In this document: in pieces, positions 1 through 64,000 of the stretch
Layout: each line of letters begins with the position of its first letter
How positions within the stretch are numbered: the stretch's first letter is position 1
Assembly: GCF_005771565.1 (NCBI RefSeq)
Contig: NZ_VAWA01000008.1
Coordinates: forward strand, 62,001 to 126,000
Source: Nesterenkonia sphaerica
GTDB taxonomy: Bacteria; Actinomycetota; Actinomycetes; Actinomycetales; Micrococcaceae
DNA length: 64,000 bases
Reading direction: 5' to 3'
Position numbers and translations under genes: made by a program
The notes under the pieces: model-generated
What the model was told of the DNA's origin: nothing
The model's database searches: none
Seen by the model: only the letters and a program-made list of their open reading frames with translations

Positions 1-1
1 A

Positions 2-1174
2 AGGAACTGGGTCCTGGAGAACCGCATCCTGACCACTCCCCTCGGCATCATGATCATCGGTGCGCGGAGCATCTACGCGCTGATGAAGCTGCTTCCGGTC
101 CAGCGCAAGGTGGTGCTGATCACCAGGGAACCGCGCCAGATCACCGTGGATTTCCGGCTGTTAGTGGCCTCGCTGCACCGCAAACACCCGGATCATCGAG
201 TGGTGGTCATCAACCACCGTAAGCTCTCCGCGGCCTACATCCCCAAGGCGTTCCGAGAGATGTACCACCTGGCCACCTGCGCGGGCTGCCTGGTGGATGG
301 CTATATCATCCCGGTGAGCATTCTCAATCACCGCAAGGGGCTGCGCATCGGCCAGATCTGGCACGCACTGGGCGCGATCAAGAAGTTCGGGCACCTGGCC
401 TCTGGAACGCGGGAGGGCCCCAACCCCCGGGTGGCGGCGACCATGCGGATGCATCAGAATTACACCTTCGTCTGTGCAGCCGGGCAGGTGCCGGCCACGA
501 TCTACACTGAGGCCTTCGGCGTCCCAGCACAACGGATCGAGCCGCTGGGGATGCCGCGAGTGGACTACCTGCTGGATGACACTTCGATCACCCAGCGCCG
601 GGAGCGGATCTTCCGCCGCTACCCCCAGCTGCGGGAGAGCGCGGCCAACGGCGCCCGCGTGGTGCTCTACACTCCCACGTTCCGGCGCGGGAAAAACGTG
701 CCTTATACGGAGATCGCCGCGGCGTTCTCCGAGCACGACGACGCCGCCCACTCCTTGGTGCTGCTGCCCCACCCGTTCGATAAATCACCGATTCCCAGTG
801 GGGGGCGAACCATCATCGGCACCGATACCGGGGTGCTGGACTGGCTGACGGTGGCCGATGCCGTCATCACCGACTATTCGGCCGTGACCTATGAAGCCAC
901 GCTGCGGGACATCCCCCTGGTGTTCTGGCCCTATGACATTGCCGACTACACCCAGGCGCGCGGCCTGGCGGTGGACTACCACACGGAAGTCCCGGGGCCG
1001 GTGGTCAGCTCCGCCGCTGAGGCTGTGCGGACCGCCCTGACCAGCGAGGAACCCGATTACCGCAGGTTCCGGTCTCAGCACCTGACCTTTGTCACCCAGG
1101 AGGACGGGTCACTGCCTGAGGTTCCGCCTGCTTGTGCCGACCGGATTGTGGACGCCCTGGAGCTGGGCAGGTGA
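2..1174 (+). CDS. CDP-glycerol glycerophosphotransferase (TagF/TagB family), 5'-truncated by window edge
   Basis: Transfers glycerol phosphate from CDP-glycerol to a lipid-linked acceptor at the inner face of the membrane, building or priming poly(glycerol phosphate) teichoic acid. The frame is open from base 2, before the first ATG at 50, so the true start lies outside the window. The visible part has the family landmarks: a WHALGAIKKFG block, LLPHPFD, and the D-x5-AD-x-VITDYSAVTYEA segment that holds the nucleotide-binding residues. About 390 residues are visible, close to the size of the catalytic domain. The nearby tagD genes (4433 and 12614) would supply CDP-glycerol. Family assignment is firm. 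Whether it acts as primase (TagB) or polymerase (TagF) cannot be decided. Confidence 0.88.
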   Translation, partial: RNWVLENRILTTPLGIMIIGARSIYALMKLLPVQRKVVLITREPRQITVDFRLLVASLHRKHPDHRVVVINHRKLSAAYIPKAFREMYHLATCAGCLVDGYIIPVSILNHRKGLRIGQIWHALGAIKKFGHLASGTREGPNPRVAATMRMHQNYTFVCAAGQVPATIYTEAFGVPAQRIEPLGMPRVDYLLDDTSITQRRERIFRRYPQLRESAANGARVVLYTPTFRRGKNVPYTEIAAAFSEHDDAAHSLVLLPHPFDKSPIPSGGRTIIGTDTGVLDWLTVADAVITDYSAVTYEATLRDIPLVFWPYDIADYTQARGLAVDYHTEVPGPVVSSAAEAVRTALTSEEPDYRRFRSQHLTFVTQEDGSLPEVPPACADRIVDALELGR

Positions 1175-1248
1175 AGCAAACCGAGTAGCGGACCCGACCC
1201 TCACCCAGCCTCAAATGGCAGGCAGACCTTGGAGGGTCTAGACCGGTG

Positions 1249-1377
1249 ATGTGCGGAAAGTGGATGTCCGGACACACCGAGTCGCAGATCCTGTTCGCCT
1301 TCGACACCGAGCGGCAGGATTACCTCATCAAACACCCTGTGAACCCGAAGGGTCGCGCAGGTATCTCGAGGCCGTAG
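1249..1377 (+). pseudogene. short 42-aa open frame, possible gene remnant
   Basis: Begins MCGKWMSGHTESQILFAFDT and stops at TAG 1375-1377. Codons strongly prefer G/C in third position, unlike random intergenic sequence, and a GGAGG lies about 12 bases upstream. I do not recognise the product. It may be the N-terminal stub of a lost gene or a small protein. Confidence 0.3.
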
Positions 1378-1461
1378 GCGGAGGGCTGGCCATCGAGTAC
1401 GTGATGGGAACGTATCCAGGTCGCCTGAGTGACGTGCTCCGGCTGGGCGGCCTGTCTCTCA

Positions 1462-1493
1462 CTGAGGGTCTCGCGTCCGCCGCGGTCCAGCTG
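1462..1493. repeat. 32-bp direct repeat, copy 1 (intergenic)
   Basis: Identical over 32 bases to 1802-1833, which lies inside the 3' part of the variant-LRR gene, where it encodes a QLDRGGRETLSV segment on the minus strand. Flanks diverge on both sides. An exact match this long 340 bases away is not chance; it marks a short duplication or the remnant of a paralogous gene end. Confidence 0.85.
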
Positions 1494-1677
1494 CTACCAC
1501 GCCCGCGAATGTCAATTCCGTGCGTTCTCAGCCGCCCAGCGTTTCCTGAGAGCGTCGAATCTGACAACTGTCGCTGTTGGTTCACGCTATGGGCCATGTG
1601 GGCACGTTGCACCCATCCTCCGCAGCTGCGGCGGCGGTGATGAAGGATGGGCTGGTGGTCATCTCATGGGAAGGACG

Positions 1678-3156
1678 TCAGTACGCGTAGTTGCCGGTGT
1701 TGGACATTTCAAAGCCGAAGGGGTCGATGCTGTTGTAGCAGGTGACCCGGTCGCTGAGCTCGGTGCACACCAGGAACCCATCGGTGGCGCTGCTGTCTAC
1801 GCTGAGGGTCTCGCGTCCGCCGCGGTCCAGCTGGGCGTCACAGTCGACGTCCACCCCCTGGACGGTCATGGTGTAGGTGGTGCCTTCATCGCACAGCGCG
1901 GGGCTCGTCTGGTAGACGGTGCAGGTGACGCCGTCGTCGAACTCACACTCCACATTGCCGTCCTGGGCAGAGAATCCGCTCATCTGTTCGGCGCCGCGGA
2001 GGCCGACCTCGCGGTCCGCCCAGTCGGTGCCCACGGTGTTGAGAATTCGAAGGGAGCCCTCCTCCGGCGCCTGGGCGCCACTGCGTGCGGATTCGAATAC
2101 CGAGGCGGCGTGGGTGGTGGAGCATGCTGATTGGAGGGATTCGAAGGTGGACTCCAGCATCTCTGGGTCGTCATCCTCCCAGTTCTCGTCTGCCACAGCG
2201 AGGAACTCGGCGAGCACCGAGGCGTCGGCGTCCGCCTCACAGGAGGACTCCTGAGGCAGGTCAGCTACTGCGGTGCGGGCTTCGGCGATGACTTCCTGCT
2301 CCGCCTCAGCGGCCTCGTCCTCCTCGGAGGCCGCTTCTTCCTCTGCAGCCTCGTCGGCCTCGTCTTCAGTGGTGGCGTCGTCGTCGGCGGCGTCGTCGTC
2401 CTCACCGGCAGGTGTGGCTGTGGTCGGCGGTTCGGCAATCAGGCCCTCATCCTCGCCGCCGCCGAAAAGCAGCACCAACACTCCGACAATCGCACCGAGG
2501 CCCAGCAGCGCCAGTGCCACCACGGCCACGGGACTGAGAGCAGCGCGGGATGTCGGAGGGCGGGTGGCGGGGGATGCGGCAGTGGTGTGCCGGGACGGGC
2601 GCCCTGCGGCAGATGCGACGGCGGGTTGGTAGTCATCCGGCCACTCGGACTCGGCGTCCGACGCGGGCTCAGGTTGTTGCGGAGACTGCGGCACCGGCGC
2701 GGGTGCTGGCTCCAGCTCTGATTCTGGCGCGTACTCAGTTTCTGGTTGTGGCTCCGGGGCTGACTCCTGCTTGGCGGCGGGGGCTGGCTGCTGCTCGGGC
2801 TCGGGGTCGGGGTCGGCGGCGGCAACGGCCTGCTGGGCAGCCAGGGTGTACCCGGTGGTGTCCCACAATCCCTCCATCGGGCTTGACGGCCCGAGGTCAA
2901 CCTCCGGGGTGTCAGCTGAGTCCACCTGCGGCCCCGGGGGACCGGTGACTCCCCCGGCGGCCTCGCGCTGGGCGATGGCGGCGTCGATGTCCGGATGCCC
3001 GAGGGCAGCCAAGGCGTCAACGAGCTCCTGATACGTCCCGGGATTCGCCGCCACGGTGGGACGCAGCTGGGGGTGGTTCTCAGCGATCCAGTGCAGGACG
3101 TCCCAGTCGGTGTGCGGGTTGGAGGCCAGTGCCTCGAGGTCGTGGTTCTCCGTCAT
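1678..3156 (-). CDS. variant leucine-rich-repeat (LRV) membrane protein with extracytoplasmic domain
   Basis: 492 aa from ATG 3156. Residues ~5-65 (LEALASNPHTDWDVLHWIAE and the RPTVAANPGTYQELV stretch) match the actinobacterial LRV domain. A long Pro/Glu/Ala-rich linker follows, then a basic segment and one membrane helix (~VAVVALALLGLGAIVGVLVL, near 280-300). Next comes a very acidic Glu/Asp/Ala stretch and a C-terminal domain with several cysteines that could form disulphides outside the cell. The topology reads as cytoplasmic LRV, one helix, external domain. It lies 40 bases downstream of the LCP gene on the same strand, so co-transcription is likely. A TATGCT box 9 bases before the ATG could be a local promoter. 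Open reading extends upstream to 3447, but that part is low-quality and overlaps the LCP gene. Function unknown. Confidence 0.75.
   Translation of the reverse strand: MTENHDLEALASNPHTDWDVLHWIAENHPQLRPTVAANPGTYQELVDALAALGHPDIDAAIAQREAAGGVTGPPGPQVDSADTPEVDLGPSSPMEGLWDTTGYTLAAQQAVAAADPDPEPEQQPAPAAKQESAPEPQPETEYAPESELEPAPAPVPQSPQQPEPASDAESEWPDDYQPAVASAAGRPSRHTTAASPATRPPTSRAALSPVAVVALALLGLGAIVGVLVLLFGGGEDEGLIAEPPTTATPAGEDDDAADDDATTEDEADEAAEEEAASEEDEAAEAEQEVIAEARTAVADLPQESSCEADADASVLAEFLAVADENWEDDDPEMLESTFESLQSACSTTHAASVFESARSGAQAPEEGSLRILNTVGTDWADREVGLRGAEQMSGFSAQDGNVECEFDDGVTCTVYQTSPALCDEGTTYTMTVQGVDVDCDAQLDRGGRETLSVDSSATDGFLVCTELSDRVTCYNSIDPFGFEMSNTGNYAY
1802..1833. repeat. 32-bp direct repeat, copy 2 (inside CDS)
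   Basis: Second exact copy of the 1462-1493 sequence, here translated as part of the extracytoplasmic cysteine-containing domain of the 1678-3156 gene. Confidence 0.85.
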
Positions 3157-3196
3157 TGTCAACCCAGCATAGATTGAGCCCCAGCTCAGCGCACCT

Positions 3197-4321
3197 TCAG
3201 TTCTCTGCGGCGAATTCGCGGAACTCCCCGGCGCGCATCGCTTCGCCTGCCTCGGCGAAGGCGTCGAAGTCGGCGACGACCACGGATTCGGAGCCCACGG
3301 TGCCCAGCCCGTGGTTCGGGAGAGTGAACATGTCAATGTCACTCCCGCGAACATCGCGCAGCGACCAGGCGATGTCTGTGGCGTAGCCAGCATCGGCCAG
3401 GTCGGAGTCCACGGCCATGTGCGGGGCCAGGTCCGAGACCATCCCATGGATGCGAGCTGGGTTGGTCAGCGTGGAGGCGGTCAGCACCTCATCGAGCACG
3501 CCGTTGACGAATGCCTGCTGGTTCGCCACCCGGGTGTAGTCGCCGTCGCTGAAGGACTTGCGCTCCCGCACGAAGCTCATCGCCATAGCGGAGTCCATGT
3601 GCTGGGGCCCGGCGGCGAACTCGTATCCGTCGCGGGAGGTGAAGGAGGTGGGGACATCCACGGTGACACCGTCCATCTCCGCCACCAAGTTCTGGAACCC
3701 GATCATGTCCACCGTAGCCACGTGGTCCACCGGCACCCCCACAAGGTCCTCTACCGTCTTCACCGCCACAGAGGACCCCTCACCCAAGGAGAGGGAGGCG
3801 TTGATCTTGGCTTCCTCGTGCCCAGGAATGGGGACCCAAGTGTCGCGCATGATCGACATCAGTTGGATGGAGTCCCGCTCATGCGGAATGTGCAACCACA
3901 TAATGGTGTCAGCGCGGCTGGCATTGGGCAGCCACGCCACGTCCTCCTCGGCACCGGATCCCCCACCGGAGTCCGAGCCAATGAGCAGAATGTTCAGCTG
4001 CTCATCTTCGACCTCTTCACCGTTTTCTTCGCGGGTGGGCCGTTCCGGGCGGTCACTCTCCTCGGGGAACGTGTCTTCTTGGTCAATGACGTTCACCGAG
4101 CTTTCATAGGCACCGCGCAGCGAATTCAGATACACGGCGGCCGCAGCGGCGGCACCCAGCAGAAGCACCAACGCGCCGCTGATGACCGCAATGGTGATCT
4201 TTCTGCCGCGGGAACGGGGCTGGTCTGGTTCGGTATCGCCGGCTCGGCTGAAGAGGTCCTCCGTCACGGGGTATAGGGTACGTGATGGTGCAGCGACATC
4301 CTCTACCCGCGATTGAAACAT
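3197..4321 (-). CDS. LytR-CpsA-Psr (LCP) family glycopolymer ligase
   Basis: 374 aa from ATG 4321, preceded by GAAAAGAGC as ribosome site; upstream codons back to 4483 run into the divergent tagD promoter region and are rejected. One membrane helix (~46-68, AVISGALVLLLGAAAAAAVY) anchors an outside LCP domain. Landmarks are LNILLIGSDS, the RADTIMWLHI segment with the conserved Arg-Ala-Asp, SIMRDTWVPIPGH, the KINAS block and the FVRERKSFSDGDYTRVANQQ signature. LCP proteins move undecaprenyl-linked teichoic acids, teichuronic acids or arabinogalactan onto peptidoglycan. The setting between teichoic acid genes and next to a large surface-glycan locus fits. Which polymer it ligates is unknown. Confidence 0.9.
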   Translation of the reverse strand: MFQSRVEDVAAPSRTLYPVTEDLFSRAGDTEPDQPRSRGRKITIAVISGALVLLLGAAAAAAVYLNSLRGAYESSVNVIDQEDTFPEESDRPERPTREENGEEVEDEQLNILLIGSDSGGGSGAEEDVAWLPNASRADTIMWLHIPHERDSIQLMSIMRDTWVPIPGHEEAKINASLSLGEGSSVAVKTVEDLVGVPVDHVATVDMIGFQNLVAEMDGVTVDVPTSFTSRDGYEFAAGPQHMDSAMAMSFVRERKSFSDGDYTRVANQQAFVNGVLDEVLTASTLTNPARIHGMVSDLAPHMAVDSDLADAGYATDIAWSLRDVRGSDIDMFTLPNHGLGTVGSESVVVADFDAFAEAGEAMRAGEFREFAAEN

Positions 4322-4432
4322 GCTCTTTTCGATCTGGGTGCTGACATGCGCCAATAGTTTCGGAGCAAAAACTAAGGCGGCCGCCCAGGAATGCCGCCTA
4401 GACGTGGTGAAGACATGCTGGAAGGGGGACCA

Positions 4433-4912
4433 ATGCGGCGCGTTCTGACGTATGGCACTTTTGATCTGCTGCATTGGGGGCATATTCGCTTACTGATGCG
4501 CGCCAAAGCGCTGGGCGACTATCTGATTGTGGGCGCCAGCACGGATGAGTTCGCCGTGGAGCAGAAACGGGCGCGCCGGCCCTATCACCGATTCGGCACC
4601 CGCTGCGACATGCTCGAAGCGGTCCGATATGTGGATCTGGTGATCGAAGAGTCCAGCTGGGAGCAGAAGGTCAGGGACGTTCAGCGCTACCACGTGGACA
4701 CCGTGGTGATGGGAGCTAACTGGCAGGGCTCCCCCCGGTTCGAACACCTGCGCGAGCACTGCGAGCTGGTGTACCTGCCCCGCACCCCCGGGATCTCCAC
4801 CAGCAAGATCCGCCGCGATATGCTCGCCGACGCCGCGGCCGCACCAGGACGCTTCTCCGGTCTTCCCGGGGTTATGGCTGCCCAGTTCGACATCTTGGAA
4901 CGCTCAGCCTAA
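4433..4912 (+). CDS. tagD: glycerol-3-phosphate cytidylyltransferase, copy 1
   Basis: 159 aa. Makes CDP-glycerol from CTP and sn-glycerol 3-phosphate for teichoic acid assembly. The start is set by the strong GAAGGGGGAC ribosome site 2-12 bases before ATG 4433; upstream in-frame ATGs lack one. The nucleotidyltransferase HxGH motif lies in YGTFDLLHWGH and the second signature in RTPGISTSKIRRD. Compared with the second copy at 12614, the middle region after STDEF is more diverged from the familiar TagD pattern and the tail is different. It is transcribed divergently from the LCP gene, with a ~110-base shared control region containing a 7-base inverted repeat (AGGCGGC...GCCGCCT, 4375-4400). Confidence 0.9.
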   Translation: MRRVLTYGTFDLLHWGHIRLLMRAKALGDYLIVGASTDEFAVEQKRARRPYHRFGTRCDMLEAVRYVDLVIEESSWEQKVRDVQRYHVDTVVMGANWQGSPRFEHLREHCELVYLPRTPGISTSKIRRDMLADAAAAPGRFSGLPGVMAAQFDILERSA

Positions 4913-4945
4913 GCACACACGTAGCCGCTCGCTAGCCACAATGCA

Positions 4946-4951
4946 TAGGGT
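4946..4951 (+). promoter_or_regulatory. -10 box TAGGGT, leaderless promoter
   Basis: TAGGGT ends 7 bases before ATG 4959, placing the transcription start at or next to the start codon. No ribosome site precedes the ATG. Same layout as at 24373, 22068, 41863, 55543, 59438 and 61564. Confidence 0.55.
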
Positions 4952-4958
4952 AGTGAGC

Positions 4959-5639
4959 ATGAACACTGCCGCACCTACCACCGTCAACCTGCAGCCGGAA
5001 TCGTTTGCCGGCACACTGAGACGCCAAACGGCGGAGAACTGGGATGCTGCGGTGAACCATCGCTTCGTCGAGGAGCTCTTCGCAGGCACGGTGGACGATG
5101 ACGTGCTGGCCCGGTACCTCATCCAGGACTACCAGTTCTTTGACGCCTTCCTCGCTATGCTGGGGGCCGCGGTGGCCACCTCAGACTCTGCACAGGCCCG
5201 CCTGCGCTTTTCCCAGCAGTTGGGGATGCTGGCCGCCGATGAAGACGGTTACTTCACCCAGACCTTCCGGACCCTGGAAGTGCCAGCGGCTCAGACGGTC
5301 TCCCCGGAGCTGACTCGCCCCACCTTCGAATTTGTCGAGCACATGCGGCAGGTGACCAACTCCCGCAATTACGCCGACATATTGGTGGTCCTCGTCATCG
5401 CCGAGTGGCTTTACCTGGACTGGGGAGAACGGGATCTGCCGCTGCCGGCGGAACCGAAGCACCGTGGGTGGATCGAGCTGCACCGCGGTGCAGCCTTCCG
5501 GGAATGGACCCAGTTCCTCATCGATGAGCTGGACCGGGTGGCCCCAGCACTCGAGTCACAGGATGGTCGCGCTCTGGCGGCTCGCTGGCACGACGTCGTG
5601 CGGATCGAGCGCGACTTCTTTGACGCGGCCTATCAGTAG
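4959..5639 (+). CDS. tenA: TenA/THI-4 family protein (thiaminase II-like)
   Basis: 226 aa, all-helical TenA/THI-4/PqqC fold. TenA enzymes hydrolyse aminopyrimidine products of thiamine breakdown for salvage. Visible landmarks are FVEELFAGTVDDDVLARYLI, the QDYQFFDAF segment and YADILVVLVIAEWLYLDWG, with the acidic/aromatic pattern of the active-site pocket. The usual TenA catalytic cysteine motif is not evident, so it may belong to the cysteine-less (TenA_E-like) branch; this is an inference from reading. The start chosen is the second ATG, 7 bases after a TAGGGT box. No other thiamine gene is nearby. Confidence 0.8.
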   Translation: MNTAAPTTVNLQPESFAGTLRRQTAENWDAAVNHRFVEELFAGTVDDDVLARYLIQDYQFFDAFLAMLGAAVATSDSAQARLRFSQQLGMLAADEDGYFTQTFRTLEVPAAQTVSPELTRPTFEFVEHMRQVTNSRNYADILVVLVIAEWLYLDWGERDLPLPAEPKHRGWIELHRGAAFREWTQFLIDELDRVAPALESQDGRALAARWHDVVRIERDFFDAAYQ

Positions 5640-5675
5640 ACCAGACCCAGTCCACCCCCCCTCAGAAAACGGCCC

Positions 5676-5993
5676 ATGACACCACAAGTCCTAGGGAGTC
5701 TGGTCGATGAGCAGACTCGGTGTATCCACTACCGCACAACGCTCGACGTCGTCGCTATCAAGTTTCACTGTTGCCTCGAGTACTACCCGTGCCACCAGTG
5801 CCACCAGGAGCACGCAGACCACGACGCCGCCACCTGGCCGGTGGAGGAGCAAGGGGCCCCGGCGATCCTCTGCGGGGTCTGCCGTGAGGAGCTGACGATT
5901 CGGACATACTTGGACGTCACCAGTTGCCCGAACTGCCGCACTCCGTTCAACCCGGGGTGCAGGCTTCATGTGCATCACTACTTCGAGGTCTGA
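5676..5993 (+). CDS. CHY-type zinc-finger protein
   Basis: 105 aa with the CHY zinc-finger pattern: CIHYRTTLDVVAIKFHCC, the CHQCHQEH cluster, a CGVCREEL pair, a CPNCRTPF pair and a terminal HVHHYF. The many Cys and His residues would bind two or three zinc ions. CHY proteins occur in fungi (Hot13-like), plants and many actinobacteria as stand-alone small proteins of poorly known role. It follows tenA by 36 bases on the same strand. No clear ribosome site precedes ATG 5676. Confidence 0.82.
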   Translation: MTPQVLGSLVDEQTRCIHYRTTLDVVAIKFHCCLEYYPCHQCHQEHADHDAATWPVEEQGAPAILCGVCREELTIRTYLDVTSCPNCRTPFNPGCRLHVHHYFEV

Positions 5994-6161
5994 TCCCCTT
6001 TCAGGTCCGTCCATCGTCCTGCCTCTGACCTGGGAGAATTTCATGACCTAACGGTCGGCCAAAATGTAGGGAGCATCCAGACTCCGTCATTAGCGTGACG
6101 CCCAACAGCACCAATCCAGTGAATAACCGGACCATCGCCACGCAATGGCAAAGGAGAGCCC

Positions 6162-6827
6162 ATGGACGACAAACTGAAGGTAGCTGGCCTACTGGCTGGC
6201 GGATACCTCTTAGGACGTTCCAGAAAACTGAAACTGGCCATGACCGTGGCCGCCACAGTCGGCGGCTCTGCGATCTTCCGCAATCGGGAGCAGATCCAAG
6301 AGGCACTGAGCGCTTTCGGTGCCTCCACCCCGGAACTCGGAAAGCTTTCTGACTCCGCCCAGGGCATGGTGACCACGGGGGTGGAACGTCTCAGCTCCTC
6401 GCTCCAGGAACGTACTGACAAACTCAACGAATCACTCCAGGAGACCGCTGGCGCCGGTGCGGAGGACTCGGAGTCCGACGCTGCTGAAGAGCCCGCTGAA
6501 GAGGAGGCTCCCGCCGAGGAAGAGGAGCCGGAAGAGAAGGCCGAGGAAGAAGCTCCCGCGGAAGAAGAGGCTGAGGAGACGACGGAGGAGAAGCCCAAGA
6601 GCACGCGGCGCCGCGCGCCTGCGAAGTCCTCCACCTCCAAGTCCGGAGGATCGAAGTCCAGCAGCGCAAAATCCAGCGGTACTCGCTCAAGCAGCAGCCG
6701 CTCCAGCAGCGCGAAGTCTTCCGGGGGTAGCTCCAAGTCCTCCGGCACTCGGAAAACCTCTGCCAAGAGCAACACCGGCGGTGGCCGCAAGTCATCCTCC
6801 ACTAAGAGTCAGGGGGCGAAGAAATGA
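6162..6827 (+). CDS. GvpY-like gas vesicle cluster protein
   Basis: 221 aa with an AGGAG ribosome site before ATG 6162. First gene of the gas vesicle operon. The N-terminus carries a short hydrophobic stretch (LKVAGLLAGGYLLGRSRKLK and on to ~40), then a helical segment (~45-95) and an extremely Glu/Ala-rich acidic block (~100-145). The tail (~150-221) is rich in Ser, Lys and Gly, a charge reversal within one protein. The position ahead of a SRPBCC protein and gvpA matches the gvpY-gvpZ pair of Streptomyces clusters. The low-complexity tail makes similarity searches misleading. No enzymatic motif is visible; a structural or accessory role in vesicle assembly is inferred from context only. Confidence 0.6.
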   Translation: MDDKLKVAGLLAGGYLLGRSRKLKLAMTVAATVGGSAIFRNREQIQEALSAFGASTPELGKLSDSAQGMVTTGVERLSSSLQERTDKLNESLQETAGAGAEDSESDAAEEPAEEEAPAEEEEPEEKAEEEAPAEEEAEETTEEKPKSTRRRAPAKSSTSKSGGSKSSSAKSSGTRSSSSRSSSAKSSGGSSKSSGTRKTSAKSNTGGGRKSSSTKSQGAKK

Positions 6828-7924
6828 GCGACCAAGACGCGTGGAGCGGACTCAAGAGCCAGTTGGGTGACTACGCCACTGCTATGGGGCGGAAAGCTCT
6901 CAGCTCGGCCGGGGACAAAGTGGACAACCTGACCGACCAGCTCAGTGGTTCCGGAGGTTCCCTCGGCGAAGGCGTCAAGAAAGGCGCAGAGAAGATGTCC
7001 GAGGGGAAGTCTCCGGTCAGCGCCGCAGCTTCCGGGCTGGCCACCAGCGCAGCCGACTCGGTGAAGAGCGCTTTCGGTGGCGGATCCGGGGGCTCCGGTG
7101 GCGCGAAGAAGAAGTTCATGAACATCGTGGAGTGGACGGACGTGGGTGTCCCCCTCACGGTGGCGTACAACGCCTTCACCCAGTATGAAGACTGGCCTGA
7201 CTTCATGAAAAAAGTCGAACACGTGGAGTGGAGCGACGACGCCAAGCTCAAGATCAAGGGCCAGGTATTTCTGTCCCACAGGACGTGGGAAGCCACCATC
7301 AAGGAGCAGGTTCCGGATTCGCATATCGTGTGGGAGTCCAACGGCGAAAAGGGCAGCATCAGCGGCAGCGTCTCCTTCCACGAGGTGACCCCCACCTTGA
7401 CCCGCATGCTCACCATCGGCGAGTACCACCCTCAGGGATTCGTTGAGAAGACAGGCAACCTGTGGCGCGCAGTGGGCCGCCGGTTCCGTCTTGAGCTGAA
7501 GTTCTTTGTCCACCACGTGATGACGGACGTCATGCGCGATCCCGACTCCGTGGAAGGGTGGCGAGGAGAGATCCGCGACGGCGAAGTCGTCACCACCCAT
7601 GAAGAAGCCCTGGAACAGGAACAGGAAGAGCAGGACGGCCAGGAGGACCAAGAGCCGCAGGAGGACATCCAGGACGAACCGGCCGAGGACGAAGGCGAGC
7701 CTGAGGGCGAGTACGAAGAAGAGCCCCCTGCGGAGGACGAGGCGGTCGAGGAGGAAGCTCCAGCAGAGGAAGAGGAGCCCGTCGAAGAGGGCGACCCTGT
7801 TGAGGAGGAGCCTGCCGACGAGGCCGAGCCGGTGGAGGAAGAAGACGCCGAGCCAGAGGAGGCCGAGCCAGAAGAAGATGTTGAATATGAGGACGAACCG
7901 GTAGAAACTGAGGAAGAGGAATAA
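6824..7924 (+). CDS. GvpZ-like SRPBCC (START-fold) gas vesicle accessory protein
   Basis: 366 aa, starting inside the previous stop (ATGA). Residues ~1-100 are a flexible helical and Gly/Ser-rich region. Residues ~103-235 form a polyketide-cyclase/SRPBCC-type domain (MNIVEWTDVGVPLTVAYNAF, WPDFMKKVEHVEW, RTWEATIKEQVPDSHIVWES, then the SFHEVTPTLTRM strand). Residues ~265-366 are an almost unbroken acidic tail of Glu, Asp, Ala and Pro. SRPBCC proteins with this location are the GvpZ type of actinobacterial gvp clusters. The fold binds hydrophobic ligands, but no ligand is known. The acidic tail is longer than I would expect and mirrors the acidic blocks of the neighbouring gvpY-like and gvpA products. 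Confidence 0.7.
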   Translation: MSDQDAWSGLKSQLGDYATAMGRKALSSAGDKVDNLTDQLSGSGGSLGEGVKKGAEKMSEGKSPVSAAASGLATSAADSVKSAFGGGSGGSGGAKKKFMNIVEWTDVGVPLTVAYNAFTQYEDWPDFMKKVEHVEWSDDAKLKIKGQVFLSHRTWEATIKEQVPDSHIVWESNGEKGSISGSVSFHEVTPTLTRMLTIGEYHPQGFVEKTGNLWRAVGRRFRLELKFFVHHVMTDVMRDPDSVEGWRGEIRDGEVVTTHEEALEQEQEEQDGQEDQEPQEDIQDEPAEDEGEPEGEYEEEPPAEDEAVEEEAPAEEEEPVEEGDPVEEEPADEAEPVEEEDAEPEEAEPEEDVEYEDEPVETEEEE

Positions 7925-7985
7925 CCCAACCCCTACGAGGCCGGTCGGCGCATCCGCGTTGCCCCTCAGAGAGTAGGTAACGGCA

Positions 7986-8399
7986 ATGAGCACAGCAATG
8001 CAGCGGTCCCGCGGAAGCTATGTGGACCGTCCCTCACCCAGCTCCCTCGCTGATGTCGTCGAGATTATTCTCGACAAGGGACTGGTCATCGACGCGTATA
8101 TTCGTGTCTCTCTGGTGGGCATCGAGGTCCTCACCATCGATGCCAGAATCGTGATCGCCAGCGTGGACACATATCTGCGCTTCGCGGAGGCCACCAATCG
8201 TCTGGATCTCGCAGCTCAGGGCGGACGGGATCTTCCGGACCTGATGAGCGGCATGGCCGAAGGCGGCAGCGAGGGCAAGACCAAGGGTGCGGTCGAAGGG
8301 GTCAAGGAAGCCCTCACCCCCGGCGACGATGATGACGACGACGGCGACGAGGACGAGGCTCCGAAGCGTCGCCGCCGCCAAAGCAGCAAGTCCGAATGA
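7986..8399 (+). CDS. gvpA: gas vesicle shell protein GvpA
   Basis: 137 aa. GvpA polymerises into the ribbed wall of the gas vesicle. The core (~20-75) reads [20 protein letters not shown] followed by [20 protein letters not shown] and [10 protein letters not shown], the classical GvpA helix-strand-strand-helix pattern. A C-terminal extension (~80-137) is acidic and then basic ([18 protein letters not shown]), longer than the ~70-residue minimal GvpA. It is the only gene here with the full GvpA signature; the J and S-like relatives lie downstream. It sits 61 bases after the gvpZ-like stop. Confidence 0.93.
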
Positions 8400-9151
8400 G
8401 CCGCGACCCTAGGGACTACGCCGGGGAGGTCTACCTCTACGGCGTAGTCCCCGCTGAGACTGCAGCCCCCGCAGACCTTCAAGGCATTCAGTCGCAGCCA
8501 GTGGAAGTGCTGGAGCATGAGTCCGTGGCTGTGCTGGTCAGCGAAGTCGATCCGGATCAGATCCTGGGCACCCCTGACGATCTGCTGGCACATACCCAGC
8601 TGCTGGACGCGGTGGCACGCCAGACTCCAGTGCTGCCGTTGGCCTTCGGCACCGTGGTCCCTGAGGCAGCAGCAGTGGTCGAGGACATCTTGTCGCCGAG
8701 TCAGCAGGAGTATGCTGCCGGACTTGAAAATGTCGACGGTCACGCCCAGTACACGGTGTCAGTGACGTTCGACCGGGATACGGTGCTGCGCGAAATCATT
8801 ACGGAACTGCCCGAGGCCGCCCACCTGCGGGAGCAGATCGCGGGCACCACCGAGGACCAGACCCGGCCTCAGCGTATTCAGCTCGGCGAACTCATGGTCC
8901 GGGGTCTGGAGCAGCGCCAGCCAGCGGCGGCCGCACCGGTCATTGATCGCCTTCAGGAGGTCACTAGCGATCTCACCGAGCATGAGCGCAGGCAGCCCGA
9001 TGACGTGATCGAGCTGGCGGCCCTGGTGGCCCACCAGCAGGCCGAAGAGTTCGAAGAGGTGGTGGAGGACCTCGCTCGCGAATTCCACCCGCGTTGCAAG
9101 TTCCGGCTCGTAGGCCCCCAAGCCCCCTACGACTTCGTCCCTAAGGTGTGA
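8396..9151 (+). CDS. gvpF: gas vesicle protein GvpF (GvpF/GvpL family)
   Basis: 251 aa, starting in a 4-base ATGA overlap with gvpA, so translation is probably coupled. GvpF/L proteins are two-domain (ferredoxin-like N-domain, helical C-domain) assembly factors that contact GvpA during vesicle nucleation. Diagnostic stretches are [12 protein letters not shown] near the start, the [12 protein letters not shown] block near 80, a VTFDRDTVL segment, and [13 protein letters not shown] at the end, the family's typical closing motif. A second family member (gvpL) lies at 11796. Confidence 0.92.
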
Positions 9152-9157
9152 GCCCTC

Positions 9158-9400
9158 GTGGGCCTGTTCTCTGCGCTGATCACCGCTCCCCTGGCACCGC
9201 TGCGCGGAACAGTATGGGTGGCCGAACAGATCTATCAGGAAGCCGAGCGGCAACATTATGACCCGGGAAATATCAGACGGCAGCTCCGGGACGTGGAGGC
9301 TGCCCGCAGCTCTGGAGATCTGGACCCTGACGAGGCTGCGGAGATGGAAAACGAACTGGTAGCCCGCCTGATGGAATCCACCCGACGCAGACAACCCTAA
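9158..9400 (+). CDS. gvpG: gas vesicle protein GvpG
   Basis: 80 aa from GTG 9158, 6 bases after gvpF stops. Short amphipathic helical protein with the GvpG opening GLFSALITAPLAPLRGTVWV followed by EQIYQEAERQ and a helical hairpin ending EMENELVARLME. GvpG is an essential small accessory protein in gas vesicle assembly. Size and position directly after gvpF match the conserved order in actinobacteria. Confidence 0.9.
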   Translation: MGLFSALITAPLAPLRGTVWVAEQIYQEAERQHYDPGNIRRQLRDVEAARSSGDLDPDEAAEMENELVARLMESTRRRQP

Positions 9401-9411
9401 GGAGAGACACT

Positions 9412-10011
9412 GTGAGTGACGGCGACTCAGACACCACCAAGTCCACCAAGTCCCAGTCCAGCACACGGCAGCAGCGGCCCCAGAAGAAGACCAGCGACTC
9501 CGATTCTGCCAGCAGCTCAAGCTCTTCAAAGGGCTCAAGCACTTCAAACGGCTCAGGCTCTTCAAACGGCTCAGGCTCTTCAAACGGCTCAGCCTCTTCA
9601 AGGAGCTCAAGCACTGCCGCGCAGAAGAGCCGCAGCAGTGCCCAGAAGTCCTCGGGCGAGTCCACAGGCGGCACTCGCCGCACCAGCTCGAAGTCCAGTG
9701 AAGGGGCGTCGTCGAGCTCCTCCCAGGATTCGGCAGGTTCGCAGAAAAGTGCTTCCCGGCTCAGTGCGGTCAGCGCCAGCAAGAAGGCGATCGAGCAGTT
9801 CCGCACACTGACCGGACGGGCACCGGAGTCTGTGGTCGGGGTGAAGAAGAGCGATGAAGGGTGGCACGTCACTCTGGAGGTTCTCGAAGCCCAGCGGGTG
9901 CCGGACACCTCGGATCTGCTGGCAGAATACGATATAGATTTGGACAGCTCCGGTGAGCTGCTCAGCTACGAGCGGGTCAACCGCTACGTCAGGGGCCGCC
10001 CCGACGCATGA
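9412..10011 (+). CDS. gvpO: gas vesicle protein GvpO with Ser-rich N-terminal extension
   Basis: 199 aa from GTG 9412, behind a GGAGAGA ribosome site. The C-terminal ~85 residues are the GvpO domain (SASKKAIEQFRTLTGRAPES, GWHVTLEVLEAQRVPDTSDL, then LLSYERVNRYVRG). The first ~115 residues are Ser/Gly/Asn/Thr-rich and partly encoded by an 18-bp tandem repeat (9517-9606). GvpO is required for vesicle formation in haloarchaea and is common in actinobacterial clusters, often with a disordered charged or Ser-rich leader like this one. Confidence 0.9.
   Translation: MSDGDSDTTKSTKSQSSTRQQRPQKKTSDSDSASSSSSSKGSSTSNGSGSSNGSGSSNGSASSRSSSTAAQKSRSSAQKSSGESTGGTRRTSSKSSEGASSSSSQDSAGSQKSASRLSAVSASKKAIEQFRTLTGRAPESVVGVKKSDEGWHVTLEVLEAQRVPDTSDLLAEYDIDLDSSGELLSYERVNRYVRGRPDA
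9517..9606 (+). repeat. 18-bp tandem repeat, five units, inside gvpO
   Basis: Five head-to-tail 18-base units, each encoding a six-residue Ser/Asn/Gly block such as SGSSNG. Units 3 and 4 (9553-9588) are identical; units 1, 2 and 5 differ by a few bases. Because 18 is a multiple of three, slippage would change linker length without breaking the gene. Confidence 0.9.
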
Positions 10012-10067
10012 GCGGCTCTGCGACAACTGTCAGGAGAGCGCACATCCACACTCGGAGGACAATGGAC

Positions 10068-10508
10068 ATGGCCAAACAGCCCGGCGAAGCGATGCAGCCT
10101 CAACGCGGGCGCGACGGCACCCTCCTGCAGGTGGTGGAAACACTTCTGGACAAAGGCCTGGTGCTCAATGCCGACATCATGGTCTCGGTGGCAGGTGTGG
10201 AGCTGTTGGGCATCCGCATTCGAGCGGCCCTGGCCTCCTTTGAAACGGCCGCGAAGTACGGTCTGGACTTTCCTGCCGGTACCGACCGGGACACTGTGGC
10301 GTGGCAGGAAGCCATCGAACAGAAGGAGACCTGCCCCCAGTGCGCCAAGCGGGCACCGTTGAAGCAGCTGATGGACGAGTACTGCCCGTGGTGCGGATGG
10401 CAGTCGGCGTACTCGAAACGCCTAGAGGAGACCGGGTCAGCGCAGCTGCACAGCTCAGCGGAGGACGCTGAATCAGAGGCCGAGTCCGGCACCACCTCTC
10501 ACGAGTAG
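10068..10508 (+). CDS. gvpJ: gas vesicle protein GvpJ with C-terminal zinc ribbon
   Basis: 146 aa from ATG 10068. GGAGG at 10054-10058 sits 9 bases before this ATG and only 3 before ATG 10062. An ATG at 10008 overlapping the gvpO stop is also open. Residues ~12-70 are GvpA/J-like (TLLQVVETLLDKGLVLNADI, then MVSVAGVELLGIRIRAALAS). After the shell-like domain comes CPQC-x11-YCPWCG, two CxxC pairs that look like a zinc ribbon, and an acidic Ser-rich end. GvpJ is a minor shell-type protein thought to form vesicle tips. Confidence 0.85.
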   Translation: MAKQPGEAMQPQRGRDGTLLQVVETLLDKGLVLNADIMVSVAGVELLGIRIRAALASFETAAKYGLDFPAGTDRDTVAWQEAIEQKETCPQCAKRAPLKQLMDEYCPWCGWQSAYSKRLEETGSAQLHSSAEDAESEAESGTTSHE

Positions 10509-10514
10509 CAGACG

Positions 10515-11495
10515 GTGTCTGAGAATCATCTCCCCCCGGCCCACGGGTCTGCGGTGGAGCAGCCTTCTGCACTGCAGCCCACCCGGGACCCGGGGGCCAC
10601 GTTGCCTGACCTGTTGGAGGTGCTGCTGAACAAGGGCGTGCACCTGAACCTGGACCTGATCATCTCCGTGGCCGATGTGCCACTGATTGGGGTCAATCTG
10701 CGCGCGACCATCGCGGGTATTGAGACGATGATCGAATACGGGATGATGCGGCAGTGGGACGATCAGACCCGCGCCTGGGTGCAGCGCTCACTGAGCCGCC
10801 ACCTGCCGATGGCAGACGGCGAGGAGGTCGTCGCCGCCATGGCGGCCAGTCATCTGCGGGACGATTTTCAGCGCATCTGGCGCCCGGGCAGGGCGTACCT
10901 GACCACCCACCGGCTCATCGTTCACCGCCGGGACCCTGCCGAAACGTTATGGCAGACCCGGCTCGACTCGATCGCCAGCGCGGAGTCCTACACGGAGCCC
11001 TCGGTCGGTGGTGAGGACCGGATGAGACTGAAAATCGTGCTCCACGACGGCAGCGTGGCACGACTATCGGCTCTGGACGCAGACCGTCTGCTCACGTTGA
11101 TCAGGCAGCAGCGCCAGGTACCGGGAGGTGCTCAGGCTGAGTCTGCTGCCGCTGAAGATCAGGGCCCTAGAATGAGGGGCACCATGTGGTACTTGGAAAC
11201 CTTCGCCCAAGGGGCAACGTGGCGCGGTGGGAAAGCCACACTCACCCGTGAGGGCATGCTGACGTGGAAGTCCCCGCTGGATAACCGTGCCTCATTGCGG
11301 ATCGAACCCGCTCAGCTGAAGGCGGTCCACCTTGAAAAGCACTCCAATCCCACGTCTCAGGCTCAGGTGCTGCGAGTAGAGACCACGTCAGGCGAAGTGC
11401 GTTTGGCCGGTCCTGACCTGCACAAATGGCACCAGCTGTTGCATGATGACACCGAGTCCGGTCAGGAGGTGGACCATGGCGCTGGAAGTCAATGA
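10515..11495 (+). CDS. GvpS/GvpJ-like gas vesicle protein fused to two PH/GRAM-like domains
   Basis: 326 aa from GTG 10515, 6 bases after gvpJ. Residues ~30-80 are a GvpA/J/S-type shell domain (LPDLLEVLLNKGVHLNLDLI, ISVADVPLIGVNLRATIAGI). Residues ~95-200 read like a GRAM or bacterial PH domain (the RAYLTTHRLIVHRRDPAETL core strands, then DGSVARLSAL). Residues ~218-315 form a second beta-rich domain (MWYLETFAQGATWRGGKATL, then EVRLAGPDLHKWHQLL) of similar flavour. Such domains usually bind lipids or protein surfaces. The position between J and K corresponds to gvpS of Streptomyces, which I recall as a much shorter protein. Domain calls beyond the shell domain are from reading, not from a search. 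Confidence 0.7.
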   Translation: MSENHLPPAHGSAVEQPSALQPTRDPGATLPDLLEVLLNKGVHLNLDLIISVADVPLIGVNLRATIAGIETMIEYGMMRQWDDQTRAWVQRSLSRHLPMADGEEVVAAMAASHLRDDFQRIWRPGRAYLTTHRLIVHRRDPAETLWQTRLDSIASAESYTEPSVGGEDRMRLKIVLHDGSVARLSALDADRLLTLIRQQRQVPGGAQAESAAAEDQGPRMRGTMWYLETFAQGATWRGGKATLTREGMLTWKSPLDNRASLRIEPAQLKAVHLEKHSNPTSQAQVLRVETTSGEVRLAGPDLHKWHQLLHDDTESGQEVDHGAGSQ

Positions 11496-11799
11496 GGAGA
11501 GCCTCAAACATGGCGTCCTGACGCTGGTGGTCACCCTGGTGGAGGTCATTCAAGAGGCCTTGGAAACCCAAGCGGTCCGCCGCATGGAAGGCGGTGACCT
11601 CACCGAGGAGGAGCAGAACCGGCTCGGAGAAGCCCTGCTGGAGCTCGACGAAGCGATGGACCAGATCAAGGCCGACCACGGTATTACTGAATCAGTGATG
11701 GATCTCCACCGCGGTCTGGACGATGTGGTCAACGAAGTGGTGGACAAGCTCATCAATCCACAACGCTGGGCTCAGGACGCTCAGGGAGAGGTCCGATGA
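11476..11799 (+). CDS. gvpK: gas vesicle protein GvpK
   Basis: 107 aa. ATG 11476 is chosen because AGGAGGT ends 5 bases upstream; it overlaps the end of the preceding gene by 20 bases. The sequence is helical: ESLKHGVLTLVVTLVEVIQE, then VRRMEGGDLTEEEQNRLGEA and LDDVVNEVVDKLI, matching GvpK, a small conserved assembly protein in bacterial gas vesicle clusters. Its stop overlaps the gvpL start. Confidence 0.9.
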   Translation: MALEVNEESLKHGVLTLVVTLVEVIQEALETQAVRRMEGGDLTEEEQNRLGEALLELDEAMDQIKADHGITESVMDLHRGLDDVVNEVVDKLINPQRWAQDAQGEVR

Positions 11800-12617
11800 G
11801 CTCCGAGACGCTTTATGTGTATGCCATTATTCCGGCCGGCAGCCCTGCCCCCACGGGCGCCGGAATCAACGGCAGTCAGCTGCACACCGTGGAGGCTGAG
11901 CCGGTTTCCGCGGTGGTGCACACTCATCACGCTGGGCCCTATGAGGGGCCGGACGAGGACGTCAAGCGCTGGGTCCTGGAACACAGCGACGTCATTGAAG
12001 AATGCTGGAACCAGGCCTCGAGTGTCTTGCCGGTCTCTTTCAATGTGATGGTGCAGGCCTCGGAGACCTCCGGTGCCACGGCGGCAGAGCAGCTGCGCGG
12101 CTGGCTCCAGGACTCCGGTCAGGAGCTGAAGCAGCGGCTGCAGGAACTTGCCGGCACCTCAGAGCTGCGCGTCGAGATCGCCCTCGACGCCGCCCAGTTC
12201 CCACAGAACGAGCCCGAAGTGTTGGAGGCGACACGAGAGTTGGCGGGCAAGCCTGCCGGTGTGCGGCGACTGTTGGAGAAACGGCTGGAGAAGGTGCAGC
12301 GGCGGCTCACCGACGCAGGTGCGGACCGCCTCTATCCGGACTACCGCATGCGGCTAGCCGCCCAGTGTCAGCAGATTCAGGACTATGCCACCACCCAACG
12401 GCCTGAGGGCACGGTCTCTGTGCTGAGTGCAGCCTGCTTGGTGGACTCTGAGCGCATCTCCGAGCTCGGAGCTGAACTGACCCAGATTCAACAGGAGCAA
12501 CCCTCAGCCCGAATCCGGTTCTTGGGGCCTTGGCCTCCCTATTCCTTTGTCGACATCGACGCCGGGGCTGGCTCAGCCAGCACCCCGCAGGAGGGGAAGA
12601 GTTCGGCGGAGACATGA
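11796..12617 (+). CDS. gvpL: gas vesicle protein GvpL (GvpF/GvpL family)
   Basis: 273 aa from an ATGA overlap with gvpK. Second GvpF/L protein of the operon: opens LYVYAIIPAGSPAPTGAGIN, has the VLPVSFNVMVQ block where gvpF has LPLAFGTVV, and ends IRFLGPWPPYSFVDID, the family closing motif. A ~20-residue Ala/Ser-rich tail follows. GvpL acts with GvpF in early assembly. Its stop codon overlaps the start of a tagD gene by 4 bases, so the operon continues into a teichoic acid enzyme. Confidence 0.92.
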   Translation: MSSETLYVYAIIPAGSPAPTGAGINGSQLHTVEAEPVSAVVHTHHAGPYEGPDEDVKRWVLEHSDVIEECWNQASSVLPVSFNVMVQASETSGATAAEQLRGWLQDSGQELKQRLQELAGTSELRVEIALDAAQFPQNEPEVLEATRELAGKPAGVRRLLEKRLEKVQRRLTDAGADRLYPDYRMRLAAQCQQIQDYATTQRPEGTVSVLSAACLVDSERISELGAELTQIQQEQPSARIRFLGPWPPYSFVDIDAGAGSASTPQEGKSSAET

Positions 12618-13171
12618 AACGAGTTCTCACCTACGGCACTTTCGACCTGCTCCACTGGGGGCATATTCATCTGCTCCAGCGCGCCAAAGCACTGGGGGAC
12701 TACTTGGTGGTGGGTCTGTCCACGGATGAGTTCAATGAGGCCAAACCGGGCAAACAGCCCAGCTACCACCCCTATGAGGTGCGGAAGGTGATGCTGGAGT
12801 CCATCCGACACGTAGATCTGGTCATCCCTGAGCAGACATGGGAGCAGAAGCGCCGCGACGTGGAGCTTCACGAGATCGACGTGGTGGTCATGGGATCCGA
12901 CTGGGAGAATTCTCCGCGCTTCGAGTACCTGCGGGAGCACTGCGAAGTGGTCTACCTCCCCCGCACAGAAGGAACCTCCACCTCGGACATCCGTCGGGAC
13001 TTGCTTTTCGAAGCGATCGAGTACATGCGTGAGGACCAAGCCGCTCAAGCTGGAGAGCAGTCCCGCCCGGCGCGGCCTGCGGCCTCTCCCCCGCCACCGA
13101 GCACAACGCGACTGCGCTCATTGGGAGCCGCCCCGCAGACCCGGTTCCCGCGCCCGCCCAGCAGAGACTAG
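12614..13171 (+). CDS. tagD: glycerol-3-phosphate cytidylyltransferase, copy 2, in the gas vesicle operon
   Basis: 185 aa from ATG 12614, in ATGA overlap with gvpL and preceded by GAGGGGAAGAG-type sequence. The first ~135 residues are very close to classical TagD: YGTFDLLHWGHIHLLQRAKA, STDEFN, YHPYEVRKVMLESIRHVDLV and PEQTWEQK. The second signature is RTEGTSTSDIRRD where the usual form is RTEGISTTKI, so an Ile and a Lys are changed. About 45 extra residues form a Pro/Ser/Arg-rich tail not seen in copy 1. It should make CDP-glycerol, unless the signature changes alter activity. Being last in the gvp operon it would be co-expressed with vesicle proteins. The gene ends 6 bases from the convergent phosphatase. 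Confidence 0.88.
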   Translation: MKRVLTYGTFDLLHWGHIHLLQRAKALGDYLVVGLSTDEFNEAKPGKQPSYHPYEVRKVMLESIRHVDLVIPEQTWEQKRRDVELHEIDVVVMGSDWENSPRFEYLREHCEVVYLPRTEGTSTSDIRRDLLFEAIEYMREDQAAQAGEQSRPARPAASPPPPSTTRLRSLGAAPQTRFPRPPSRD

Positions 13172-13177
13172 CTCCTG

Positions 13178-13924
13178 TCACCGCACGGCGGCGAGGACCT
13201 CTGGGGAGAGGTTGTACATCCGCAGTTTGGCGTAGGCCCGGATCTGCGCATCACTCAGCTGCTTGATCAGCCGAGCCTCCTCCTGAGGTTCGGCTGAGAT
13301 CTGGGTGCCGCCCTGCGGTAGGGAGGAGGACAGCGGCCCGCCGTGCAGCGGAACGTCGATGACACTGATCGCCGCGGCAGTCAAGGAGATGACCTGGGAC
13401 CGGTCGATCAGGCCCAGCCCCTCAAGCAGGGCTTTGGTGGCTGTGCCGTGGGACACCAACACCACTGTCCGCAGGGCGTAGTCGGTGTCCACCGACGGGG
13501 TGGGGGTGAGATCGGCGGCACCGCGCACAATGTCGCAGAAGGCAGCGGTCATCCGCTCCACCACGGAGCGGGGATCCTCTCCCCCTGGTGGAGTGCCGGT
13601 GCCCGACTTCCATGCCGTGTACTCTGCCGCGTAGTCGGTCTTGGCCGCCGCGGTCTTCGTTCCTTCCCATGTGCCCAAGTTCTGCTCAGTCAGCCGTGGG
13701 TCCTCCACGGGATCGAACCCGAGCCCGAACTCGGCAAAGGTGGCATGGGTGCGTCTCAGCGGTGAGACATACCCGGCGCCGGGCTGTTGTCCCCGTATGT
13801 AGAGCCCAGCTGCGCGGGCCTGGCGGAGCCCGGAATCTGCGAGCGCCACCTCGGACTGGCCCTGCAGTCGGTGGTCCCGATTCCATTCGGTCTCACCGTG
13901 CCGGACGCAGATCACACGAATCAC
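13178..13924 (-). CDS. histidine phosphatase family protein (phosphoglycerate-mutase-like)
   Basis: 248 aa. The chosen start is GTG 13924, which has GAGGAG just upstream and gives VIRVICVRHGETEWNRDHRL; a longer frame to 14014 lacks a ribosome site. Catalytic residues are the RHGETEW histidine, the SPLRRTHATFAEF arginine, the E in LTEQNLGTWEG, and the second histidine in VLVSHGTATKALLEG. These enzymes remove phosphate from sugars or small metabolites; the substrate cannot be read. The extra ~40 residues at the end (QEEARLIKQLSDAQIRAYAK onwards) are less typical. Confidence 0.85.
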   Translation of the reverse strand: MIRVICVRHGETEWNRDHRLQGQSEVALADSGLRQARAAGLYIRGQQPGAGYVSPLRRTHATFAEFGLGFDPVEDPRLTEQNLGTWEGTKTAAAKTDYAAEYTAWKSGTGTPPGGEDPRSVVERMTAAFCDIVRGAADLTPTPSVDTDYALRTVVLVSHGTATKALLEGLGLIDRSQVISLTAAAISVIDVPLHGGPLSSSLPQGGTQISAEPQEEARLIKQLSDAQIRAYAKLRMYNLSPEVLAAVR

Positions 13925-14052
13925 ATGTACTCCTCGGTCATGTCGTCGGTGGATTCCCTCCAGACTAGCTTTCCGGCAGCTGGTGCGTGAATCGCAGCCA
14001 AACAGCCGCAGCACGTGCTGAGATGGGGTGGTAAGGGGATAGGAGGTTCGCG

Positions 14053-14586
14053 ATGAATGGCCCCACCCACCATCAGGTGAGAGACAACTTGCTATGGCTC
14101 GCCGCCGATTTCCGCGCGATCATTGAGAGCGCAAACGCGCACGAACTCGACTTCCCCTCTGCAGGCACGCGCTGGACCAACCGGCAGCTGCTGTTCCATC
14201 TCGTGCTCGGGCAAAACGTTGCCCTCTCCGGGATTCCGCTGTGCGGACTTTTCTCGCGGCTTCCTCCATCAGTGGCACGCAACTGGAGCAGGCTGCTAGA
14301 TGCCTGCGCCGGACCCTACAACTGGGTGAATTGGGTCGGCAGCGCTGCGGCAGGACGGGTCCTGAAGCCCCAAGCTATGGTGCGGATGATGGACAGGACC
14401 ACCGGCACCATCGTGGGCTGGTATGACCGCACCGACGGCGAGGCGCTACGTCGAGGCATGACGATCCCCGCATCCTGGGACCCCTATTTCACCTCGTGGA
14501 TGGATCGGCGCGACATCTTCGAGTGGGCGCCGAAGCACTACCGCCATCACCGCGCGCAGCTCACACTCACGACGCTGCCGTCCTGA
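14053..14586 (+). CDS. DinB-superfamily protein
   Basis: 177 aa with AGGAGG seven bases before ATG 14053. Four-helix DinB-like protein: a metal-binding histidine probably lies in NRQLLFHLVLGQN (~50), and the second pair in FEWAPKHYRHHRAQL near the end. DinB/YfiT enzymes use a metal site for thiol transfer or hydrolysis. The specific reaction is unknown. It ends 19 bases from a decayed gene on the other strand. Confidence 0.7.
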   Translation: MNGPTHHQVRDNLLWLAADFRAIIESANAHELDFPSAGTRWTNRQLLFHLVLGQNVALSGIPLCGLFSRLPPSVARNWSRLLDACAGPYNWVNWVGSAAAGRVLKPQAMVRMMDRTTGTIVGWYDRTDGEALRRGMTIPASWDPYFTSWMDRRDIFEWAPKHYRHHRAQLTLTTLPS

Positions 14587-14605
14587 GCGCTGCTATCAAA
14601 GAACT

Positions 14606-15239
14606 TCAGTCTTCCCGCGTCCGCTGGCCAATCATGCCGTCATGCACAGCCGCCACCGCGGCCGCCACCAACAGCGAGGAGCCAAGCTTCTCCAGCAGTT
14701 CTTCTATGTGCCAGAGGGCAAAGTGTGGCCAGGAGTACTGGCCGCCGATGTAGTCCATGGTCAGCACCTGGGTGACTTCAACTCCCACAGCACCGGTGAA
14801 GAAGACCCCGAGCCCCGTCAGCAGCAGAATCCGGGGCAGGCGCGGCATCCCGCGGATCATGACAACCAGGAAAACGACGGCGCCCACGGCCACTGGGACA
14901 CCCAGCATCAACAAGTGTAGTGCTCCAGCGGGGCTTCACCGAAGGGGATCCGGTAGAGCCTGGCCGGGCGTTCGTGCAGGCGGGCCGCCTCATCCAGGCT
15001 CATGGCTGCGAACATCAGCCCCACACCGGCCCGCCGCCACCACCCGGCTCGTTGCGCCCACTTCCACAGGGCCGAGGCGTAGCACAGCAGCGTTGCGGCT
15101 GAGAGCAGCCGAGAATCACCGGTGTCATTACAGCGGAGATCAGGACCGCCAGGACCGAAATGGAGCTGAGCCCGAGCCATACGGGCTTACAGGGTGCAGG
15201 GCGGTGAAGGTAGTCAGCGCTGCGTGGATTCTGCTGCAA
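14606..15239 (-). pseudogene. frameshifted integral membrane protein (two frameshifts)
   Basis: Three overlapping pieces in different minus-strand frames read as one protein. N-terminal piece (from TTG 15239): VWLGLSSISVLAVLISAVMT. Middle piece (~15125-14911): LLSAATLLCYASALWKWAQR and LMFAAMSLDEAARLHERP. C-terminal piece (14914-14606): MLMLGVPVAVGAVVFLVVMI, FFTGAVGVEVTQ and the IEELLEKLGSSLLVAAAV helix. Frame changes fall near 15115-15130 and 14908-14930. Joined, it has about five membrane helices and the SLDEA...HE pattern of a widespread uncharacterised membrane family. Either a real pseudogene or two sequencing indels. Confidence 0.7.
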
Positions 15240-15386
15240 GGAGACTGGCTTGGGGCAAGTTTATTGCGCCCGACAGGCGATCCGCTTTAACACCCGATGG
15301 GGGCATTGCATGCTGAATGATGAGAAGAGCCCCTGCTAGATTGCAAGTAGGGTTGATGCTAAATTACAACTGCAAGACTCGAACCA

Positions 15387-15700
15387 CCTGTCCTGATTGA
15401 CGAATGGCAGCTGGTTCCTGAGAGCCTCGACGCGGTGAAGCGTGCCGTCACCGGAGGAGCTCATCACCCGGGACGTTGCTGAACTTGCTGAGATCAAGCA
15501 GCCACGGCAGATGTTGGATGTGCTGAAAGCAGCAGCTTTGAACACGGCTGGGTTACGATGCGGATCTCCGTGGACGCTTTCTCGACACTTTTGTGCTGGC
15601 GCAACTACGACCGCTGGTGGCGCTGAACGACCGGACCGTGAGCTCTTCGCACTTCCGAGACACCAACGGGCAACGAGAAATTGATCTCGTCCTCGAGTGA
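15387..15700 (+). pseudogene. remnant of AAA_14/DUF4143 ATPase gene
   Basis: Fragments of an ATPase of the AAA_14 plus DUF4143 type, in changing frames and with internal deletions. PVLIDEWQLVPESLDAVKRA (15387 on) is the Walker B region. EELITRDVAELAEIKQPRQM with LDVLKAAALNTAG (15449-15550) is the middle. GRFLDTFVLAQLRPLVALND, then SHFRDTNGQREIDLVLE and a stop at 15700, is the C-terminal nuclease-like DUF4143 end. The Walker A part and at least two internal segments are gone. An intact member of the same broad family lies at 59450, but the two are not close copies. Confidence 0.8.
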
Positions 15701-15703
15701 GGG

Positions 15704-17350
15704 TCAGCCCCCCAGCGGGCCTGATTCTAGACGGCGCAGATAGTCCTCCTCACTGAGGCTGAGGACCTCGGCGGTGGTGCCGTGGGCGGTGATCAGCCCA
15801 GCTTGGTGCATCCGGGCGGTCCAACGGAATTCGTAGGCGAGGTCATGCATGATCACCACGTCATTGGTCTGATTCTGTGGGCCGAAGGTGGCGTAACTGG
15901 TGCGGTACCCCGAGGCGGCGAATGCCTTCCCCGCGTAGAGGTCGGCGTTGAATACCGCCAGTTCAGCAGGCTGGAACTGCAGCAGGTCGTAGAGGATACG
16001 CTGCAGGCCCATCGGCGCTCCCCGGAAGTAGAGCCCGTGCTCGAACCGAGCCGGGCGCAGCCATTGCGGCCACTCCTGCAGGCTCGGCGCCTCGATGAAG
16101 AAAGGCCGTGTCACCGCTCGCTGGAAGACCCCTGACTCGGCCGCCGCTGAGACTTCCAGGAAGTCCCGCAACAGGTCACGTCCGGCGTAGTAGGCAATAT
16201 CGGTGCGCCTGCCGGCCTCCGCATCGCCGCCAGCGGCGGCATGCCGGGTCCGGACCACCACGTCATAGGACTCAATCAGCTCTCCCAGGCCGTCACCGGA
16301 AACGGGCCCGACGACGGCGACCCGCTTGCCCTCAACGACCTCGCTCATGCCTTCCTCACCCGGCAGTCGCATCGCGTCCCTGCGTTGCTGAGCGTGGGAC
16401 TGCAATGGCGCAACCTCGCCGCGGAGCAGGGCCACATCGGCCTGCAGCTTCTGTGCCTGCAGGAGCGTACGCGGGTCAGAGGTGTCGACTGGAGGTTTCT
16501 CTGCGGTGGCACGCAGCTGCTGATCCTCATCCAGGTAGGCGTAGGCCCCCAGCAGGTGTTTGAGCCAGATCCCGGACTCCAGGGGGATCCCGGCGAGTTC
16601 TCTGATGCGGTTGCGGGCAGCGGCTTCCCGGACCTCGAATCCGGCAAAGAACTCCCCCAGGTACTGCAGCCGTGCCGCGATCGCCTCCAGCAACAGCTGG
16701 TGCAGCTCAGGCAGATCCTCCCGGTGCTCCTTCAGCAACGCCTTAGCCCGCGGCAGCATGTCCGGATCCGGGGTCTGGGTGAACAGTGCGGAGAGGACAT
16801 CCCAGAATCTGGTGCCGGCCCGCACAGGGCCGCGTCGCGGGAGCAGCACCTGCACCACGGTCCAGATGCGGGGCCAGTCGAAGTGGGTCCGCGCCCCGGT
16901 GGTCAGTGCGCCCTCGACTGCTCTTAAGTCCTTCGGGTTCAACGCGAACGCTTGCTCGTAATGGTTTACGGCCGCAGTAAGGTCGGAGACGTAGGGCTTG
17001 CGGTGGGCCGCGGCCGCCGCCAGGTGGTTCCCTGCCGTAGGTGAGCTTTCCGCACGAGCAGCCAGGTCGATTGGCCTGAGACGTTCAGCCGGCGGACCGG
17101 GGACGAGCCCGGCCACGGAGTCGTAGTGGATGCCGGCGGCGTCGTCATCGGCGGGCAGAGTGCGGGAGAGGAGGTCTGCGGCAATCCCCCGGTAGGTGCC
17201 GGTGGCCTCCTGGTCACGCGGCTGCAGTCGCGCCGCCGCAGTGCGGATCATCCATGCGGAGGCGGGAATACGGCCCAGCCGGCGGGCGGTCCGCGTCAGC
17301 AGCGCAGCGGCCGCGATCTTCCAGCGCAGCCCGTGGAGACTTACTGCCAT
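15704..17350 (-). CDS. TPR-like protein with GT29 (sialyltransferase-like) C-terminal domain
   Basis: 548 aa from ATG 17350. The first ~335 residues are helical with a TPR-like unit (NHYEQAFALNPKDLRAVEGA). From ~340 a Rossmann-type domain starts with GKRVAVVGPVSGDGLGELIE followed by SYDVVVRTR. This resembles the L-motif of GT29 sialyltransferases (AVVGNSG...G..ID..D.V.R). Later come DIAYYAGRDL and GAPMGLQRILYDLLQFQP. It is paralogous to the next gene (17364). If active it would be a cytoplasmic glycosyltransferase, perhaps using the CMP-sugar made by the product at 21280. That is inference; it could also be a non-catalytic relative. Confidence 0.62.
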   Translation of the reverse strand: MAVSLHGLRWKIAAAALLTRTARRLGRIPASAWMIRTAAARLQPRDQEATGTYRGIAADLLSRTLPADDDAAGIHYDSVAGLVPGPPAERLRPIDLAARAESSPTAGNHLAAAAAHRKPYVSDLTAAVNHYEQAFALNPKDLRAVEGALTTGARTHFDWPRIWTVVQVLLPRRGPVRAGTRFWDVLSALFTQTPDPDMLPRAKALLKEHREDLPELHQLLLEAIAARLQYLGEFFAGFEVREAAARNRIRELAGIPLESGIWLKHLLGAYAYLDEDQQLRATAEKPPVDTSDPRTLLQAQKLQADVALLRGEVAPLQSHAQQRRDAMRLPGEEGMSEVVEGKRVAVVGPVSGDGLGELIESYDVVVRTRHAAAGGDAEAGRRTDIAYYAGRDLLRDFLEVSAAAESGVFQRAVTRPFFIEAPSLQEWPQWLRPARFEHGLYFRGAPMGLQRILYDLLQFQPAELAVFNADLYAGKAFAASGYRTSYATFGPQNQTNDVVIMHDLAYEFRWTARMHQAGLITAHGTTAEVLSLSEEDYLRRLESGPLGG

Positions 17351-17356
17351 ACGTCC

Positions 17357-17362
17357 ATCCTA
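17357..17362 (-). promoter_or_regulatory. candidate -10 box TAGGAT before ATG 17350
   Basis: On the minus strand TAGGAT ends 6 bases before the ATG, matching the leaderless layout seen elsewhere. The AGGA inside it could equally serve as a weak ribosome site, so the call is ambiguous. Confidence 0.35.
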
Positions 17363-17363
17363 T

Positions 17364-19370
17364 TCACGGGCTCGGAGTGGGCCCCTCGCTCCCCCGGCGA
17401 GTTCGCAGCGCCGGGGACTCTTCGAGCGCCTGGATGTAGTCCGTTTCCTCCAAGGCCAAGACCTGCCCGGCGACCCCGTGCCCGGTGAGCACACCCGAGT
17501 CGGCAATGGCCTTGGTCAGGCGATGTTCGAAGACGAGGTCGTGGGCCAGGATGATCTCGTTGACAATCGAGTACGGTCCGAGCCCGGAGTCTTTGTCCTC
17601 GCGGTAGCCGGGACCGAAAGCGGTCTGTCCGGTGAAGAAGTCAATGTTGAACAGTCCGATTTCAGCCGGTTCGAACTGCAGCACGTCGTAGAGAATACGC
17701 CCGATGCCCATTGGCGGCCCGTGGAACCCCAGGGAGAAGTCGTGCCGGTAGAACCGCAGCCATTCCGGTTGGTCATCAGTGAAGCTGGCCCTGCTCAGGC
17801 CGCGTCCGACCACCATCTGCAGCCCCCCAGTGGCGACGGCGTCCCGGGCCAGCGGCATGAAGTCGGTGAGATCCCGGCCGGAGAAGTAGCTGATGTCGGT
17901 GCGGCTGCCCAGTCTGGCGGCGTCGTCGTCGGAAATCTCAGTCATCAACCGGGGCCGGATGATCACGTCATAGTCATCAATCTGGGCTCCGAGCCGGTCT
18001 CCGGTATCCGCCGGGCCGACGACCGCGACCCGCTTGCCTGCGATGAGCCGGCCGAACTTGTCCTCCCCGGGCAGGGGCAGGTCTTGGGCGCGGGACCGGG
18101 CGTAGTCCACCAGGGGTCCAGTGCGGCCCTGGATGAGATGCACATCGGCAGCCATCTTCTTCAGGCGGTGCCGTTCCGGGGTACTGCCCGGCTCCCAGGG
18201 CATCGGATCAATGAGCTGTTGTGCCTCCCGGTAGCGTTCGAGATACACCAGCGCGGCAAGGAGTTTCTGGCGGTGTCTGCTGTGCCCGGCGCTGGAGGTC
18301 CCCAACCAGGCGATGGTCCGTTCGGCCTGGCTGCGCCGCAGCGCGAACCCGTGGGTCATGCGCTGGGCGAAGTGCAGCCGGTAGATCAACAAGCTGGTGG
18401 TGGGCCAGGAGAGCCGGTGACCCTTGATGCTGGCCACATTGAACCGCACTAAGGCAGCACTGATATCTGCCTCGGCAGCGCCGGAGGCGAACATCGGCCG
18501 CATCTGGGCCATCAGTTCCAAACGCGCAGTGCGGCCGCGCCGCTTGCGGGCGGCTTCGAATCGCTCCGCGTTGCGCCATAGCCGGGCCCAATCCTGATCC
18601 GCCCGGCATCCCATCAGCAGCAGCCCGCGGAAGGCGGTGGGGCTGCTGGGGCGCAGCAGGAGTGCGCGCTCATAGGCCTCCAGGGAACGGTCCAGATCTG
18701 CCACATGGGGTTTGCGGTAGGCCGCGGCGAGGTCAGTCCACCGCTGGGCGTGGGGCTCGAGGTGGGCGGCTTGCCGCAAGAGGTCCAGGCCGGTGGGCCA
18801 GTCGCCGTGGGCGAACTCGAGTTTGCCGCGTTCGTGAAGCACGTGCGGGTGGGCGGGGGCGACGCGTTGAGCAGCAGCCAGGGACTCGCGTGCGGCGGAG
18901 GCGTCCGTGGTGGGTCCGTGTTCGAGCCCGGCGACGGGGTCGTGCACCACTGCACCCCAGGAGTTGCGCTGCTGGGCGCGCGCCAGCGCCACCCAGCGCA
19001 GGGGGTTCTCAGGGTCCAGTGTTGCGGCCCGGTGACGCAGCTGCAGGGCCGCAGAGTATTCCTTGAGCTTGGTACAGCGCACCGCAAGCTGCTCCAGCGT
19101 GGAGGCATCCTGGATGTCGTCGATGTCCAGTCTTTCCAGCAGCTTCAGCGCCCCGCCGCGATTGGCGTCCACCAGTACCGTGGTGACCTTCTCCTGCACG
19201 GATCCCACAGCTGACCTCTTGGTGGTCGGCTCGTTCGCAGCGCTGCGCGCCAGCAGCCGGTCCGCAGTGATCACCGCACGGGCCAGCGCCACGTCAGCCC
19301 CGGGGAGTGAGGCCGCGCTGCGGATTGCCTTCTGGGCTGCCTCAGCACCCATGACCAAACGTTTCACCAT
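17364..19370 (-). CDS. TPR-repeat protein with GT29-like C-terminal domain (paralogue of 15704-17350)
   Basis: 668 aa. Residues ~60-440 contain TPR-like repeats (LEQLAVRCTKLKEYSAALQL, RHRAATLDPENPLRWVALAR, LERYREAQQLIDPMPW). From ~446 the domain GKRVAVVGPADTGDRLGAQI then DDYDVIIRPRL, DISYFSGRDL and GPPMGIGRILYDVLQFEPAE is clearly paralogous to the 15704 protein, including IGLFNIDFFTG against LAVFNADLYAG. It lies 13 bases upstream of its paralogue in the same direction. The pairing suggests related but distinct acceptor specificities. A TAGACT box lies 9 bases before ATG 19370. Substrate unknown. Confidence 0.62.
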   Translation of the reverse strand: MVKRLVMGAEAAQKAIRSAASLPGADVALARAVITADRLLARSAANEPTTKRSAVGSVQEKVTTVLVDANRGGALKLLERLDIDDIQDASTLEQLAVRCTKLKEYSAALQLRHRAATLDPENPLRWVALARAQQRNSWGAVVHDPVAGLEHGPTTDASAARESLAAAQRVAPAHPHVLHERGKLEFAHGDWPTGLDLLRQAAHLEPHAQRWTDLAAAYRKPHVADLDRSLEAYERALLLRPSSPTAFRGLLLMGCRADQDWARLWRNAERFEAARKRRGRTARLELMAQMRPMFASGAAEADISAALVRFNVASIKGHRLSWPTTSLLIYRLHFAQRMTHGFALRRSQAERTIAWLGTSSAGHSRHRQKLLAALVYLERYREAQQLIDPMPWEPGSTPERHRLKKMAADVHLIQGRTGPLVDYARSRAQDLPLPGEDKFGRLIAGKRVAVVGPADTGDRLGAQIDDYDVIIRPRLMTEISDDDAARLGSRTDISYFSGRDLTDFMPLARDAVATGGLQMVVGRGLSRASFTDDQPEWLRFYRHDFSLGFHGPPMGIGRILYDVLQFEPAEIGLFNIDFFTGQTAFGPGYREDKDSGLGPYSIVNEIILAHDLVFEHRLTKAIADSGVLTGHGVAGQVLALEETDYIQALEESPALRTRRGSEGPTPSP

Positions 19371-19396
19371 CGCTGAGACAGTCTAGTCAGTCGGGG

Positions 19397-21256
19397 TCAC
19401 CAGGGTGGAAGCTCAGGCCAGTCCAGCTCTGCTCGGCGCTGCCCCTCGTCTGACCCTCCGGAGCCGGTCTCCTCGGCGATGCAGCGGTGCAGGCTCTGGC
19501 GCAGCTGGGCGATATCCGAGCCGAACAGGGAGATCTCATGCGCCGCGGCGGTGTGCGTCCAGGCCACGGCGTACTGACAGTGAAAACCCTCATTGTCCGG
19601 CATCCAGTTCCGGGGCGCCTCACCGGCCCGTGCTTCGGAAGACTCCTCGGGCACGGCGACCAGGTTCTCGGGATCGTTGTAGTAGGCCTGGCGCTGCTGG
19701 GCGTCGCGGTGCTCCATTTCGGTCCACGCGTGTGCCACCGGCAGCAGGTGGTCAATCACTGTGCTGGGTCCGGCGTAGTCACCTTCCTCACCGGTGTAGG
19801 GGTCCTCGAAGGTGGCGGAGACGACTTCTGAGCCGGTGGCGTCCCATTCCACGTCCTCCAGGTCCCGGAAGAGCACGTGCTGGCGGGTGTTGAGACCGTC
19901 GGCCCCGGCAACCCAGGTGCGCAGGTTCTCGCGGGGCTGCCCATCCATGGGGTTGGAGTGGAACACGGCATTGTCATCGGCGGCCTCGGCCTCGAGCTCC
20001 TCGCGCAGCTGGTCACCTTCGTCCCCGAAGCAGTAGGTGTTTTCTGGGGAGATCACCCGGGCGTAGGTGCGGGTCTCCCCGGACCGGGGATGGGTGGTGG
20101 TGTGGGTTTGGACGTCGCAGTCCTGGTGCTCTTCTCGTTCCACGCTGCGCAGGCGCACGTGGTTCTCCAGGTGCCACACCGCATCGAGGTGATCGCGGAC
20201 GCTGTAGGGCTCAGTGGGGCCGGCGCCCGAGGTTTCGGTGCCATCATCGGCCTCGGTCTCCGGGGGCAGGGACTGCCAGTCCAGGTCAGGGCTGCGGCTC
20301 TCGGCACCGATTCCGCCAGCCTCTGACTCCTCGCCCTCTGACCCCTCACCCTCGTCGCCCTGGGCGCCCTGGGCGCCGTCGAGCTGGTCGTGCAGGCAGT
20401 CCCACAGCTGGCCGCGGAGTTGGTCGATATCCCGCTGGAACAGGGAAAGCTCATGCTTGTTCGCAATGTGCACCCAGGTCAGGGAGTAGGCGCAGTGGGC
20501 ATCCTCATTCGATGGCATCCACTCACTGGGTGTGTGCCCGGCCTTCTCCCGGTTGATCTCTCCGATGGTGGAGGTGAGGTTCATCGGGTCGTTGTAGTAG
20601 GCCACGCGGTCCTCCCGCGGCCTGTGCTGCATCTCCGGCCAGGTGTGGCCCACCGGGACCATGTGTTCCCCGTGCGTTTCGGTCTCGGTGATGTCCACCC
20701 GTTGCCCCGTGTAGTGGTCCAGGTATGTCCCGGAGACGGTGAAGGTGTTGTTACCCAGGTCCCGGGCGTGAATCTCGGTGCGCGAGCTCACGCCGTTGCC
20801 GGTGACATCGGCCCAGGTGCCGTAGTACGGCTCCCGGTGGGTGGTGTTCTCATACGGCCGGCCGTGAAAAAAGTGTTCGTCCTCGTCATCCTTGGTGTCG
20901 AACTCCTCCCGGAGCTCTTCACCCTCCTCGCCGTCGCACCACCAACCATCCTCATCAGCGAGGTGCACATACCTCCGGGTCTCGCCCAGCTCCAGAGGGT
21001 GTCTCACCTCGTAGGCGAAGACCTCGCAGTCCCCGCGGGATTCGCGCTCCAAGCTGCGCACTGCGGTGCTGGTCTCCAGATTCCATAACGCATCGGCGTA
21101 ATCCTGTGCGCTGTACTCCTGGAACGGGTCCGGCACCTCGGAGGGGTCAGAGTACGCCCCGGCGGGCGGTGCCGTCGACACGCCCACCAGCAGGGCACTG
21201 ACTAGGACGGCAGCGGCCGGCACGGCACCCACCGGACGACGCCGCCGCAGACTCAC
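19397..21256 (-). CDS. secreted protein with duplicated HNH nuclease (GmrSD-C/DUF1524-like) units
   Basis: 619 aa from GTG 21256. A signal peptide (basic RRRRP, hydrophobic ~12-27, cleavage near GAYS) sends it outside the cell. Two homologous ~270-residue units follow. Unit 1: YSAQDYADALWNLE...EHMVPVGHTWPEM...YYNDPMNLTSTIGEINREKAG...WVHIANKHELSL. Unit 2: YSVRDHLDAVWHLE...DHLLPVAHAWTEM...YYNDPENLVAVPEESSEARAG...WTHTAAAHEISL. The motifs match secreted HNH proteins of the DUF1524/GmrSD C-terminal type. In unit 2 the NREK segment and the later Lys are lost, so it may be inactive. An acidic linker joins the units. Likely an extracellular nuclease for DNA scavenging or defence; no immunity gene is evident. 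Confidence 0.72.
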   Translation of the reverse strand: MSLRRRRPVGAVPAAAVLVSALLVGVSTAPPAGAYSDPSEVPDPFQEYSAQDYADALWNLETSTAVRSLERESRGDCEVFAYEVRHPLELGETRRYVHLADEDGWWCDGEEGEELREEFDTKDDEDEHFFHGRPYENTTHREPYYGTWADVTGNGVSSRTEIHARDLGNNTFTVSGTYLDHYTGQRVDITETETHGEHMVPVGHTWPEMQHRPREDRVAYYNDPMNLTSTIGEINREKAGHTPSEWMPSNEDAHCAYSLTWVHIANKHELSLFQRDIDQLRGQLWDCLHDQLDGAQGAQGDEGEGSEGEESEAGGIGAESRSPDLDWQSLPPETEADDGTETSGAGPTEPYSVRDHLDAVWHLENHVRLRSVEREEHQDCDVQTHTTTHPRSGETRTYARVISPENTYCFGDEGDQLREELEAEAADDNAVFHSNPMDGQPRENLRTWVAGADGLNTRQHVLFRDLEDVEWDATGSEVVSATFEDPYTGEEGDYAGPSTVIDHLLPVAHAWTEMEHRDAQQRQAYYNDPENLVAVPEESSEARAGEAPRNWMPDNEGFHCQYAVAWTHTAAAHEISLFGSDIAQLRQSLHRCIAEETGSGGSDEGQRRAELDWPELPPW

Positions 21257-21279
21257 CGTGCCCCCACTCGCCTGGCACC

Positions 21280-21999
21280 TCAGATGAGGCTGAGCCCGCG
21301 CATCTGCTTGGCATTGGCAAGGTCATTGAGCAGCTGGAATTGGTCTTCCCAGTCGATGTCCATCACCGCCTCACCGGACATCTCATGCATGAAAGGCCGC
21401 TCCCCCACTCTGTCGCCGACCTCCCGAACCCGCCGGAATGGGATGAGGTAGGCGGCGTGATTGACCTCGAACAGCGGTGGAATGTCCTGGCTGCGGGGCC
21501 ATTTCTCCGCCGCGGCGTCATAGTTGAACGGTTTGCCGTCGGCGTCCCAGAGGAACGCGTGCAGTTTGGTCACCGTCAGCAGCGAATCGTGACCATCTGC
21601 CGCAGCGGTGCGCCACCGGCTGATCAGGTCACGGAAGCCTGCGGCAGCCAGCAGCGGGTGGGTGACATGGGTCATCAGCATGGTCCCATCCTCACGAAGC
21701 CTGCCCAGGTATTGGATGAACTCGCTCATAGGGGTGGAGGATCTGCCGAGCTCATCGGGCCGTTGCACCACAGTGACCCGCTGATCCTGCTCAGTGCTGA
21801 ACCGTGCGGCGTACTCGCTGACCACCGGGTCGTTGGTAGAGACGATGATCTCTGCCAGTTCCTCCACTGCCGCCAGCTGGGTGAGTTTGAGCTCCAGGAG
21901 CCCGCGGTCGAACCCGGCGAATGGCCGGGTGTTCTTGTTTGCCACGCGCTCGCTGCCGGCCCGGCAGGGCACGACGGCGACGATCGGGTCTGTCTCCAC
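21280..21999 (-). CDS. acylneuraminate cytidylyltransferase-type CMP-sugar synthetase (NeuA-like)
   Basis: 239 aa from GTG 21999 with GAGG six bases upstream. Activates a nonulosonic (sialic-acid-like) or related sugar with CTP. The N-terminal motif VAVVPCRAGSERVANKNTRP is the CTP-binding loop of the NeuA/KdsB family. Further landmarks are IIVSTNDPVVSEYA, RPDELGRSSTPMSEFIQYL, MLMTHVTHPLLAA and the metal-site D in VMDIDWEDQF. A matching synthase-like domain lies 30 kb away (52486) and GT29-like domains lie just downstream. The exact sugar is unknown. Confidence 0.85.
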   Translation of the reverse strand: METDPIVAVVPCRAGSERVANKNTRPFAGFDRGLLELKLTQLAAVEELAEIIVSTNDPVVSEYAARFSTEQDQRVTVVQRPDELGRSSTPMSEFIQYLGRLREDGTMLMTHVTHPLLAAAGFRDLISRWRTAAADGHDSLLTVTKLHAFLWDADGKPFNYDAAAEKWPRSQDIPPLFEVNHAAYLIPFRRVREVGDRVGERPFMHEMSGEAVMDIDWEDQFQLLNDLANAKQMRGLSLI

Positions 22000-22067
22000 C
22001 TGGCGCCTCTTTCCGTTGACCTGGTCTCATCTGTGCTCCGCACCGCAGTGTATCGCGAGCCCGGTTA

Positions 22068-22073
22068 TAGGCT
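22068..22073 (+). promoter_or_regulatory. -10 box TAGGCT, leaderless promoter
   Basis: TAGGCT (extended TATAGGCT) ends 7 bases before GTG 22081. This decides the start of the GT2 gene, because the in-frame GTG at 22075 is only 1 base from the box. Confidence 0.5.
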
Positions 22074-22080
22074 GGTGAGC

Positions 22081-23136
22081 GTGAGACCCCCAGTGAGACC
22101 CACCCTCAAGCGCCCCCTGCTCACCGTCGGGGTCACCAGTTATCACAGTGCCTCCACCATCACCCGGTGTCTGCAGTCCGTGGTGGACCAGTCCCTTGAT
22201 GCTTCCCGGACTGAGGTGGTGGTCGTCGATGACGGCTCCACGGACCAGACCCTGTCCCTGGTCCGGGGGTTCCGCCGCAGCGTCCCGTGGGCCCGGTTCA
22301 CCGTGCTGAGCCAGCGCAATACCGGTAATGCCTCCACCGGGCGCAACCGGATTCTTGACAGCGCCCGGGGGAAGTACGTGTTCTTCCTCGATGCTGACGA
22401 TTACCTGGGGCCGCAGGCGTTGGAGGCGATGATCCGCTCCGCGCGGCGCCACAGCTCGGAAGTCGTCATCGGACGGTACGTGGGGGTGGAGCGCTCTGCA
22501 CCCAATGTGCTGGGCGCTGAGCACTTCCCGGCACGGCAGGAGTACCACACCGGGTGGCTGAACAGCCTGCACGTGCAGAAGCTCTTCCGCGCGGATTTCT
22601 TGCGTGGACTGGGCTACCGGTTCAATCCGCAGCTGAACTATGCCAATGACCACCCGATGATGCTGCAGGCTTTCCTGCACGCTCAGCGCGTCTCCTTGGT
22701 CAATAGTGTCGACTGCTACTTCCTCACGCTCGCCGAGCAGCCCACAGGCCAGGGGCACGTCTCCCGGGCAGAGCTCTCCCCCGCCGAGCAGCTGCGGTTT
22801 CTCCATGACTGCTTCGGGGTGATTGCGCTGGCCCGCGGGCAGGGCGGCAGGAGTGCCGAATTGGCTGGCCGGGTCCGGGCGGACTACTGGAATCGGCTGC
22901 TGAAGCTTCACCTGCCCGTATTGGTCCTGCGCAAGAGCGACGACGCCGCTGCCGCCGAGTTGGGTGCCGCGGCAGCGAACCTGGCGGAGATCTACGGGGC
23001 CCAAACCTCCCGCGCCCGTCTCACCGGACCGGCGAAGAAGATGCTGCAGGCGCTGGGCACAGATTCAGGTGCCCAGCTGCGTCAGGTGGCCGCGCAGGTG
23101 CGGCAGCAGGCGAGCAGAGATGCGGTGCAGCTCTAG
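22081..23136 (+). CDS. glycosyltransferase family 2
   Basis: 351 aa. Open sequence continues far upstream, but it lies antisense to the CMP-sugar synthetase and has no coding character. The protein proper starts at GTG 22081 (RPPVRPTLKRPLLTVGVTSY). GT-A landmarks are TEVVVVDDGSTDQTLSLVRG, the NTGNASTGRNRILDSARGKY acceptor-side segment and the DXD-type FFLDADDYLG. The region NPQLNYANDHPMMLQAF holds the usual catalytic acidic position of GT2 enzymes. It is cytoplasmic with no membrane helix. It converges on the TupA-like gene and shares one CTAG for both stops. Confidence 0.88.
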   Translation: MRPPVRPTLKRPLLTVGVTSYHSASTITRCLQSVVDQSLDASRTEVVVVDDGSTDQTLSLVRGFRRSVPWARFTVLSQRNTGNASTGRNRILDSARGKYVFFLDADDYLGPQALEAMIRSARRHSSEVVIGRYVGVERSAPNVLGAEHFPARQEYHTGWLNSLHVQKLFRADFLRGLGYRFNPQLNYANDHPMMLQAFLHAQRVSLVNSVDCYFLTLAEQPTGQGHVSRAELSPAEQLRFLHDCFGVIALARGQGGRSAELAGRVRADYWNRLLKLHLPVLVLRKSDDAAAAELGAAAANLAEIYGAQTSRARLTGPAKKMLQALGTDSGAQLRQVAAQVRQQASRDAVQL

Positions 23137-24353
23137 CGTTTCCGGAGCCGGTGGTAGGCCTTGCGTGCGGCGTGGCGCAGCACCAGTGGGGCGGTCTTGT
23201 TCTGGGCTTTGACGCGTCGCCCTGCGGCCCGGTGTGCGGCCACCAGAGACTGGGTCACCTCCGGCAGCTCAGCCTCTGCTGCCACCTCGTGCTGCGCCCG
23301 GGCCAGCCGATAACCCCCTAGGCTGCCTTGGTTGTGCAGAAAGTAGGCGTAGCGCTGATATTCAGCAAGGCTGATCTCGGGATACGAGCTCAGCGCCGCA
23401 GGGTCTGCTGCCTGCAGCAGCGCACTCCACCCGTGGCTAGGGCCGGGCGCGTCCGCTTCCAAGGACGCCTGGGCCTCGTCGAATAATGAGTCCAGGGTGT
23501 CGATCATGGCGGTGCTATGGCTGAGGGTGCGCCGGTGCTCGGCACCTGAGGAGAAGGTGAACTCGCCGAATACCGGTCCGGTGTCACCGTCATAGAGGTC
23601 CACGCGCACAAACGGCGCGTCAGTCATTTTCGACAGCTCGATCGCCCACCGAGAGAGCATCACTGCTGAACGTGGTACGAGAGCTACACCGGGTTGCAGG
23701 TCTTTGCGCTTCAGGCGGTAGTCCCGCCCTTCCGCCAAAGGCCGCAGCTGCCCGTCCAGCATGGCCACCCGCGGGGGCGAGGAGTTCCGGTCGACCTGCG
23801 CCACCATGGCGATCTGACCTTGGAATGTGTAGAACTTATAGTCGTAGGGCACGGCCCCCGGCTGCGCTCCGTTGAGGAAATCCTCCACGATCCACGCAGG
23901 CTGTTTCCTGGCAAACTTCCCGGCCACCCCCTGCTGCCGTTGCCGAATGTCCTCAAGCGTCCATTCCCGCAGGGCCATATGGTCAAAGTACGTCTCCGGC
24001 CCGGTCCGCTCCAGGAGCATGACCCCCTTGGCGGACCATCCGTGTGCGAACTTCAGAGCGACCCGGTCGCCCAGCACCTCGGGGTTGATCTGCTGGGTCG
24101 AGGTCAGGACCGCGTGCTGGACGGGCAGCCCAATCCGAGTGCCGTCGAGAGTCTTATCCTTGAGCAGGCGCTGCACTGCGGTCTTATTGGACAGGTCCCG
24201 GCGGTGCTGGCTGCCCCGCTTGTGGAACTCTGCGGCGGTGAAGCTCAGAAAGGGGGAATCCTTGGTGGCTTTATCGAAACTCATTGCGGGACTGACTGTC
24301 CCAAACTCACCTGGTGGTTTCCCGAAAGGTGTCATGAGACCCGAAGAAATCAC
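23133..24353 (-). CDS. TupA-like ATP-grasp ligase, copy 1
   Basis: Up to 406 aa. Resembles the TupA-like ATP-grasp family, named after TupA of alkaliphilic Bacillus, needed for teichuronopeptide. ATP-grasp landmarks are VALKFAHGWSAKGVMLLER (phosphate loop region), WIVEDFLNGAQPGAVPYDYK with FYTFQGQIAMVAQVDR, and FVRVDLYDGDTGPVFGEFTF, where the acidic metal ligands sit. The start is uncertain: GTG 24353, ATG 24335 and ATG 24284 are all possible and none has a good ribosome site. A TACCCT box overlapping the divergent TAGGGT at 24373 favours an early start. The paralogue is at 29438. Predicted to form an amide bond on an acidic glycan or peptide; substrate unknown. Confidence 0.75.
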   Translation of the reverse strand: MISSGLMTPFGKPPGEFGTVSPAMSFDKATKDSPFLSFTAAEFHKRGSQHRRDLSNKTAVQRLLKDKTLDGTRIGLPVQHAVLTSTQQINPEVLGDRVALKFAHGWSAKGVMLLERTGPETYFDHMALREWTLEDIRQRQQGVAGKFARKQPAWIVEDFLNGAQPGAVPYDYKFYTFQGQIAMVAQVDRNSSPPRVAMLDGQLRPLAEGRDYRLKRKDLQPGVALVPRSAVMLSRWAIELSKMTDAPFVRVDLYDGDTGPVFGEFTFSSGAEHRRTLSHSTAMIDTLDSLFDEAQASLEADAPGPSHGWSALLQAADPAALSSYPEISLAEYQRYAYFLHNQGSLGGYRLARAQHEVAAEAELPEVTQSLVAAHRAAGRRVKAQNKTAPLVLRHAARKAYHRLRKR

Positions 24354-24372
24354 CTGTTCGGCTCGGGCGCAT

Positions 24373-24378
24373 TAGGGT
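24373..24378 (+). promoter_or_regulatory. -10 box TAGGGT, leaderless promoter
   Basis: TAGGGT ends 7 bases before ATG 24386. The complementary strand reads TACCCT one base over, so both divergent genes could use overlapping -10 elements in a gap of only 32 bases. Confidence 0.55.
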
Positions 24379-24385
24379 AGCCACT

Positions 24386-25477
24386 ATGAAAATACGCCGT
24401 GCGGACACTGAATCGTTTGGGGCGCAGGCCTCGCTCGAGTCCCCGTGGGAGCGGTTCATCATCGAAAAGATCCAGCCTCGGCGTCGTGAGATGAACTCCT
24501 GGGGCCAGCTCAAGAGCCACACCAAGCTCTTGGTTGATGCTGCCCGGGGGCAAAAACTCCGCCCGCAAAAGATTGGGAGCACGCACACCAGCACCTTCAC
24601 ACTGACGCGTTCGGGCACTCAGGTGGGTGGCGTCAGCGATGGCGTCTCGACATTAGTCAGTCACCAGGCGCTGCGGGCTGCGCAGTCTAGGGAAACGGCA
24701 CGGTTGCATCTGCGGCTCTCAGAAGTCCCGCACCTGGCAGCCAGGACGTTCCACATCTCCCAGGGAAACGCAGCTGCTGCGTTCATGCAGACGGTGGACC
24801 AGCCGGTGAGTGTGCGCCCCTCCTCACCCCTGAGTCGTTGGGGCGCCACCGCCAATCTCACCACAGTGAATGAGCTGGCCCAGGCGTGGGAACGCGCTGC
24901 CGAGGCGTGCGCCGGGCTGTCATCGGCCCGCCAGCAAATAGAGGTGGAGCCTTTTCTTCCATGGATCCCGTTGCGAATCTTCGTGGTGGGCGAATCGGTC
25001 GTGGCGGCCGTAGCTCGGGTCCCGCTGTACGTGGTGGGTGACGGGGAGCAGACCCTCGACGAGTTGGCCCAGAGGGAGCTGGAGGCACGGACCTCCTGCT
25101 CGTTCTTGGACCGGGTGAACATCTCTGGCCATGCCGAATTATTGGCACTTCGGGGACTGGATGCTGAGAGCGTATTAGGTGAAGGCAAGATCGAATTGCT
25201 GACCTATGACCGCAGCGGTCAGCTCGGTCTTGGCTGGAGCTTCGAATTCCCCGGCCAGCTTCCGCAAGATCTGGGCGAGTTGGCTGTCAGCGCGGTCTGG
25301 GCCTTCCCTGGACTCGGTGCTTCCGCGGTGGACATTCTCACCCCCTCAGTGTCAGACGGCACTGGTGCTGTGGTGTGCGGGGTGGAACCGGCGGCCGACC
25401 TGCGTGAATTCCGGTATCCGGCGTTCGGAAATTCGCAGTTGCCGCACCGCAGCATCATGGAGCGGATCAGCGCCTAG
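24386..25477 (+). CDS. ATP-grasp-like protein (cyanophycin-synthetase/RimK-related), copy 1
   Basis: 363 aa, leaderless start at ATG 24386. Paralogue of the 28395 protein: shared features are QIEVEPFLPWIPLRIFVVGE against VLVEEFIPGVDLRAYVV, VVAAVARVPLYVVGDGEQTL against VAVAVRLPPFVVGDGMSSLE, and AFPGLGASAVDIL against FPGLRAAGVDLI with a following acidic patch. The end NSQLPHRSIM parallels NSVVHQYPAFGHP. In this copy the terminal E-x-N-x-x-P metal/active motif of ATP-grasp enzymes (ELNTAP in the other copy) reads GVEPAAD, so catalysis may be impaired or changed. It pairs head-to-head with a TupA-like ligase. Confidence 0.68.
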   Translation: MKIRRADTESFGAQASLESPWERFIIEKIQPRRREMNSWGQLKSHTKLLVDAARGQKLRPQKIGSTHTSTFTLTRSGTQVGGVSDGVSTLVSHQALRAAQSRETARLHLRLSEVPHLAARTFHISQGNAAAAFMQTVDQPVSVRPSSPLSRWGATANLTTVNELAQAWERAAEACAGLSSARQQIEVEPFLPWIPLRIFVVGESVVAAVARVPLYVVGDGEQTLDELAQRELEARTSCSFLDRVNISGHAELLALRGLDAESVLGEGKIELLTYDRSGQLGLGWSFEFPGQLPQDLGELAVSAVWAFPGLGASAVDILTPSVSDGTGAVVCGVEPAADLREFRYPAFGNSQLPHRSIMERISA

Positions 25478-25872
25478 GCAGTTGGCGGGGTGTTCCGTCC
25501 GATGAGGTCCTCCACGTGCTGCCGGTGATTTTCAAACGCAGCCAGCATCCGTCGTTCGGCGGCCTCGAGGCGGCCTTCAACAGAGTCCAAGGTCCGGAAC
25601 CGCTCCTCGGTGCGCTGGTCCACCCGCCGGATCCCCGCTGTGGTCTCACGAAGCTGGGGGCCCATGCTGCGCACCAGCTCGCTCATGCGCCGTGCGGAAC
25701 GGGTCATTGCCGCCAGCGTAAAGACCACCAGGACCACGAACACCCCAAAGCTCACCACTGCCGACGCCGCTGCCAGCGCCCAGGCGCCCAGCAGTATCGC
25801 GATCAATGAAACAAGCAGTCCCAGTGCGATGAGTGACAGCAGCCCCAGCTGTCGAACGGACAAACCTTTCAC
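25474..25872 (-). CDS. small membrane protein with coiled-coil tail
   Basis: 132 aa. Two adjacent membrane helices (LGLLSLIALGLLVSLIAILL and AAASAVVSFGVFVVLVVFTL) are followed by a charged helical tail (~65-125, ELVRSMGPQLRETTAGIRRV...RLEAAERRMLAAFENHRQ) likely to form a coiled coil. It starts in a 4-base overlap with the glycosyltransferase gene upstream, so it is translationally linked to it. It may help anchor the big glycosyltransferases at the membrane; this is inference. Its stop shares a CTAG with the convergent ATP-grasp gene. Confidence 0.7.
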   Translation of the reverse strand: MKGLSVRQLGLLSLIALGLLVSLIAILLGAWALAAASAVVSFGVFVVLVVFTLAAMTRSARRMSELVRSMGPQLRETTAGIRRVDQRTEERFRTLDSVEGRLEAAERRMLAAFENHRQHVEDLIGRNTPPTA

Positions 25873-28373
25873 GGCAGTTTTTCCTCCTCTGTGATGACGT
25901 GGCCGCCAGCGACGACGGCATCGATCAGATCACGAAAGCCCCTGCTGCGGCATAACGTGGCGAATTCTACCCCGCGGTGGGACTGCCGCCGAAAGGCCTC
26001 AGGGCTTCGGGAGTAGCCCGTCAGCGTCTGCTGCACCGCACCGGCTTCAGCGTAGACGGCCGCGGTTCCATAGACAGGCTCCAGCCAGGGCGGGAGCACC
26101 GCCACACACCCTGATGCGAGTGCCTCCAGCACCGGCAGTTCGCACTGGACCCCGGCCCGTGGCTGCGGGTAGTGCACAAAAAAGTCCAGCGACCTGTAGT
26201 ACGTACGCCGGTCAATGTCACCGGGTTGGAAGCTCAGCCACGCTGCGGGGAGCTTCTCTTGCCCCATCAGGTTCAGTAGGGTGGCGGTGTCCCCGTAGAA
26301 CCGCACATCAGCGGACCCGTCAGTGGGCCAGATGCGCGCAAAGTCATCGGTGGTGCCTGGCCATTGCCAGGCGGTCTCCCCGGCCCACCGGCCGATGACC
26401 GGCCCCATATTCGGGCGCCGGCGCGGGCCCGGCCATAGGTCGGGGTCGAAGCTGGCGGTGTAGTCCTGCGTGGTGAGCTCGCCCGGGCTCAGCAGCTGGT
26501 TCAGCTGCGCGCGGGTGGTGGGGTCGCCGGGGATCCACCTCGGCCTGACGCCGAAGAACTCTCGCGCCTGAGCTGAGCAGAGGGCCGGCAGATAACGGAC
26601 GGTGAAATCGCAGCCGTCTACCGGGGGTTTTCCGGCTACCACCGCAGAGTGCTTGACTGTGAAACTCACAGCTCGCGACGGTAAGAACTGCACCAGCTCC
26701 GGCGCGCACACAAGCATCAGTGTGACGTTGTGGAACGGCTCGTCTGCCATCACATGCGTCACTTCGCCTGCGGAGATAAGTGCTTGGACCGGCTGGGTGT
26801 AGGTCCGCGCATAGCGGGAGAGGTGGATCGCGTTTTCCAGGTGCATCACCCCCACCCGGCAGCCGTGATCGACGAGGTCTCGGATCTCCGCCAGTGCGGC
26901 AGCTTGGGTCTCGCCGTGCTCACACCAATCAGCGGCGAATACGACGTCTAGGGGCCTGGCTTCCAGGACGGAACCTGGAGCTGCGGTGAACCGTGGCGGC
27001 ACATAGATCGGATGTGGTTTCTCGGCCGTTTGCCTCAGTTGGGGCTTGCTGGCTGCGGAGTGCCATGTGCGGTAGCTGCTCCAGAAGGCCCGCCGGGCGG
27101 GGTGTTGCCACCCTGCCCGGAAGTCTGCCCGAGACAGTGAATCGGGCTGGATACGCATGAAGATCAGCGGCTCCGGGATCGCGTACACCGCGTGACCGGT
27201 GTAGGCGGAGATACGGTCCCGCATTTCATTGTCAGCGGCTTTGCGGGCGGGGATGTACCCGCCGAGTTCACGCATGATGGAGGCACGCACCATCAGTGTC
27301 GGCGCTGAGGGGATGAACGGACTGTAGCCGCGCCGGATGCGAACCAGATCTTCGGTCATATTGACGGTGTACACCTGGTTTGCCGGACGTCGGGGATTGC
27401 GGAGAAGGTCATTGACCTGGGTCTGGAGGCGTTGCGGGTGAGACCAGTCATCCGAGTCCTGGCCGGTGAGGAACTCGCCCCTGGCATAGGCGATGCCAAC
27501 ATTGCGAGCAGCATAGGTGCCACTGTTGGTTTCCAGGCGGATCACGCGCACGCGTCGATCCAGCTCCGCGATTTCCTCCAGTACCGGAGCGTAGCCAGCC
27601 GGAGAGGCGTCGTCGACCACGAGCAGCTCTAGACGGGCCCAAGTTTGGTCGAGGATGGACCGCGCCGCTTGCACCGCATCCTCCCGTAGGGGTTTGAAGC
27701 ACGTCATAATAACGCTCACCAGGGGCCCTTGGGGCTGGGGGGCGAGTTCAGGCGCTGCGGTGAGTCGGTTGAACGGCACGTCATCACCGTCCCGTAAGGT
27801 AACCGGGCGCAGGTCTCGCCGAGTGAACTGCCAATTGAACTCGCGCAGCCAACGTTTCCAGGCTGCGGTCCTCAGGCCGGGACGGACGTAGGGGTTCCGG
27901 GCATCCACACTGAGATAGGAATGGAAGGGGCGGCGCACGCTTGGGCGCTGACTGAGCAGTTGGTCGAGTTCGGTATACATCCCCTGTTCGAAGTACAGCT
28001 CGGCCAGTAGCTTTTCCAGCCGGGGGGCTTCATTTCCCGCGCCGGAAGCGAGCGCTATTTCAAGAGCCTTGCAGGCAATAGCAGTGTCATCCGGTCTCAG
28101 GTCTTGCAGTGCCGTCACATACGCGAGCCGCCCCAGCGCCGGCGCGTTTAAAGAGATCCCCGTGACCCCGCCGCCGAGCAGCTTGGTGCTGAGCTGATCG
28201 AAATCGAGTGTGCCGTGGCTGGCGGCGAAAGCCAGAAGCTCACGCATCTGCACTGATTCACTGCGCAGCGCGGTGCGCTCGAGGGCAAAGTCGACTGTCA
28301 TGGCGTTGTCCAGGTACAGCCTCATCAGGCGGGCTCGCAGGAGCGCCTCGTTCTCGGCAGTCAAAGAGCTCAT
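25869..28373 (-). CDS. bimodular glycosyltransferase (GT2 plus GT-B-like C-terminal module)
   Basis: 834 aa from ATG 28373, chosen because CCGGAG lies 5 bases upstream; a GTG at 28379 is possible. Residues 1-210 are a helical region. Residues ~215-440 form a GT2 module: VSVIMTCFKPL, LELLVVDDASPAGY, the ETNSGTYAARNVGIAYARGE segment and the DXD-type TGQDSDDWSHPQR. Residues ~485-820 form a second module starting PLDVVFAADWCEHGETQAAA. It ends with a GT-B/GT4-like nucleotide-site pattern (DFFVHYPQ, CELPVLEALASGCVAVLPPW, EPVYGTAAVYAEAG). The same architecture occurs in the 30492 protein. Probably two sequential transfers or polymerisation on a lipid-linked acceptor. Confidence 0.82.
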   Translation of the reverse strand: MSSLTAENEALLRARLMRLYLDNAMTVDFALERTALRSESVQMRELLAFAASHGTLDFDQLSTKLLGGGVTGISLNAPALGRLAYVTALQDLRPDDTAIACKALEIALASGAGNEAPRLEKLLAELYFEQGMYTELDQLLSQRPSVRRPFHSYLSVDARNPYVRPGLRTAAWKRWLREFNWQFTRRDLRPVTLRDGDDVPFNRLTAAPELAPQPQGPLVSVIMTCFKPLREDAVQAARSILDQTWARLELLVVDDASPAGYAPVLEEIAELDRRVRVIRLETNSGTYAARNVGIAYARGEFLTGQDSDDWSHPQRLQTQVNDLLRNPRRPANQVYTVNMTEDLVRIRRGYSPFIPSAPTLMVRASIMRELGGYIPARKAADNEMRDRISAYTGHAVYAIPEPLIFMRIQPDSLSRADFRAGWQHPARRAFWSSYRTWHSAASKPQLRQTAEKPHPIYVPPRFTAAPGSVLEARPLDVVFAADWCEHGETQAAALAEIRDLVDHGCRVGVMHLENAIHLSRYARTYTQPVQALISAGEVTHVMADEPFHNVTLMLVCAPELVQFLPSRAVSFTVKHSAVVAGKPPVDGCDFTVRYLPALCSAQAREFFGVRPRWIPGDPTTRAQLNQLLSPGELTTQDYTASFDPDLWPGPRRRPNMGPVIGRWAGETAWQWPGTTDDFARIWPTDGSADVRFYGDTATLLNLMGQEKLPAAWLSFQPGDIDRRTYYRSLDFFVHYPQPRAGVQCELPVLEALASGCVAVLPPWLEPVYGTAAVYAEAGAVQQTLTGYSRSPEAFRRQSHRGVEFATLCRSRGFRDLIDAVVAGGHVITEEEKLP

Positions 28374-28394
28374 AAGCACTCCGGCTCGCAGGTG

Positions 28395-29441
28395 TCAGAA
28401 AGCGCTAACAAGCGCATGCGTCACATTCCTGGGGTGGCCGAAGGCGGGATACTGGTGGACTACGGAGTTGGGTGCAGTATTGAGTTCGATGATCCGAGCC
28501 CCCTTCCCCGTCCTCGGGTCCTGGGAAATCAGGTCCACCCCTGCTGCACGGAGTCCGGGAAAGGTGGCCACAGCGGCTACTGCCATATCCTTGACGAGGG
28601 GGGACACCTCCTCTGTGACATCCACGCTGACTCCGCCAGCAGAGAGATTGGCTGTGGCGTTGAGGAAGATGATTTGATCTTTCGCCGGAATACTTTCCCC
28701 TCCCATGGATTGGCTCTGCAGGACTGTGGAGTCGATTTGGATCTGCTTGGTCCGCAAGTAGGCATGGACCTCTCTGGACTCTTTGAGAAACGCAATGAGT
28801 GCCTCCAACGAGCTCATGCCATCCCCGACGACAAAGGGCGGAAGGCGCACCGCGACGGCGACAGCCGCGTCATTAACCACGTAGGCACGAAGATCGACGC
28901 CGGGAATGAACTCCTCGACGAGCACCTCCGCCTTGCTGGTCGCCGGCGCTGCGGCTGTCGCCCGTCCCCATGCCCACTCAAGCCCTGTTTGTGAGACGCC
29001 CACGCTGATTCCGGCGCCCTGTCTGCCGCTGGCAGGCTTCACCACCCAACTGCTCTGGGGCGCCTTGGCGACATAGGCTTGCGCCTCGCTGAACCGGTCT
29101 GCTCGGAAGGTTCGTCCGGCCGGCACCGGCGTTTCGGCGGCTCGAGAGAGGAGGCGTTTGGTCAGGTCCTTGTTCCGAACTGCTGCGGTAGCGGGCGATG
29201 AGGCCAGCGAAGGCGTCATGCCATTGAGCATTCCGCAGGGGGCCCCGTTTCGGAGGATCGTCATCAAACGTCCTTCGCGCTCGACCGTGAGACCCAATGC
29301 TGCTGCGGAGTCGGCAACGTCCGCTTTGTGGCCCGGCCATCGGGAAAAGCGGTTGAAGTGTGTCCACTCCGGAACCCATAGTCGGATTGCTGTTTCCATG
29401 TCTTCCCACAGCAGGTCCGGAATCGCTGCGTTGGTGATCAA
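28395..29441 (-). CDS. ATP-grasp ligase (cyanophycin-synthetase/RimK-related), copy 2
   Basis: 348 aa. Start set at TTG 29441, which overlaps the upstream stop (TTGA) and follows AAGGAGGT closely; longer reading to 29567 overlaps the previous gene. ATP-grasp elements are KDLTKRLLSRAAETPVPAGR, SSWVVKPASGRQGAGISVGV (phosphate loop), VLVEEFIPGVDLRAYVVND, AVAVRLPPFVVGDGMSSLEA, and ARIIELNTAPNSVVHQYPAF with the E-x-N metal motif intact. This layout is that of enzymes that ligate amino acids to carboxylates through acyl phosphates. It sits between a TupA-like ligase and glycosyltransferases, so amino-acid decoration of a uronate polymer is plausible. Substrate unknown. Confidence 0.75.
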   Translation of the reverse strand: MITNAAIPDLLWEDMETAIRLWVPEWTHFNRFSRWPGHKADVADSAAALGLTVEREGRLMTILRNGAPCGMLNGMTPSLASSPATAAVRNKDLTKRLLSRAAETPVPAGRTFRADRFSEAQAYVAKAPQSSWVVKPASGRQGAGISVGVSQTGLEWAWGRATAAAPATSKAEVLVEEFIPGVDLRAYVVNDAAVAVAVRLPPFVVGDGMSSLEALIAFLKESREVHAYLRTKQIQIDSTVLQSQSMGGESIPAKDQIIFLNATANLSAGGVSVDVTEEVSPLVKDMAVAAVATFPGLRAAGVDLISQDPRTGKGARIIELNTAPNSVVHQYPAFGHPRNVTHALVSAF

Positions 29442-30499
29442 GCACCTCCTTCCTTGGACCTCGGCGAAACGGCTTCCCGGAATTCGGAGAAGTCCTTGCC
29501 CCCCACGAGATCGTGCATGAGACGCACCTCGGCATCGTGCCACGCTTGTCCCAGTCGCTGGTCCCATTCTCGGAGGAAGTCAGAGGAGTTTCCGGGGAAG
29601 GGCGTAAATTCCCCGAAGACCAGTCCATCCGCGGACCCCAACATGTCGATGCGCATGTAAGGGGCAGGCACAGCGGAGCTGATCCGTTCGGCCAATTCAA
29701 TGTCAGCGGGGGCCACCACTCCCCCGTCATAAAGGTCGCTTGATTCCGCGGAGCGCGCGGCGAAACCGCTGGAGTTTTTGGTCGAGTAGCTCATTTTGCG
29801 TTGTGGTGCACGCTGAATTTCCTGGACCAGCTCGACCCGTCCGTAGAAGGCATAGAACTTATAGTCCCGTGCCGCGACTTGGGGAGATTCATTCTCGAGA
29901 ATGAGCTCTTCGAGCGTCCAGGAATCTCTGAGTCTCCATGATTTCCTATCCGGATGCATGAGGTGCCGGGCGTGGCGGCTGACTTCGGACCAATCACTGA
30001 ACGTCTGGTTGTCTTTCACATGGACGATGTGCCCGAAATCGTAGACGAGGTAACACCCGCGGGCGCTGGTACCGCGCCATGGTTTGACGACGCACGGCGG
30101 TGTGGGGGTCAGATCTGCGAACTTCACTTGATTAAGCGGGCTTGCCGGCCGGCGGACTCCCAGCGCATCGATGAAGCGGTAGGCATGGGGAATCTCATTG
30201 AGCTTCCAGTGAGGCAAGAGCCCCTTCGTGTCGCCCCGGAGCGCTGATACGCACAGCCGGTGATAGAACGAATGGGTTCGCCCAGGATTGAGACCCTTTT
30301 TCCGCAGAATCTTGAGATTCTGATGATCGACTTGATGGGGTGAGACGTTCTCCAGGAGGTCAGCGAGCGAGTCCAGGTGCGCTTTGCCGCCCTTGCGCAA
30401 GCGGTTCGGGTGCAGGGCACGCTCAATCTCCGTACTGACCACTTTGTCGGTGCTCTTCAGCAGCGCGGCTACGTCTTCAGGCGTCATCTTTTCAACCAT
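29438..30499 (-). CDS. TupA-like ATP-grasp ligase, copy 2
   Basis: 353 aa from ATG 30499, overlapping the end of the giant glycosyltransferase gene by 8 bases. The TupA-like ATP-grasp pattern is VKPWRGTSARGCYLVYDFGH, WTLEELILENESPQVAARDY, KFYAFYGRVELVQEIQR and YMRIDMLGSADGLVFGEFTP. Its C-terminal half aligns by eye with copy 1 at 23133 (YKFYTFQGQIAMVAQVDR; FVRVDLYDGDTGPVFGEFTF). It is directly followed by the second ATP-grasp type with a 4-base overlap, so the two ligases are made together. Known TupA biology (teichuronopeptide in alkaliphilic Bacillus) suggests glutamate-glucuronate wall material, but substrate is not shown here. Confidence 0.78.
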   Translation of the reverse strand: MVEKMTPEDVAALLKSTDKVVSTEIERALHPNRLRKGGKAHLDSLADLLENVSPHQVDHQNLKILRKKGLNPGRTHSFYHRLCVSALRGDTKGLLPHWKLNEIPHAYRFIDALGVRRPASPLNQVKFADLTPTPPCVVKPWRGTSARGCYLVYDFGHIVHVKDNQTFSDWSEVSRHARHLMHPDRKSWRLRDSWTLEELILENESPQVAARDYKFYAFYGRVELVQEIQRAPQRKMSYSTKNSSGFAARSAESSDLYDGGVVAPADIELAERISSAVPAPYMRIDMLGSADGLVFGEFTPFPGNSSDFLREWDQRLGQAWHDAEVRLMHDLVGGKDFSEFREAVSPRSKEGGA

Positions 30500-33400
30500 G
30501 GCGTCCCCTCACCTGCCCGTCCGACTCGCTGTCACTGCGCCTCGCGGTCCTGAGCCGCTCCACGTACTGGCCCCGGTCCCGGTGCATGGCTAAGAATTCT
30601 CTTCCCTGCACACGCTGGTGATTCATGGCTTCGGGATCGCGCCAGACCCGTTGCAGGGTATCGCGGATCTCTCCCGGGGCGGCGTAGAGCGCGCCGGCAC
30701 CGTAGACCGGTTTCAGCGCCGGATGCAGCAGGCACACCACTCCCCGTTCCATCGCCCGGACCACTGTGCCCTCTGTGTGCGGGTCCCAGGGTTCAGCTCC
30801 GTAGTGCACTAAGAAATCCAGGGAGCCGAGGTATTCGTCGTAGGTCTGAAGCTCGGCCGGGAGGACCGTCCAGTTCCGGGGAGTCCCCTGCGGTGAGATG
30901 ACCCCCCGCTTCTGGAGCAGTCTCACCTTGCTCACCAGCAACACTTCAATTTCTTCGTCAGCTGGGTAGGCATCACAGATCACCTCCGGCGCCGGCCAGT
31001 TCTGCTCGTCCTCGTCCAGGATCCGACCTATCACAGCACGGCCGGAACCGGGGGACGGGTGCTCCTTGCCGCTGGGTGGAGCCGAAGAGGGCATGGTCCA
31101 CACTTCCTCGAGTATCCGCTCCGGACTGACCCAGGCGCGGATCGCCTCCTCCACTGCGGGGCTTTGGGCCGCCCACTCGGGAGCGACTCCGAAAACCTGC
31201 TCTGCAGCGAGGTCCACCTGCTGAACATCGAAATTCTGTGCTTGTGACCTTGTTCCCGTAGGAAGCTGATTGGCGACGATTGTGACCCCATCTGCCTTGA
31301 GCCCCAGGGGTGCGGCGGGCTTGAGACCCATCAGGGCAGGCCAGCAAAGCACAGCCAGATCGGCGGTCGCCTCGGTATTCCACGTGATCCACTCCGCGGC
31401 GCCATCCAACCAGAGCTGTTCGATTTCGGGAGCCAGGCGCCGCTTCGCTGCCGTCGGGCTCTGAACGCCCCGCAGCGGCATGATGGCGACTTTCAGCCCT
31501 GCCGCCGCAGCAGCGGCGATCTCTGCCTGCGCAGCTAAGGCAGCACCGCCCAGGAGGCCAAATTCGGAAATGAAGACGACGTCGTAGTGGGCTACGCACT
31601 GGTCGGCCCGGTCGGGACGGAACGCGGGAGGTGCATAGAATTCCCGTGCGGGTCCCTCCAGACGCGGAGTCTGACCATTTTGAATCTGCTGATGCCACCG
31701 AGAGTACGCCCATTGGTACACCTCTCGATCCGGGTGGCGGTAGCCGAGCCCAAAGTCTGAGCTGGTGAGGTTCCCGTCTCCGAGTAGCGAAAACGCCAGG
31801 GGCACACGGACCCGGGGAGTGAGCTTCTCTCCGAAGACAAGCTCAAAGCGCTGTCGGTATTCGTTGTCAGCGGATTTTCGTACGGCGTCCCACACTCCAA
31901 GCCGGTCGAGCACGACCTCTCGTCGGAACATGATGCACGCAAAACTGGGATGCACCACCCGGTCTGGCCCCCAGCGAATCTGAAACCTCATCTGCTCATC
32001 CACTCGGGCCCAGTTGACGATATTGGCATGCTTTCCTGGGTGCGTCATGAGGTCGCGTGCCTGGTATTCGATGCGCTGCGGGTGGTGCCAGTCATCTTTG
32101 TCCGCGACGGTGACGAACTCCCCTTTGGCCATTCGGAAGGCATCATTCCGCACGGAGTACGCTCCGCGGTTCTCCTCGCAAAGTACCAGCCTGATGCGCT
32201 GATCGTGATCGGCCCACCTCCGCAACTGCTCCCGGAACCGAGTGGGCTTCCCTGACTCGTCCACAGCGGGCGATGCGTCGTCAATGATGATAATTTCTAG
32301 GTTCTTCCACGTCTGCTCAAGCAGGGAGCGAATAGCGACATCTGTAGCTGCGTTCGGTTCATAGATCGGCATAATGACCGTGACCAACGGCAGCCGTGAG
32401 CCTGCCGCGTGAGCCGCCGACTTACCCGCGAGGGTATAGAAATCCGGTACTGGGTGGGCTTTGGGAGATAGTCCGCTGAACCCTTCGGCGCGGAAAAGCT
32501 CATTGAGGGCGGAGAACCAGATGGAGGATAGTGCCTCGGAATTGCCAATCGTATGGGGGTTCCACGCGTTGAGCTTCAGAAACTGTTGCGAATAAGCTCG
32601 ATCCGCCTTGGCGTCCAGGTAGGACAACACTTCAATGGCTTTCGTGGTGTAACCCCTCTGGGTGAGAAGGTCTGCGTAATAGGACCGGTCGGCACCCTTG
32701 GGGAACGAAGTCATGCCGAAAGTTCGTTCGGCATAGTCATAGAGGGAGTATGCGTCGTTGAAGTCTTTGTCCTCCAACCGCTGGCTGTAGACGACTTGCG
32801 CAAGGTTGCACAGACCGGGCAGCCACAAGTCAGAGCCGGGCCCGAGGTCTGCGTCCGATCCCGCGCCTTGAGGGCGTGCCTGCTGCAAGAGTTGGATCAG
32901 CGAGTGGTAATTGTGCTTACCGTCGGATACCGCAAGTGCGAGAACATCGCGGGCTTCGCGTGATTGGGTTTCGCGAGCCAACGCCGAGAACCAGGTCAGA
33001 CGCGCTGCCCCACCCTCGCGCAGCTCACTTGCCCAGTGTCTCAACACCGATGGCAGCTGGTGCCGATGAGTTGGCGCAGGAGCGTCAGTTGGGACCAATT
33101 GGGTGGGAAGATAACTGGGTCGGCGGCCGGTTTCGTCGCCCATTCGGACATCAAAGGTGCGTTGCAGCGCGAGCGCAGGGGTGAACTGTGCATATTCCGT
33201 GAGAAGATTGGCACCCTCTGGCAGCCGTGCCGTGTACTGGCCTGCGGCAGGTGGCCTCCTCCCGTCTGCAGGCGGCGGGGATACCCGCTCGAGAACGAGC
33301 CTTCGATGTCCCAATCGGAGAACCGCTCGCTTATTCGTGGCCTCCCCCACCACGGTGAGGCTGACTTCATCGCCGGTGATGCGCAATGAGTCGACGATAG

Positions 33401-34043
33401 TCGCCTCCTTGTAGCGCGGCGTCTGCCGCCACCGCTGAAGTTTTCGCATAGCCGAGCTGGGAGCTATGACATCATCACCGAGCAGGTGTTCCTGACCCTC
33501 TTCCGACAAGAGGCGCAGCTCGACTCGATGCTTTTTGCCGTCGTAGAACTTTGGAGGCACCAGCGCGCTGAATCCGTGGCGTGCACGCAGTGCGTTGGGA
33601 GTATCCAGCATCGCGTGCGTTGGGATCACCTCACCGTCGATCCTGACCACCGGCGAAACCGTTTCCCCGTTGCGGCAAGCCCACCCCAATAGCGTCCCCC
33701 GGTCGAAACCACGGTATTCGCCGAATAGGCCTTGTTCTGGGGCAATGCGTGAGTCTGCATAGTCAATGACCTTGGCCAGTTTGACAGACCTGCCAGCTTC
33801 GCGAATTTCTATGTGGTGCGGACTACCATCTCGCAGAGTGGCGGGAAGTTCGAACGAGAATCCAATGTGGCGATCGCTGGTGGTGTCCTGATGGATCTCG
33901 CACAGAGGCACGTCGGCACGTGTCTTGGCGAGCAATTGTCCGTCAACGAGGAGCTCGATCGTAGGGTGGACCTGCGCGTCGGACGGTTCGAAGCACCAAC
34001 CGGTCACGGTCTTTGAGTCCAGCTTCGTTGTATGCAGGATCAT
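30492..34043 (-). CDS. very large multidomain glycosyltransferase (beta-sandwich, GT2, GT-B-like)
   Basis: 1183 aa from ATG 34043; the frame runs back to TTG 34118 but overlaps wecB. Residues ~1-215 contain two related beta-sandwich units, each with a GW motif (TVTGWCFEPSD...IELLVDGQLLA and LLGWACRNGE...VVRIDGEVI). These are seen as N-terminal appendages of surface-glycan enzymes. A helical middle follows. Residues ~550-780 are GT2: PLVTVIMPIYEPN, LEIIIIDDASPAVDESGKP, ENRGAYSVRNDAFRMAKGEF and FVTVADKDDWHHPQR. Residues ~850-1170 are a GT-B-like module ending FLVHYGAEPW...VVRAMERGVVCLLHPALKPV. The last two modules match those of the 25869 protein, so the two are paralogues. Confidence 0.8.
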   Translation of the reverse strand: MILHTTKLDSKTVTGWCFEPSDAQVHPTIELLVDGQLLAKTRADVPLCEIHQDTTSDRHIGFSFELPATLRDGSPHHIEIREAGRSVKLAKVIDYADSRIAPEQGLFGEYRGFDRGTLLGWACRNGETVSPVVRIDGEVIPTHAMLDTPNALRARHGFSALVPPKFYDGKKHRVELRLLSEEGQEHLLGDDVIAPSSAMRKLQRWRQTPRYKEATIVDSLRITGDEVSLTVVGEATNKRAVLRLGHRRLVLERVSPPPADGRRPPAAGQYTARLPEGANLLTEYAQFTPALALQRTFDVRMGDETGRRPSYLPTQLVPTDAPAPTHRHQLPSVLRHWASELREGGAARLTWFSALARETQSREARDVLALAVSDGKHNYHSLIQLLQQARPQGAGSDADLGPGSDLWLPGLCNLAQVVYSQRLEDKDFNDAYSLYDYAERTFGMTSFPKGADRSYYADLLTQRGYTTKAIEVLSYLDAKADRAYSQQFLKLNAWNPHTIGNSEALSSIWFSALNELFRAEGFSGLSPKAHPVPDFYTLAGKSAAHAAGSRLPLVTVIMPIYEPNAATDVAIRSLLEQTWKNLEIIIIDDASPAVDESGKPTRFREQLRRWADHDQRIRLVLCEENRGAYSVRNDAFRMAKGEFVTVADKDDWHHPQRIEYQARDLMTHPGKHANIVNWARVDEQMRFQIRWGPDRVVHPSFACIMFRREVVLDRLGVWDAVRKSADNEYRQRFELVFGEKLTPRVRVPLAFSLLGDGNLTSSDFGLGYRHPDREVYQWAYSRWHQQIQNGQTPRLEGPAREFYAPPAFRPDRADQCVAHYDVVFISEFGLLGGAALAAQAEIAAAAAAGLKVAIMPLRGVQSPTAAKRRLAPEIEQLWLDGAAEWITWNTEATADLAVLCWPALMGLKPAAPLGLKADGVTIVANQLPTGTRSQAQNFDVQQVDLAAEQVFGVAPEWAAQSPAVEEAIRAWVSPERILEEVWTMPSSAPPSGKEHPSPGSGRAVIGRILDEDEQNWPAPEVICDAYPADEEIEVLLVSKVRLLQKRGVISPQGTPRNWTVLPAELQTYDEYLGSLDFLVHYGAEPWDPHTEGTVVRAMERGVVCLLHPALKPVYGAGALYAAPGEIRDTLQRVWRDPEAMNHQRVQGREFLAMHRDRGQYVERLRTARRSDSESDGQVRGRHG

Positions 34044-34107
34044 TGTGCGCAGTTGTCCCCTACCTGCCCACGAGGGGGCTGAGTTCACCACAGGCAGACT
34101 AACAGGA

Positions 34108-35250
34108 TCACGGAGCAAACTCGGCGAGCCGCCGTCCTACCCCAAAAAACTCTTCGACAGCGGCCGAAGTGCGGGCCGCTGCGTGGCCGTCGCCGTAGGG
34201 GTTCACTGCATGAGCCATAGATGCGTATGCCCGCGGACAGTCGAAGAGGTGCGAGACCTCACGGACGACGCGTTCCTCCTCGGTGCCGATCAACCGCACA
34301 GTTCCCGCCCCGACCGCCTCAGGCCGTTCAGTGTTGCTTCGCATCACCAGTACCGGTTTCCCGAGAGAAGGAGCTTCTTCCTGGACTCCACCCGAGTCTG
34401 TCAGGACGACTTTCGCTAGATTCATCAGTCGGGTGAACTCCCCATATGACAGAGGCTCCGTCACAATCACATTCGCGCACCCGTCCAAGGCGGGCAGGAT
34501 CGTCTCGCGCACTACCGGATTACGGTGGGCAGGGAGGATGATCCATGCCTCCGGGTAGTGCATGGCGAGACGGGCCAGGGCGCGTCCGACCCCCTGCATT
34601 GCCGTTCCCTGATTTTCCCGACGATGGGTCGTCACCAGCAGGATGTCTCGGTGCGAATCTGCGGCGCCTTCCAAGCGCGAGTCGGTAAAGGTAACCGGCT
34701 TATTCACCACTTCAAGCAGGGCGTCAATCACCGTATTGCCCGTGACCGTAATGATTTCCTCTGCGATGCCCTCGCGCAGGAGGTTATCTTTGGCCTGCAC
34801 GGTAGGAGTGAGGTGAAGTGAGGCAAGCTGAGATGTGACCTTTCGATTAGCCTCCTCCGGGAACGGCGAGGTCAGGTCAAAGGAGCGGAGGCCAGCTTCA
34901 GTGTGAATGACGGGTATGCCGCGGTTGAATGCCGCAAGAGCACCTGCAGCGGTGCTCGTGGTGTCTCCTTGGACGATAACTGCGTCGGTGCGAGCCGTGT
35001 CGAAGAGCTTGTCCAAACCATTTACTGTGCGGGTGAGCACGCCGTTAAGGGACTGGTGCGGCTGAATGACATTCAGGTCGTAGTCGGGTGTGATGCCGAA
35101 GAGCGCGTTGACCTGATCTAGCATTTCCCGATGCTGACCAGTGACCGTCGCCGTTACTTCCAGGGACGGCGCGGCTGCTAAAGCTTTGATGATGGGGGCC
35201 ATCTTGATGGCCTCGGGACGGGTGCCATAGACCGCCATGATGTTTTTCAT
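34108..35250 (-). CDS. wecB: UDP-N-acetylglucosamine 2-epimerase (non-hydrolysing)
   Basis: 380 aa; GAGGAG six bases before ATG 35250. Interconverts UDP-GlcNAc and UDP-ManNAc. Landmarks are VYGTRPEAIKMAPIIKAL, VTGQHREMLDQVNALFGI, VQGDTTSTAAGALAAFNRGI, VIHTEAGLRSFDLTSPFPEE with NRKVTSQLA, TTHRRENQG, and LTDSGGVQEEAPSLGKPVLV. All the catalytic acidic and histidine residues known for the family appear in these blocks. It lies 34 bases after the dehydrogenase that would oxidise its product, so the pair makes UDP-ManNAcA. A second, different epimerase is at 41875. Confidence 0.93.
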   Translation of the reverse strand: MKNIMAVYGTRPEAIKMAPIIKALAAAPSLEVTATVTGQHREMLDQVNALFGITPDYDLNVIQPHQSLNGVLTRTVNGLDKLFDTARTDAVIVQGDTTSTAAGALAAFNRGIPVIHTEAGLRSFDLTSPFPEEANRKVTSQLASLHLTPTVQAKDNLLREGIAEEIITVTGNTVIDALLEVVNKPVTFTDSRLEGAADSHRDILLVTTHRRENQGTAMQGVGRALARLAMHYPEAWIILPAHRNPVVRETILPALDGCANVIVTEPLSYGEFTRLMNLAKVVLTDSGGVQEEAPSLGKPVLVMRSNTERPEAVGAGTVRLIGTEEERVVREVSHLFDCPRAYASMAHAVNPYGDGHAAARTSAAVEEFFGVGRRLAEFAP

Positions 35251-35284
35251 TGATGGCTCCTCGAACCCGAGTACGAGGAATAGT

Positions 35285-36520
35285 TCATTGCCAGATTCCG
35301 CGCGTGTCGATCACCTTTGTACCTCCGAGTTGCGTCCTTGTCACGGTTTTGAAGACATCGTGATCCACCAGCAATACTCCAATATGGGCGGTGCTGAGGG
35401 CGTCCTCCGTGGGGGTGAGCGTGACGTTACGTTTCGCCGCAAGTGCGGCTGGCAACGCCTCAATGTGAGGCTCGACGGCCAAGATCTGAGTCGTCGGGTG
35501 ACGTTGAGCGAGGCTTTCCAGTATGTGGAGAGCTGGGGACTCACGAAGGTCATCAATATTGGGTTTAAAGGTCAGACCAAAGAGCCCAACAGTCGCGTCG
35601 CCGTCGTGGTCCTCGATCGCTTGCTCAATTCTTCCCAGAACCCATTCTGGCTTCGCATCGTTCGTCTCCCGTGCCGTCCTGATCAGCCGCGACTCTTCCG
35701 GGGCGGCCTCAACAATGAACCATGGATCAACGGCGATGCAATGACCACCTACTCCTGGTCCCGGTTGGAGGATGTTGACGCGGGGGTGGTGATTGGCCAG
35801 CTCAATGAGCTCCCATGGGTCGACTTCGAGCTTGTCACAAATCAGTGAGAGTTCGTTAGCGAAGGCAATGTTCACGTCTCGGAAACTGTTCTCGGTCAGC
35901 TTTGCCAGTTCAGCCGTTCGCGCGTTCGTCAGCAGCAGTTCACCCGAGCAGAAACTGCGGTACAGTTCCCTGGCTGCCACCGCTGCCTTCGGACTGATAC
36001 CGCCAATAATCCGGTCGTTGGTGAGCATTTCATGCATAATCTTCCCCGGCAGGACACGTTCGGGGCAATGTGCAACGTGTACATCCTCCGCCGACAGGTC
36101 TGGGCGTTCAGCGAGGAGGACGTCCCGAAGCCGCTCGGTGGTTCCGGGAGGGGAGGTGGACTCCAGAATGACGAGCTCCCCACCCTGTAGCTTGGGAGCG
36201 ACACTCTTGGCAGCAGCGTCAATATAGGTCAGATCCGCTTTCCGATTTTTTGTAAACGGCGTCGGGACTGCCACGATAAACGCATCCGCCGAAGGTGTCT
36301 CGTTAGTAGCGGAAAGCTTCCCCGCCTCGACCGCACGTTTGAGGACCTCGCGGAGGCCGGGCTCCACAAAAGGCACTTCTCCGCGGTTGACTGAATTGAC
36401 TACGGATTGCGATACGTCGACCCCAAAGGTGCGTACGCCGTGGTCAGCCAGAATCGCAGCTGTTGGAAGACCGATGTAGCCCAGTCCCACCACTGCTACC
36501 CGCTTGAAGTCCCTGGTCAA
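35285..36520 (-). CDS. wecC: UDP-N-acetyl-D-mannosamine dehydrogenase
   Basis: 411 aa from TTG 36520; GGAG lies 9 bases upstream, and no ATG or GTG fits. Oxidises UDP-ManNAc to UDP-ManNAcA with NAD. N-terminal Rossmann motif VAVVGLGYIGLPTAAILADH; IVAVPTPF; LESTSPPGTTE; the HCPERVLPGKI block; KLTENSFRDVNIAFANELSL; and the catalytic cysteine in GVGGHCIAVDPWFIV. The C-terminal domain has GLFGLTFKPNIDDLRESPAL. The product is a precursor of ManNAcA-containing teichuronic acids. It is 15 bases downstream of the lipoprotein gene. Confidence 0.92.
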   Translation of the reverse strand: MTRDFKRVAVVGLGYIGLPTAAILADHGVRTFGVDVSQSVVNSVNRGEVPFVEPGLREVLKRAVEAGKLSATNETPSADAFIVAVPTPFTKNRKADLTYIDAAAKSVAPKLQGGELVILESTSPPGTTERLRDVLLAERPDLSAEDVHVAHCPERVLPGKIMHEMLTNDRIIGGISPKAAVAARELYRSFCSGELLLTNARTAELAKLTENSFRDVNIAFANELSLICDKLEVDPWELIELANHHPRVNILQPGPGVGGHCIAVDPWFIVEAAPEESRLIRTARETNDAKPEWVLGRIEQAIEDHDGDATVGLFGLTFKPNIDDLRESPALHILESLAQRHPTTQILAVEPHIEALPAALAAKRNVTLTPTEDALSTAHIGVLLVDHDVFKTVTRTQLGGTKVIDTRGIWQ

Positions 36521-36535
36521 TGTGTTAACTCCTGA

Positions 36536-37582
36536 CTAGGGGCGATCACCAAAGTTTTCGTAAACCTCCCGGGCGAACTCCAGTGACTCTTCGTTCGGTT
36601 CCGTGAGTCCGTGGATGCCGTAGACGTCATAGAGCGGATCACCTTCGCCCAGGTCTTCGTCTCCAGCGATCGCGAGGAGGGCCTCGGTGATTACCTGGTG
36701 CTCCTCCTCGCTGAGAACGTCAGAAGCGATGATTCCGGGATTGGGGATCGGTCCTGCCCAAGCAAAGACGACAACTTCCTCGCCGACGTCAGGAGTGTCC
36801 TCCACGACTTGCCGGCGAGCGTCGATGCCGGAAGTGCCCACCGCGACCTCACCATGGTAGACGTCGAGCACTGATTGAGCCTGGTCACCGGCGAATCGAG
36901 CGTCGACCTCCGTGCCAAGTGCGTCAATCTGAGTCTGGGGAAAGAAATAAGTGGCGGCCAAACCCTCATCCACATATGTCACCGAGCTGCCGTCGGGTAT
37001 GTTTTCGAGTGCTTCTGCACCTACCGGACCATACTCGGCTCGCTGACCAGTCTCCTCGTCGTAGATCCCATTGCAGAACAAGTATCCAGCCTCATCCGCG
37101 ACGGGCCGCTCTTCGCAGTAAGTGTGGGGATCATTTGTGAACCATTGAGCCACATGTACAGACTCACCATTTCGGACGGATTGAAGGATAGCCGCTGCGC
37201 CAGCTCCCTCTTCCGCCTCAGCGATCCGGAGAGCGGTCGTCATCAGTAAGTGAGCGTCACCGGCATCCACAGCGCGCAGTGCGCTGTTGTGAGTCTCAAA
37301 CTCTTCGATCTCAACAGGAACGCCTCCCAGCTCGTCGGACAGCTCCTCGGCAAGGCGCTCCTCCGCCCCATCGGACTCCTGCTCACTTTCGGAAGCGACA
37401 AGGCCCATCACCAGGGTGTCCACCGACGTGATATTCGCCTCGGCGGCAGAGTCACCACTGGGCTCTTCCGTTTGGTCCTGCGCTTCATTTCCGCCACCCC
37501 CGCCGTCACCTTCGGCGCAAGCGCCGAGGAGGAGCATGAATAGGCTCGCCAGTCCAAGAGCTGTCATCGATTTCATACGCAT
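36536..37582 (-). CDS. lipoprotein, PhnD-type phosphate/phosphonate solute-binding protein
   Basis: 348 aa from ATG 37582; AAGGA eight bases upstream favours this over the ATG at 37591. A lipobox LLGAC (~22-26) follows a hydrophobic signal, so it would be a lipid-anchored surface protein, with a Gly/Glu-rich linker next. The body fits periplasmic-binding-protein fold II of the PhnD/PtxB type: DTLVMGLVASES near the start, VEIEEFETHNSALRAVDAGD, GDAHLLMTTALRIAEA, VTYVDEGLAATYFFPQTQID, VYHGEVAVGTSGIDAR and FAWAGPIPNPGIIASDVLSE. No ABC permease or ATPase accompanies it; instead it leads the wecC-wecB operon. Its ligand is unknown and may be a glycan or phospho-compound. Confidence 0.75.
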   Translation of the reverse strand: MRMKSMTALGLASLFMLLLGACAEGDGGGGGNEAQDQTEEPSGDSAAEANITSVDTLVMGLVASESEQESDGAEERLAEELSDELGGVPVEIEEFETHNSALRAVDAGDAHLLMTTALRIAEAEEGAGAAAILQSVRNGESVHVAQWFTNDPHTYCEERPVADEAGYLFCNGIYDEETGQRAEYGPVGAEALENIPDGSSVTYVDEGLAATYFFPQTQIDALGTEVDARFAGDQAQSVLDVYHGEVAVGTSGIDARRQVVEDTPDVGEEVVVFAWAGPIPNPGIIASDVLSEEEHQVITEALLAIAGDEDLGEGDPLYDVYGIHGLTEPNEESLEFAREVYENFGDRP

Positions 37583-37760
37583 GCTGAACATCCTTGGGTT
37601 TAGCGTCCTTTATCTTGGTGGTTCGGTATGGGGTGGTCGCGCGCTGAAGGTTTCTGGCGCCGTAGCCGACCTGCTGGAAACTCTAAGTGCATCTCAACCG
37701 GGTCACAACCCGACGGCAATCGCTTAGTAATCCTCACGCACTCCTCAGGAGGGGGACCTG

Positions 37761-38753
37761 TCAACGGCTTAATATCTGCACCTGGCCGACCGACGCCGAT
37801 TCAATCATGGCCTCAGCTACGCGTAAGGTGTTCAACCCTTCCCGCATGCTCACCGCGTCATTGCGTTTGCCAAGCACCGCGTCACGGAACGCCTCGTGTT
37901 CCACCTTCAACGGTTCGCGTTTCGTCATCGCGAATCGAGTGACATTGCCTTCACTCACACCACGAAAATTTGAGATCGCCTCCCATTCCGTGTCGATGGT
38001 GCCATTTTCGTAGAACGTGAGGTCGGCGGTCAGCGTATCTGCCACGAACGCCCCCTTCTCCCCCGTAACCACAGTGAGCCTTTCCTTCATGGGCGATAAC
38101 CAGTTCACCAAATGGGAGGTGATCACACCGTTTGATAGTTGGCATGAAGCGGTGACCATGTCCTCGTGCGCACGCCCCGAACGCGTGCTGGTCTGTGCGG
38201 ATACTGATATGTAGTGCGATTGCGCGAGCCAGGCCGTGAGGTCGATATCGTGAGTTCCCAGGTCTTTGACAACTCCGACGTCGGCCACGCGAGCAGGGAA
38301 GGGACCCTGTCTGCGCGTGGTGATTTGATAGACATCACCAAGGTCTCCATTTCCGACGCGCGCCCGTACCGACTGCAGCGCGGGGTTGAACCGCTCGATA
38401 TGCCCTACCGCGCCGACGAGACCGGCCGATTCGAAGGCCTCAGCCAGCTTTTCACCGCCTTCCAAAGTGGCGGCGATAGGCTTTTCGACCATAGTGTGGA
38501 CGCCGGCTCGCGCCAGAGCGAGTCCAACCTCTTCGTGGAGGCCCGTAGGGACAGCACAAACAGCCATGTCGATGCCATGCTCAATGAGTTCATCGGCGCT
38601 CCGGCACAGCGGCAGGTTGCCCGCCGCGCCGTGTGGATCACCGTAGGCGTCCGCCACTGCGACCAATTCCACGCCATCAAGTTCACGCACCACGCGCGTG
38701 TGGTGCCTCCCCATCATGCCAAGCCCAATGACACCGACACGCAGCAGTCCCAT
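37761..38753 (-). CDS. wbpB: Gfo/Idh/MocA oxidoreductase, UDP-GlcNAcA 3-dehydrogenase type (WbpB/WlbA)
   Basis: 330 aa, starting in an ATGA overlap with the aminotransferase gene. N-terminal NAD site LRVGVIGLGMMGRHHTRVVR, then ADELIEHGIDMAVCAVPTGL, and the family signature MVEKPIAATLEGGEKLAEAF with the catalytic Lys. The KDLGTHDIDLTAWL stretch carries the second conserved Asp/His pair. In the WbpA-B-E-D pathway this enzyme oxidises C3 of UDP-GlcNAcA before transamination. Assignment within this broad family rests on the four-gene context. Confidence 0.82.
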   Translation of the reverse strand: MGLLRVGVIGLGMMGRHHTRVVRELDGVELVAVADAYGDPHGAAGNLPLCRSADELIEHGIDMAVCAVPTGLHEEVGLALARAGVHTMVEKPIAATLEGGEKLAEAFESAGLVGAVGHIERFNPALQSVRARVGNGDLGDVYQITTRRQGPFPARVADVGVVKDLGTHDIDLTAWLAQSHYISVSAQTSTRSGRAHEDMVTASCQLSNGVITSHLVNWLSPMKERLTVVTGEKGAFVADTLTADLTFYENGTIDTEWEAISNFRGVSEGNVTRFAMTKREPLKVEHEAFRDAVLGKRNDAVSMREGLNTLRVAEAMIESASVGQVQILSR

Positions 38754-39844
38754 CAGGCACCGGCTTCCGACAGCGTGTTGACAGCCGTCACGATCCGTTC
38801 AAGGTCTGCACTACTCAGTGAGGGGTGCACTGGTAGTGAGAGCACCTCGCGAGCAGCTTGTTCCGTGTGAGGCAAGTCCTCGGGGCGTTGAAAGGATGGA
38901 AGGCGGTGATTCGGAATGGGGTAGTAAGCGCCGCTGCCAACCTCGTGTTCGGACTTCAGTGCGGCGGCGAATCCGTCGCGGTCCTCCGGGATGCGAATGG
39001 TGTACTGGTGGTATACATGTTCCGCACCTGAGGCAACCTCGGGAGTCTTGACTCCTTCAATATTGGCGGAGAGGTAGGCGGCGTTGGCCTGGCGCTGCTT
39101 GGTCCAATTCTTTATTTTGGTTAATTGCACTCGCCCAATTGCGGCATGTAGGTCAGTCATGCGGGCGTTGAATCCCACAATCTCATTTTCGTACTGACGC
39201 TCCATACCCTGGTTGCGCAGTAGGCGAAGGTTGCGCTCTACGGCAGGGTCTCCTGTGGAGACCATTCCGCCTTCACCTGAGGTCATGTTCTTGGTTGGGT
39301 AGAGGGAGAACATTCCAAAGTCACCGAAGGTGCCCACGTTTCTTCCATGGATAGAGGCTCCATGAGCTTGGGCCGCGTCTTCGAAGAGGTTGATCCCTCG
39401 GCTGTTGGCCAAATTCCGGAAAGCCTCCATGTTCGCGGGGTGACCGTATAGGTGCACCGGCATGATGCCTTTGGTTCTCTCCGTGATTAGCGTTTGGACG
39501 TGGTCGACGTCCATGCAGTAATGATCTAACTCGATGTCGGCAAAGACGGGGGTGGCGCCTGTCAGCGCGACGGAGTTGGCCGTGGCAGCGAAGGTAAAGG
39601 ATGGCACAATCACCTCATCCCCTGCCCCCACGCCGGCGGCCAGCAGCCCTAGGTGAAGTCCCGATGTCCCGGAGTTCACCGCGACTGCGGCACGGCCGTC
39701 GAGCAGGACGTCGGAGAACTCCTTTTCGAATTCAGCGACTTCGGCACCTTGAGCTAATCGGCCAGAGGCCAGCACCGCGTCGACAGCGGCACGCTCCCCC
39801 TCGCCTATGATCGGCTTGGCTGCCGGGATGAATGTTTTGCTCAT
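38753..39844 (-). CDS. wbpE: DegT/DnrJ/EryC1/StrS aminotransferase, WbpE/WlbC type
   Basis: 363 aa, in ATGA overlap with genes on both sides. A PLP-dependent sugar aminotransferase that adds the 3-amino group to UDP-3-keto-GlcNAcA. Landmarks are AVAVNSGTSGLHLGLLAAGV, EVIVPSFTFAATANSVALTG, PVHLYGHPANMEAF, LFEDAAQAHGASIHGRNVGT (conserved Asp and Gln near PLP) and FSLYPTKNMTSGEGGMV with the Schiff-base lysine. Full length with no damage. Confidence 0.9.
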   Translation of the reverse strand: MSKTFIPAAKPIIGEGERAAVDAVLASGRLAQGAEVAEFEKEFSDVLLDGRAAVAVNSGTSGLHLGLLAAGVGAGDEVIVPSFTFAATANSVALTGATPVFADIELDHYCMDVDHVQTLITERTKGIMPVHLYGHPANMEAFRNLANSRGINLFEDAAQAHGASIHGRNVGTFGDFGMFSLYPTKNMTSGEGGMVSTGDPAVERNLRLLRNQGMERQYENEIVGFNARMTDLHAAIGRVQLTKIKNWTKQRQANAAYLSANIEGVKTPEVASGAEHVYHQYTIRIPEDRDGFAAALKSEHEVGSGAYYPIPNHRLPSFQRPEDLPHTEQAAREVLSLPVHPSLSSADLERIVTAVNTLSEAGA

Positions 39845-40437
39845 GACTGTCCCTCTGTCGGAGCCAACGTGCCGTCGTGCTCACTGTACCTTTCACCGGT
39901 CGCTGGACAATGCCACACGCCGCCCTCTTCATACAACGGGTGCCCGGACTTACCCACCCACCCATGCTGGCGGGCCGGCACACCGGCGACGAGCGCATAG
40001 GCCGGCACATCCTTTGTCACCACCGCGCCTGCCGCGACCGTGGCCCACTCTCCAATCGTCACCGGGGCGACACAAACAGCGCGCGCACCGATGGAAGCAC
40101 CCTTCTCGACGGTGACCCCGACGGGCGTCCAATCGCGTCCGCTCTTCAGTGTGCCATCGGGCGAAATGGAGCGAGGGTAAGTGTCGTTGGTCAGCACCAC
40201 GGCGGGGCCAATAAAGACCCCTCTGCCGAGCGCAGCCGGTTCGTACACTAGCGCGTAATTCTGAACCTTAGAGTTCTCCCCCATCGTGACGCCGGCGCCG
40301 ATGTAGGCGCCCCTGCCCACAATGCAGTCGGTTCCGAGCTGCGCCCCCTCACGCACCTGGGCTAGGTGCCATACTTTGGTGCCCTCCCCTAGGCGGGCAC
40401 GTTCAGAGACGTCGGCGCTGGCTGCAATGTATGTCAT
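39841..40437 (-). CDS. wbpD: left-handed beta-helix N-acetyltransferase, WbpD/WlbB type
   Basis: 198 aa; AGGAGG before ATG 40437. Hexapeptide-repeat acetyltransferase (IVGRGAYIGAGVTMGENSKV, GASIGARAVCVAPVTIGEWA, TVAAGAVVTKDVPAYALVAG). It would use acetyl-CoA to acetylate the 3-amino group, giving UDP-2,3-diacetamido-2,3-dideoxy-glucuronate. Typical length. The C-terminal YEEGGVWHCPATGERYSEHD matches the WbpD-type ending, where the substrate carboxylate is held. Confidence 0.88.
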   Translation of the reverse strand: MTYIAASADVSERARLGEGTKVWHLAQVREGAQLGTDCIVGRGAYIGAGVTMGENSKVQNYALVYEPAALGRGVFIGPAVVLTNDTYPRSISPDGTLKSGRDWTPVGVTVEKGASIGARAVCVAPVTIGEWATVAAGAVVTKDVPAYALVAGVPARQHGWVGKSGHPLYEEGGVWHCPATGERYSEHDGTLAPTEGQS

Positions 40438-40460
40438 GGGGCCTCCTGCTCGCTGGTACC

Positions 40461-41750
40461 TCAGGCTTTACCGATGACCCGGTAGATGACACCCGGCCAC
40501 TTCTCGGCGCTGCTCACACGGCGACCGTCAATAAATGCTCTCACTCCAGGCAATTTGGCCGGAGTGAGAGAGCCATACTCAGGATGGTCGGCCTGCACCA
40601 CAGCGGCATCGACGGGCTGGCCCTGGTGGTAAGCGTCAAACCCGAGGGCGGCGAGTTCTTCATCTGTGTACAAGGGGTCGTGCACCTGAACCGTTGCTCC
40701 TCGCTGCTTCAGCGCTTCGACGGTCGCAAACACACCTGAGAAGGCAGTCTCCTTGACCTGGCCGCGGTAGGCCGCCCCCAGGACCACCACTACCGCACCA
40801 GTCAGGTCTCCATACGCCCCTTCTAGCACACCTACGGTGTAGTCCGGCATGCCGGCGTTAGCCTCACGAGCCGCTCGCACCACCGTCGCTGAGGGGTCAT
40901 TCCACAGGTACAGCCGGGGATAGACGGGGATACAGTGTCCCCCCACAGCGATGCCGGGTTGGTGGATGTGGCTGTACGGCTGTGAGTTGGAAGCCTCGAT
41001 CACCTGGTAGACATCGATGCCCGCTTCTGCAGCGAATTTTGCGAACTGGTTGGCCAGCCCAATATTCACGTCACGGTATGTGGTCTCTGCGAGTTTGGCC
41101 AGTTCAGAGGCTTCTGCTGATCCCAGGTCCCATACGCCATTTCCGCGTGCCAGGTCAGGTCGATCATCAAAATCGAGCACGGACTGGTAAAAATCAACCC
41201 CAAGTTGGGCTCCGGTCTCGGTGAGTCCGCCGACGAGCTTGGGGTATTTGCGGAGATCTTCGAAGACCCGTCCGGTGAGAACTCGCTCAGGGGAAAAAAC
41301 CAAGTGAAAGTCCCGGCCTTCTACCAGTCCGGAACCGTCTTCAAGCATCGGCTTCCATCTGCCTCTGGTTGTCCCGACAGGGAGGGTCGTCTCGTAGGAC
41401 ACAAGCGTCCCAGGCGTAAGGTGTTTCGCAAGCTCAGTAGTGGCTCCGTCCATCCATCCGAAGTCAGGCTTGGCCTCGGAATCGACGAACAGCGGGACGA
41501 CCAGGACCACTGCGTCAGCTTCGGGTACTGCCTCCGCGTAGCTTGTTGTGGCTCGAAGGTGACCTGCCGGGACCAGCTGGGATAACTTCTGTTGGAGGTG
41601 GGCTTCTCCGGGGAAGGGCTCCACTGCATTGTTGACCGATTCCACTACCTGGGTGTTGACGTCCACGCCCACCACTTGATGGCCCTTGGATGCGAACTGG
41701 ACAGCAAGCGGGAGTCCGATCTTTCCGAGCGCAATGACGGCAATCTTCAC
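40461..41750 (-). CDS. wbpA: UDP-N-acetyl-D-glucosamine 6-dehydrogenase, WbpA type
   Basis: 429 aa from GTG 41750 (VKIAVIALGKIGLPLAVQFA); the frame extends to 41831 but those codons lack conserved sequence. Oxidises UDP-GlcNAc to UDP-GlcNAcA, first step of the ManNAc3NAcA route. Landmarks are VVPLFVDSEAKPDFGWMDGA, YETTLPVGTTRGRW, FSPERVLTGRVFEDLRKYPK, KLAETTYRDVNIGLANQFAK, catalytic Cys in IAVGGHCIPVYPRLYLW, and GAAYRGQVKETAFSG. It is the first gene of a tight four-gene operon ending at 37761. Distinct from wecC in sequence. Confidence 0.88.
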   Translation of the reverse strand: MKIAVIALGKIGLPLAVQFASKGHQVVGVDVNTQVVESVNNAVEPFPGEAHLQQKLSQLVPAGHLRATTSYAEAVPEADAVVLVVPLFVDSEAKPDFGWMDGATTELAKHLTPGTLVSYETTLPVGTTRGRWKPMLEDGSGLVEGRDFHLVFSPERVLTGRVFEDLRKYPKLVGGLTETGAQLGVDFYQSVLDFDDRPDLARGNGVWDLGSAEASELAKLAETTYRDVNIGLANQFAKFAAEAGIDVYQVIEASNSQPYSHIHQPGIAVGGHCIPVYPRLYLWNDPSATVVRAAREANAGMPDYTVGVLEGAYGDLTGAVVVVLGAAYRGQVKETAFSGVFATVEALKQRGATVQVHDPLYTDEELAALGFDAYHQGQPVDAAVVQADHPEYGSLTPAKLPGVRAFIDGRRVSSAEKWPGVIYRVIGKA

Positions 41751-41862
41751 TGGTGAACGACCTTCACTTCTCTTGGGATGTGTTAAACAGGCTCTGCGGA
41801 ACCAGTAGCCAAGCATACCGGTGCCAGTCAACTATGCTTCTCGACGCCCGATGATGGTCCGA

Positions 41863-41868
41863 TAGGCT
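41863..41868 (+). promoter_or_regulatory. -10 box TAGGCT, leaderless promoter
   Basis: TAGGCT ends 6 bases before ATG 41875. TCGACG at 41841-41846, 16 bases upstream, could be the -35. It drives the plus-strand wing of the glycan locus, divergent from wbpA. Confidence 0.55.
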
Positions 41869-41874
41869 GACGCC

Positions 41875-42948
41875 ATGCGTATTATCAGTGTGGTCGGTGC
41901 CAGACCACAGTTTGTGAAATTGGCTCCCATCGCTTCAGCAATGCGTGGCCACGCGGAACATCTCATCGCTCACACGGGACAGCATTATGACGAGGTAATG
42001 TCAGATGTGTTCTTCCAGGATTTGGGGATTCCGGCGCCAGACTTTCATCTCGGTGTGGGGTCGGGGTCTCACGGTCGGCAGACGGGGGCAATGCTTGCCG
42101 GGCTTGAAGAAGTCTTTGAGCAAGCGTCTCCGGACTGTGTGCTCGTGTACGGCGACACGAACTCGACGCTCGCGGCGGCGCTCGCCGCAGTAAAAATGCA
42201 TATTCCGGTTGCACACCTCGAGGCTGGTCTCCGCTCGTTCAACCGGCGAATGCCGGAAGAACACAACAGAGTGCTCACTGATCACGCCTCTGACCTACTC
42301 TTGGCTCCGACCGAAGGAGCTATGAGTCATCTCGCTAGCGAGGGGTTGTCTGAGCGCAGCGTCTTAGTCGGTGACGTGATGACAGACGTTCTGTTCCTAA
42401 CTCGGGAATCCACCAACGGCCGAGCAGGACTCCCTGACTGGCTGGAGCCAGGAGGCTACTACCTCAGTACAATCCACCGCCCGGACAACACCGACGACCC
42501 TGAGCGGCTCTCCGCCATCCTTACCGAGCTGGCTCAGCTGGATAAACCTGTCCTATTGTTAGCTCATCCCCGCCTTCGTTCCTTGGCCCATAAACACGGC
42601 TTGGAATTGGATGCGGGGGCCTTAGAGCCTGCCGCCCCTCTTGCTTATCCGCAGTTGGTCCATGCGGTGGAGAACTCCGCTGGCGTAGTGACAGACTCTG
42701 GAGGGTTGCAGAAGGAAGCGTTTCTCTTACGAGTCCCCTGCACAACAGTGCGACCGGAAACTGAGTGGGTGGAGACCGTCGATCTGGGGTGGAACGTATT
42801 AGTATCCGAAGATCTCAGCGAATTAGCTACTGCGGTGAGCCGCCCGGCTCCTACTGCCACCGACGCGGCCCCGTACGGCACAGGACATGCAGCCCAAAAC
42901 GTGGTGGCAGCTCTACTTCGTGAAAGTGGTTTTCCATCGGAAAGGTGA
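41875..42948 (+). CDS. wbpI: UDP-sugar 2-epimerase, WbpI type
   Basis: 357 aa. Landmarks are IISVVGARPQFVKLAPIASA, HTGQHYDEVMSDVFFQDLGI, VYGDTNSTLAAALAAVKMHI, PVAHLEAGLRSFNRRMPEEH, STIHRPDNTDD, and VVTDSGGLQKEAFLLRVPCT. The VVGARPQF opening and RRMPEE-type motif are those of the WbpI branch, which turns UDP-GlcNAc3NAcA into UDP-ManNAc3NAcA, rather than of WecB (VYGTRPEA). It stands divergent to wbpA-D-E-B and completes that pathway. Confidence 0.85.
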   Translation: MRIISVVGARPQFVKLAPIASAMRGHAEHLIAHTGQHYDEVMSDVFFQDLGIPAPDFHLGVGSGSHGRQTGAMLAGLEEVFEQASPDCVLVYGDTNSTLAAALAAVKMHIPVAHLEAGLRSFNRRMPEEHNRVLTDHASDLLLAPTEGAMSHLASEGLSERSVLVGDVMTDVLFLTRESTNGRAGLPDWLEPGGYYLSTIHRPDNTDDPERLSAILTELAQLDKPVLLLAHPRLRSLAHKHGLELDAGALEPAAPLAYPQLVHAVENSAGVVTDSGGLQKEAFLLRVPCTTVRPETEWVETVDLGWNVLVSEDLSELATAVSRPAPTATDAAPYGTGHAAQNVVAALLRESGFPSER

Positions 42949-42970
42949 AAGTCAAAGGTGGGCATGCCTC

Positions 42971-44533
42971 ATGCGCTGCCTGCCCGCTCCGGCAAAACGA
43001 AAGTCGGTAATGGTCGATATGGAAACAGCTACTGGATGGCCCAAGACGAAGCGCATCGTTGTAGTTGCGATGAAACCGCAGATTCGCGGACGCATACGCA
43101 GAAACATCATGACGTTTCTCGAACTCGGGGCTGAGGTCGTCATCGTCAATTCCACGCCCCGGGATGACTTCCTGGTCGGCCTGCAGCATCCGAATCTTTC
43201 GGTACATTTCCTCGACCCACAGTCCTTGGCCGTGAGATACAACAGTTGGGTTTCTGCACAGAATCAGAAACGGCAAGCTCGCTGGGACGCTTCGAAGACG
43301 ACGGCTTACAAGGGATCAGCCCCCGTGCAGGGAGCCCCTCGGCCGGTCCGCTCAGAACTGCCTGACGACACAGGCGGTCGCCTCAAACGCACCTCACAGG
43401 AAACCTCACGCTGGAGGCGTGCTCTTCGACGTCAACGGAATCGCGCTCAAAAGTGGGGGGTACGCCAGGCTCGTACCTTTCGGAAGTATCGCAATCAACG
43501 AATACGCGCGGTGGTGCGCCCACTTCACCGGGTCAACCGATTCCTCGAGTTCTGGCTGTTATCGGCTAAATACATCCGTGGATTGGCACCCGATCTCGTG
43601 GTCAGCTCGGACCTCCCAGGTCTTGTGGGCGCCAATGTGGCCGCACGGCACCTGCACCGTCCGCATCTGCACGACTGCCACGAACTCTACCTCGAGAGCA
43701 CCTCCTTCAAAACGTACGAGAAATGTCTTCTACGGCCCATCGAGTCATGGTTCATGCGACGCGCTGATAGCGTCGTCGTCGTCAATCGGACAATTCGGGA
43801 TGTGTACCAGCAGCGTTATAGCGTACAAGGTACCGTGCTCAGGAATTGCGGAGCTGCAGTTCCCCAGTCGGTCCTGGAAAACCCCATGGACCTCCACGAC
43901 ATGCTAGGCATCCCACCCGAGGCTTCAATTGTTCTTTACCAAGGCGGCCTTGCCGAGGGGCGCGGCCTCGAAGTGCTAGTCGCCGCCACATCAGAGTTTC
44001 CCGTGGGGATACACACGGTGCTGGTGGGGAGCGGTCGAGAACGCGAGTCTCTCGAGCGCCAAGTCTCTGAGCTTGGTGTCGAAGACCGCGTGCACTTCAT
44101 CCCGGCGGTGCTACCCCATGAGTTGCCTGCGTACACTGCGGCAGCCACCCTTGGGGTTATTCCCTACCAGCCTGTGTCAGCAAATAATGCTATGGCACTG
44201 CCCAACAAGGTCTTCGAATACACCGGCGCCGGCATTCCATTCGTCGCCTCAGATCTGCCGGAGCTGCGTCGTATTGCAGAAGAGGCCGGTTGCGCAGCAG
44301 TTTACGATCCCTTTAATCCGAGGGAACTAGCGCAGACTATCACCGACGTCCTTGGCCGGGACAAGTACGCGACGTACAGGAGCGCGGCAGTGAGCTTCGG
44401 CCAGCGCAACACCTGGGAGAATGAAAAACTGATCCTTATCTCAGAGGCTGAGCGACTCGCGGGCAGCTTCGCCACCGCAGCTTTCCACGATTCGAGCGCG
44501 AGCACCGGTGGTGTCCACTCAGCTGACACATAA
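42971..44533 (+). CDS. glycosyltransferase family 4
   Basis: About 520 aa. Possible starts are ATG 42971 (AGGTGG upstream) and ATG 43010; the frame also runs back into wbpI. N-terminal GT-B half: RIVVVAMKPQIRGRIRRNIM, then a basic insertion of ~80 residues rich in Arg and Lys (~95-185), then LLSAKYIRGLAPDLVVSSDL and HLHDCHELYLES. C-terminal half: IVLYQGGLAEGRGLEVLVAA, LVGSGRERESLERQVSELGV, GVIPYQPVSANNAMALPNKV followed by FEYTGAGIPFVASDLPEL. The basic insertion may bind membrane phospholipid or the anionic polymer; that is inference. Confidence 0.85.
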   Translation: MRCLPAPAKRKSVMVDMETATGWPKTKRIVVVAMKPQIRGRIRRNIMTFLELGAEVVIVNSTPRDDFLVGLQHPNLSVHFLDPQSLAVRYNSWVSAQNQKRQARWDASKTTAYKGSAPVQGAPRPVRSELPDDTGGRLKRTSQETSRWRRALRRQRNRAQKWGVRQARTFRKYRNQRIRAVVRPLHRVNRFLEFWLLSAKYIRGLAPDLVVSSDLPGLVGANVAARHLHRPHLHDCHELYLESTSFKTYEKCLLRPIESWFMRRADSVVVVNRTIRDVYQQRYSVQGTVLRNCGAAVPQSVLENPMDLHDMLGIPPEASIVLYQGGLAEGRGLEVLVAATSEFPVGIHTVLVGSGRERESLERQVSELGVEDRVHFIPAVLPHELPAYTAAATLGVIPYQPVSANNAMALPNKVFEYTGAGIPFVASDLPELRRIAEEAGCAAVYDPFNPRELAQTITDVLGRDKYATYRSAAVSFGQRNTWENEKLILISEAERLAGSFATAAFHDSSASTGGVHSADT

Positions 44534-44617
44534 CCCCATAGTGGGTCTCTCGGCGTGACAGAAGTAGGATGGTCGCAGCGGTTCCCTCGGGTAGCCGCTA
44601 CGACCAGGCCCCGGACC

Positions 44618-44624
44618 AGGAGGG
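44618..44624 (+). promoter_or_regulatory. ribosome binding site AGGAGGG before a non-canonical start
   Basis: A near-perfect Shine-Dalgarno sequence ends 6 bases before GTC 44631 and 9 before ATC 44634. No ATG, GTG or TTG is in frame between the upstream TAG stop and ATG 44829. The site shows where translation should begin. Confidence 0.8.
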
Positions 44625-44630
44625 AACAGC

Positions 44631-45893
44631 GTCATCCGTATCGCTGCCGTAGTTCACAACGCTGTCGAGCACGATGCACGAGTCCTGAAGGGCGCGGCAT
44701 CACTCAAGGCCCGGGGACATGATGTTCGCCTCTTCGGGCTGTCCGCCGAAAAGACGCAAGACTTCAGACTATCTAACGGTGTCCCGGTTCACCTTCAGCA
44801 TAGAGATCTTTCTGGCGCCAAGGCGCGCATGGAGCATGAGGGTTTACCCAAGGGCCGCGAGAGCGCAATCTGGACGTCATTCCGTATCCAGGGGGAAACA
44901 GTCTTCCAATGTGTCAAATCCACCTTTGAGCCGGATGTTGTTCACATCCACGATCATGTGGCATTTTCCGCGGCCGCGAAGTACAAAGAAGCCTTCGATT
45001 GCCCGATTATTTGGGATGCTCACGAGATATACGAAGACCTCGCAAGCATCGAAGAGGTCCGAGCCGCTGTGAACTCCCGCATCATCAGGGAGAACGTTCC
45101 CTATGCCGATGGCTTCATTACGCTCAATCAGAGTATCGCCGACTTCTACCGGAACAAGTATCCGGAGCTTCCCCCTGCAAAGCTACTTCCAAACGCCGTT
45201 GAGGCGGCCGCGAGAGCACATTATGATGGCCGGTTGCACGACACGGCAGGCCTAGTTAGAGACCAGAAGATTCTGCTTTTCCAAGGCGGATACTCCCCCC
45301 ATCGTGGAATACCTGCGTTGTTGGACGCTTCGAGGTGGCTCGACGAAAAGTGGACGTTAGTCTTCATGGGGTGGGGCAAGCTCGCGGACAACATCCGCGA
45401 ACACGTCGATGCTCCATCTGATCGACCCGATGGCCGCCACCGTGTGGCAATGGTGCCCAGCGCACCACATAATGAGCTCCTTAATTGGACGGCGGGAGCA
45501 GCTCTCGGCGCAATTCCCTACGAGAACACTGGACTGAACCACCTCTATTGTTCTCCGAACAAGCTCTGGGAATACCCAGCTGCCGGGGTGCCGATTTTGG
45601 CAAGCGATATGCTTGAGATGAAGAAAACGATTGAAAAATATGACATTGGCGTGACGGTCAACCGCGCTCTCGTGCCCCGTGATATTGCGATGGCTGTAAA
45701 TGCTCTCTCTGATGTCGATCTCCAGCGAATGCGGCGTCACTGTGACACCTTCAGCGCAGCGGAAAGTTGGCAGAATTATGAAGAATGCCTGATAAGGCTC
45801 CACACCGAGCTGGTAGAAAAATCTTCAGCCAAACAGCGCTCGATTCTCGAACGGCTGCAACATCGTTTGACCAGAATTTTTCGAGGGGCCTGA
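44631..45893 (+). CDS. glycosyltransferase family 4 lacking a canonical start codon
   Basis: 420 aa if read from GTC 44631. In-frame sequence upstream of the first ATG (44829) is clearly coding: IRIAAVVHNAVEHDARVLKG, then ASLKARGHDVRLFGLSAEKT, the standard N-terminal Rossmann half of a GT4. Starting at 44829 would remove ~65 essential residues. The later part has VVHIHDHVAFSAAAKYKEAF, IIWDAHEIYEDLASIEEVRA, ILLFQGGYSPHRGIPALLDA, GAIPYENTGLNHLYCSPNKL followed by WEYPAAGVPILASDMLEM. Either a rare GUC/AUC start, a GTG-to-GTC mutation that lowers or kills expression, or a base error. Confidence 0.82.
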   Translation, partial: VIRIAAVVHNAVEHDARVLKGAASLKARGHDVRLFGLSAEKTQDFRLSNGVPVHLQHRDLSGAKARMEHEGLPKGRESAIWTSFRIQGETVFQCVKSTFEPDVVHIHDHVAFSAAAKYKEAFDCPIIWDAHEIYEDLASIEEVRAAVNSRIIRENVPYADGFITLNQSIADFYRNKYPELPPAKLLPNAVEAAARAHYDGRLHDTAGLVRDQKILLFQGGYSPHRGIPALLDASRWLDEKWTLVFMGWGKLADNIREHVDAPSDRPDGRHRVAMVPSAPHNELLNWTAGAALGAIPYENTGLNHLYCSPNKLWEYPAAGVPILASDMLEMKKTIEKYDIGVTVNRALVPRDIAMAVNALSDVDLQRMRRHCDTFSAAESWQNYEECLIRLHTELVEKSSAKQRSILERLQHRLTRIFRGA

Positions 45894-46296
45894 CGCAAAT
45901 GTCAACAAACAACTCGATTTCGGCTTGGCTATGGACTCGTAAGCACTCATCGGCGCCAGAAAACAGCGCGCCGTACCACTCCAATCTGAGCAGAAATTGT
46001 TGAGTCAGGAAAGTGCCCAAGAAACGCATCTTCACGGTATCGCGCGCAGGGCGCGGCTATCCTGACGGAAGATTCGATCGGGAACCGTCCTTAACGAATT
46101 GTATTGCGGAGGAGGTTGGCTTTCGCGATGCCGCCAAAGCTACCGCATTATCGATTTGGGCATGCGGCTACGGTGTATGTACCGCTAGAGGGCCAATAGC
46201 TTGTGGATAAAACTCGCGGAACGACTAAGAAAAAGTCGAGATCTCGGTCGATAATGGGTCTAGACGACACACTCAAAGAAAGATGGAGTATAGGAC
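45894..46296. other. 403-base intergenic region
   Basis: Lower GC than its surroundings with no convincing gene; short open frames have poor codon character. It holds a perfect 10-base palindrome CGAGATCTCG (46237-46246) and a GATAAT box (46250-46255) before the next gene, which together could be an operator-promoter. Confidence 0.5.
46250..46255 (+). promoter_or_regulatory. candidate -10 box GATAAT
   Basis: About 40 bases upstream of GTG 46297, preceded at 3 bases by the palindrome CGAGATCTCG. No clear -35 element. Confidence 0.3.
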
Positions 46297-47625
46297 GTGA
46301 CGAGCGTGAACTCAGAATACATCACTAATGAAGCGGAAGTCGGCTTCCCCCCACTGCAATCATCGCGCCGGGCCGTGTGGGCCTATTACAGAATCGAGTT
46401 TCTTCCAGACGGTTATCCGGGTCGAAGGACTCAAGACGAGCTCTTTGCTCACCCACTTTACGGGCCGTATGTGATCGCAGATTACGTGCACCAGTTTCGG
46501 ATGACCAAAAAGCAGGCCTACCTGGACGCTGCCTGCAAGGTGGCCGATGCTGCCTTGGCACACATGACATCCGTGGGTGAAGGTCTGGCGTTCATCTACA
46601 GCCAGGAGAAGACGAAAGTGTCCCGGAAGAAGGGCTCCTGGTACAGCGGACTGACTCAGGCCCGTTACGTCGATGTTTTTAACAAGCTCTTGGCCTTGCC
46701 GGGTACGGAAAGGTTCCAGGGGCCACTCTCGGGCATCCTGTCGAGCCTGGAGGTGCCCGTTGGGGAAGGCGGCGTCGCGGGGGCCGCCGATAACGGTGGT
46801 CTCATCATCGAGGAATATCCTTCACTCGCCCCAGATTGCACGCTTAACGGGTGGACGACCGCCACCTGCATCCTCCGTGATTACGCAAAAGCTAACAACG
46901 ATGAGCAAGCTTGGAACCTTTTCGACCGCTCAGTGCGCGGGCTGGAGGCACTCGTCCCGATTTACGACGTCCCTGAGTACGCTACTTCCCGATACAAATT
47001 GAAGGGGCCAGCAGCGGTCCGTCTGCAGCCCGAGAGCACCGAATTGACCGTTAAGTCCGTTCAGGTGGACATACCTGGCGCAGGAACGTTCGACGCTAAC
47101 TCCGATCTGGATCCGGGTGGGGCTGCGCTTCCGAAGGGTCCGCGGCGCATCAAAATAGGACAGAAACAGTCCTTCACAGTCGAACTAAGCCGACGAACTT
47201 TCCCAAAGCCCAACACTGTTTTGTTTGCAGTTGAAGCAGCGGAAAATGGATCAGTAAGAGCATCTATTGGGGATAATACTTACGACCCGATGACAAGCCT
47301 GGTAGTTCCCAAGTTTGAAAACGACTTAGGTACCTTTGAGGTACATCAGGGAACTAATTTTATTGAGGTACCCGTACCCTGGGTCGAAGCGGAGCTCATC
47401 GCGTACCCGACGAACTTTGGCAAGGCAATCGCGGGTCGTCAGTTCAACCAGTACCACTGGATTCATGTCGATACGCTCTCAAAGATCGTCGACGAGACCG
47501 ATAGCGACCTGTTGCGGTACTACCGTGACCGGTGGGAGAGGTTCCCCAAAAAGTGGCGAGCCATCTCGGAGTATCAGGATGAGCGAATCACCCTTGACCG
47601 GTTCGACGCGACGTTGCATAAGTAG
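46297..47625 (+). CDS. D-glucuronyl C5-epimerase-like protein
   Basis: 442 aa from GTG 46297 (GGAG eight bases or so upstream). The (alpha/alpha)-barrel part shows the C5-epimerase C-terminal motifs: AHPLYGPYVIADYVHQF, KGSWYSGLTQARYVDVFNKL (substrate-cleft Tyr), GGLIIEEYP and CTLNGWTTATCILRDY. A beta-rich section (~240-370) follows and a short helical end. C5-epimerases flip uronate residues within a polymer (GlcA to IdoA in heparan and heparosan). With no signal peptide it would act in the cytoplasm on a growing uronate chain. Specificity unknown. The gene overlaps the convergent gene by 38 bases. Confidence 0.72.
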   Translation: MTSVNSEYITNEAEVGFPPLQSSRRAVWAYYRIEFLPDGYPGRRTQDELFAHPLYGPYVIADYVHQFRMTKKQAYLDAACKVADAALAHMTSVGEGLAFIYSQEKTKVSRKKGSWYSGLTQARYVDVFNKLLALPGTERFQGPLSGILSSLEVPVGEGGVAGAADNGGLIIEEYPSLAPDCTLNGWTTATCILRDYAKANNDEQAWNLFDRSVRGLEALVPIYDVPEYATSRYKLKGPAAVRLQPESTELTVKSVQVDIPGAGTFDANSDLDPGGAALPKGPRRIKIGQKQSFTVELSRRTFPKPNTVLFAVEAAENGSVRASIGDNTYDPMTSLVVPKFENDLGTFEVHQGTNFIEVPVPWVEAELIAYPTNFGKAIAGRQFNQYHWIHVDTLSKIVDETDSDLLRYYRDRWERFPKKWRAISEYQDERITLDRFDATLHK

Positions 47626-49093
47626 GGAGGCCCACATTCAAAGCTAGAATCTCTGCAGCAGAGAGAACCGTAGCGCCGAAAGCAGCCGTAGGAGGATGGC
47701 GGTACGCCATTGCATTTATGCGTCGCTTGATGCTCGGATCCCACGGAGCCAGTGTCGCCCAAGCTCCGGAATAGGTGTCCGTGCGTCCAAGCCGGGGGGC
47801 ATTTATCCCGTCTCCTGGAAGCCACCGCAGAGTGGCGGCGCTCTTAATTCTAAGCATGAAGTGGCGACGGAAAGACAAAGCGACCGAACTCAGAACGGCA
47901 TCGGGGATCAATTTGTCGCCGATGTGCTTCCATTCCGAAAGGGCACGCACGCGCGTAGTAGCGTGCGAGCTATCCTCCGCCCGGGGAACAGCCGCAACTC
48001 TGCGTTCGGATACTGGTTTTTCCCTCACCACTCCAGAGAATACTTCGCTGTCGACCGGATAGTAGTACCATGGGTGCGGCAGCGAACCCGAATCGTATGC
48101 TTCGATTTCTCTAAGGAACCTCCGAGTAAGCGAAATCCCAAAACTTAGAAAACCCGGATCACTCCGCCGGTGTCCCAATGTCATGAACGCCGATGCGGCG
48201 TCAACGACATGATTGTGCGGAAGGTCGAGGCCGAGCCTCCGTCCGGGAAAATCTGGGGGTGTAACATACCACGGCTGACCTGCGCGTGTGCGGATTTCTG
48301 GGTCGTGGAACAGCAGGGCCTTTTCCGCAACTGTCACCAGCTCTCCGGGAGTAATCTCGGGGTCGACCGCCTGCACGCCTGCGCATTCGAGCGCCTCGGC
48401 GGCACATACCAAGGCGTGAGCGATCTTGCCTGTATGGATTAGGTGAGGGGCAAACTGCTTATTGAGGGACAACCTTCCAGCAGACAATGAGGTCAGGTCG
48501 AGGGGCTCGGGGAGCCCCCGTAGGAGCACAGCGAACGAAGCACTCAGCTGGGACAGAACATCAGGCAGGTAGTTTCGGTGCCCAGGGACTAACGATGACT
48601 CTGGCGAAGACCATCTCCGGCCCCCCGCACGGGCTGCCCGGATGATCGCCGTGGTCGCGCTGGGGCGCTCGATAGTGATGCTGTCTGCGACAGCTTGCAG
48701 ACAAATCGTCGTGCTGCCAAACTTCCCTACAGTTGCAGTACCCGCAGTGTACCTGGAGCCAGCAGACCAGACAGGTCCGCTCTCCCCGCGCCAGTTAGTA
48801 AAACCAAGTTTGTCATCCGTACGTTCGGCCACATGCTTCGCCCACGTAACGGCCTGCCGAAGATGCAGCGGGTCACTAGTCACTCGCCAGGCTAAACACG
48901 CTGCACGGATGAGCAAGGAGACATCCCATGCGAAATGTCCATCCTCGTTGGATCGGTACGCGCGATCGTGTTCAATCATCTCACCCATGACGTGGAGCCC
49001 TCGGCAAGTAATTTTGGCGTAGGCCTCTCGGACGTCGGCGCTCCTCGGACTGCCCGGACCAGTCACGTCAAAAGGTACGGAGTCGTGGTCCAT
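47588..49093 (-). CDS. uncharacterised (alpha/alpha)-toroid-like protein
   Basis: 501 aa; AGGAGA seven bases before ATG 49093. Rich in Trp, His and Tyr, with repeated helix pairs of a six-hairpin barrel (FAWDVSLLIRAACLAWRVTS, LIHTGKIAHALVCAAEALEC, HNHVVDAASAFMTLGH) and a probable active-site strip (GSLPHPWYYYPVD). It could be a glycan lyase, hydrolase or a second epimerase-like protein; I cannot name the family. No signal peptide. It overlaps the C5-epimerase-like gene tail-to-tail, which with the shared fold suggests work on the same polymer. Confidence 0.55.
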   Translation of the reverse strand: MDHDSVPFDVTGPGSPRSADVREAYAKITCRGLHVMGEMIEHDRAYRSNEDGHFAWDVSLLIRAACLAWRVTSDPLHLRQAVTWAKHVAERTDDKLGFTNWRGESGPVWSAGSRYTAGTATVGKFGSTTICLQAVADSITIERPSATTAIIRAARAGGRRWSSPESSLVPGHRNYLPDVLSQLSASFAVLLRGLPEPLDLTSLSAGRLSLNKQFAPHLIHTGKIAHALVCAAEALECAGVQAVDPEITPGELVTVAEKALLFHDPEIRTRAGQPWYVTPPDFPGRRLGLDLPHNHVVDAASAFMTLGHRRSDPGFLSFGISLTRRFLREIEAYDSGSLPHPWYYYPVDSEVFSGVVREKPVSERRVAAVPRAEDSSHATTRVRALSEWKHIGDKLIPDAVLSSVALSFRRHFMLRIKSAATLRWLPGDGINAPRLGRTDTYSGAWATLAPWDPSIKRRINAMAYRHPPTAAFGATVLSAAEILALNVGLPTYATSRRTGQG

Positions 49094-49188
49094 GAGTATC
49101 TCTCCTATGGCGGCACTCGGCCCCTATTAATGCAACGAACTTGTTGAGCCTACCGTGCTGTCCTCTGCTGAATGACGCATGTCACCTT

Positions 49189-50259
49189 TCAACGACGTGT
49201 ACTGATCACGGCGTCAGTGCCGTCGGCATGAATGACGAATGGTGTTCCAGCGAGGCTTTGAACTTGAACGACCAAGACCACTGCGTCAGCGGAGTCTGAG
49301 ACCCGCTGTGCCATATCGCCCTGCCGCAGCGTCCACGGCACATGGTGGGTGTTGTAGTCGACCGCGAGGGTCTCGTCCCAGTACTTGGTGGTGCCCGTGA
49401 CCTCCCCGTCGGCGTTCAGCCAGCGTGCAATGACCCGAATCCGCACGGTGGATGACTCACGACCGGTCATCGATTCCAGGCAAAGGTTCTCTCCCGTTCC
49501 GCCATCCCGAGACCCTCCGACGACGGTACAGGAAGTCAGGCGGACGGTTGTGCTCATGCTATCCAGGACGGCGGGATCATCGACTTTCAAGCTCAAGACG
49601 TATTCGGCCTGTCCTGTCTGTACTAAAGTGGCATCGTCGAGTCGATCTAGGGCCAAGAGGTGCTCCCCGTCGGGGGATTCGCTTCGAAGGTCTGCCTGGA
49701 CTGCAAGTGATGTTAGTCCGTCTTCGGTACTCTCGATAAATGGGGCCGAAGCCAGCAACGCGCATTTGAGTGCTTTTTCGGTGGGCGCAGTCAGCGCCTG
49801 GCCCGAGACATTGCCGCCATGTGCAAGAAAGACGTTAGTGCTCAGTTTGCCGTCTGACTGCATTTCGGCGCGTCCGTCGTCATCGTGGCACTCAATGCGG
49901 AAGGCGACCATCGCTGCCCGTGGCGCCGCCGCAGCCAGAGACTCGACATTAACGTCGTAAGGCAGCAGAACAGCCCCACTTGTGCCCGCCGGGATGTCCA
50001 CCTTCGCGACTATGACGTCTTGACTGCCGAACTCAACCTCCGTGGTGAGCGCTGAAGTGTCCGAGGCGTCTGCGTCACGCCCGTCACCCTCACGCTGTTC
50101 CGTGTCGTCTAGGCCTGGACTGGTCGTCGCGAGAGTAATCACGACCGTAAGGACGACAAGGGCGAGTGCAGATCCTACCAAAGTTAGCCAGAAAAGAGCT
50201 CCGAATTTGCCGTTGCCGGTGGGGGGATCAGCGACAGGAGCCGTGTGACGGTCAGCCAC
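49189..50259 (-). CDS. membrane-anchored protein of unknown function
   Basis: 356 aa from GTG 50259 (VADRHTAPVADPPTGNGKFG), overlapping the end of the glycosyltransferase gene by 8 bases. A single membrane helix (~LFWLTLVGSALALVVLTVVI, residues 22-43) is followed by an acidic linker and ~290 beta-rich residues likely outside the cell. Two cysteines in LTSCTVVGGSRDG and NLCLES may form a disulphide. No enzymatic motif is seen. Translational overlap ties it to the GT4 gene, so it may assist polymer handling at the outer surface. Confidence 0.6.
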   Translation of the reverse strand: MADRHTAPVADPPTGNGKFGALFWLTLVGSALALVVLTVVITLATTSPGLDDTEQREGDGRDADASDTSALTTEVEFGSQDVIVAKVDIPAGTSGAVLLPYDVNVESLAAAAPRAAMVAFRIECHDDDGRAEMQSDGKLSTNVFLAHGGNVSGQALTAPTEKALKCALLASAPFIESTEDGLTSLAVQADLRSESPDGEHLLALDRLDDATLVQTGQAEYVLSLKVDDPAVLDSMSTTVRLTSCTVVGGSRDGGTGENLCLESMTGRESSTVRIRVIARWLNADGEVTGTTKYWDETLAVDYNTHHVPWTLRQGDMAQRVSDSADAVVLVVQVQSLAGTPFVIHADGTDAVISTRR

Positions 50260-52453
50260 GGGCGCGCGCACTTTCTGCCAGCACTTCGGCCTGCAGCTCC
50301 CGATAGAGCTTGGCATATGCCAGGACGTTCGCATCCCAAGACCGTTCGCGGCGCACCCACTCAGCTCCCTGCCGACCGAGCCGTTCGCGGAGCTCTTCGT
50401 CGTGGACCAGCTCTGACAGCACATTCGCAAGCGCACCAGAGTCATCTGCTGGAAAAAGCCGACCAGCCCCGCCGGAGTCTCGGGCAATCTCCGCCAGCGC
50501 CTCAACATCGGACATCACAACGGGCCGTCCCGTGGAAAAAGCCTCAAAGGGTTTTAGTGGCGTGACCAATTCGGTCACCCGCGTCCGGCGACGAGGCACT
50601 ACGAAGACATCGATTGCGTGGTAGTACTCAATTACCTCTTCGTGGGGCACCTTGTCGGTAAAGATGACGTCGTGCAACCCCTCCCGCGCTGCATAGCGTT
50701 TCAACTCCTCGAGGTGTCTGCCTCCTCCCACCAGCAGCAGCCGAACGTTCGGCGTGACATCACGGAGTTGCCGGTAGGCCGATATCAATACCTCGATACC
50801 CTCATACTCCACCATGGAACTGATGTACCCGAGGACGACGTCGCCGGGAGCCAACCCAAGGTCAGCACGAAACCCCGCAGAACGAGGCTGGAGAGGGAAA
50901 TCGGCGGGGTCTACAGCGTTTCGCGCCAGATACACGTGATCTGCTCGCACAGCACCATCAGGGCTTTGCTCAAGGATCGAATCCTTCATCGTCTGCGCCA
51001 GGGTCACATTGCGATCCGCCCGCTCCCGCACCCGGCCCTCAATGTATCGGCGTCCGAGATAAAGGTGTGGATAACCGTAGGTTCGGGAGATCAGCTCAGG
51101 ATCACCCCACTCGTTGGATTGCCCGATCCGTGATAACCATGTCTCTTCCCAGAATCCGCGGGTCTCGTACACGACTGGTATCCCGACGGCTTCTCCCACG
51201 TGAGTAGCCAGTACACCATTTATGAAGTCGGAATGCGCGTGAATGACGCTGGGCCGTACTTGCTGAACGAGGGCGTAGAGCTCTGCGGCATTGCGGCGCA
51301 GCCATGCTTTTCGGCTGGTCTGGTTAGCCGGCAGTCCACCGAATTGCACCACTGGAGTGCCGTCAACGTCCCCGCGTGTGGTCTTTTCAAGTCCCTCACC
51401 GTGATTACCTGCGGTCTGAACCGCCACCACTGAGTCGATTCCTTGGCGACGAAGCGCATCCACTGTGTACTTGGTGCGAAGGGTGTACCCTGTTTGCGTT
51501 TCCGGATAGGACTTCCCGACCATGTGAAGCACGGGCCCCGCCGGGTCGTGAAAGGCCGTGCGGGGAAAATTATCGAGAAGGTCCCACGGATCGTTGTGGA
51601 ACTGGCATTCATAGGTCAGTTGTTCCACGGTCTGCCGATCTGCGTCATCGTTCTTCCGCCGCGAGACTTCGCGCATGGAACAGAGAGCAAAGCGGATGTA
51701 ACCAGTGCGCCGCGCATGGTAGAAGATCTTTTTAAGTTCTCCGATCCTGAGGCGCGAGTATAGGTCAAAGGCGTCGACCACAGCTTGGGCTTCCAACAAG
51801 TGACCCCCGGCTATCAGCGCACTGGCCACAGTGGGGGCTTCCGCCTCCTTAAGCACTACCCGCAGTGGAATCCGATCGTACAACGTTCGCCGGAGACTCA
51901 TGAGCACACCGATGTCTTGCGCGTTGGGTAGACCGGAATTCGCGCGCTCTGCCGGGACGGCCCCCTGGAGACGGAACCCAGTCTCATAATCGGAGGTACC
52001 TGACAAGGGGCTAAATTCCAGATTCTTTACGGTCGCGGAACCCACCCCAGCGGTGCGCACCGAGAGGACCAGAGAGCGGGTATGCGGGTCGGTCACAAGA
52101 ACTCCACGTTTCTTGTTATCTACCGCCCAGCGAGCTACCCGCTGACCCAGCTTGTCGAATTCATGGATCACCAATTGAGCAGCCGCTCCGCCCGTTGTTA
52201 CCGCGTTCAGCCATGCGCTGTAGGCGCTTCCCGGGTCCACGGCGATGCCCTTGCCCTGCCTCAAGCGCTTCAAATCCTGCGGGGTGGCTTGGAGGGTCAG
52301 ATGCCGGGGAGCTTCAGTGGGCTTCCTGATGCGCAGGTGACCGCTATCGCTGACACCCATCTCGACATCACTGTTAGAGCCTAGGTGCCATCTGTTGACC
52401 CAGGTCGGGGCTCCAACGAAGCCCGGCACCGGGAAACCAAGCCCATGGGACAT
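50252..52453 (-). CDS. glycosyltransferase family 4 with long N-terminal extension
   Basis: 733 aa from ATG 52453, chosen for AGGAGG four bases upstream. Residues ~1-150 look like a beta-sandwich (GHLRIRKPTEAPRHLTLQAT onward), ~165-300 are helical, and ~315-725 form a GT4 enzyme. GT4 landmarks are LHMVGKSYPETQTGYTLRTK, VIHAHSDFINGVLATHVGEA, VYETRGFWEETWLS, LARNAVDPADF, LLLVGGGRHLEELKRYA, VFVVPRRRTRVTELVTPLKP followed by FEAFSTGRPVVMSDVEAL. The appended beta-sandwich parallels the 30492 protein. It follows the NeuB-fusion gene by 32 bases. Confidence 0.83.
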   Translation of the reverse strand: MSHGLGFPVPGFVGAPTWVNRWHLGSNSDVEMGVSDSGHLRIRKPTEAPRHLTLQATPQDLKRLRQGKGIAVDPGSAYSAWLNAVTTGGAAAQLVIHEFDKLGQRVARWAVDNKKRGVLVTDPHTRSLVLSVRTAGVGSATVKNLEFSPLSGTSDYETGFRLQGAVPAERANSGLPNAQDIGVLMSLRRTLYDRIPLRVVLKEAEAPTVASALIAGGHLLEAQAVVDAFDLYSRLRIGELKKIFYHARRTGYIRFALCSMREVSRRKNDDADRQTVEQLTYECQFHNDPWDLLDNFPRTAFHDPAGPVLHMVGKSYPETQTGYTLRTKYTVDALRRQGIDSVVAVQTAGNHGEGLEKTTRGDVDGTPVVQFGGLPANQTSRKAWLRRNAAELYALVQQVRPSVIHAHSDFINGVLATHVGEAVGIPVVYETRGFWEETWLSRIGQSNEWGDPELISRTYGYPHLYLGRRYIEGRVRERADRNVTLAQTMKDSILEQSPDGAVRADHVYLARNAVDPADFPLQPRSAGFRADLGLAPGDVVLGYISSMVEYEGIEVLISAYRQLRDVTPNVRLLLVGGGRHLEELKRYAAREGLHDVIFTDKVPHEEVIEYYHAIDVFVVPRRRTRVTELVTPLKPFEAFSTGRPVVMSDVEALAEIARDSGGAGRLFPADDSGALANVLSELVHDEELRERLGRQGAEWVRRERSWDANVLAYAKLYRELQAEVLAESARARG

Positions 52454-52485
52454 ACATCCTCCTGATCGGCGCTGGCGCAGCCGCC

Positions 52486-54060
52486 TCAATACTTATGGTG
52501 TTCGCTGGCGGTGATCTTCTTTTGGGAGGACCCAACGTGCAATTGCGCCTGCCGGATGGCGTCGACATATTCCGTGAAGGCCTCAGTGGTGAGGTCTACG
52601 GCGACAGCGTCGAAGTGGGCCCATTCGGTATGGCCGAGCTTGACGTGCTTCTCCACCATCTGCGCTCCGGCCGCTACCGCGAGCGCAGAGGCCATCCACC
52701 CGTAATCATGACTTGAATAGCCGGGGATGATGCGCGGACCGCCGTGGCCATTCTGCTCCTGGGCTAGATGCGCATAGTGGCGCACAACCCCGATGTTGGT
52801 GTGTTCATCAGGTGTGGGGTACGCCGAATTGCAGTGCAACAGATACAGCCGATCCTGCCGGGTGAAGGTTTTCAGCAGCCACTGCTCATAAGCCTGGTCC
52901 GTCATGCCGGTGGACACCACCAGCGACCCCGAGTAGTTCTGCGCGACGAACTCCAGGTACTCCTTCTTCTCCGAAATGGTCGAAGGCAGCTTCACCATCG
53001 GTACATCAAGCTCACTGGTCATCCACTCAAAAGAGGGCTGGTCCAATACTGAAACAAACCACCCAATGCCTAAGTCCTGGGTCAGCTGATCCAGGAACTG
53101 AAAGCCCTCCTTGCCGAGCTCCAGCTGTCGGCGATAGTCGCCGAACGTGGATCCGTAAGGGGACTTATACGGAGACTTCAGCTGCTCAGAGGTATAGAAC
53201 GTATTCACATCCCGCTTTTGCACCTTCACCCAATCGGCCCCGGCCGCGTGCGCGGCGCGCACGAGTTTCTCCAGCCGGTCCAGATCGCCGAAATGGTTCG
53301 TGGTGATTTCCGCAGTGATCTCGACTGCGGGCAATTCCACATCCGGGTAGTCCACTGGCTCTGGCAGAGGCGACTCTGCCACGGAGACGTGGTAACGCTC
53401 GTTGAGCAACTCAGGGGTCAGATCAGAGAAGTCACGCGTGCCTACGTGCCGGACGTCGAGGTTCGTGTCTTCCAGGGTGTAGAGCGCGTTCTGCAGGATG
53501 TACTCCTGCAACTCCATACCCGCCCGACGGCGTGAGGACAGCTCCGGGCTGTACTGGGACGCGGCAGCGCGGGCTTGACCAGCATCGGGGGTGAAGTCGA
53601 AGCCCACCATGTAGACCGTCTGGGTCCGGTCACGATGATCGGCGATAGCGCGGGCGATCTCTAATGCAGTGAGGAACATAGCCTCCTCAATGGCCACCTC
53701 GCTGCGATCCTGGAAACGCAGCAGCACCTGGTCCTCAGCGTCGTTGGACAGCGGGCGGAAGGGCAGGCGCACCACTTTCCGGTCCGGGGCATGAAAACTG
53801 GTGGAGGTCACATAGGCAGCGGAGCGCAGCCCGTCCTCTGCCACGGACTCCCCCACCCAGTCCTCGTAGAAGATAGTGATGTCGGTGGGGTGGATACGTT
53901 CGGCGTCATTGACTCCAATGACGACCGCGTCCTTGAAGACTCGTGAATGTACCTGGTCCGCTGACGGACCCTTCCCAAGGATCACGATGGTGTCCGAACT
54001 GTACTTCTGCGCAGTCGAGGCCGCCAGGTGAGCAATCGCTTCAGCGGATGACTTCATCAT
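52486..54060 (-). CDS. fusion of a Rossmann (GT29/DUF115-like) domain with a NeuB-type nonulosonate synthase barrel
   Basis: 524 aa from ATG 54060 (start uncertain; AGGTGA lies 11 bases upstream). Residues ~22-235: TIVILGKGPSADQVHSRVFK, VIGVNDAERIHPTDITIFYE and VYMVGFDFTP, a Rossmann domain like the glycosyltransferase-related domains at 15704 and 17364. Residues ~247-510: NeuB TIM barrel, AEITTNHFGDLDRLEKLVRA, AGADWVKVQKRDVNTFY, VPMVKLPSTISEK, LLHCNSAYPTP, PGYSSHDYGWMASALAVAAG and MVEKHVKLG. NeuB enzymes condense phosphoenolpyruvate with an N-acetyl-hexosamine-type sugar. The C-terminal antifreeze/SAF domain that usually completes the NeuB active site is missing; the protein ends soon after the barrel. 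Confidence 0.78.
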   Translation of the reverse strand: MMKSSAEAIAHLAASTAQKYSSDTIVILGKGPSADQVHSRVFKDAVVIGVNDAERIHPTDITIFYEDWVGESVAEDGLRSAAYVTSTSFHAPDRKVVRLPFRPLSNDAEDQVLLRFQDRSEVAIEEAMFLTALEIARAIADHRDRTQTVYMVGFDFTPDAGQARAAASQYSPELSSRRRAGMELQEYILQNALYTLEDTNLDVRHVGTRDFSDLTPELLNERYHVSVAESPLPEPVDYPDVELPAVEITAEITTNHFGDLDRLEKLVRAAHAAGADWVKVQKRDVNTFYTSEQLKSPYKSPYGSTFGDYRRQLELGKEGFQFLDQLTQDLGIGWFVSVLDQPSFEWMTSELDVPMVKLPSTISEKKEYLEFVAQNYSGSLVVSTGMTDQAYEQWLLKTFTRQDRLYLLHCNSAYPTPDEHTNIGVVRHYAHLAQEQNGHGGPRIIPGYSSHDYGWMASALAVAAGAQMVEKHVKLGHTEWAHFDAVAVDLTTEAFTEYVDAIRQAQLHVGSSQKKITASEHHKY

Positions 54061-54237
54061 GGTCGGTGACTTCACCTGTACCTTTCGCGTCGAATTCGAC
54101 AGCCAGACCGCGGCTGCGCGCGTCCGCACATCCGCTTAGCAGCCCGTGCACCACGATTAGTGTAGTCGGCCCCCTGGCCGCCGAGCCTGGCATGCACGTG
54201 GTCCCCCGGTCGCATGCCGCGCGGGGTAATGCGCAGT

Positions 54238-55509
54238 TCAGGTGATTGCGGGGTGATCTGGTTCTTCCAGCGCGCCAGTCTCCGCCTTGGGTTTGCGCTT
54301 GCTCCGCAGCTTCTCCAGCTTGGACTCGAGCGCCTCTTCGCGCCGCTCCCTTAGACGCGCTGTGACCCCTTTGGCTTGGCCTGCCACGTGGCCGCCAGCG
54401 GCACCGGCGCGTGAACCCACATCGTCTATCACCGCCTTGACGGCAGTGCCCCACGGGACTGCGTCGAGATGATCATGAGCGGTGAGATCCAAAGCCACAT
54501 GCTCAGCGAAGTCGGTAATAGTCTGGTTGACCTCGTTGGCTCCACTGGTAATACGTCTGGTACTGATCGGGCTGGTGACCCGCTCCAGGTTCGATAACTC
54601 CGCGCAGCCTTCGACAGACTCCCGGATGGACGCCAACCGCTGACTGATCCGCTGCGCCCGTTCCAGCCGGGCACGTTTAATGCCCTCATGGTGGGCTTCG
54701 ACCTGGTCGGGTTCCTCGTCGGACACTCGTGCAAGTTCGATCATGTATTGCCGATCCTGAAGCGCCATGCACCTCGCCAATACCCCCAGCCAGAACGGTG
54801 CATCCTCACGCACGTCTGCCAGCACCTGAGCTGAGCCGTCGATGTCTCCGATCTGTTCCTTCAGCCGGTCGGCGAGTTCCTCGAGCTGGGCGACGGCCTC
54901 CGACTGCATGGTTTGCAGTGCCAGTGAATTCGCCTGAACTTTTGACCAGGTGACGGCGGAGATTCTTCCGGTGTGCAGGTAGAGAGAATGTGCCTCATCG
55001 ATTGCCAGAGTGACTCCGCCGAGTTGACCGAGCACCTCGACTTTGCGCTGTTTGAGCAACTTGTCCAGCTTCGCCTCAATCGAGACAAGGTACTGCTGAA
55101 TGTCCTGTAATGCGGCCTCCAGAGCAGCCTGCGTCGCCATTGCGGACAGTGCGGCTGGGGCGGCGGGAGTCAACAGCGCCGCGTTCTCAAACTTGAGGTG
55201 TTTGAGAATCTGCCCATTGCCCCTGCGGACCACGCCCGCCTTGACACTGAGAATCCCATTCTTCTGGAGGAACACAGCGGACTCGCTGTCCAACTTCAAC
55301 CAGCGCCCACTGGCGGCTTGAAGTCCTGTCACGGCACCCAGAGCGTTGCTGGCCCGGGAAAGCGTGAAACTTGAGGGCCGACGAACATTGACGCCGGTGA
55401 GCTTATCGAGCGCGCCCAACTGCTCCTCAGCTCCCAGCAGGAGCACCCCGTCCCCATCGTCAACGACAGCGATGGTTTCTTGGTCAGAAGTTCCGGAGCC
55501 CTCACTCAT
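54238..55509 (-). CDS. uncharacterised helical/coiled-coil protein
   Basis: 423 aa from ATG 55509. Opens with a beta-type region (~10-110), then long amphipathic helices: LEAALQDIQQYLVSIEAKLD, LALQTMQSEAVAQLEELADR and GIKRARLERAQRISQRLASI. It ends with a Lys/Arg/Glu-rich tail. No membrane helix, signal or catalytic motif. It could be a scaffolding or stress protein. It lies divergent from glutaminase and 177 bases upstream of the NeuB-fusion gene. Confidence 0.6.
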   Translation of the reverse strand: MSEGSGTSDQETIAVVDDGDGVLLLGAEEQLGALDKLTGVNVRRPSSFTLSRASNALGAVTGLQAASGRWLKLDSESAVFLQKNGILSVKAGVVRRGNGQILKHLKFENAALLTPAAPAALSAMATQAALEAALQDIQQYLVSIEAKLDKLLKQRKVEVLGQLGGVTLAIDEAHSLYLHTGRISAVTWSKVQANSLALQTMQSEAVAQLEELADRLKEQIGDIDGSAQVLADVREDAPFWLGVLARCMALQDRQYMIELARVSDEEPDQVEAHHEGIKRARLERAQRISQRLASIRESVEGCAELSNLERVTSPISTRRITSGANEVNQTITDFAEHVALDLTAHDHLDAVPWGTAVKAVIDDVGSRAGAAGGHVAGQAKGVTARLRERREEALESKLEKLRSKRKPKAETGALEEPDHPAIT

Positions 55510-55542
55510 GAGCTCATTCTGCCAGACGGGGACACCTGGGTT

Positions 55543-55548
55543 TAGTCT
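55543..55548 (+). promoter_or_regulatory. -10 box TAGTCT, leaderless promoter
   Basis: TAGTCT ends 6 bases before ATG 55555; no ribosome site is present. Same layout as other leaderless starts in the window. Confidence 0.5.
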
Positions 55549-55554
55549 GGCACC

Positions 55555-56607
55555 ATGTCAGATTCTCCAGCTGAACCACAGCCGCCGGAGCAGGCTTCCT
55601 CCGTCAGTGACTACTTGGAGCAGGTGCTTGCCACCTGCGGGGAGGACACCTCCGGACACATTTCCGAGCAGCTGCCAGCCCCCGGAGACACTGACCCGGC
55701 CCAGCACGCCCTGGCTCTGGTCACCGCCGACGGCACCGAGTATGCCGCAGGTGATGACCAGCACTACTTCACGATCCAGTCCATCTCCAAGCCGTTCGAC
55801 TACGCCATGGCCCTGGACGACGCCGGGCTGGAACGCGTGCACGAATGCGTCGGCACCGAACCCTCCGGGGAGGCCTTCAACGAGCTCTCCCTAGAAGGAG
55901 GCACCGGCCGGCCGCTGAACGCCATGATCAACGCCGGGGCTCTGGTCGCCCACCAGCTGGTCAGCCCAGACAAAGCCGACCCGCAAGGCAACGGCGAGCC
56001 CACCACCTCCCACCACCCCGAGGTCCAGGCCCGCACCGCACGGATCGTGCAGGGGCTGAGCGTCTTCGCCGGGCGCGACCTGAATGTGGACCGCGAGCTG
56101 GCGGAGGAAGAGTACGCCAAGGACTACCGCAACCTCGCCATCGCGAACATGCTCAAGACCCACGACATTCTGGAGGTGGAGCCGGAGGAGGCGGTGCGCG
56201 GCTATACCGACCAGTGCTGCGTGTTGGTCACCGTCCGGGATCTTGCACGGATGGCCGCGACTCTGGCCAATAACGGCATCCACCCCGAGACCGGGGAACG
56301 CGTGGTCTCCGAAGGCGCCGCCCGCCGCACCCTAAGTGTGATGGCCACCTGCGGCATGTATGACGGCTCCGGGCGGTGGCTGGCCAGGATCGGCATCCCT
56401 GCAAAGTCCGGCGTCTCGGGAGGGATTATCGGAGTCCTTCCCGGACAAGTGGGTCTGGCCTCTTTCGCCCCGCGGTTAGATGATGAAGGTAACAGCGTCC
56501 AGGGCGTGGAAATGTTCGCCCAGCTGTGTGCTGACCTGGGGCTGCACCTGATGGCCAGTGAGCGCCGCGACGTCGCCCAGTGGCTGAAGAAACTCTCAGA
56601 TCACTAG
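55555..56607 (+). CDS. glsA: glutaminase (serine-dependent beta-lactamase-fold)
   Basis: 350 aa. Hydrolyses L-glutamine to glutamate and ammonia in the cytoplasm. The catalytic Ser-x-x-Lys is in FTIQSISKPFDYAMAL. Other family motifs are GRPLNAMINAGALVAHQL, NLAIANMLKT, DQCCVLVTVRDLARMAATLA, TCGMYDGSGRWLARIGIPAK followed by SGVSGGIIGVLPGQVGLASF. Full length for the basic bacterial type with no STAS or ankyrin extension. Its stop shares a CTAG with the convergent gene. Confidence 0.94.
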   Translation: MSDSPAEPQPPEQASSVSDYLEQVLATCGEDTSGHISEQLPAPGDTDPAQHALALVTADGTEYAAGDDQHYFTIQSISKPFDYAMALDDAGLERVHECVGTEPSGEAFNELSLEGGTGRPLNAMINAGALVAHQLVSPDKADPQGNGEPTTSHHPEVQARTARIVQGLSVFAGRDLNVDRELAEEEYAKDYRNLAIANMLKTHDILEVEPEEAVRGYTDQCCVLVTVRDLARMAATLANNGIHPETGERVVSEGAARRTLSVMATCGMYDGSGRWLARIGIPAKSGVSGGIIGVLPGQVGLASFAPRLDDEGNSVQGVEMFAQLCADLGLHLMASERRDVAQWLKKLSDH

Positions 56608-58103
56608 TCCCCCACCCAGCTGACTGGATTCCGGAAACCCTCTCCGGCGACGTCGTCGTGATGCTCCGGCAGCGACCCGGCGGACACAGCGATCCCGTAA
56701 GCACGGGCAAACGCGTCCACCTCCGCCACCGTCAACGGCTCCGGCAGGTCCCGGTGGGGGCCGGCGGCCTCCAGCGCCTGCTGAAAACGCAGCGGATGCC
56801 CGGCGTCGAACGGAAAGGTCTCCGGGTTCACCCCAATCACCTCTCCCCGCGTACTTGCATGGGTTGCGGCGAGCGCCTCCCACTGGGAAAGATCCACCAG
56901 CCCCGGAGAACGCACCCCATTGGAAAACAGACTGATCAGGATCTCCTCATACGGCTGAGCAGTGTGCAGATATTCGGAGAGGACATCAAAGCTGGGCTGC
57001 ATGTGGAACCTGTTCCAAAAGGGCACCGACCCGGTGGCCATAGTGGCCCGGGGGTCCAGCAAGGTATAGGTCTGCGCCAGCAGCCGGTTGTCCTCCCATC
57101 CCAGCCGGCGGTACCAGTCGCGGTAGAGCTCGGCCAGAAACGCGGACGCATCCTGCGGCTCATTCTGATAGAGCCGACGGCGCCTCCACCCCGCGCCACT
57201 TGCCAGCTCGTCAAGGTCTGTTCCGAAGGCAGGGTCAAAGCCCCACTCCCCGTCCGGGCGCCGCCCGGTGGGCGCAGGCGCCTCCCAATGTCGCTGCGCT
57301 GAGCCTTCGGCTTCAAGGAAGTCGTGCAGCCGCTGGCTGCCGGAGACGTACTCCTCCTCCGGCATGCCGCCGAGGCACCCGAACTGGAAGAAGCTGCGCT
57401 CCCCGGTCTGGGTCACCCGCCAGGTGCGAGTGTTCTCCAGGGTGATGACGTGACCCTCAGGGGCCAGAGAGTTGCGCAGAAACTCCCGGTAGACCGGACC
57501 GAGCCCGGCGCGCTTGAGCCGGAAGAAAGCGGTCTGTTTCATCATGGGCCGGTCCTGGGCGGGGTCATGCATGTGGTAGACCGAAACCCGGGGGTTGTTC
57601 GCCGCGATCTGCTGGGCTGCCGGAGCCCACCGTCGCATAGCTTGGTGCGGGTCATCGGGGTCGGTGTCACCGTCGTTGACGGCCACCAGAGTGGTCTGCG
57701 GCAGGAAGGGGACACCTAGGGCGGCAGCAAGAAAGAACGCTGCCCCTGATACGGACCCCATCACCACTGCCGGATAGCTCGTCCGGCCGGTGCGCCGGGC
57801 GGAATACTGCTCGACGACCCACTGATCAATGGCGTCGACGTCGATGTCGCTGATCTTCTTCTGCCGCAGTGCTTCGCTGCGTCCGGCAAGTTCGAATGCC
57901 TTGTTCTGCATCCGCTGTGGCAGCGCACTGACCGCATCCGCCGCCGCGGAAGACGAGGGCACCCCACTGAGCACCGGAGCTGTGGACCCGGACAGGAAGC
58001 CGGAGATCATCCGCACCGCGGTGACCGAGGACTCCATGTCCGCGACCAGAGACTTACCGTGCTTCGCGCCCCGCTGGAGCTTACCCCCTGGATCTGTCCT
58101 CAT
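56604..58103 (-). CDS. uncharacterised protein, possible alpha/beta-hydrolase
   Basis: 499 aa from ATG 58103 with AAGGGAG just upstream. I do not recognise the family. The stretch YPAVVMGSVSGAAFFLAAAL (~110-130) contains GSVSG, a GxSxG-type nucleophile elbow after a beta strand, and continues GVPFLPQTTLVAV as in alpha/beta hydrolases. Conserved-looking His and Asp occur later (VSVYHMHDPAQDRPMM; FQFGCLGGMPEEEY). No signal peptide. A cytoplasmic serine hydrolase is a guess from this motif alone. Confidence 0.55.
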   Translation of the reverse strand: MRTDPGGKLQRGAKHGKSLVADMESSVTAVRMISGFLSGSTAPVLSGVPSSSAAADAVSALPQRMQNKAFELAGRSEALRQKKISDIDVDAIDQWVVEQYSARRTGRTSYPAVVMGSVSGAAFFLAAALGVPFLPQTTLVAVNDGDTDPDDPHQAMRRWAPAAQQIAANNPRVSVYHMHDPAQDRPMMKQTAFFRLKRAGLGPVYREFLRNSLAPEGHVITLENTRTWRVTQTGERSFFQFGCLGGMPEEEYVSGSQRLHDFLEAEGSAQRHWEAPAPTGRRPDGEWGFDPAFGTDLDELASGAGWRRRRLYQNEPQDASAFLAELYRDWYRRLGWEDNRLLAQTYTLLDPRATMATGSVPFWNRFHMQPSFDVLSEYLHTAQPYEEILISLFSNGVRSPGLVDLSQWEALAATHASTRGEVIGVNPETFPFDAGHPLRFQQALEAAGPHRDLPEPLTVAEVDAFARAYGIAVSAGSLPEHHDDVAGEGFRNPVSWVGD

Positions 58104-58193
58104 AACTCCCTTCTTCCCGTCGACTCTCTTGCTAAGCTTATGTCCACGAGTTCAAGCAGCGGACTCCCCCACTTTGACAGGTGAAGTGAGTCC

Positions 58194-58709
58194 ATGAACC
58201 CCACGCTGCACCCCAGTTCCACCTCCGGAGCTGCCCCGGAACCCGGTACCCAGCAGGTCCCCCAGGCCGCTGACCTGATGAGCCCGCTGCATCCCACGGT
58301 CGGGGCACATCACCCCCTGCGTGAGGCGGCTGACCACATTGCCCAGAGCGACGAAGCTTTCACTGTGGTGGTCCACCGCCGGGAGGTCGTGGGAATCCTG
58401 ACCGCTGAGGATGTTCTGACTGCGGTGCGGGCAGATCCCGCCGGCTGGCAGGCCCAGCCCTGCGCGTCCATGATGACCCTGCCGCAGACTCGCATCCCCG
58501 CGCACGCTGCCGTGACGGAGGTGCTGCGCCAATACCGGGAACACGGTATCCGGCCGCTGGTGGTGGAGGAGGAGGGTACCCCAGTGGGCGTCCTACGCCC
58601 CCACGAGGTGCGCCTTTGGGGCCAAGAGCACGGGTATCTGCCGAAAGAAGCTCCCTCCACTGAGGACCCCTCACCTGGACAGGACAGGCCGGAAGCAGGT
58701 GCCCGGTGA
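58194..58709 (+). CDS. CBS-domain protein 1 (tandem pair)
   Basis: 171 aa; GGTGA upstream of ATG 58194. Two CBS motifs form one Bateman module: DLMSPLHPTVGAHHPLREAA with FTVVVHRREVVGILTAEDVL, and MMTLPQTRIPAHAAVTEVLR with IRPLVVEEEGTPVGVLRPHE. Such stand-alone modules bind adenine nucleotides and control partner proteins. The C-terminal ~25 residues are Pro/Glu-rich. It overlaps the next CBS gene by four bases. Confidence 0.85.
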   Translation: MNPTLHPSSTSGAAPEPGTQQVPQAADLMSPLHPTVGAHHPLREAADHIAQSDEAFTVVVHRREVVGILTAEDVLTAVRADPAGWQAQPCASMMTLPQTRIPAHAAVTEVLRQYREHGIRPLVVEEEGTPVGVLRPHEVRLWGQEHGYLPKEAPSTEDPSPGQDRPEAGAR

Positions 58710-59233
58710 CCACCACTGACAGCCGGCCCAGTGAGCCGAAGAACGATCCCCTTACTGCTGCCCCTGCCGAGACCACCGCTGTCCGCAAGGCACTGGTCCC
58801 GGTGAGTGTGCAGATTCGCGCCTCAGAAGGTGTGGAGGCAGCCCTGAGCCAGCTGCAGAATCCCGGGGTGCCGTATGTGGCCGTGACCGAGCACGATGAC
58901 ACTCCAGTGGGTGTGCTCACCGCTGAAGACATTGAACAGCTCCGGCACAAATACCCCGATTATTGGTCTGCCATGCGGTGCGGCAACGCCATTGTGGCAC
59001 CAGCCCGGTTCTTGGAGGCCGATGAGCCGTTCGACACCGCCGTGGAGCTACTCAGGGATGAAGGGGTCCGACCGCTGCTGGTGCTGGAGGGCGAGAAAAT
59101 GGCAGGAGTCTTGGAGCCCACTGTTGTCTTCCAGTGGTGCGCTCAGCACCGGCCTGATGCGGTAGAAGCCCTTGCTCAGCTGGCGCGCGGGCCCGGCCCG
59201 GTGGAGATCTCAGAAACAGACCACCTGAGATAA
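58706..59233 (+). CDS. CBS-domain protein 2 (tandem pair)
   Basis: 175 aa from GTG 58706, in GTGA overlap with the first CBS gene. CBS motifs: VQIRASEGVEAALSQLQNPG with VPYVAVTEHDDTPVGVLTAE, then FLEADEPFDTAVELLRDEGV with RPLLVLEGEKMAGVLEPTVV. The two proteins are paralogues by layout and probably form a heteromeric sensor. The regulated partner is not evident. Confidence 0.83.
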   Translation: MTTTDSRPSEPKNDPLTAAPAETTAVRKALVPVSVQIRASEGVEAALSQLQNPGVPYVAVTEHDDTPVGVLTAEDIEQLRHKYPDYWSAMRCGNAIVAPARFLEADEPFDTAVELLRDEGVRPLLVLEGEKMAGVLEPTVVFQWCAQHRPDAVEALAQLARGPGPVEISETDHLR

Positions 59234-59249
59234 ACGGCAGGGATATTTC

Positions 59250-59365
59250 AGCGCCTACTCGGCACGGGGCCTACTTGACCCGGGGTACTACCCAGCACGA
59301 GAAAAGCGGGCGTCGAGGCCGCTATGCCAGCCGCCGGGCCCAGCAGTTGATCCGGTGCCAGCAGG
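59250..59365. repeat. degraded duplicate of the 3' end of the DUF368 gene
   Basis: Matches 60600-60727 in blocks. A 27-base identical stretch (59339-59365 and 60701-60727) lies inside the DUF368 coding sequence. A near-identical CGAGAAAAGCGGGCGTCGAG lies at about 59299-59318 (one base and one small insertion different from 60630-60648). A diverged block around 59257-59279 corresponds to the DUF368 stop region. The two copies flank the AAA ATPase gene in direct orientation. Confidence 0.8.
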
Positions 59366-59398
59366 ATTTTGTCCAGACTCAGCATCAGATCTGCGGAC

Positions 59399-59439
59399 TA
59401 CCCGGCAAATCCGCATGACTGATGCGGATTTGCCGGGTA
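59399..59439. repeat. perfect 18-bp inverted repeat before the ATPase gene
   Basis: Left arm TACCCGGCAAATCCGCAT (59399-59416), loop of 5 (GACTG), right arm 59422-59439 exact reverse complement. The right arm runs into the TAATCT -10 box. Position and symmetry suit an operator, a cruciform or a recombination end rather than a terminator, since no T-run follows. Confidence 0.9.
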
Positions 59440-59443
59440 ATCT
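59438..59443 (+). promoter_or_regulatory. -10 box TAATCT overlapping the inverted repeat
   Basis: TAATCT ends 6 bases before ATG 59450, giving a leaderless transcript. Its first two bases are the last two of the right arm, so a protein or structure on the repeat would occlude the promoter. Confidence 0.5.
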
Positions 59444-59449
59444 AACAAT

Positions 59450-60595
59450 ATGCAAGACCGAGTTCAGGACAGAGCGAAGCTAGAGGAGTCACTTCGTCGG
59501 GCGCCAGTGGTGTTGATGGTCGGAGCCCGCCAGGTGGGCAAGACAACCCTGGCAAGAACCGTGGTCCCACCAGAATCGGAGAACTACTTCGATCTGGAGA
59601 ATCCCATAGACCTTGCTCGCCTTGAGCAGCCCATGCTTGCACTCGATGGGCTGACCGGAATAGTTGTCATTGACGAAGTGCAAAGGCACCCCGAACTCTT
59701 TCCCGTGTTGAGAGTTCTGGCTGACCGGGAGAGTCGACCAGCCACTTTCCTTGTGCTCGGCAGTGCTTCGCCGCGTGCCCTGAGACAGTCGTCTGAGTCA
59801 CTGGCCGGACGAGTCGAGGTCATCGAGTTGCCTGGCATGGGCCCTGCAGACGTCAATGACTCAGATTCGGTATGGAGGAGGGGTGGGTATCCACCGGCAC
59901 TTCTTGCCACCTCAGACGAAGATTCCCTCACCTGGCGGCACTCGTATGTGCAGACCTTGGCAAATCGGGATCTCGCCGAGTTCGGGCTGGCTCTACCGGC
60001 TTCGACTATCAGACGCTTCCTGGGGCTCGTCGCGCACCAGCATGGGGGGCCCATCAACGCTTCGGTTATCGCCAGCAACCTCGACATAGGAGAGTCGACA
60101 GTCCGCAAGTACCTGGACGGGCTGAGCGACGCACTGTTGATCCGAGCGCTACCACCTTGGCACAGCAACCAGGGAAAGAGGCTTGTCAGAACTCCCCGGA
60201 CGTACTATCGGGACACCGGATTGCTGCACGCACTCTGGGGAGGAGTAAATGATCATCCGTCACTGCTTCGACACCCGAGTGTGGGCACCTCTTGGGAGGG
60301 CTTCGTGATCGAGGAAATCCTTCGACGGGCGGAAGGCTACCAGCCGCATTTCTGGAGGACGAAAGATGGTGCCGAGCTCGACCTGATCCTAGAGGGTGAG
60401 CAACGATTGGGTTTTGAGGTCAAACGATCCGACGCACCCAAGCTCACCGCGTCAATGCGGCATGCTGGCAGAGAACTTGACCTTGACGCCCTCCGGGTGA
60501 TCTACCCAGGAGGCAAGAGGTACCGCCTCACAGAGCACATCACAGTTCTTCCGTTGGATGATCTGCTTGCTGCCACGTCCATCAGTGACTTCTGA
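59450..60595 (+). CDS. AAA_14/DUF4143 ATP-binding protein
   Basis: 381 aa. N-terminal P-loop ATPase: Walker A VLMVGARQVGKTTLARTVV, Walker B GIVVIDEVQRHPELFPVLRV, sensor-type LVLGSASPRALRQSSESLAG. A helical winged-helix-like middle follows (ASVIASNLDIGESTVRKYLD). The C-terminal DUF4143 domain is PD-(D/E)xK-like: GTSWEGFVIEEIL, FWRTKDGAELDLIL and GFEVKRSD (the E...D-x-D/E...E-x-K pattern). These genes are often mobile single-gene units of unknown role, sometimes compared with defence or toxin-like systems. It stands alone, behind its own promoter and inverted repeat, inside duplicated flanks. Confidence 0.88.
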   Translation: MQDRVQDRAKLEESLRRAPVVLMVGARQVGKTTLARTVVPPESENYFDLENPIDLARLEQPMLALDGLTGIVVIDEVQRHPELFPVLRVLADRESRPATFLVLGSASPRALRQSSESLAGRVEVIELPGMGPADVNDSDSVWRRGGYPPALLATSDEDSLTWRHSYVQTLANRDLAEFGLALPASTIRRFLGLVAHQHGGPINASVIASNLDIGESTVRKYLDGLSDALLIRALPPWHSNQGKRLVRTPRTYYRDTGLLHALWGGVNDHPSLLRHPSVGTSWEGFVIEEILRRAEGYQPHFWRTKDGAELDLILEGEQRLGFEVKRSDAPKLTASMRHAGRELDLDALRVIYPGGKRYRLTEHITVLPLDDLLAATSISDF

Positions 60596-60615
60596 ACCCC
60601 TCCTCGGCGCGGGCC

Positions 60616-61557
60616 CTATTGGTCACGCGAGAAGCGGGCGTCGAGAATCACCAGGACCGCCACCACCGCTGCGCCGGCAGCCGCGATTCCTGCCGCGGGA
60701 CCCAGCAGTTGATCCGGTGCCAGCAGGCCGCGGTCTTCGGTCTGCCAGGGCCACAGGGTGCGCAGCGCCCCGAGCATCACTCCAGCCAACACCACCATGG
60801 TCAGCGTGTGATGGTGATCCAGCAGCCATTTCAGGACCTTGACAATGCTCACCATGCCCAGCACTGCCCCGGCAAAGAACACACCCAAGTAGCCCAGGTC
60901 CAGGTCACGGGCAGCGCTGATGGTCGGTTCGTAGAGACCGAAGGTCAGCAGCAGGAACGCTCCTGAGAGTCCGGGCAGCAGCAGCGCCGAGACCGCGATT
61001 GCCGCCGCCGGGACCACCAGCCACCAGTGCGGCTGCACCGTCCCTGGCGGCAGCGACACCAGGATGAAAGTCACGGCCGCGGCCATCGCGCCGAGCGTCC
61101 AATGCCGTGGCCGCAGTGCCCCGCCAGCCGATTGCAGCGCCATCCGGAACGGCACGGCGATGGAGACCAGGACCATGCCGAAGAACGCCGCCCGGGTCAG
61201 CTCCGGGTAGTTCTCCACCCAGTCGCCGATGAACTGCACTGCCGTGGCCAGACCGAGCACCATCCCGATCAGCACCGGGATGATCACCCTCCAGTGCACC
61301 TGGGAGAGGTGCGCCCACATGCTGGTCACACGGTCCGGACCCGTCACCAGCACGCGCACCGCAGAGACCACCGCAGAGGCCGAGCCGATCAGCTGCCGGT
61401 AGATCCCAGTGACCAGGGCCACGGTCCCACCGGAGACACCCGGCACAGTCTCGACCACCCCGATCAGCGCCCCGCGGACCACATTGCCGGGCACCGAGGT
61501 GCGCCGATCCAGGGAAGCGGAATGGAAGGTGTGATGATGGTCAGCGGTGTCGGTCAC
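60616..61557 (-). CDS. DUF368 membrane protein (PopT-type undecaprenyl-phosphate translocase)
   Basis: 313 aa from GTG 61557. Polytopic protein with about eight helices. DUF368 landmarks are VVRGALIGVVETVPGVSGGT (first re-entrant half) and the second repeat SALLLPGLSGAFLLLTFGLY. DUF368 proteins are reported to return undecaprenyl phosphate across the membrane for reuse in wall and glycan synthesis, which fits a region full of lipid-linked polymer genes. The 3' end is duplicated at 59250-59365. Confidence 0.87.
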   Translation of the reverse strand: MTDTADHHHTFHSASLDRRTSVPGNVVRGALIGVVETVPGVSGGTVALVTGIYRQLIGSASAVVSAVRVLVTGPDRVTSMWAHLSQVHWRVIIPVLIGMVLGLATAVQFIGDWVENYPELTRAAFFGMVLVSIAVPFRMALQSAGGALRPRHWTLGAMAAAVTFILVSLPPGTVQPHWWLVVPAAAIAVSALLLPGLSGAFLLLTFGLYEPTISAARDLDLGYLGVFFAGAVLGMVSIVKVLKWLLDHHHTLTMVVLAGVMLGALRTLWPWQTEDRGLLAPDQLLGPAAGIAAAGAAVVAVLVILDARFSRDQ

Positions 61558-61563
61558 GGGTGA

Positions 61564-61569
61564 AGCCTA
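61564..61569 (-). promoter_or_regulatory. -10 box TAGGCT, leaderless promoter (minus strand)
   Basis: On the minus strand TAGGCT ends 6 bases before GTG 61557. Confidence 0.5.
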
Positions 61570-61597
61570 CCGCAGTGAACGGGCAGACCGGGAAGCT

Positions 61598-63361
61598 CTA
61601 CACCGGTTCCAGAGTGTCGGGATGCACCGCTTGGAACCGGACCTCTGCCCCCGGCGGAAGCTGGGCCGCTAGTCCCAGGTCTTCACGGACGACCACGCCG
61701 ATCACCGGGTATCCGCCGGTGACGGGGTGATCAGCCAGGAACAGGACCGGGTCACCGGACCCCGGGACCTGAATGGCGCCGCGGACCACTGGTTCGCTGG
61801 GCAGCTCCTCGGGGCGGGTCCAGGCGATCGCCGGTGAGGGCGCAGCCTCTTCGGCCGAAAGGCGCAGCCCGATCCTGTTCGAATCCTCCCGCACCGTCCA
61901 TACCAAGGCCTGTAAGGCGTCCAGCCCCGGGTTGCTGTGCCGGCTGGCGAACCACTCCTGGCGCGGTCCGGGGATGAAGCGCAGCTGGGTGGGTCCCGCC
62001 ACCTCGGGCAGTGCGGTGCGCGCCACATCGGCGATCCCCACAAATCCCGAGGGCACACCCACCAGAGCGAAGGTGTCCCCTGCGGCCACCGGCGCGGGGC
62101 CCAGGCCGGAGAGGACATCGGTGGACGCACTGCCCAGCACGGTCTGGGCGGCCAGCCCACCGGAGAAGGCCACATAGCTGCGCAGCCCTCGCTGCGGGGT
62201 GCCCAGCCGCAGCCGCTCCCCCGGGTAGAGCAGAAAGGGCGCCCGCAGCGGAACCGACCGGACCCGGTGGGCCTCCGCGGGCTCATCCGCTGGGCGCTTG
62301 GCCGCCCCGGTGCCGTTGAGCGCCATATTGGAGACTTCTTTGGCTGCCGGGCTCCGCACTGTCAGCGTGGTCTCTGCGCCGGTGACCGCCGCCACCGAGG
62401 TCTGCCGCACCGTGAGCTCCAGGCCGCCGCACAGCACCTCGAACCCGGCGGCGGAATCGTCATTGCCGACCAGCTCATTGGCCTGCCGCAGGGCCTGCAC
62501 ATCGGCCGCCCCGGAAGGGGGCACCCCCCAGTGCGCACGTCCGGGACGGCCGAGGTCCTGCAGCAGGGTCTGCGGACCTGGGTTGAGCACGTCCACCACC
62601 GCATCGGCCTCCGGGACCCCCCGGCGCTGCTCCGCGGAGCGGGTCGCCTGCTGTCCCGGCGCCGTCACGGTGATCTGCTCGGTGACCGGTACGTAGCTGA
62701 CGGTGTCTCCGGGCTGGATCAGCGCTGGTTCACCCCGGTCGAGGTCCCACAGCGCCGCATCTGTGCTGCCGATCAGCTGCCAGCCGCCGGGGCTGCTGCG
62801 CGGGTAGACGGCGGAGAATTCCCCGGCCAGTGCCACTGCGCCGGCGGGTACCTCCGTGCGGGGAGACTCCAGGCGGGGCACCTGGAAGGGCTGCTCGGAC
62901 TTACGCAGCCGTTTGCGGGTGGCCACTGGCTCAGGCACGCAGTAGGTGAACCCGGGGGTGAAACCGGCGAAGCCCCCGACCCAGCGGGTCGAGGTATGCC
63001 AGTCGATGAGTCCCTGGCTGCTGATCCCCAGCTGCTCGGCCAAGGTGGTGAGGTCGGCGCCGTCGTAATGGACGCGGATTTCCACCTCACGTCCCGGGCT
63101 GGCCGCACCGGTACGCGGACGCAGCCGCCGTAACTGTTTGGCCGCTTCCCCGGTGTGATGGCGGGTGCGGAAAACCACCAGTACGGTGCGCGCGGCGGGG
63201 ACCGCCTCCAGCTGCCCTGGGAGCGGCTTGGTCATCAGCTGCCGGTGGAAGGCCAATACTTCCGCCACGGAGGTGAACTCCGCCAACAGGGCCCGCTGCC
63301 CGGCCGGACGCACCGCCTCAGGCATCAGGTGAGGCCTGACTGAGACCGGTGCTGCGGTCAC
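61598..63361 (-). CDS. 5-oxoprolinase subunits B and C fused (PxpB-PxpC; KipI-KipA type)
   Basis: 587 aa from GTG 63361, GGAG seven bases upstream. Residues ~10-235 are the PxpB/KipI part (RALLAEFTSVAEVLAFHRQL, YDGADLTTLAEQLGIS, VGGFAGFTPGFTYC, and PRTEVPAGAVALAGEFSAVY with the YPRSSPGGWQLIG signature). Residues ~265-587 are the PxpC/KipA part (VLNPGPQTLLQDLGRPGRAH, WGVPPSGAADVQALRQANEL, the LRLGTPQRGLRSYVAFSGGL block, RFIPGPRQEWF). PxpABC open 5-oxoproline to glutamate using ATP. The PxpA partner is not in the window up to 64000. Fused B-C forms are common in actinobacteria. Confidence 0.9.
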   Translation of the reverse strand: MTAAPVSVRPHLMPEAVRPAGQRALLAEFTSVAEVLAFHRQLMTKPLPGQLEAVPAARTVLVVFRTRHHTGEAAKQLRRLRPRTGAASPGREVEIRVHYDGADLTTLAEQLGISSQGLIDWHTSTRWVGGFAGFTPGFTYCVPEPVATRKRLRKSEQPFQVPRLESPRTEVPAGAVALAGEFSAVYPRSSPGGWQLIGSTDAALWDLDRGEPALIQPGDTVSYVPVTEQITVTAPGQQATRSAEQRRGVPEADAVVDVLNPGPQTLLQDLGRPGRAHWGVPPSGAADVQALRQANELVGNDDSAAGFEVLCGGLELTVRQTSVAAVTGAETTLTVRSPAAKEVSNMALNGTGAAKRPADEPAEAHRVRSVPLRAPFLLYPGERLRLGTPQRGLRSYVAFSGGLAAQTVLGSASTDVLSGLGPAPVAAGDTFALVGVPSGFVGIADVARTALPEVAGPTQLRFIPGPRQEWFASRHSNPGLDALQALVWTVREDSNRIGLRLSAEEAAPSPAIAWTRPEELPSEPVVRGAIQVPGSGDPVLFLADHPVTGGYPVIGVVVREDLGLAAQLPPGAEVRFQAVHPDTLEPV

Positions 63362-63409
63362 TGCAAAGCTCCGCGACCACTGTCACCCCCTCATGAAAGA
63401 ATCAACTAC

Positions 63410-64000
63410 GTGGATCAGGATACGAAAGAACCGCTGCTGAGCTGGAACTTCCTCCTGGCGATCCTGATCAATCTTGCTATTACCACCGCGTTCTTCATCC
63501 TAGTCACTGGGATGGCAGTCTATGCCGCCACCGAGTTCGGCGCAGGCCAAACTGCCGCAGGATTCGCCGCCAGCGCGTTCGTGATCGGGGCCCTGGGTGC
63601 ACGCTTCTTCGCCGGGAAGTACGTCAACACCCTGGGCCGCAAGCCCACCCTGGTGATCTGCTTGGGGCTCTTCGCACTGGCAGGGGTGCTCTACTTATGG
63701 GTGGACTCCTACCAGTGGCTGATCATCCTGCGCCTGGGACACGGGGTCGCCCTGGGGTTCGGGCAGACCGCCCTGACCGCTGCGGTGTTCGACATCATTC
63801 CCAGGAACCGGCGCGGCGAAGGTTCTGGGTACTATCTGCTGGCGAACTCGCTTCCGCCAGCGCTGGGGCCGTTGGCGGCCATTCAGCTCACCGAACGCCA
63901 CGGGTTCGATGGCATGTTCTACGCGGTGATGATTGTCTCTGCGGTGGCGTTCCTCTGTGCCTGCCTGGTCAACACCCCGGAGGTCAAGCGCCGCGGCATG
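63410..64000 (+). CDS. MFS transporter, 3'-truncated by window edge
   Basis: First 197 codons from GTG 63410. Six membrane helices are visible (FLLAILINLAITTAFFILVT; TAAGFAASAFVIGALGARFF; TLVICLGLFALAGVLYLWV; WLIILRLGHGVALGFGQTAL; a helix near LANSLPPALGPLAAI; FYAVMIVSAVAFLCACL). The MFS loop 2-3 signature appears as GARFFAGKYVNTLGRKPTLV. Likely a drug or metabolite efflux pump of the 12-helix class. Substrate cannot be inferred. It is divergent from the oxoprolinase fusion, 48 bases away. Confidence 0.88.
   Translation, partial: MDQDTKEPLLSWNFLLAILINLAITTAFFILVTGMAVYAATEFGAGQTAAGFAASAFVIGALGARFFAGKYVNTLGRKPTLVICLGLFALAGVLYLWVDSYQWLIILRLGHGVALGFGQTALTAAVFDIIPRNRRGEGSGYYLLANSLPPALGPLAAIQLTERHGFDGMFYAVMIVSAVAFLCACLVNTPEVKRRGM

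Follow-up and report, generated by a model that had tools for sequence, protein, structure and literature searches.

The DNA between positions 23133 and 54060 of our window, a 64,000-nucleotide stretch of the Nesterenkonia sphaerica genome, carries genes for WecB/WecC, a Wbp-like five-gene set, a C5-epimerase-like protein, NeuB, many glycosyltransferases and four ATP-grasp proteins. We consider it reasonably likely that this locus directs synthesis of a surface glycopolymer, probably linked to the wall, that contains a nonulosonate together with ManNAcA-type uronates and has its acid groups partly amidated in the cytoplasm. The gene inventory listed in a first-pass annotation of the region is real, with curated family models above cut-off and partial recurrence in the genus, and codon-score gene calls match its ends (TupA1 ends at 23133, NeuB starts at 54060). 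Since parts of the locus reappear in other Nesterenkonia genomes, it is no chance cluster.

Nonulosonate genes recur in the genus

The sialic-acid-like part of the system reaches beyond these ends. The first-pass annotation missed NeuA and two enzymes resembling sialyltransferases, which are encoded at 15704-21999, outside its coordinates. The genes of this part are:

15704..17350, minus: GT29a, its C-terminal domain a homologue of the sialyltransferase-fold domain in GT29b (sequence alignment)
17364..19370, minus: GT29b, TPR-like part plus sialyltransferase-fold domain (predicted structure)
21280..21999, minus: NeuA-like cytidylyltransferase (PF02348, 31.7 bits, cut-off 22.6; PseF model below cut-off)
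52486..54060, minus: NeuB-type nonulosonate synthase (PF03102, 137.2 bits)

NeuB is extended at its N terminus by about 245 residues, and its nearest sequences and folds are PseI/NeuB/SpsE. For the C-terminal 255 residues of GT29b, a structure model (pLDDT 80.9) was compared with the PDB, and ranks 1-32 are sialyltransferases (best E 7.2e-5, TM 0.26-0.47); GT29a shares about 40% identity with GT29b in the C-terminal alignment. One entry within these ranks, 5cxy, is titled only "a glycosyltransferase". The genes characteristic of a teichulosonic-acid-type (nonulosonate) polymer locus are present, namely NeuB, a NeuA-like cytidylyltransferase and a sialyltransferase-fold transferase (one of the two transferases was modelled). 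This nonulosonate set is what recurs in the genus: whole-length NeuB is encoded by 18 of 30 Nesterenkonia genomes (plus a broken copy in one more), often with NeuA and sialyltransferase-like enzymes. Across 17 genus tracks, the NeuA-like gene was found in 11, GT29a in 7, and GT29a, GT29b and NeuB together in 7. Few bacterial relatives of GT29 are known, and these sialyltransferase-fold enzymes with their TPR-like parts add to them.

Uronate-sugar and glycosyltransferase genes

The following genes suggest two routes to ManNAcA-type sugars and add a C5-epimerase-like protein:

34108..35250, minus: WecB UDP-GlcNAc 2-epimerase (TIGR00236, 437.9 bits, cut-off 210)
35285..36493, minus: WecC UDP-ManNAc dehydrogenase (PRK11064, 571.9 bits, cut-off 459)
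37761..38753, minus: WlbA/WbpB-like Gfo/Idh 3-dehydrogenase (best NCBIfam model below cut-off)
38753..39844, minus: WbpE-like DegT aminotransferase (PF01041, 396.8 bits)
39841..40437, minus: WbpD-like N-acetyltransferase (hexapeptide repeats; NeuD-type model below cut-off)
40461..41750, minus: WbpA-like nucleotide-sugar dehydrogenase (TIGR03026, 295.8 bits, cut-off 189.8)
41875..42948, plus: WbpI-like 2-epimerase, the second in the locus (TIGR00236, 253 bits, cut-off 210)
46306..47625, plus: glucuronyl C5-epimerase-like protein (PF06662, C5-epim_C, 77.1 bits)

For the UDP-ManNAcA (teichuronic acid) pathway, both equivalogs, WecB and WecC, score above cut-off. The Wbp-like block at 37761-42948 holds all five enzyme types and, read as a set of five, probably leads to UDP-ManNAc3NAcA; among the models shown, none that is pathway-specific exceeds its cut-off, and only the sugar dehydrogenase and the second 2-epimerase pass an NCBIfam cut-off. 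The closest solved chain to the WbpA-like dehydrogenase is PDB 4r16, titled a hypothetical UDP-ManNAcA dehydrogenase, and the C5-epimerase-like protein weakly resembles a glucuronyl C5-epimerase in the PDB (E 0.008). The complete ManNAc3NAcA cassette occurs in 0 of 17 genus tracks and is strain-specific among them. Further genes encode glycosyltransferases and an adjoining small protein:

22204..23136, plus: GT2c glycosyltransferase, true start probably upstream (PF00535, 68.8 bits)
25474..25872, minus: 132-aa protein adjoining GT2a in the genus (sub-threshold Pfam matches only, one to Wzy_C)
25869..28373, minus: GT2a glycosyltransferase (PF00535, 85.8 bits)
30492..34043, minus: GT2b, large glycosyltransferase (PF00535, 79.2 bits)
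43010..44533, plus: GT4 glycosyltransferase (family match)
44829..45893, plus: GT4 glycosyltransferase (family match; 70% relative near neuB in G160)
50252..52360, minus: GT4c glycosyltransferase (family match)

The scan of the locus genes, several of which match no family, identified no exporter, polymerase or priming transferase. Enzymes of the LCP and PF00953 families are encoded in the flank or elsewhere. The flank provides a candidate wall-linking enzyme:

3197..4474, minus: LytR-CpsA-Psr protein (PF03816, 136.3 bits)

Two of four ATP-grasp proteins keep their catalytic residues

The ATP-grasp genes are these:

23133..24284 (ORF 23133-24353), minus: TupA1, TupA-like (PF14305, 43.6 bits, cut-off 25)
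24386..25477, plus: RimK1, degenerate RimK/cyanophycin-synthetase-like (alignment)
28395..29441, minus: RimK2, RimK/cyanophycin-synthetase-like ligase, catalytic residues kept (sequence and structure matches)
29438..30499, minus: TupA2, TupA-like (PF14305, 111.6 bits, cut-off 25)

The first-pass annotation had counted four ATP-grasp enzymes; a reading of all four as active ligases is not supported. In the aligned columns that we take to be catalytic, TupA1 keeps 7 of 7 positions and TupA2 6 of 7, its first lysine being replaced by isoleucine. At the ATP-site positions of RimK-like ligases (two lysines, D, E-x-N), RimK2 has K, K, D, E and N where RimK1 has R, R, D, G and E, so that K-K-E-N has become R-R-G-E. 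RimK2 starts with TTG downstream of AAGGAGG and matches the ATP-grasp of cyanophycin synthetase (PDB 7wac, E 2e-30) as well as, under cut-off, an N-acetylglutaminylglutamine synthetase model (E 3e-34). It was rejected as a cyanophycin synthetase proper, as it does not reach the whole-model equivalog cut-off (170 versus 850 bits). GT2b and TupA2 overlap by 8 bases; the TupA2/RimK2 overlap is 4 bases long (TTGA) and comes with a strong ribosome-binding site.

RimK1 gave no Pfam match at E 0.01; its matches to cyanophycin-synthetase models reach about 1e-17 and fall far short of the cut-offs. In 11 of 18 genomes a RimK1-like gene sits no more than 1 kb from neuB (the distance in the N. sphaerica window is 27 kb), and the 10 of those 11 sequences that were read are all degenerate. 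The two measurable pairs have dN/dS values of 0.042 and 0.149, which indicates purifying selection. Among the four enzymes presumed to do the capping, RimK1 has the look of a dead copy that has been conserved. This recurrent degenerate ATP-grasp beside neuB poses a concrete, testable pseudoenzyme puzzle.

TupA-like and RimK-like genes cluster beyond chance

TupA1 has orthologues in Nesterenkonia (59-66%). Only 4 of 17 genus tracks hold TupA (G158, G012, G157 and G066), and TupA gave no match in three genomes that encode NeuB at full length (G153, G156 and G166; G156 is 65% complete), so TupA is not obligatory. A RimK-like gene lies within 2 kb of a TupA match in 10 of 54 cases against 0.45 expected. 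Family genomes outside the genus have both genes in 4 cases, RimK alone in 1, TupA alone in 8 and neither in 129 (Fisher P 1.5e-4); class-wide the association is weak (P 0.03). A compact WecB/WecC example comes from another genus of the family (G140), with genes for WecB (66%), a GT, TupA, an ABC ATPase, an ABC-2 permease, WecC (59%), two RimK-like proteins that both keep the catalytic residues, a GT4 and an LCP-like protein.

Proposed pathway and alternatives

The TupA-like domain Cj1438C of Campylobacter jejuni is a proven uronate amidoligase that joins serinol-phosphate or ethanolamine-phosphate to the C6 carboxylate of GlcA (PMC11800379). With this precedent, the GT2b/TupA2/RimK2 overlaps, the TupA/RimK clustering and the G140 locus, the earlier idea of an amidated polyanionic glycan stands as the best joint reading. 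We infer substrates, amine, order of steps and wall attachment as follows. To the nonulosonate component that recurs in the genus, the cassette of this strain would add ManNAcA-type uronates. WecB/WecC would supply UDP-ManNAcA, the Wbp-like set putatively UDP-ManNAc3NAcA, and NeuB with NeuA a CMP-nonulosonate; sialyltransferase-like and GT2/GT4 enzymes would then assemble the repeat. Partial amidation would take place in the cytoplasm during chain growth, with TupA-type ATP-grasps activating a uronate carboxylate with ATP and joining it to an amine by analogy to Cj1438C. RimK2, whose translation is coupled to that of GT2b and TupA2, would form a second amide, most likely by building on the first residue or by capping a different carboxylate. 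RimK1 would be a pseudo-ligase, with a probable role in binding substrate or a partner enzyme. The amine may be something other than an amino acid.

A bolder version, which we find tentative and rather unlikely, is a two-stage, cyanophycin-like peptide decoration of the wall glycan in Nesterenkonia and relatives: TupA would attach an initial amine to the carboxylate of a uronate or nonulosonate, ligases of the RimK type would extend it, and the conserved dead RimK paralogue often found beside neuB would be a dedicated carrier or regulatory subunit. If so, these glycan-peptide wall polymers, with their pseudo-ATP-grasp partner, would form a class of their own.

The locus had also been likened to a teichuronopeptide system. 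In a strict version of this reading, TupA and RimK2 would furnish a polyuronate with a polyglutamate-like peptide, either as a side chain or as a co-polymer, in the service of alkali tolerance. TupA family membership, the proximity of RimK2 to cyanophycin-synthetase and glutathione-synthetase ATP-grasps (joiners of amino acids), the fusion of PGA_cap domains with related ATP-grasps in G138 (Nesterenkonia) and a TuaD-like dehydrogenase encoded outside the locus, on C34 only, all fit this unlikely alternative. However, no gene for UDP-glucose dehydrogenation or poly-gamma-glutamate synthesis could be assigned among the locus proteins scanned, and a TupA-like enzyme is not bound to use an amino acid as its amine (PMC11800379). 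With a tupA-family gene present but neither polyglucuronate nor poly-gamma-glutamate genes found in the locus, this is not a teichuronopeptide locus in the strict sense.

It is quite unlikely that the polymer is a plain unamidated teichuronic or teichulosonic acid beside relic ATP-grasps. The degenerate RimK1, the missing lysine of TupA2, the majority of neuB tracks without TupA, and the ManNAcA-Glc teichuronic acid of Micrococcus luteus (PMC3005890) and Kdn teichulosonic acid of Streptomyces coelicolor (PMC7831098) would agree with it, yet the retained catalytic residues of TupA1 and RimK2, the low dN/dS of RimK1-like genes in two pairs and the recurrent TupA/RimK pairing argue against it. 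Similarly improbable, in our view, is that the ATP-grasps leave the glycan alone and make a soluble amide or peptide (an osmolyte or sugar N-acyl precursor) like N-acetylglutaminylglutamine synthetase does: the RimK2 match to that enzyme and the abundance of RimK-like paralogues (2-14 matches per Nesterenkonia genome, several away from recognised sugar genes) point that way, but the overlaps with GT2b, the recurring proximity to TupA and sugar genes, and the Cj1438C precedent (PMC11800379) count against this reading.

If the polymer is amidated as we propose, the biochemically solved TupA reaction of Campylobacter would reach actinobacterial walls, and TupA, RimK, WecB/WecC, an ABC exporter and LCP would form a gene signature predicting amidated wall polymers.

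Comparison with known systems

Nesterenkonia and Micrococcus both belong to the Micrococcaceae. The ManNAcA building block is shared with the teichuronic acid of M. luteus, whose repeat is given in the source without nonulosonate or amide (PMC3005890). A nonulosonate, as in actinobacterial teichulosonic acids (Kdn, e.g., S. coelicolor), is likewise expected from the genes here, with the uronate cassette and ATP-grasp ligases as extras. Cj1438 of the C. jejuni HS:2 capsule fuses a GT2 to its TupA-like amidoligase where our locus has overlapping genes; a uronate in the repeat is common to both (here expected from genes), whereas HS:2 is a Gram-negative capsule with GlcA, and its description mentions no RimK-like ligase or nonulosonate (PMC11800379). 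The teichuronopeptide of alkaliphilic Bacillus halodurans C-125 (tupA) shares the TupA-family gene and an acidic polymer, as expected here, but our locus has ManNAcA-type and nonulosonate sugars instead of a recognisable polyglucuronate/polyglutamate pathway. RimK2 aligns with the ATP-grasp domain of cyanophycin synthetase/RimK amidoligases, including K-K-E-N, but its 348 residues cover only positions 200-468 of the 862-position cyanophycin-synthetase model.

ATP-grasp genes and the proposed amidation of the polymer

The stretch studied here comprises bases 62001-126000 of contig C75 in a draft genome of 2.79 Mb, and gene calling together with family scans confirmed, each at its coordinates, all components that the first-pass annotation had named. 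Among these are four ATP-grasp genes:

TupA1, 23133-24284: TupA-like, passes the PF14305 cut-off
RimK1, 24386-25477: RimK-like paralogue of RimK2, reading frame open
RimK2, 28395-29441: RimK-like, alignable to the cyanophycin synthetase ATP-grasp domain and to that of bifunctional glutathione enzymes
TupA2, 29438-30499: TupA-like, passes the PF14305 cut-off

At the alignment columns that we take to be catalytic, RimK2 carries K, K, E and N and RimK1 carries R, R, G and E. Of the seven positions compared in the TupA proteins, TupA1 has every one intact and TupA2 has six, with isoleucine in place of the first lysine (the row of stretch L062 was left out of the TupA comparison). Judged by these residue states, two of these enzymes appear fully competent, and the residues of RimK1 led us to reject the idea of four active ligases. 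Orthologues of TupA1 with 59-66% identity occur in Nesterenkonia records and in Garicola koreensis and are common to genomes of the genus, on which grounds we assign the organism to Nesterenkonia, in the Micrococcaceae. A search of genome contigs confirmed no relatives of RimK2 in named genomes.

Amidation of the polymer's acid groups is the reading that we prefer, with a putative amine, a putative amidated sugar and a putative attachment to the wall, and we consider an amidated acidic surface glycopolymer with a nonulosonate component a moderately probable explanation of the locus as a whole. A precedent is Cj1438 of Campylobacter jejuni, for which the accessible text of PMC11800379 describes a C-terminal TupA-like ATP-grasp domain that attaches (S)-serinol-phosphate or ethanolamine-phosphate in amide linkage to the C6 carboxylate of GlcA, and a fused GT2 that is inactive on unamidated glucuronides. 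Whereas GT2 and TupA-like domain are fused in Cj1438, the glycosyltransferase GT2b, TupA2 and RimK2 are overlapping genes in the window (GT2b/TupA2 by 8 bases; TupA2/RimK2 by 4 bases, with AAGGAGG directly upstream). In a literature search with most subscription journals outside its reach, nothing joined Nesterenkonia with ATP-grasp and nothing combined three of the terms amidoligase, wall polymer, uronic acid and ATP-grasp; going by the abstracts found there for "TupA-like", the Campylobacter work (PMC11800379) alone concerns an amidated polysaccharide.

The idea of amidation in the teichuronopeptide-like polymer proposed by the first-pass annotation thus survives as the best reading, but a teichuronopeptide in the strict sense does not. 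The Bacillus polymer consists, according to the available part of PMC8153356, of polyglucuronate and poly-gamma-L-glutamate, whereas we detected neither of these pathways in the locus, and we rejected the strict form as unproven. A TuaD-like dehydrogenase lies on contig C34 and scores below the cut-off of the TuaD model. For Micrococcus luteus of the same family, the known wall chemistry is a ManNAcA-Glc teichuronic acid, as far as the accessible part of PMC3005890 goes.

Co-occurrence of TupA and RimK genes in other genomes

TupA is present in 25 of 30 genomes of the genus. Measured from 54 TupA matches to the RimK matches listed, a RimK-like gene lies within 2 kb in 10 cases (0.45 expected) and within 25 kb in 24 (4.6 expected), where expected values presume uniform placement and two of the G158 rows, flanking a RimK1-like gene, may be pieces of one gene. 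Across the family, the RimK2 query matched in 12 of 149 genomes, namely 7/7 of the genus and 5/142 of the others (Fisher P 2.8e-9); the 7/7 refers to the genomes listed, and 117 non-matching genomes were assumed from listing order to lie outside the genus. Among family genomes outside the genus, four have both genes, one RimK only, eight TupA only and 129 neither (P 1.5e-4), with two of the four (G093 and G140) belonging to one genus. The association is weak in a class sample of 394 genomes (TupA in 18, RimK2-like in 97; P 0.03), where many of the RimK2-query matches belong to frames 600-1300 residues long and are possibly cyanophycin synthetases.

Gene content of loci from the genome search:
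G140 (another genus, same family), within 18 kb: WecB (66%), a glycosyltransferase, TupA, an ABC ATPase, an ABC-2 permease and WecC (59%); further in the same 18 kb, two RimK-like genes, a double GT4 and an LCP-like protein (39% identity to that of the window)
G107 (the window's genus), within 16 kb: WecB (75%), a WecC-like gene (33%), TupA and two RimK-like genes
G146, about 24 kb: RimK, two TupA and an LCP-like gene
G093: TupA adjoining glycosyltransferases, with a RimK-like gene 45 kb off that is missing two of the compared residues

So the combination of TupA and RimK next to wec and export/ligation genes, a search for which the first-pass annotation had suggested, does recur, but not universally. 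In G140, TupA and both RimK-like genes retain all compared residues, and WecB and WecC exceed curated cut-offs; the two RimK-like genes of G107 keep four and three residues, respectively, and G146 gave no WecB or WecC matches in the 40 kb read.

TupA matches stand in tandem in some other genomes, with three in a row at L084:9413-17085 (G089:C3) between a bacterial sugar (priming) transferase on one side and GT2 and WecG/TagA genes on the other, and pairs in G042, G152 and G168. Large RimK-like ATP-grasp proteins are encoded at L100:7973-10750 (G000:C12; mandelate-racemase-type, enolase-superfamily N-terminus plus acylphosphatase), L100:12096-14687 (G000:C12; no further domains recognised), L086:17175-19103 (G138:C12; with acylphosphatase) and L087:2582-4978 and L088:4150-7038 (G138:C12; both with PGA_cap). 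These proteins may represent an additional, separate system for amino-acid polymers in the genus.

A degenerate RimK1-like family near neuB

All 30 genomes of the genus contain RimK1-like matches (E up to 0.001), with 2 to 14 in each and a mean of 6.7. We compared 36 of the RimK1-like rows listed, two from each genome, with the 18 genomes that have a whole-length neuB. Among these matches, a RimK1-like gene lies no more than 1 kb from neuB in 11 genomes and 14-28 kb away in four more, including that of the window (27 kb); for the remaining three, the contig of neuB is without one among the matches listed, and two of these contigs measure at most 23 kb. None of the ten neuB-adjoining genes read (of 11) has all four catalytic residues, and the first lysine is missing from every one. 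In a tree of 32 RimK-like sequences (from 34 rows, excluding one duplicate and one row below 300 aa), 11 have all four residues, with E or D allowed at the third position, and this label is strongly clustered: it changes 2 times on the tree, whereas shuffled labels change 9.4 times on average. Two pairs of RimK1-like genes, neither involving the window's own, gave measurable dN/dS values of 0.149 (G153/G159) and 0.042 (G157/G066), and a third (G161/G166) gave no ratio because dS was saturated. That RimK1 is a decaying pseudogene was considered, and its open frame and the low dN/dS of its relatives speak against this. Residue loss near neuB, the clustered label and low dN/dS rather point to a maintained pseudoenzyme family, and any role of RimK1 would be a guess.

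The nonulosonate side of the locus

NeuB, the nonulosonate synthase, matched PseI/NeuB/SpsE in both sequence and fold, with a model that is weak at the N-terminus (mean pLDDT 67.1). Two sialyltransferase-like proteins, GT29a and GT29b, are encoded as a tandem pair at 15704-19370, the second with TPR-like repeats, and Pfam at E 0.01 gave no family for the catalytic domain of the pair. The predicted structure of the GT29b C-terminal domain (mean pLDDT 80.9) retrieved sialyltransferases at PDB ranks 1-32, among them Campylobacter CstII and GT29 enzymes of mammals; the title of one entry, 5cxy, says no more than "a glycosyltransferase". The lowest E was 7.2e-5, ten matches had E of 0.001 or below, and TM-scores were only 0.26-0.47. 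Given this predicted fold and the NeuB matches, the polymer would be expected to carry a nonulosonate. Such a sugar is present in the teichulosonic acid of Streptomyces coelicolor, according to the accessible text of PMC7831098.

Seventeen neuB regions of the genus were compared, 16 of which extend to neuB (that of G169 stops short) and several of which are cut by contig ends. GT29a, GT29b and NeuB occur jointly in seven, in the gene order of the window and usually with a histidine phosphatase ahead and the cytidylyltransferase NeuA, GT2c, a 132-aa protein and GT2a in between. NeuA-like genes are found in 11/17 and GT29b-like genes in 10/17, on the opposite side of neuB in G153, G159 and G166. 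Uronate genes are variable, with WecC relatives of 69-72% identity in four regions (G155, G160, G157 and G066), WecB in one (G155), the C5-epimerase in one (G160) and the complete Wbp-like set in none of the 17. TupA is present in four (G158, G012, G157 and G066), and further matches lie 7 kb (G159) and 32 kb (G169) from neuB, beyond the stretches compared.

Other features of the window

A minus-strand ORF at 22027-23004 was discarded because a plus-strand GT2 gene covers the same bases. A 501-aa ORF at 47588-49093 has a low coding score, is convergent and overlapping with the C5-epimerase-like gene, and gave no match in Pfam and NCBIfam scans. GC content falls to 56% at 44-48 kb, and a search of 24200-42000 turned up no promoter-like sites, which carries little weight for an actinobacterium. 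The interval between GT29b and NeuA (19397-21232) encodes a protein whose start, judged by eye, resembles a signal peptide and which matches a GmrSD_C-type domain in two stretches, with relatives in G158 and G161. A single phosphonate-type substrate-binding protein (36536-37591) is encoded within the sugar operon, flanked by WecC on one side and the Wbp-like genes on the other. Directly past neuB lies a glutaminase gene (55555-56607), and partial glutaminase matches are also found near neuB in G165 and G151. The wall-polymer neighbourhood further includes gas vesicle genes at 8396-12617 (two GvpL/GvpF and one Gas_vesicle).
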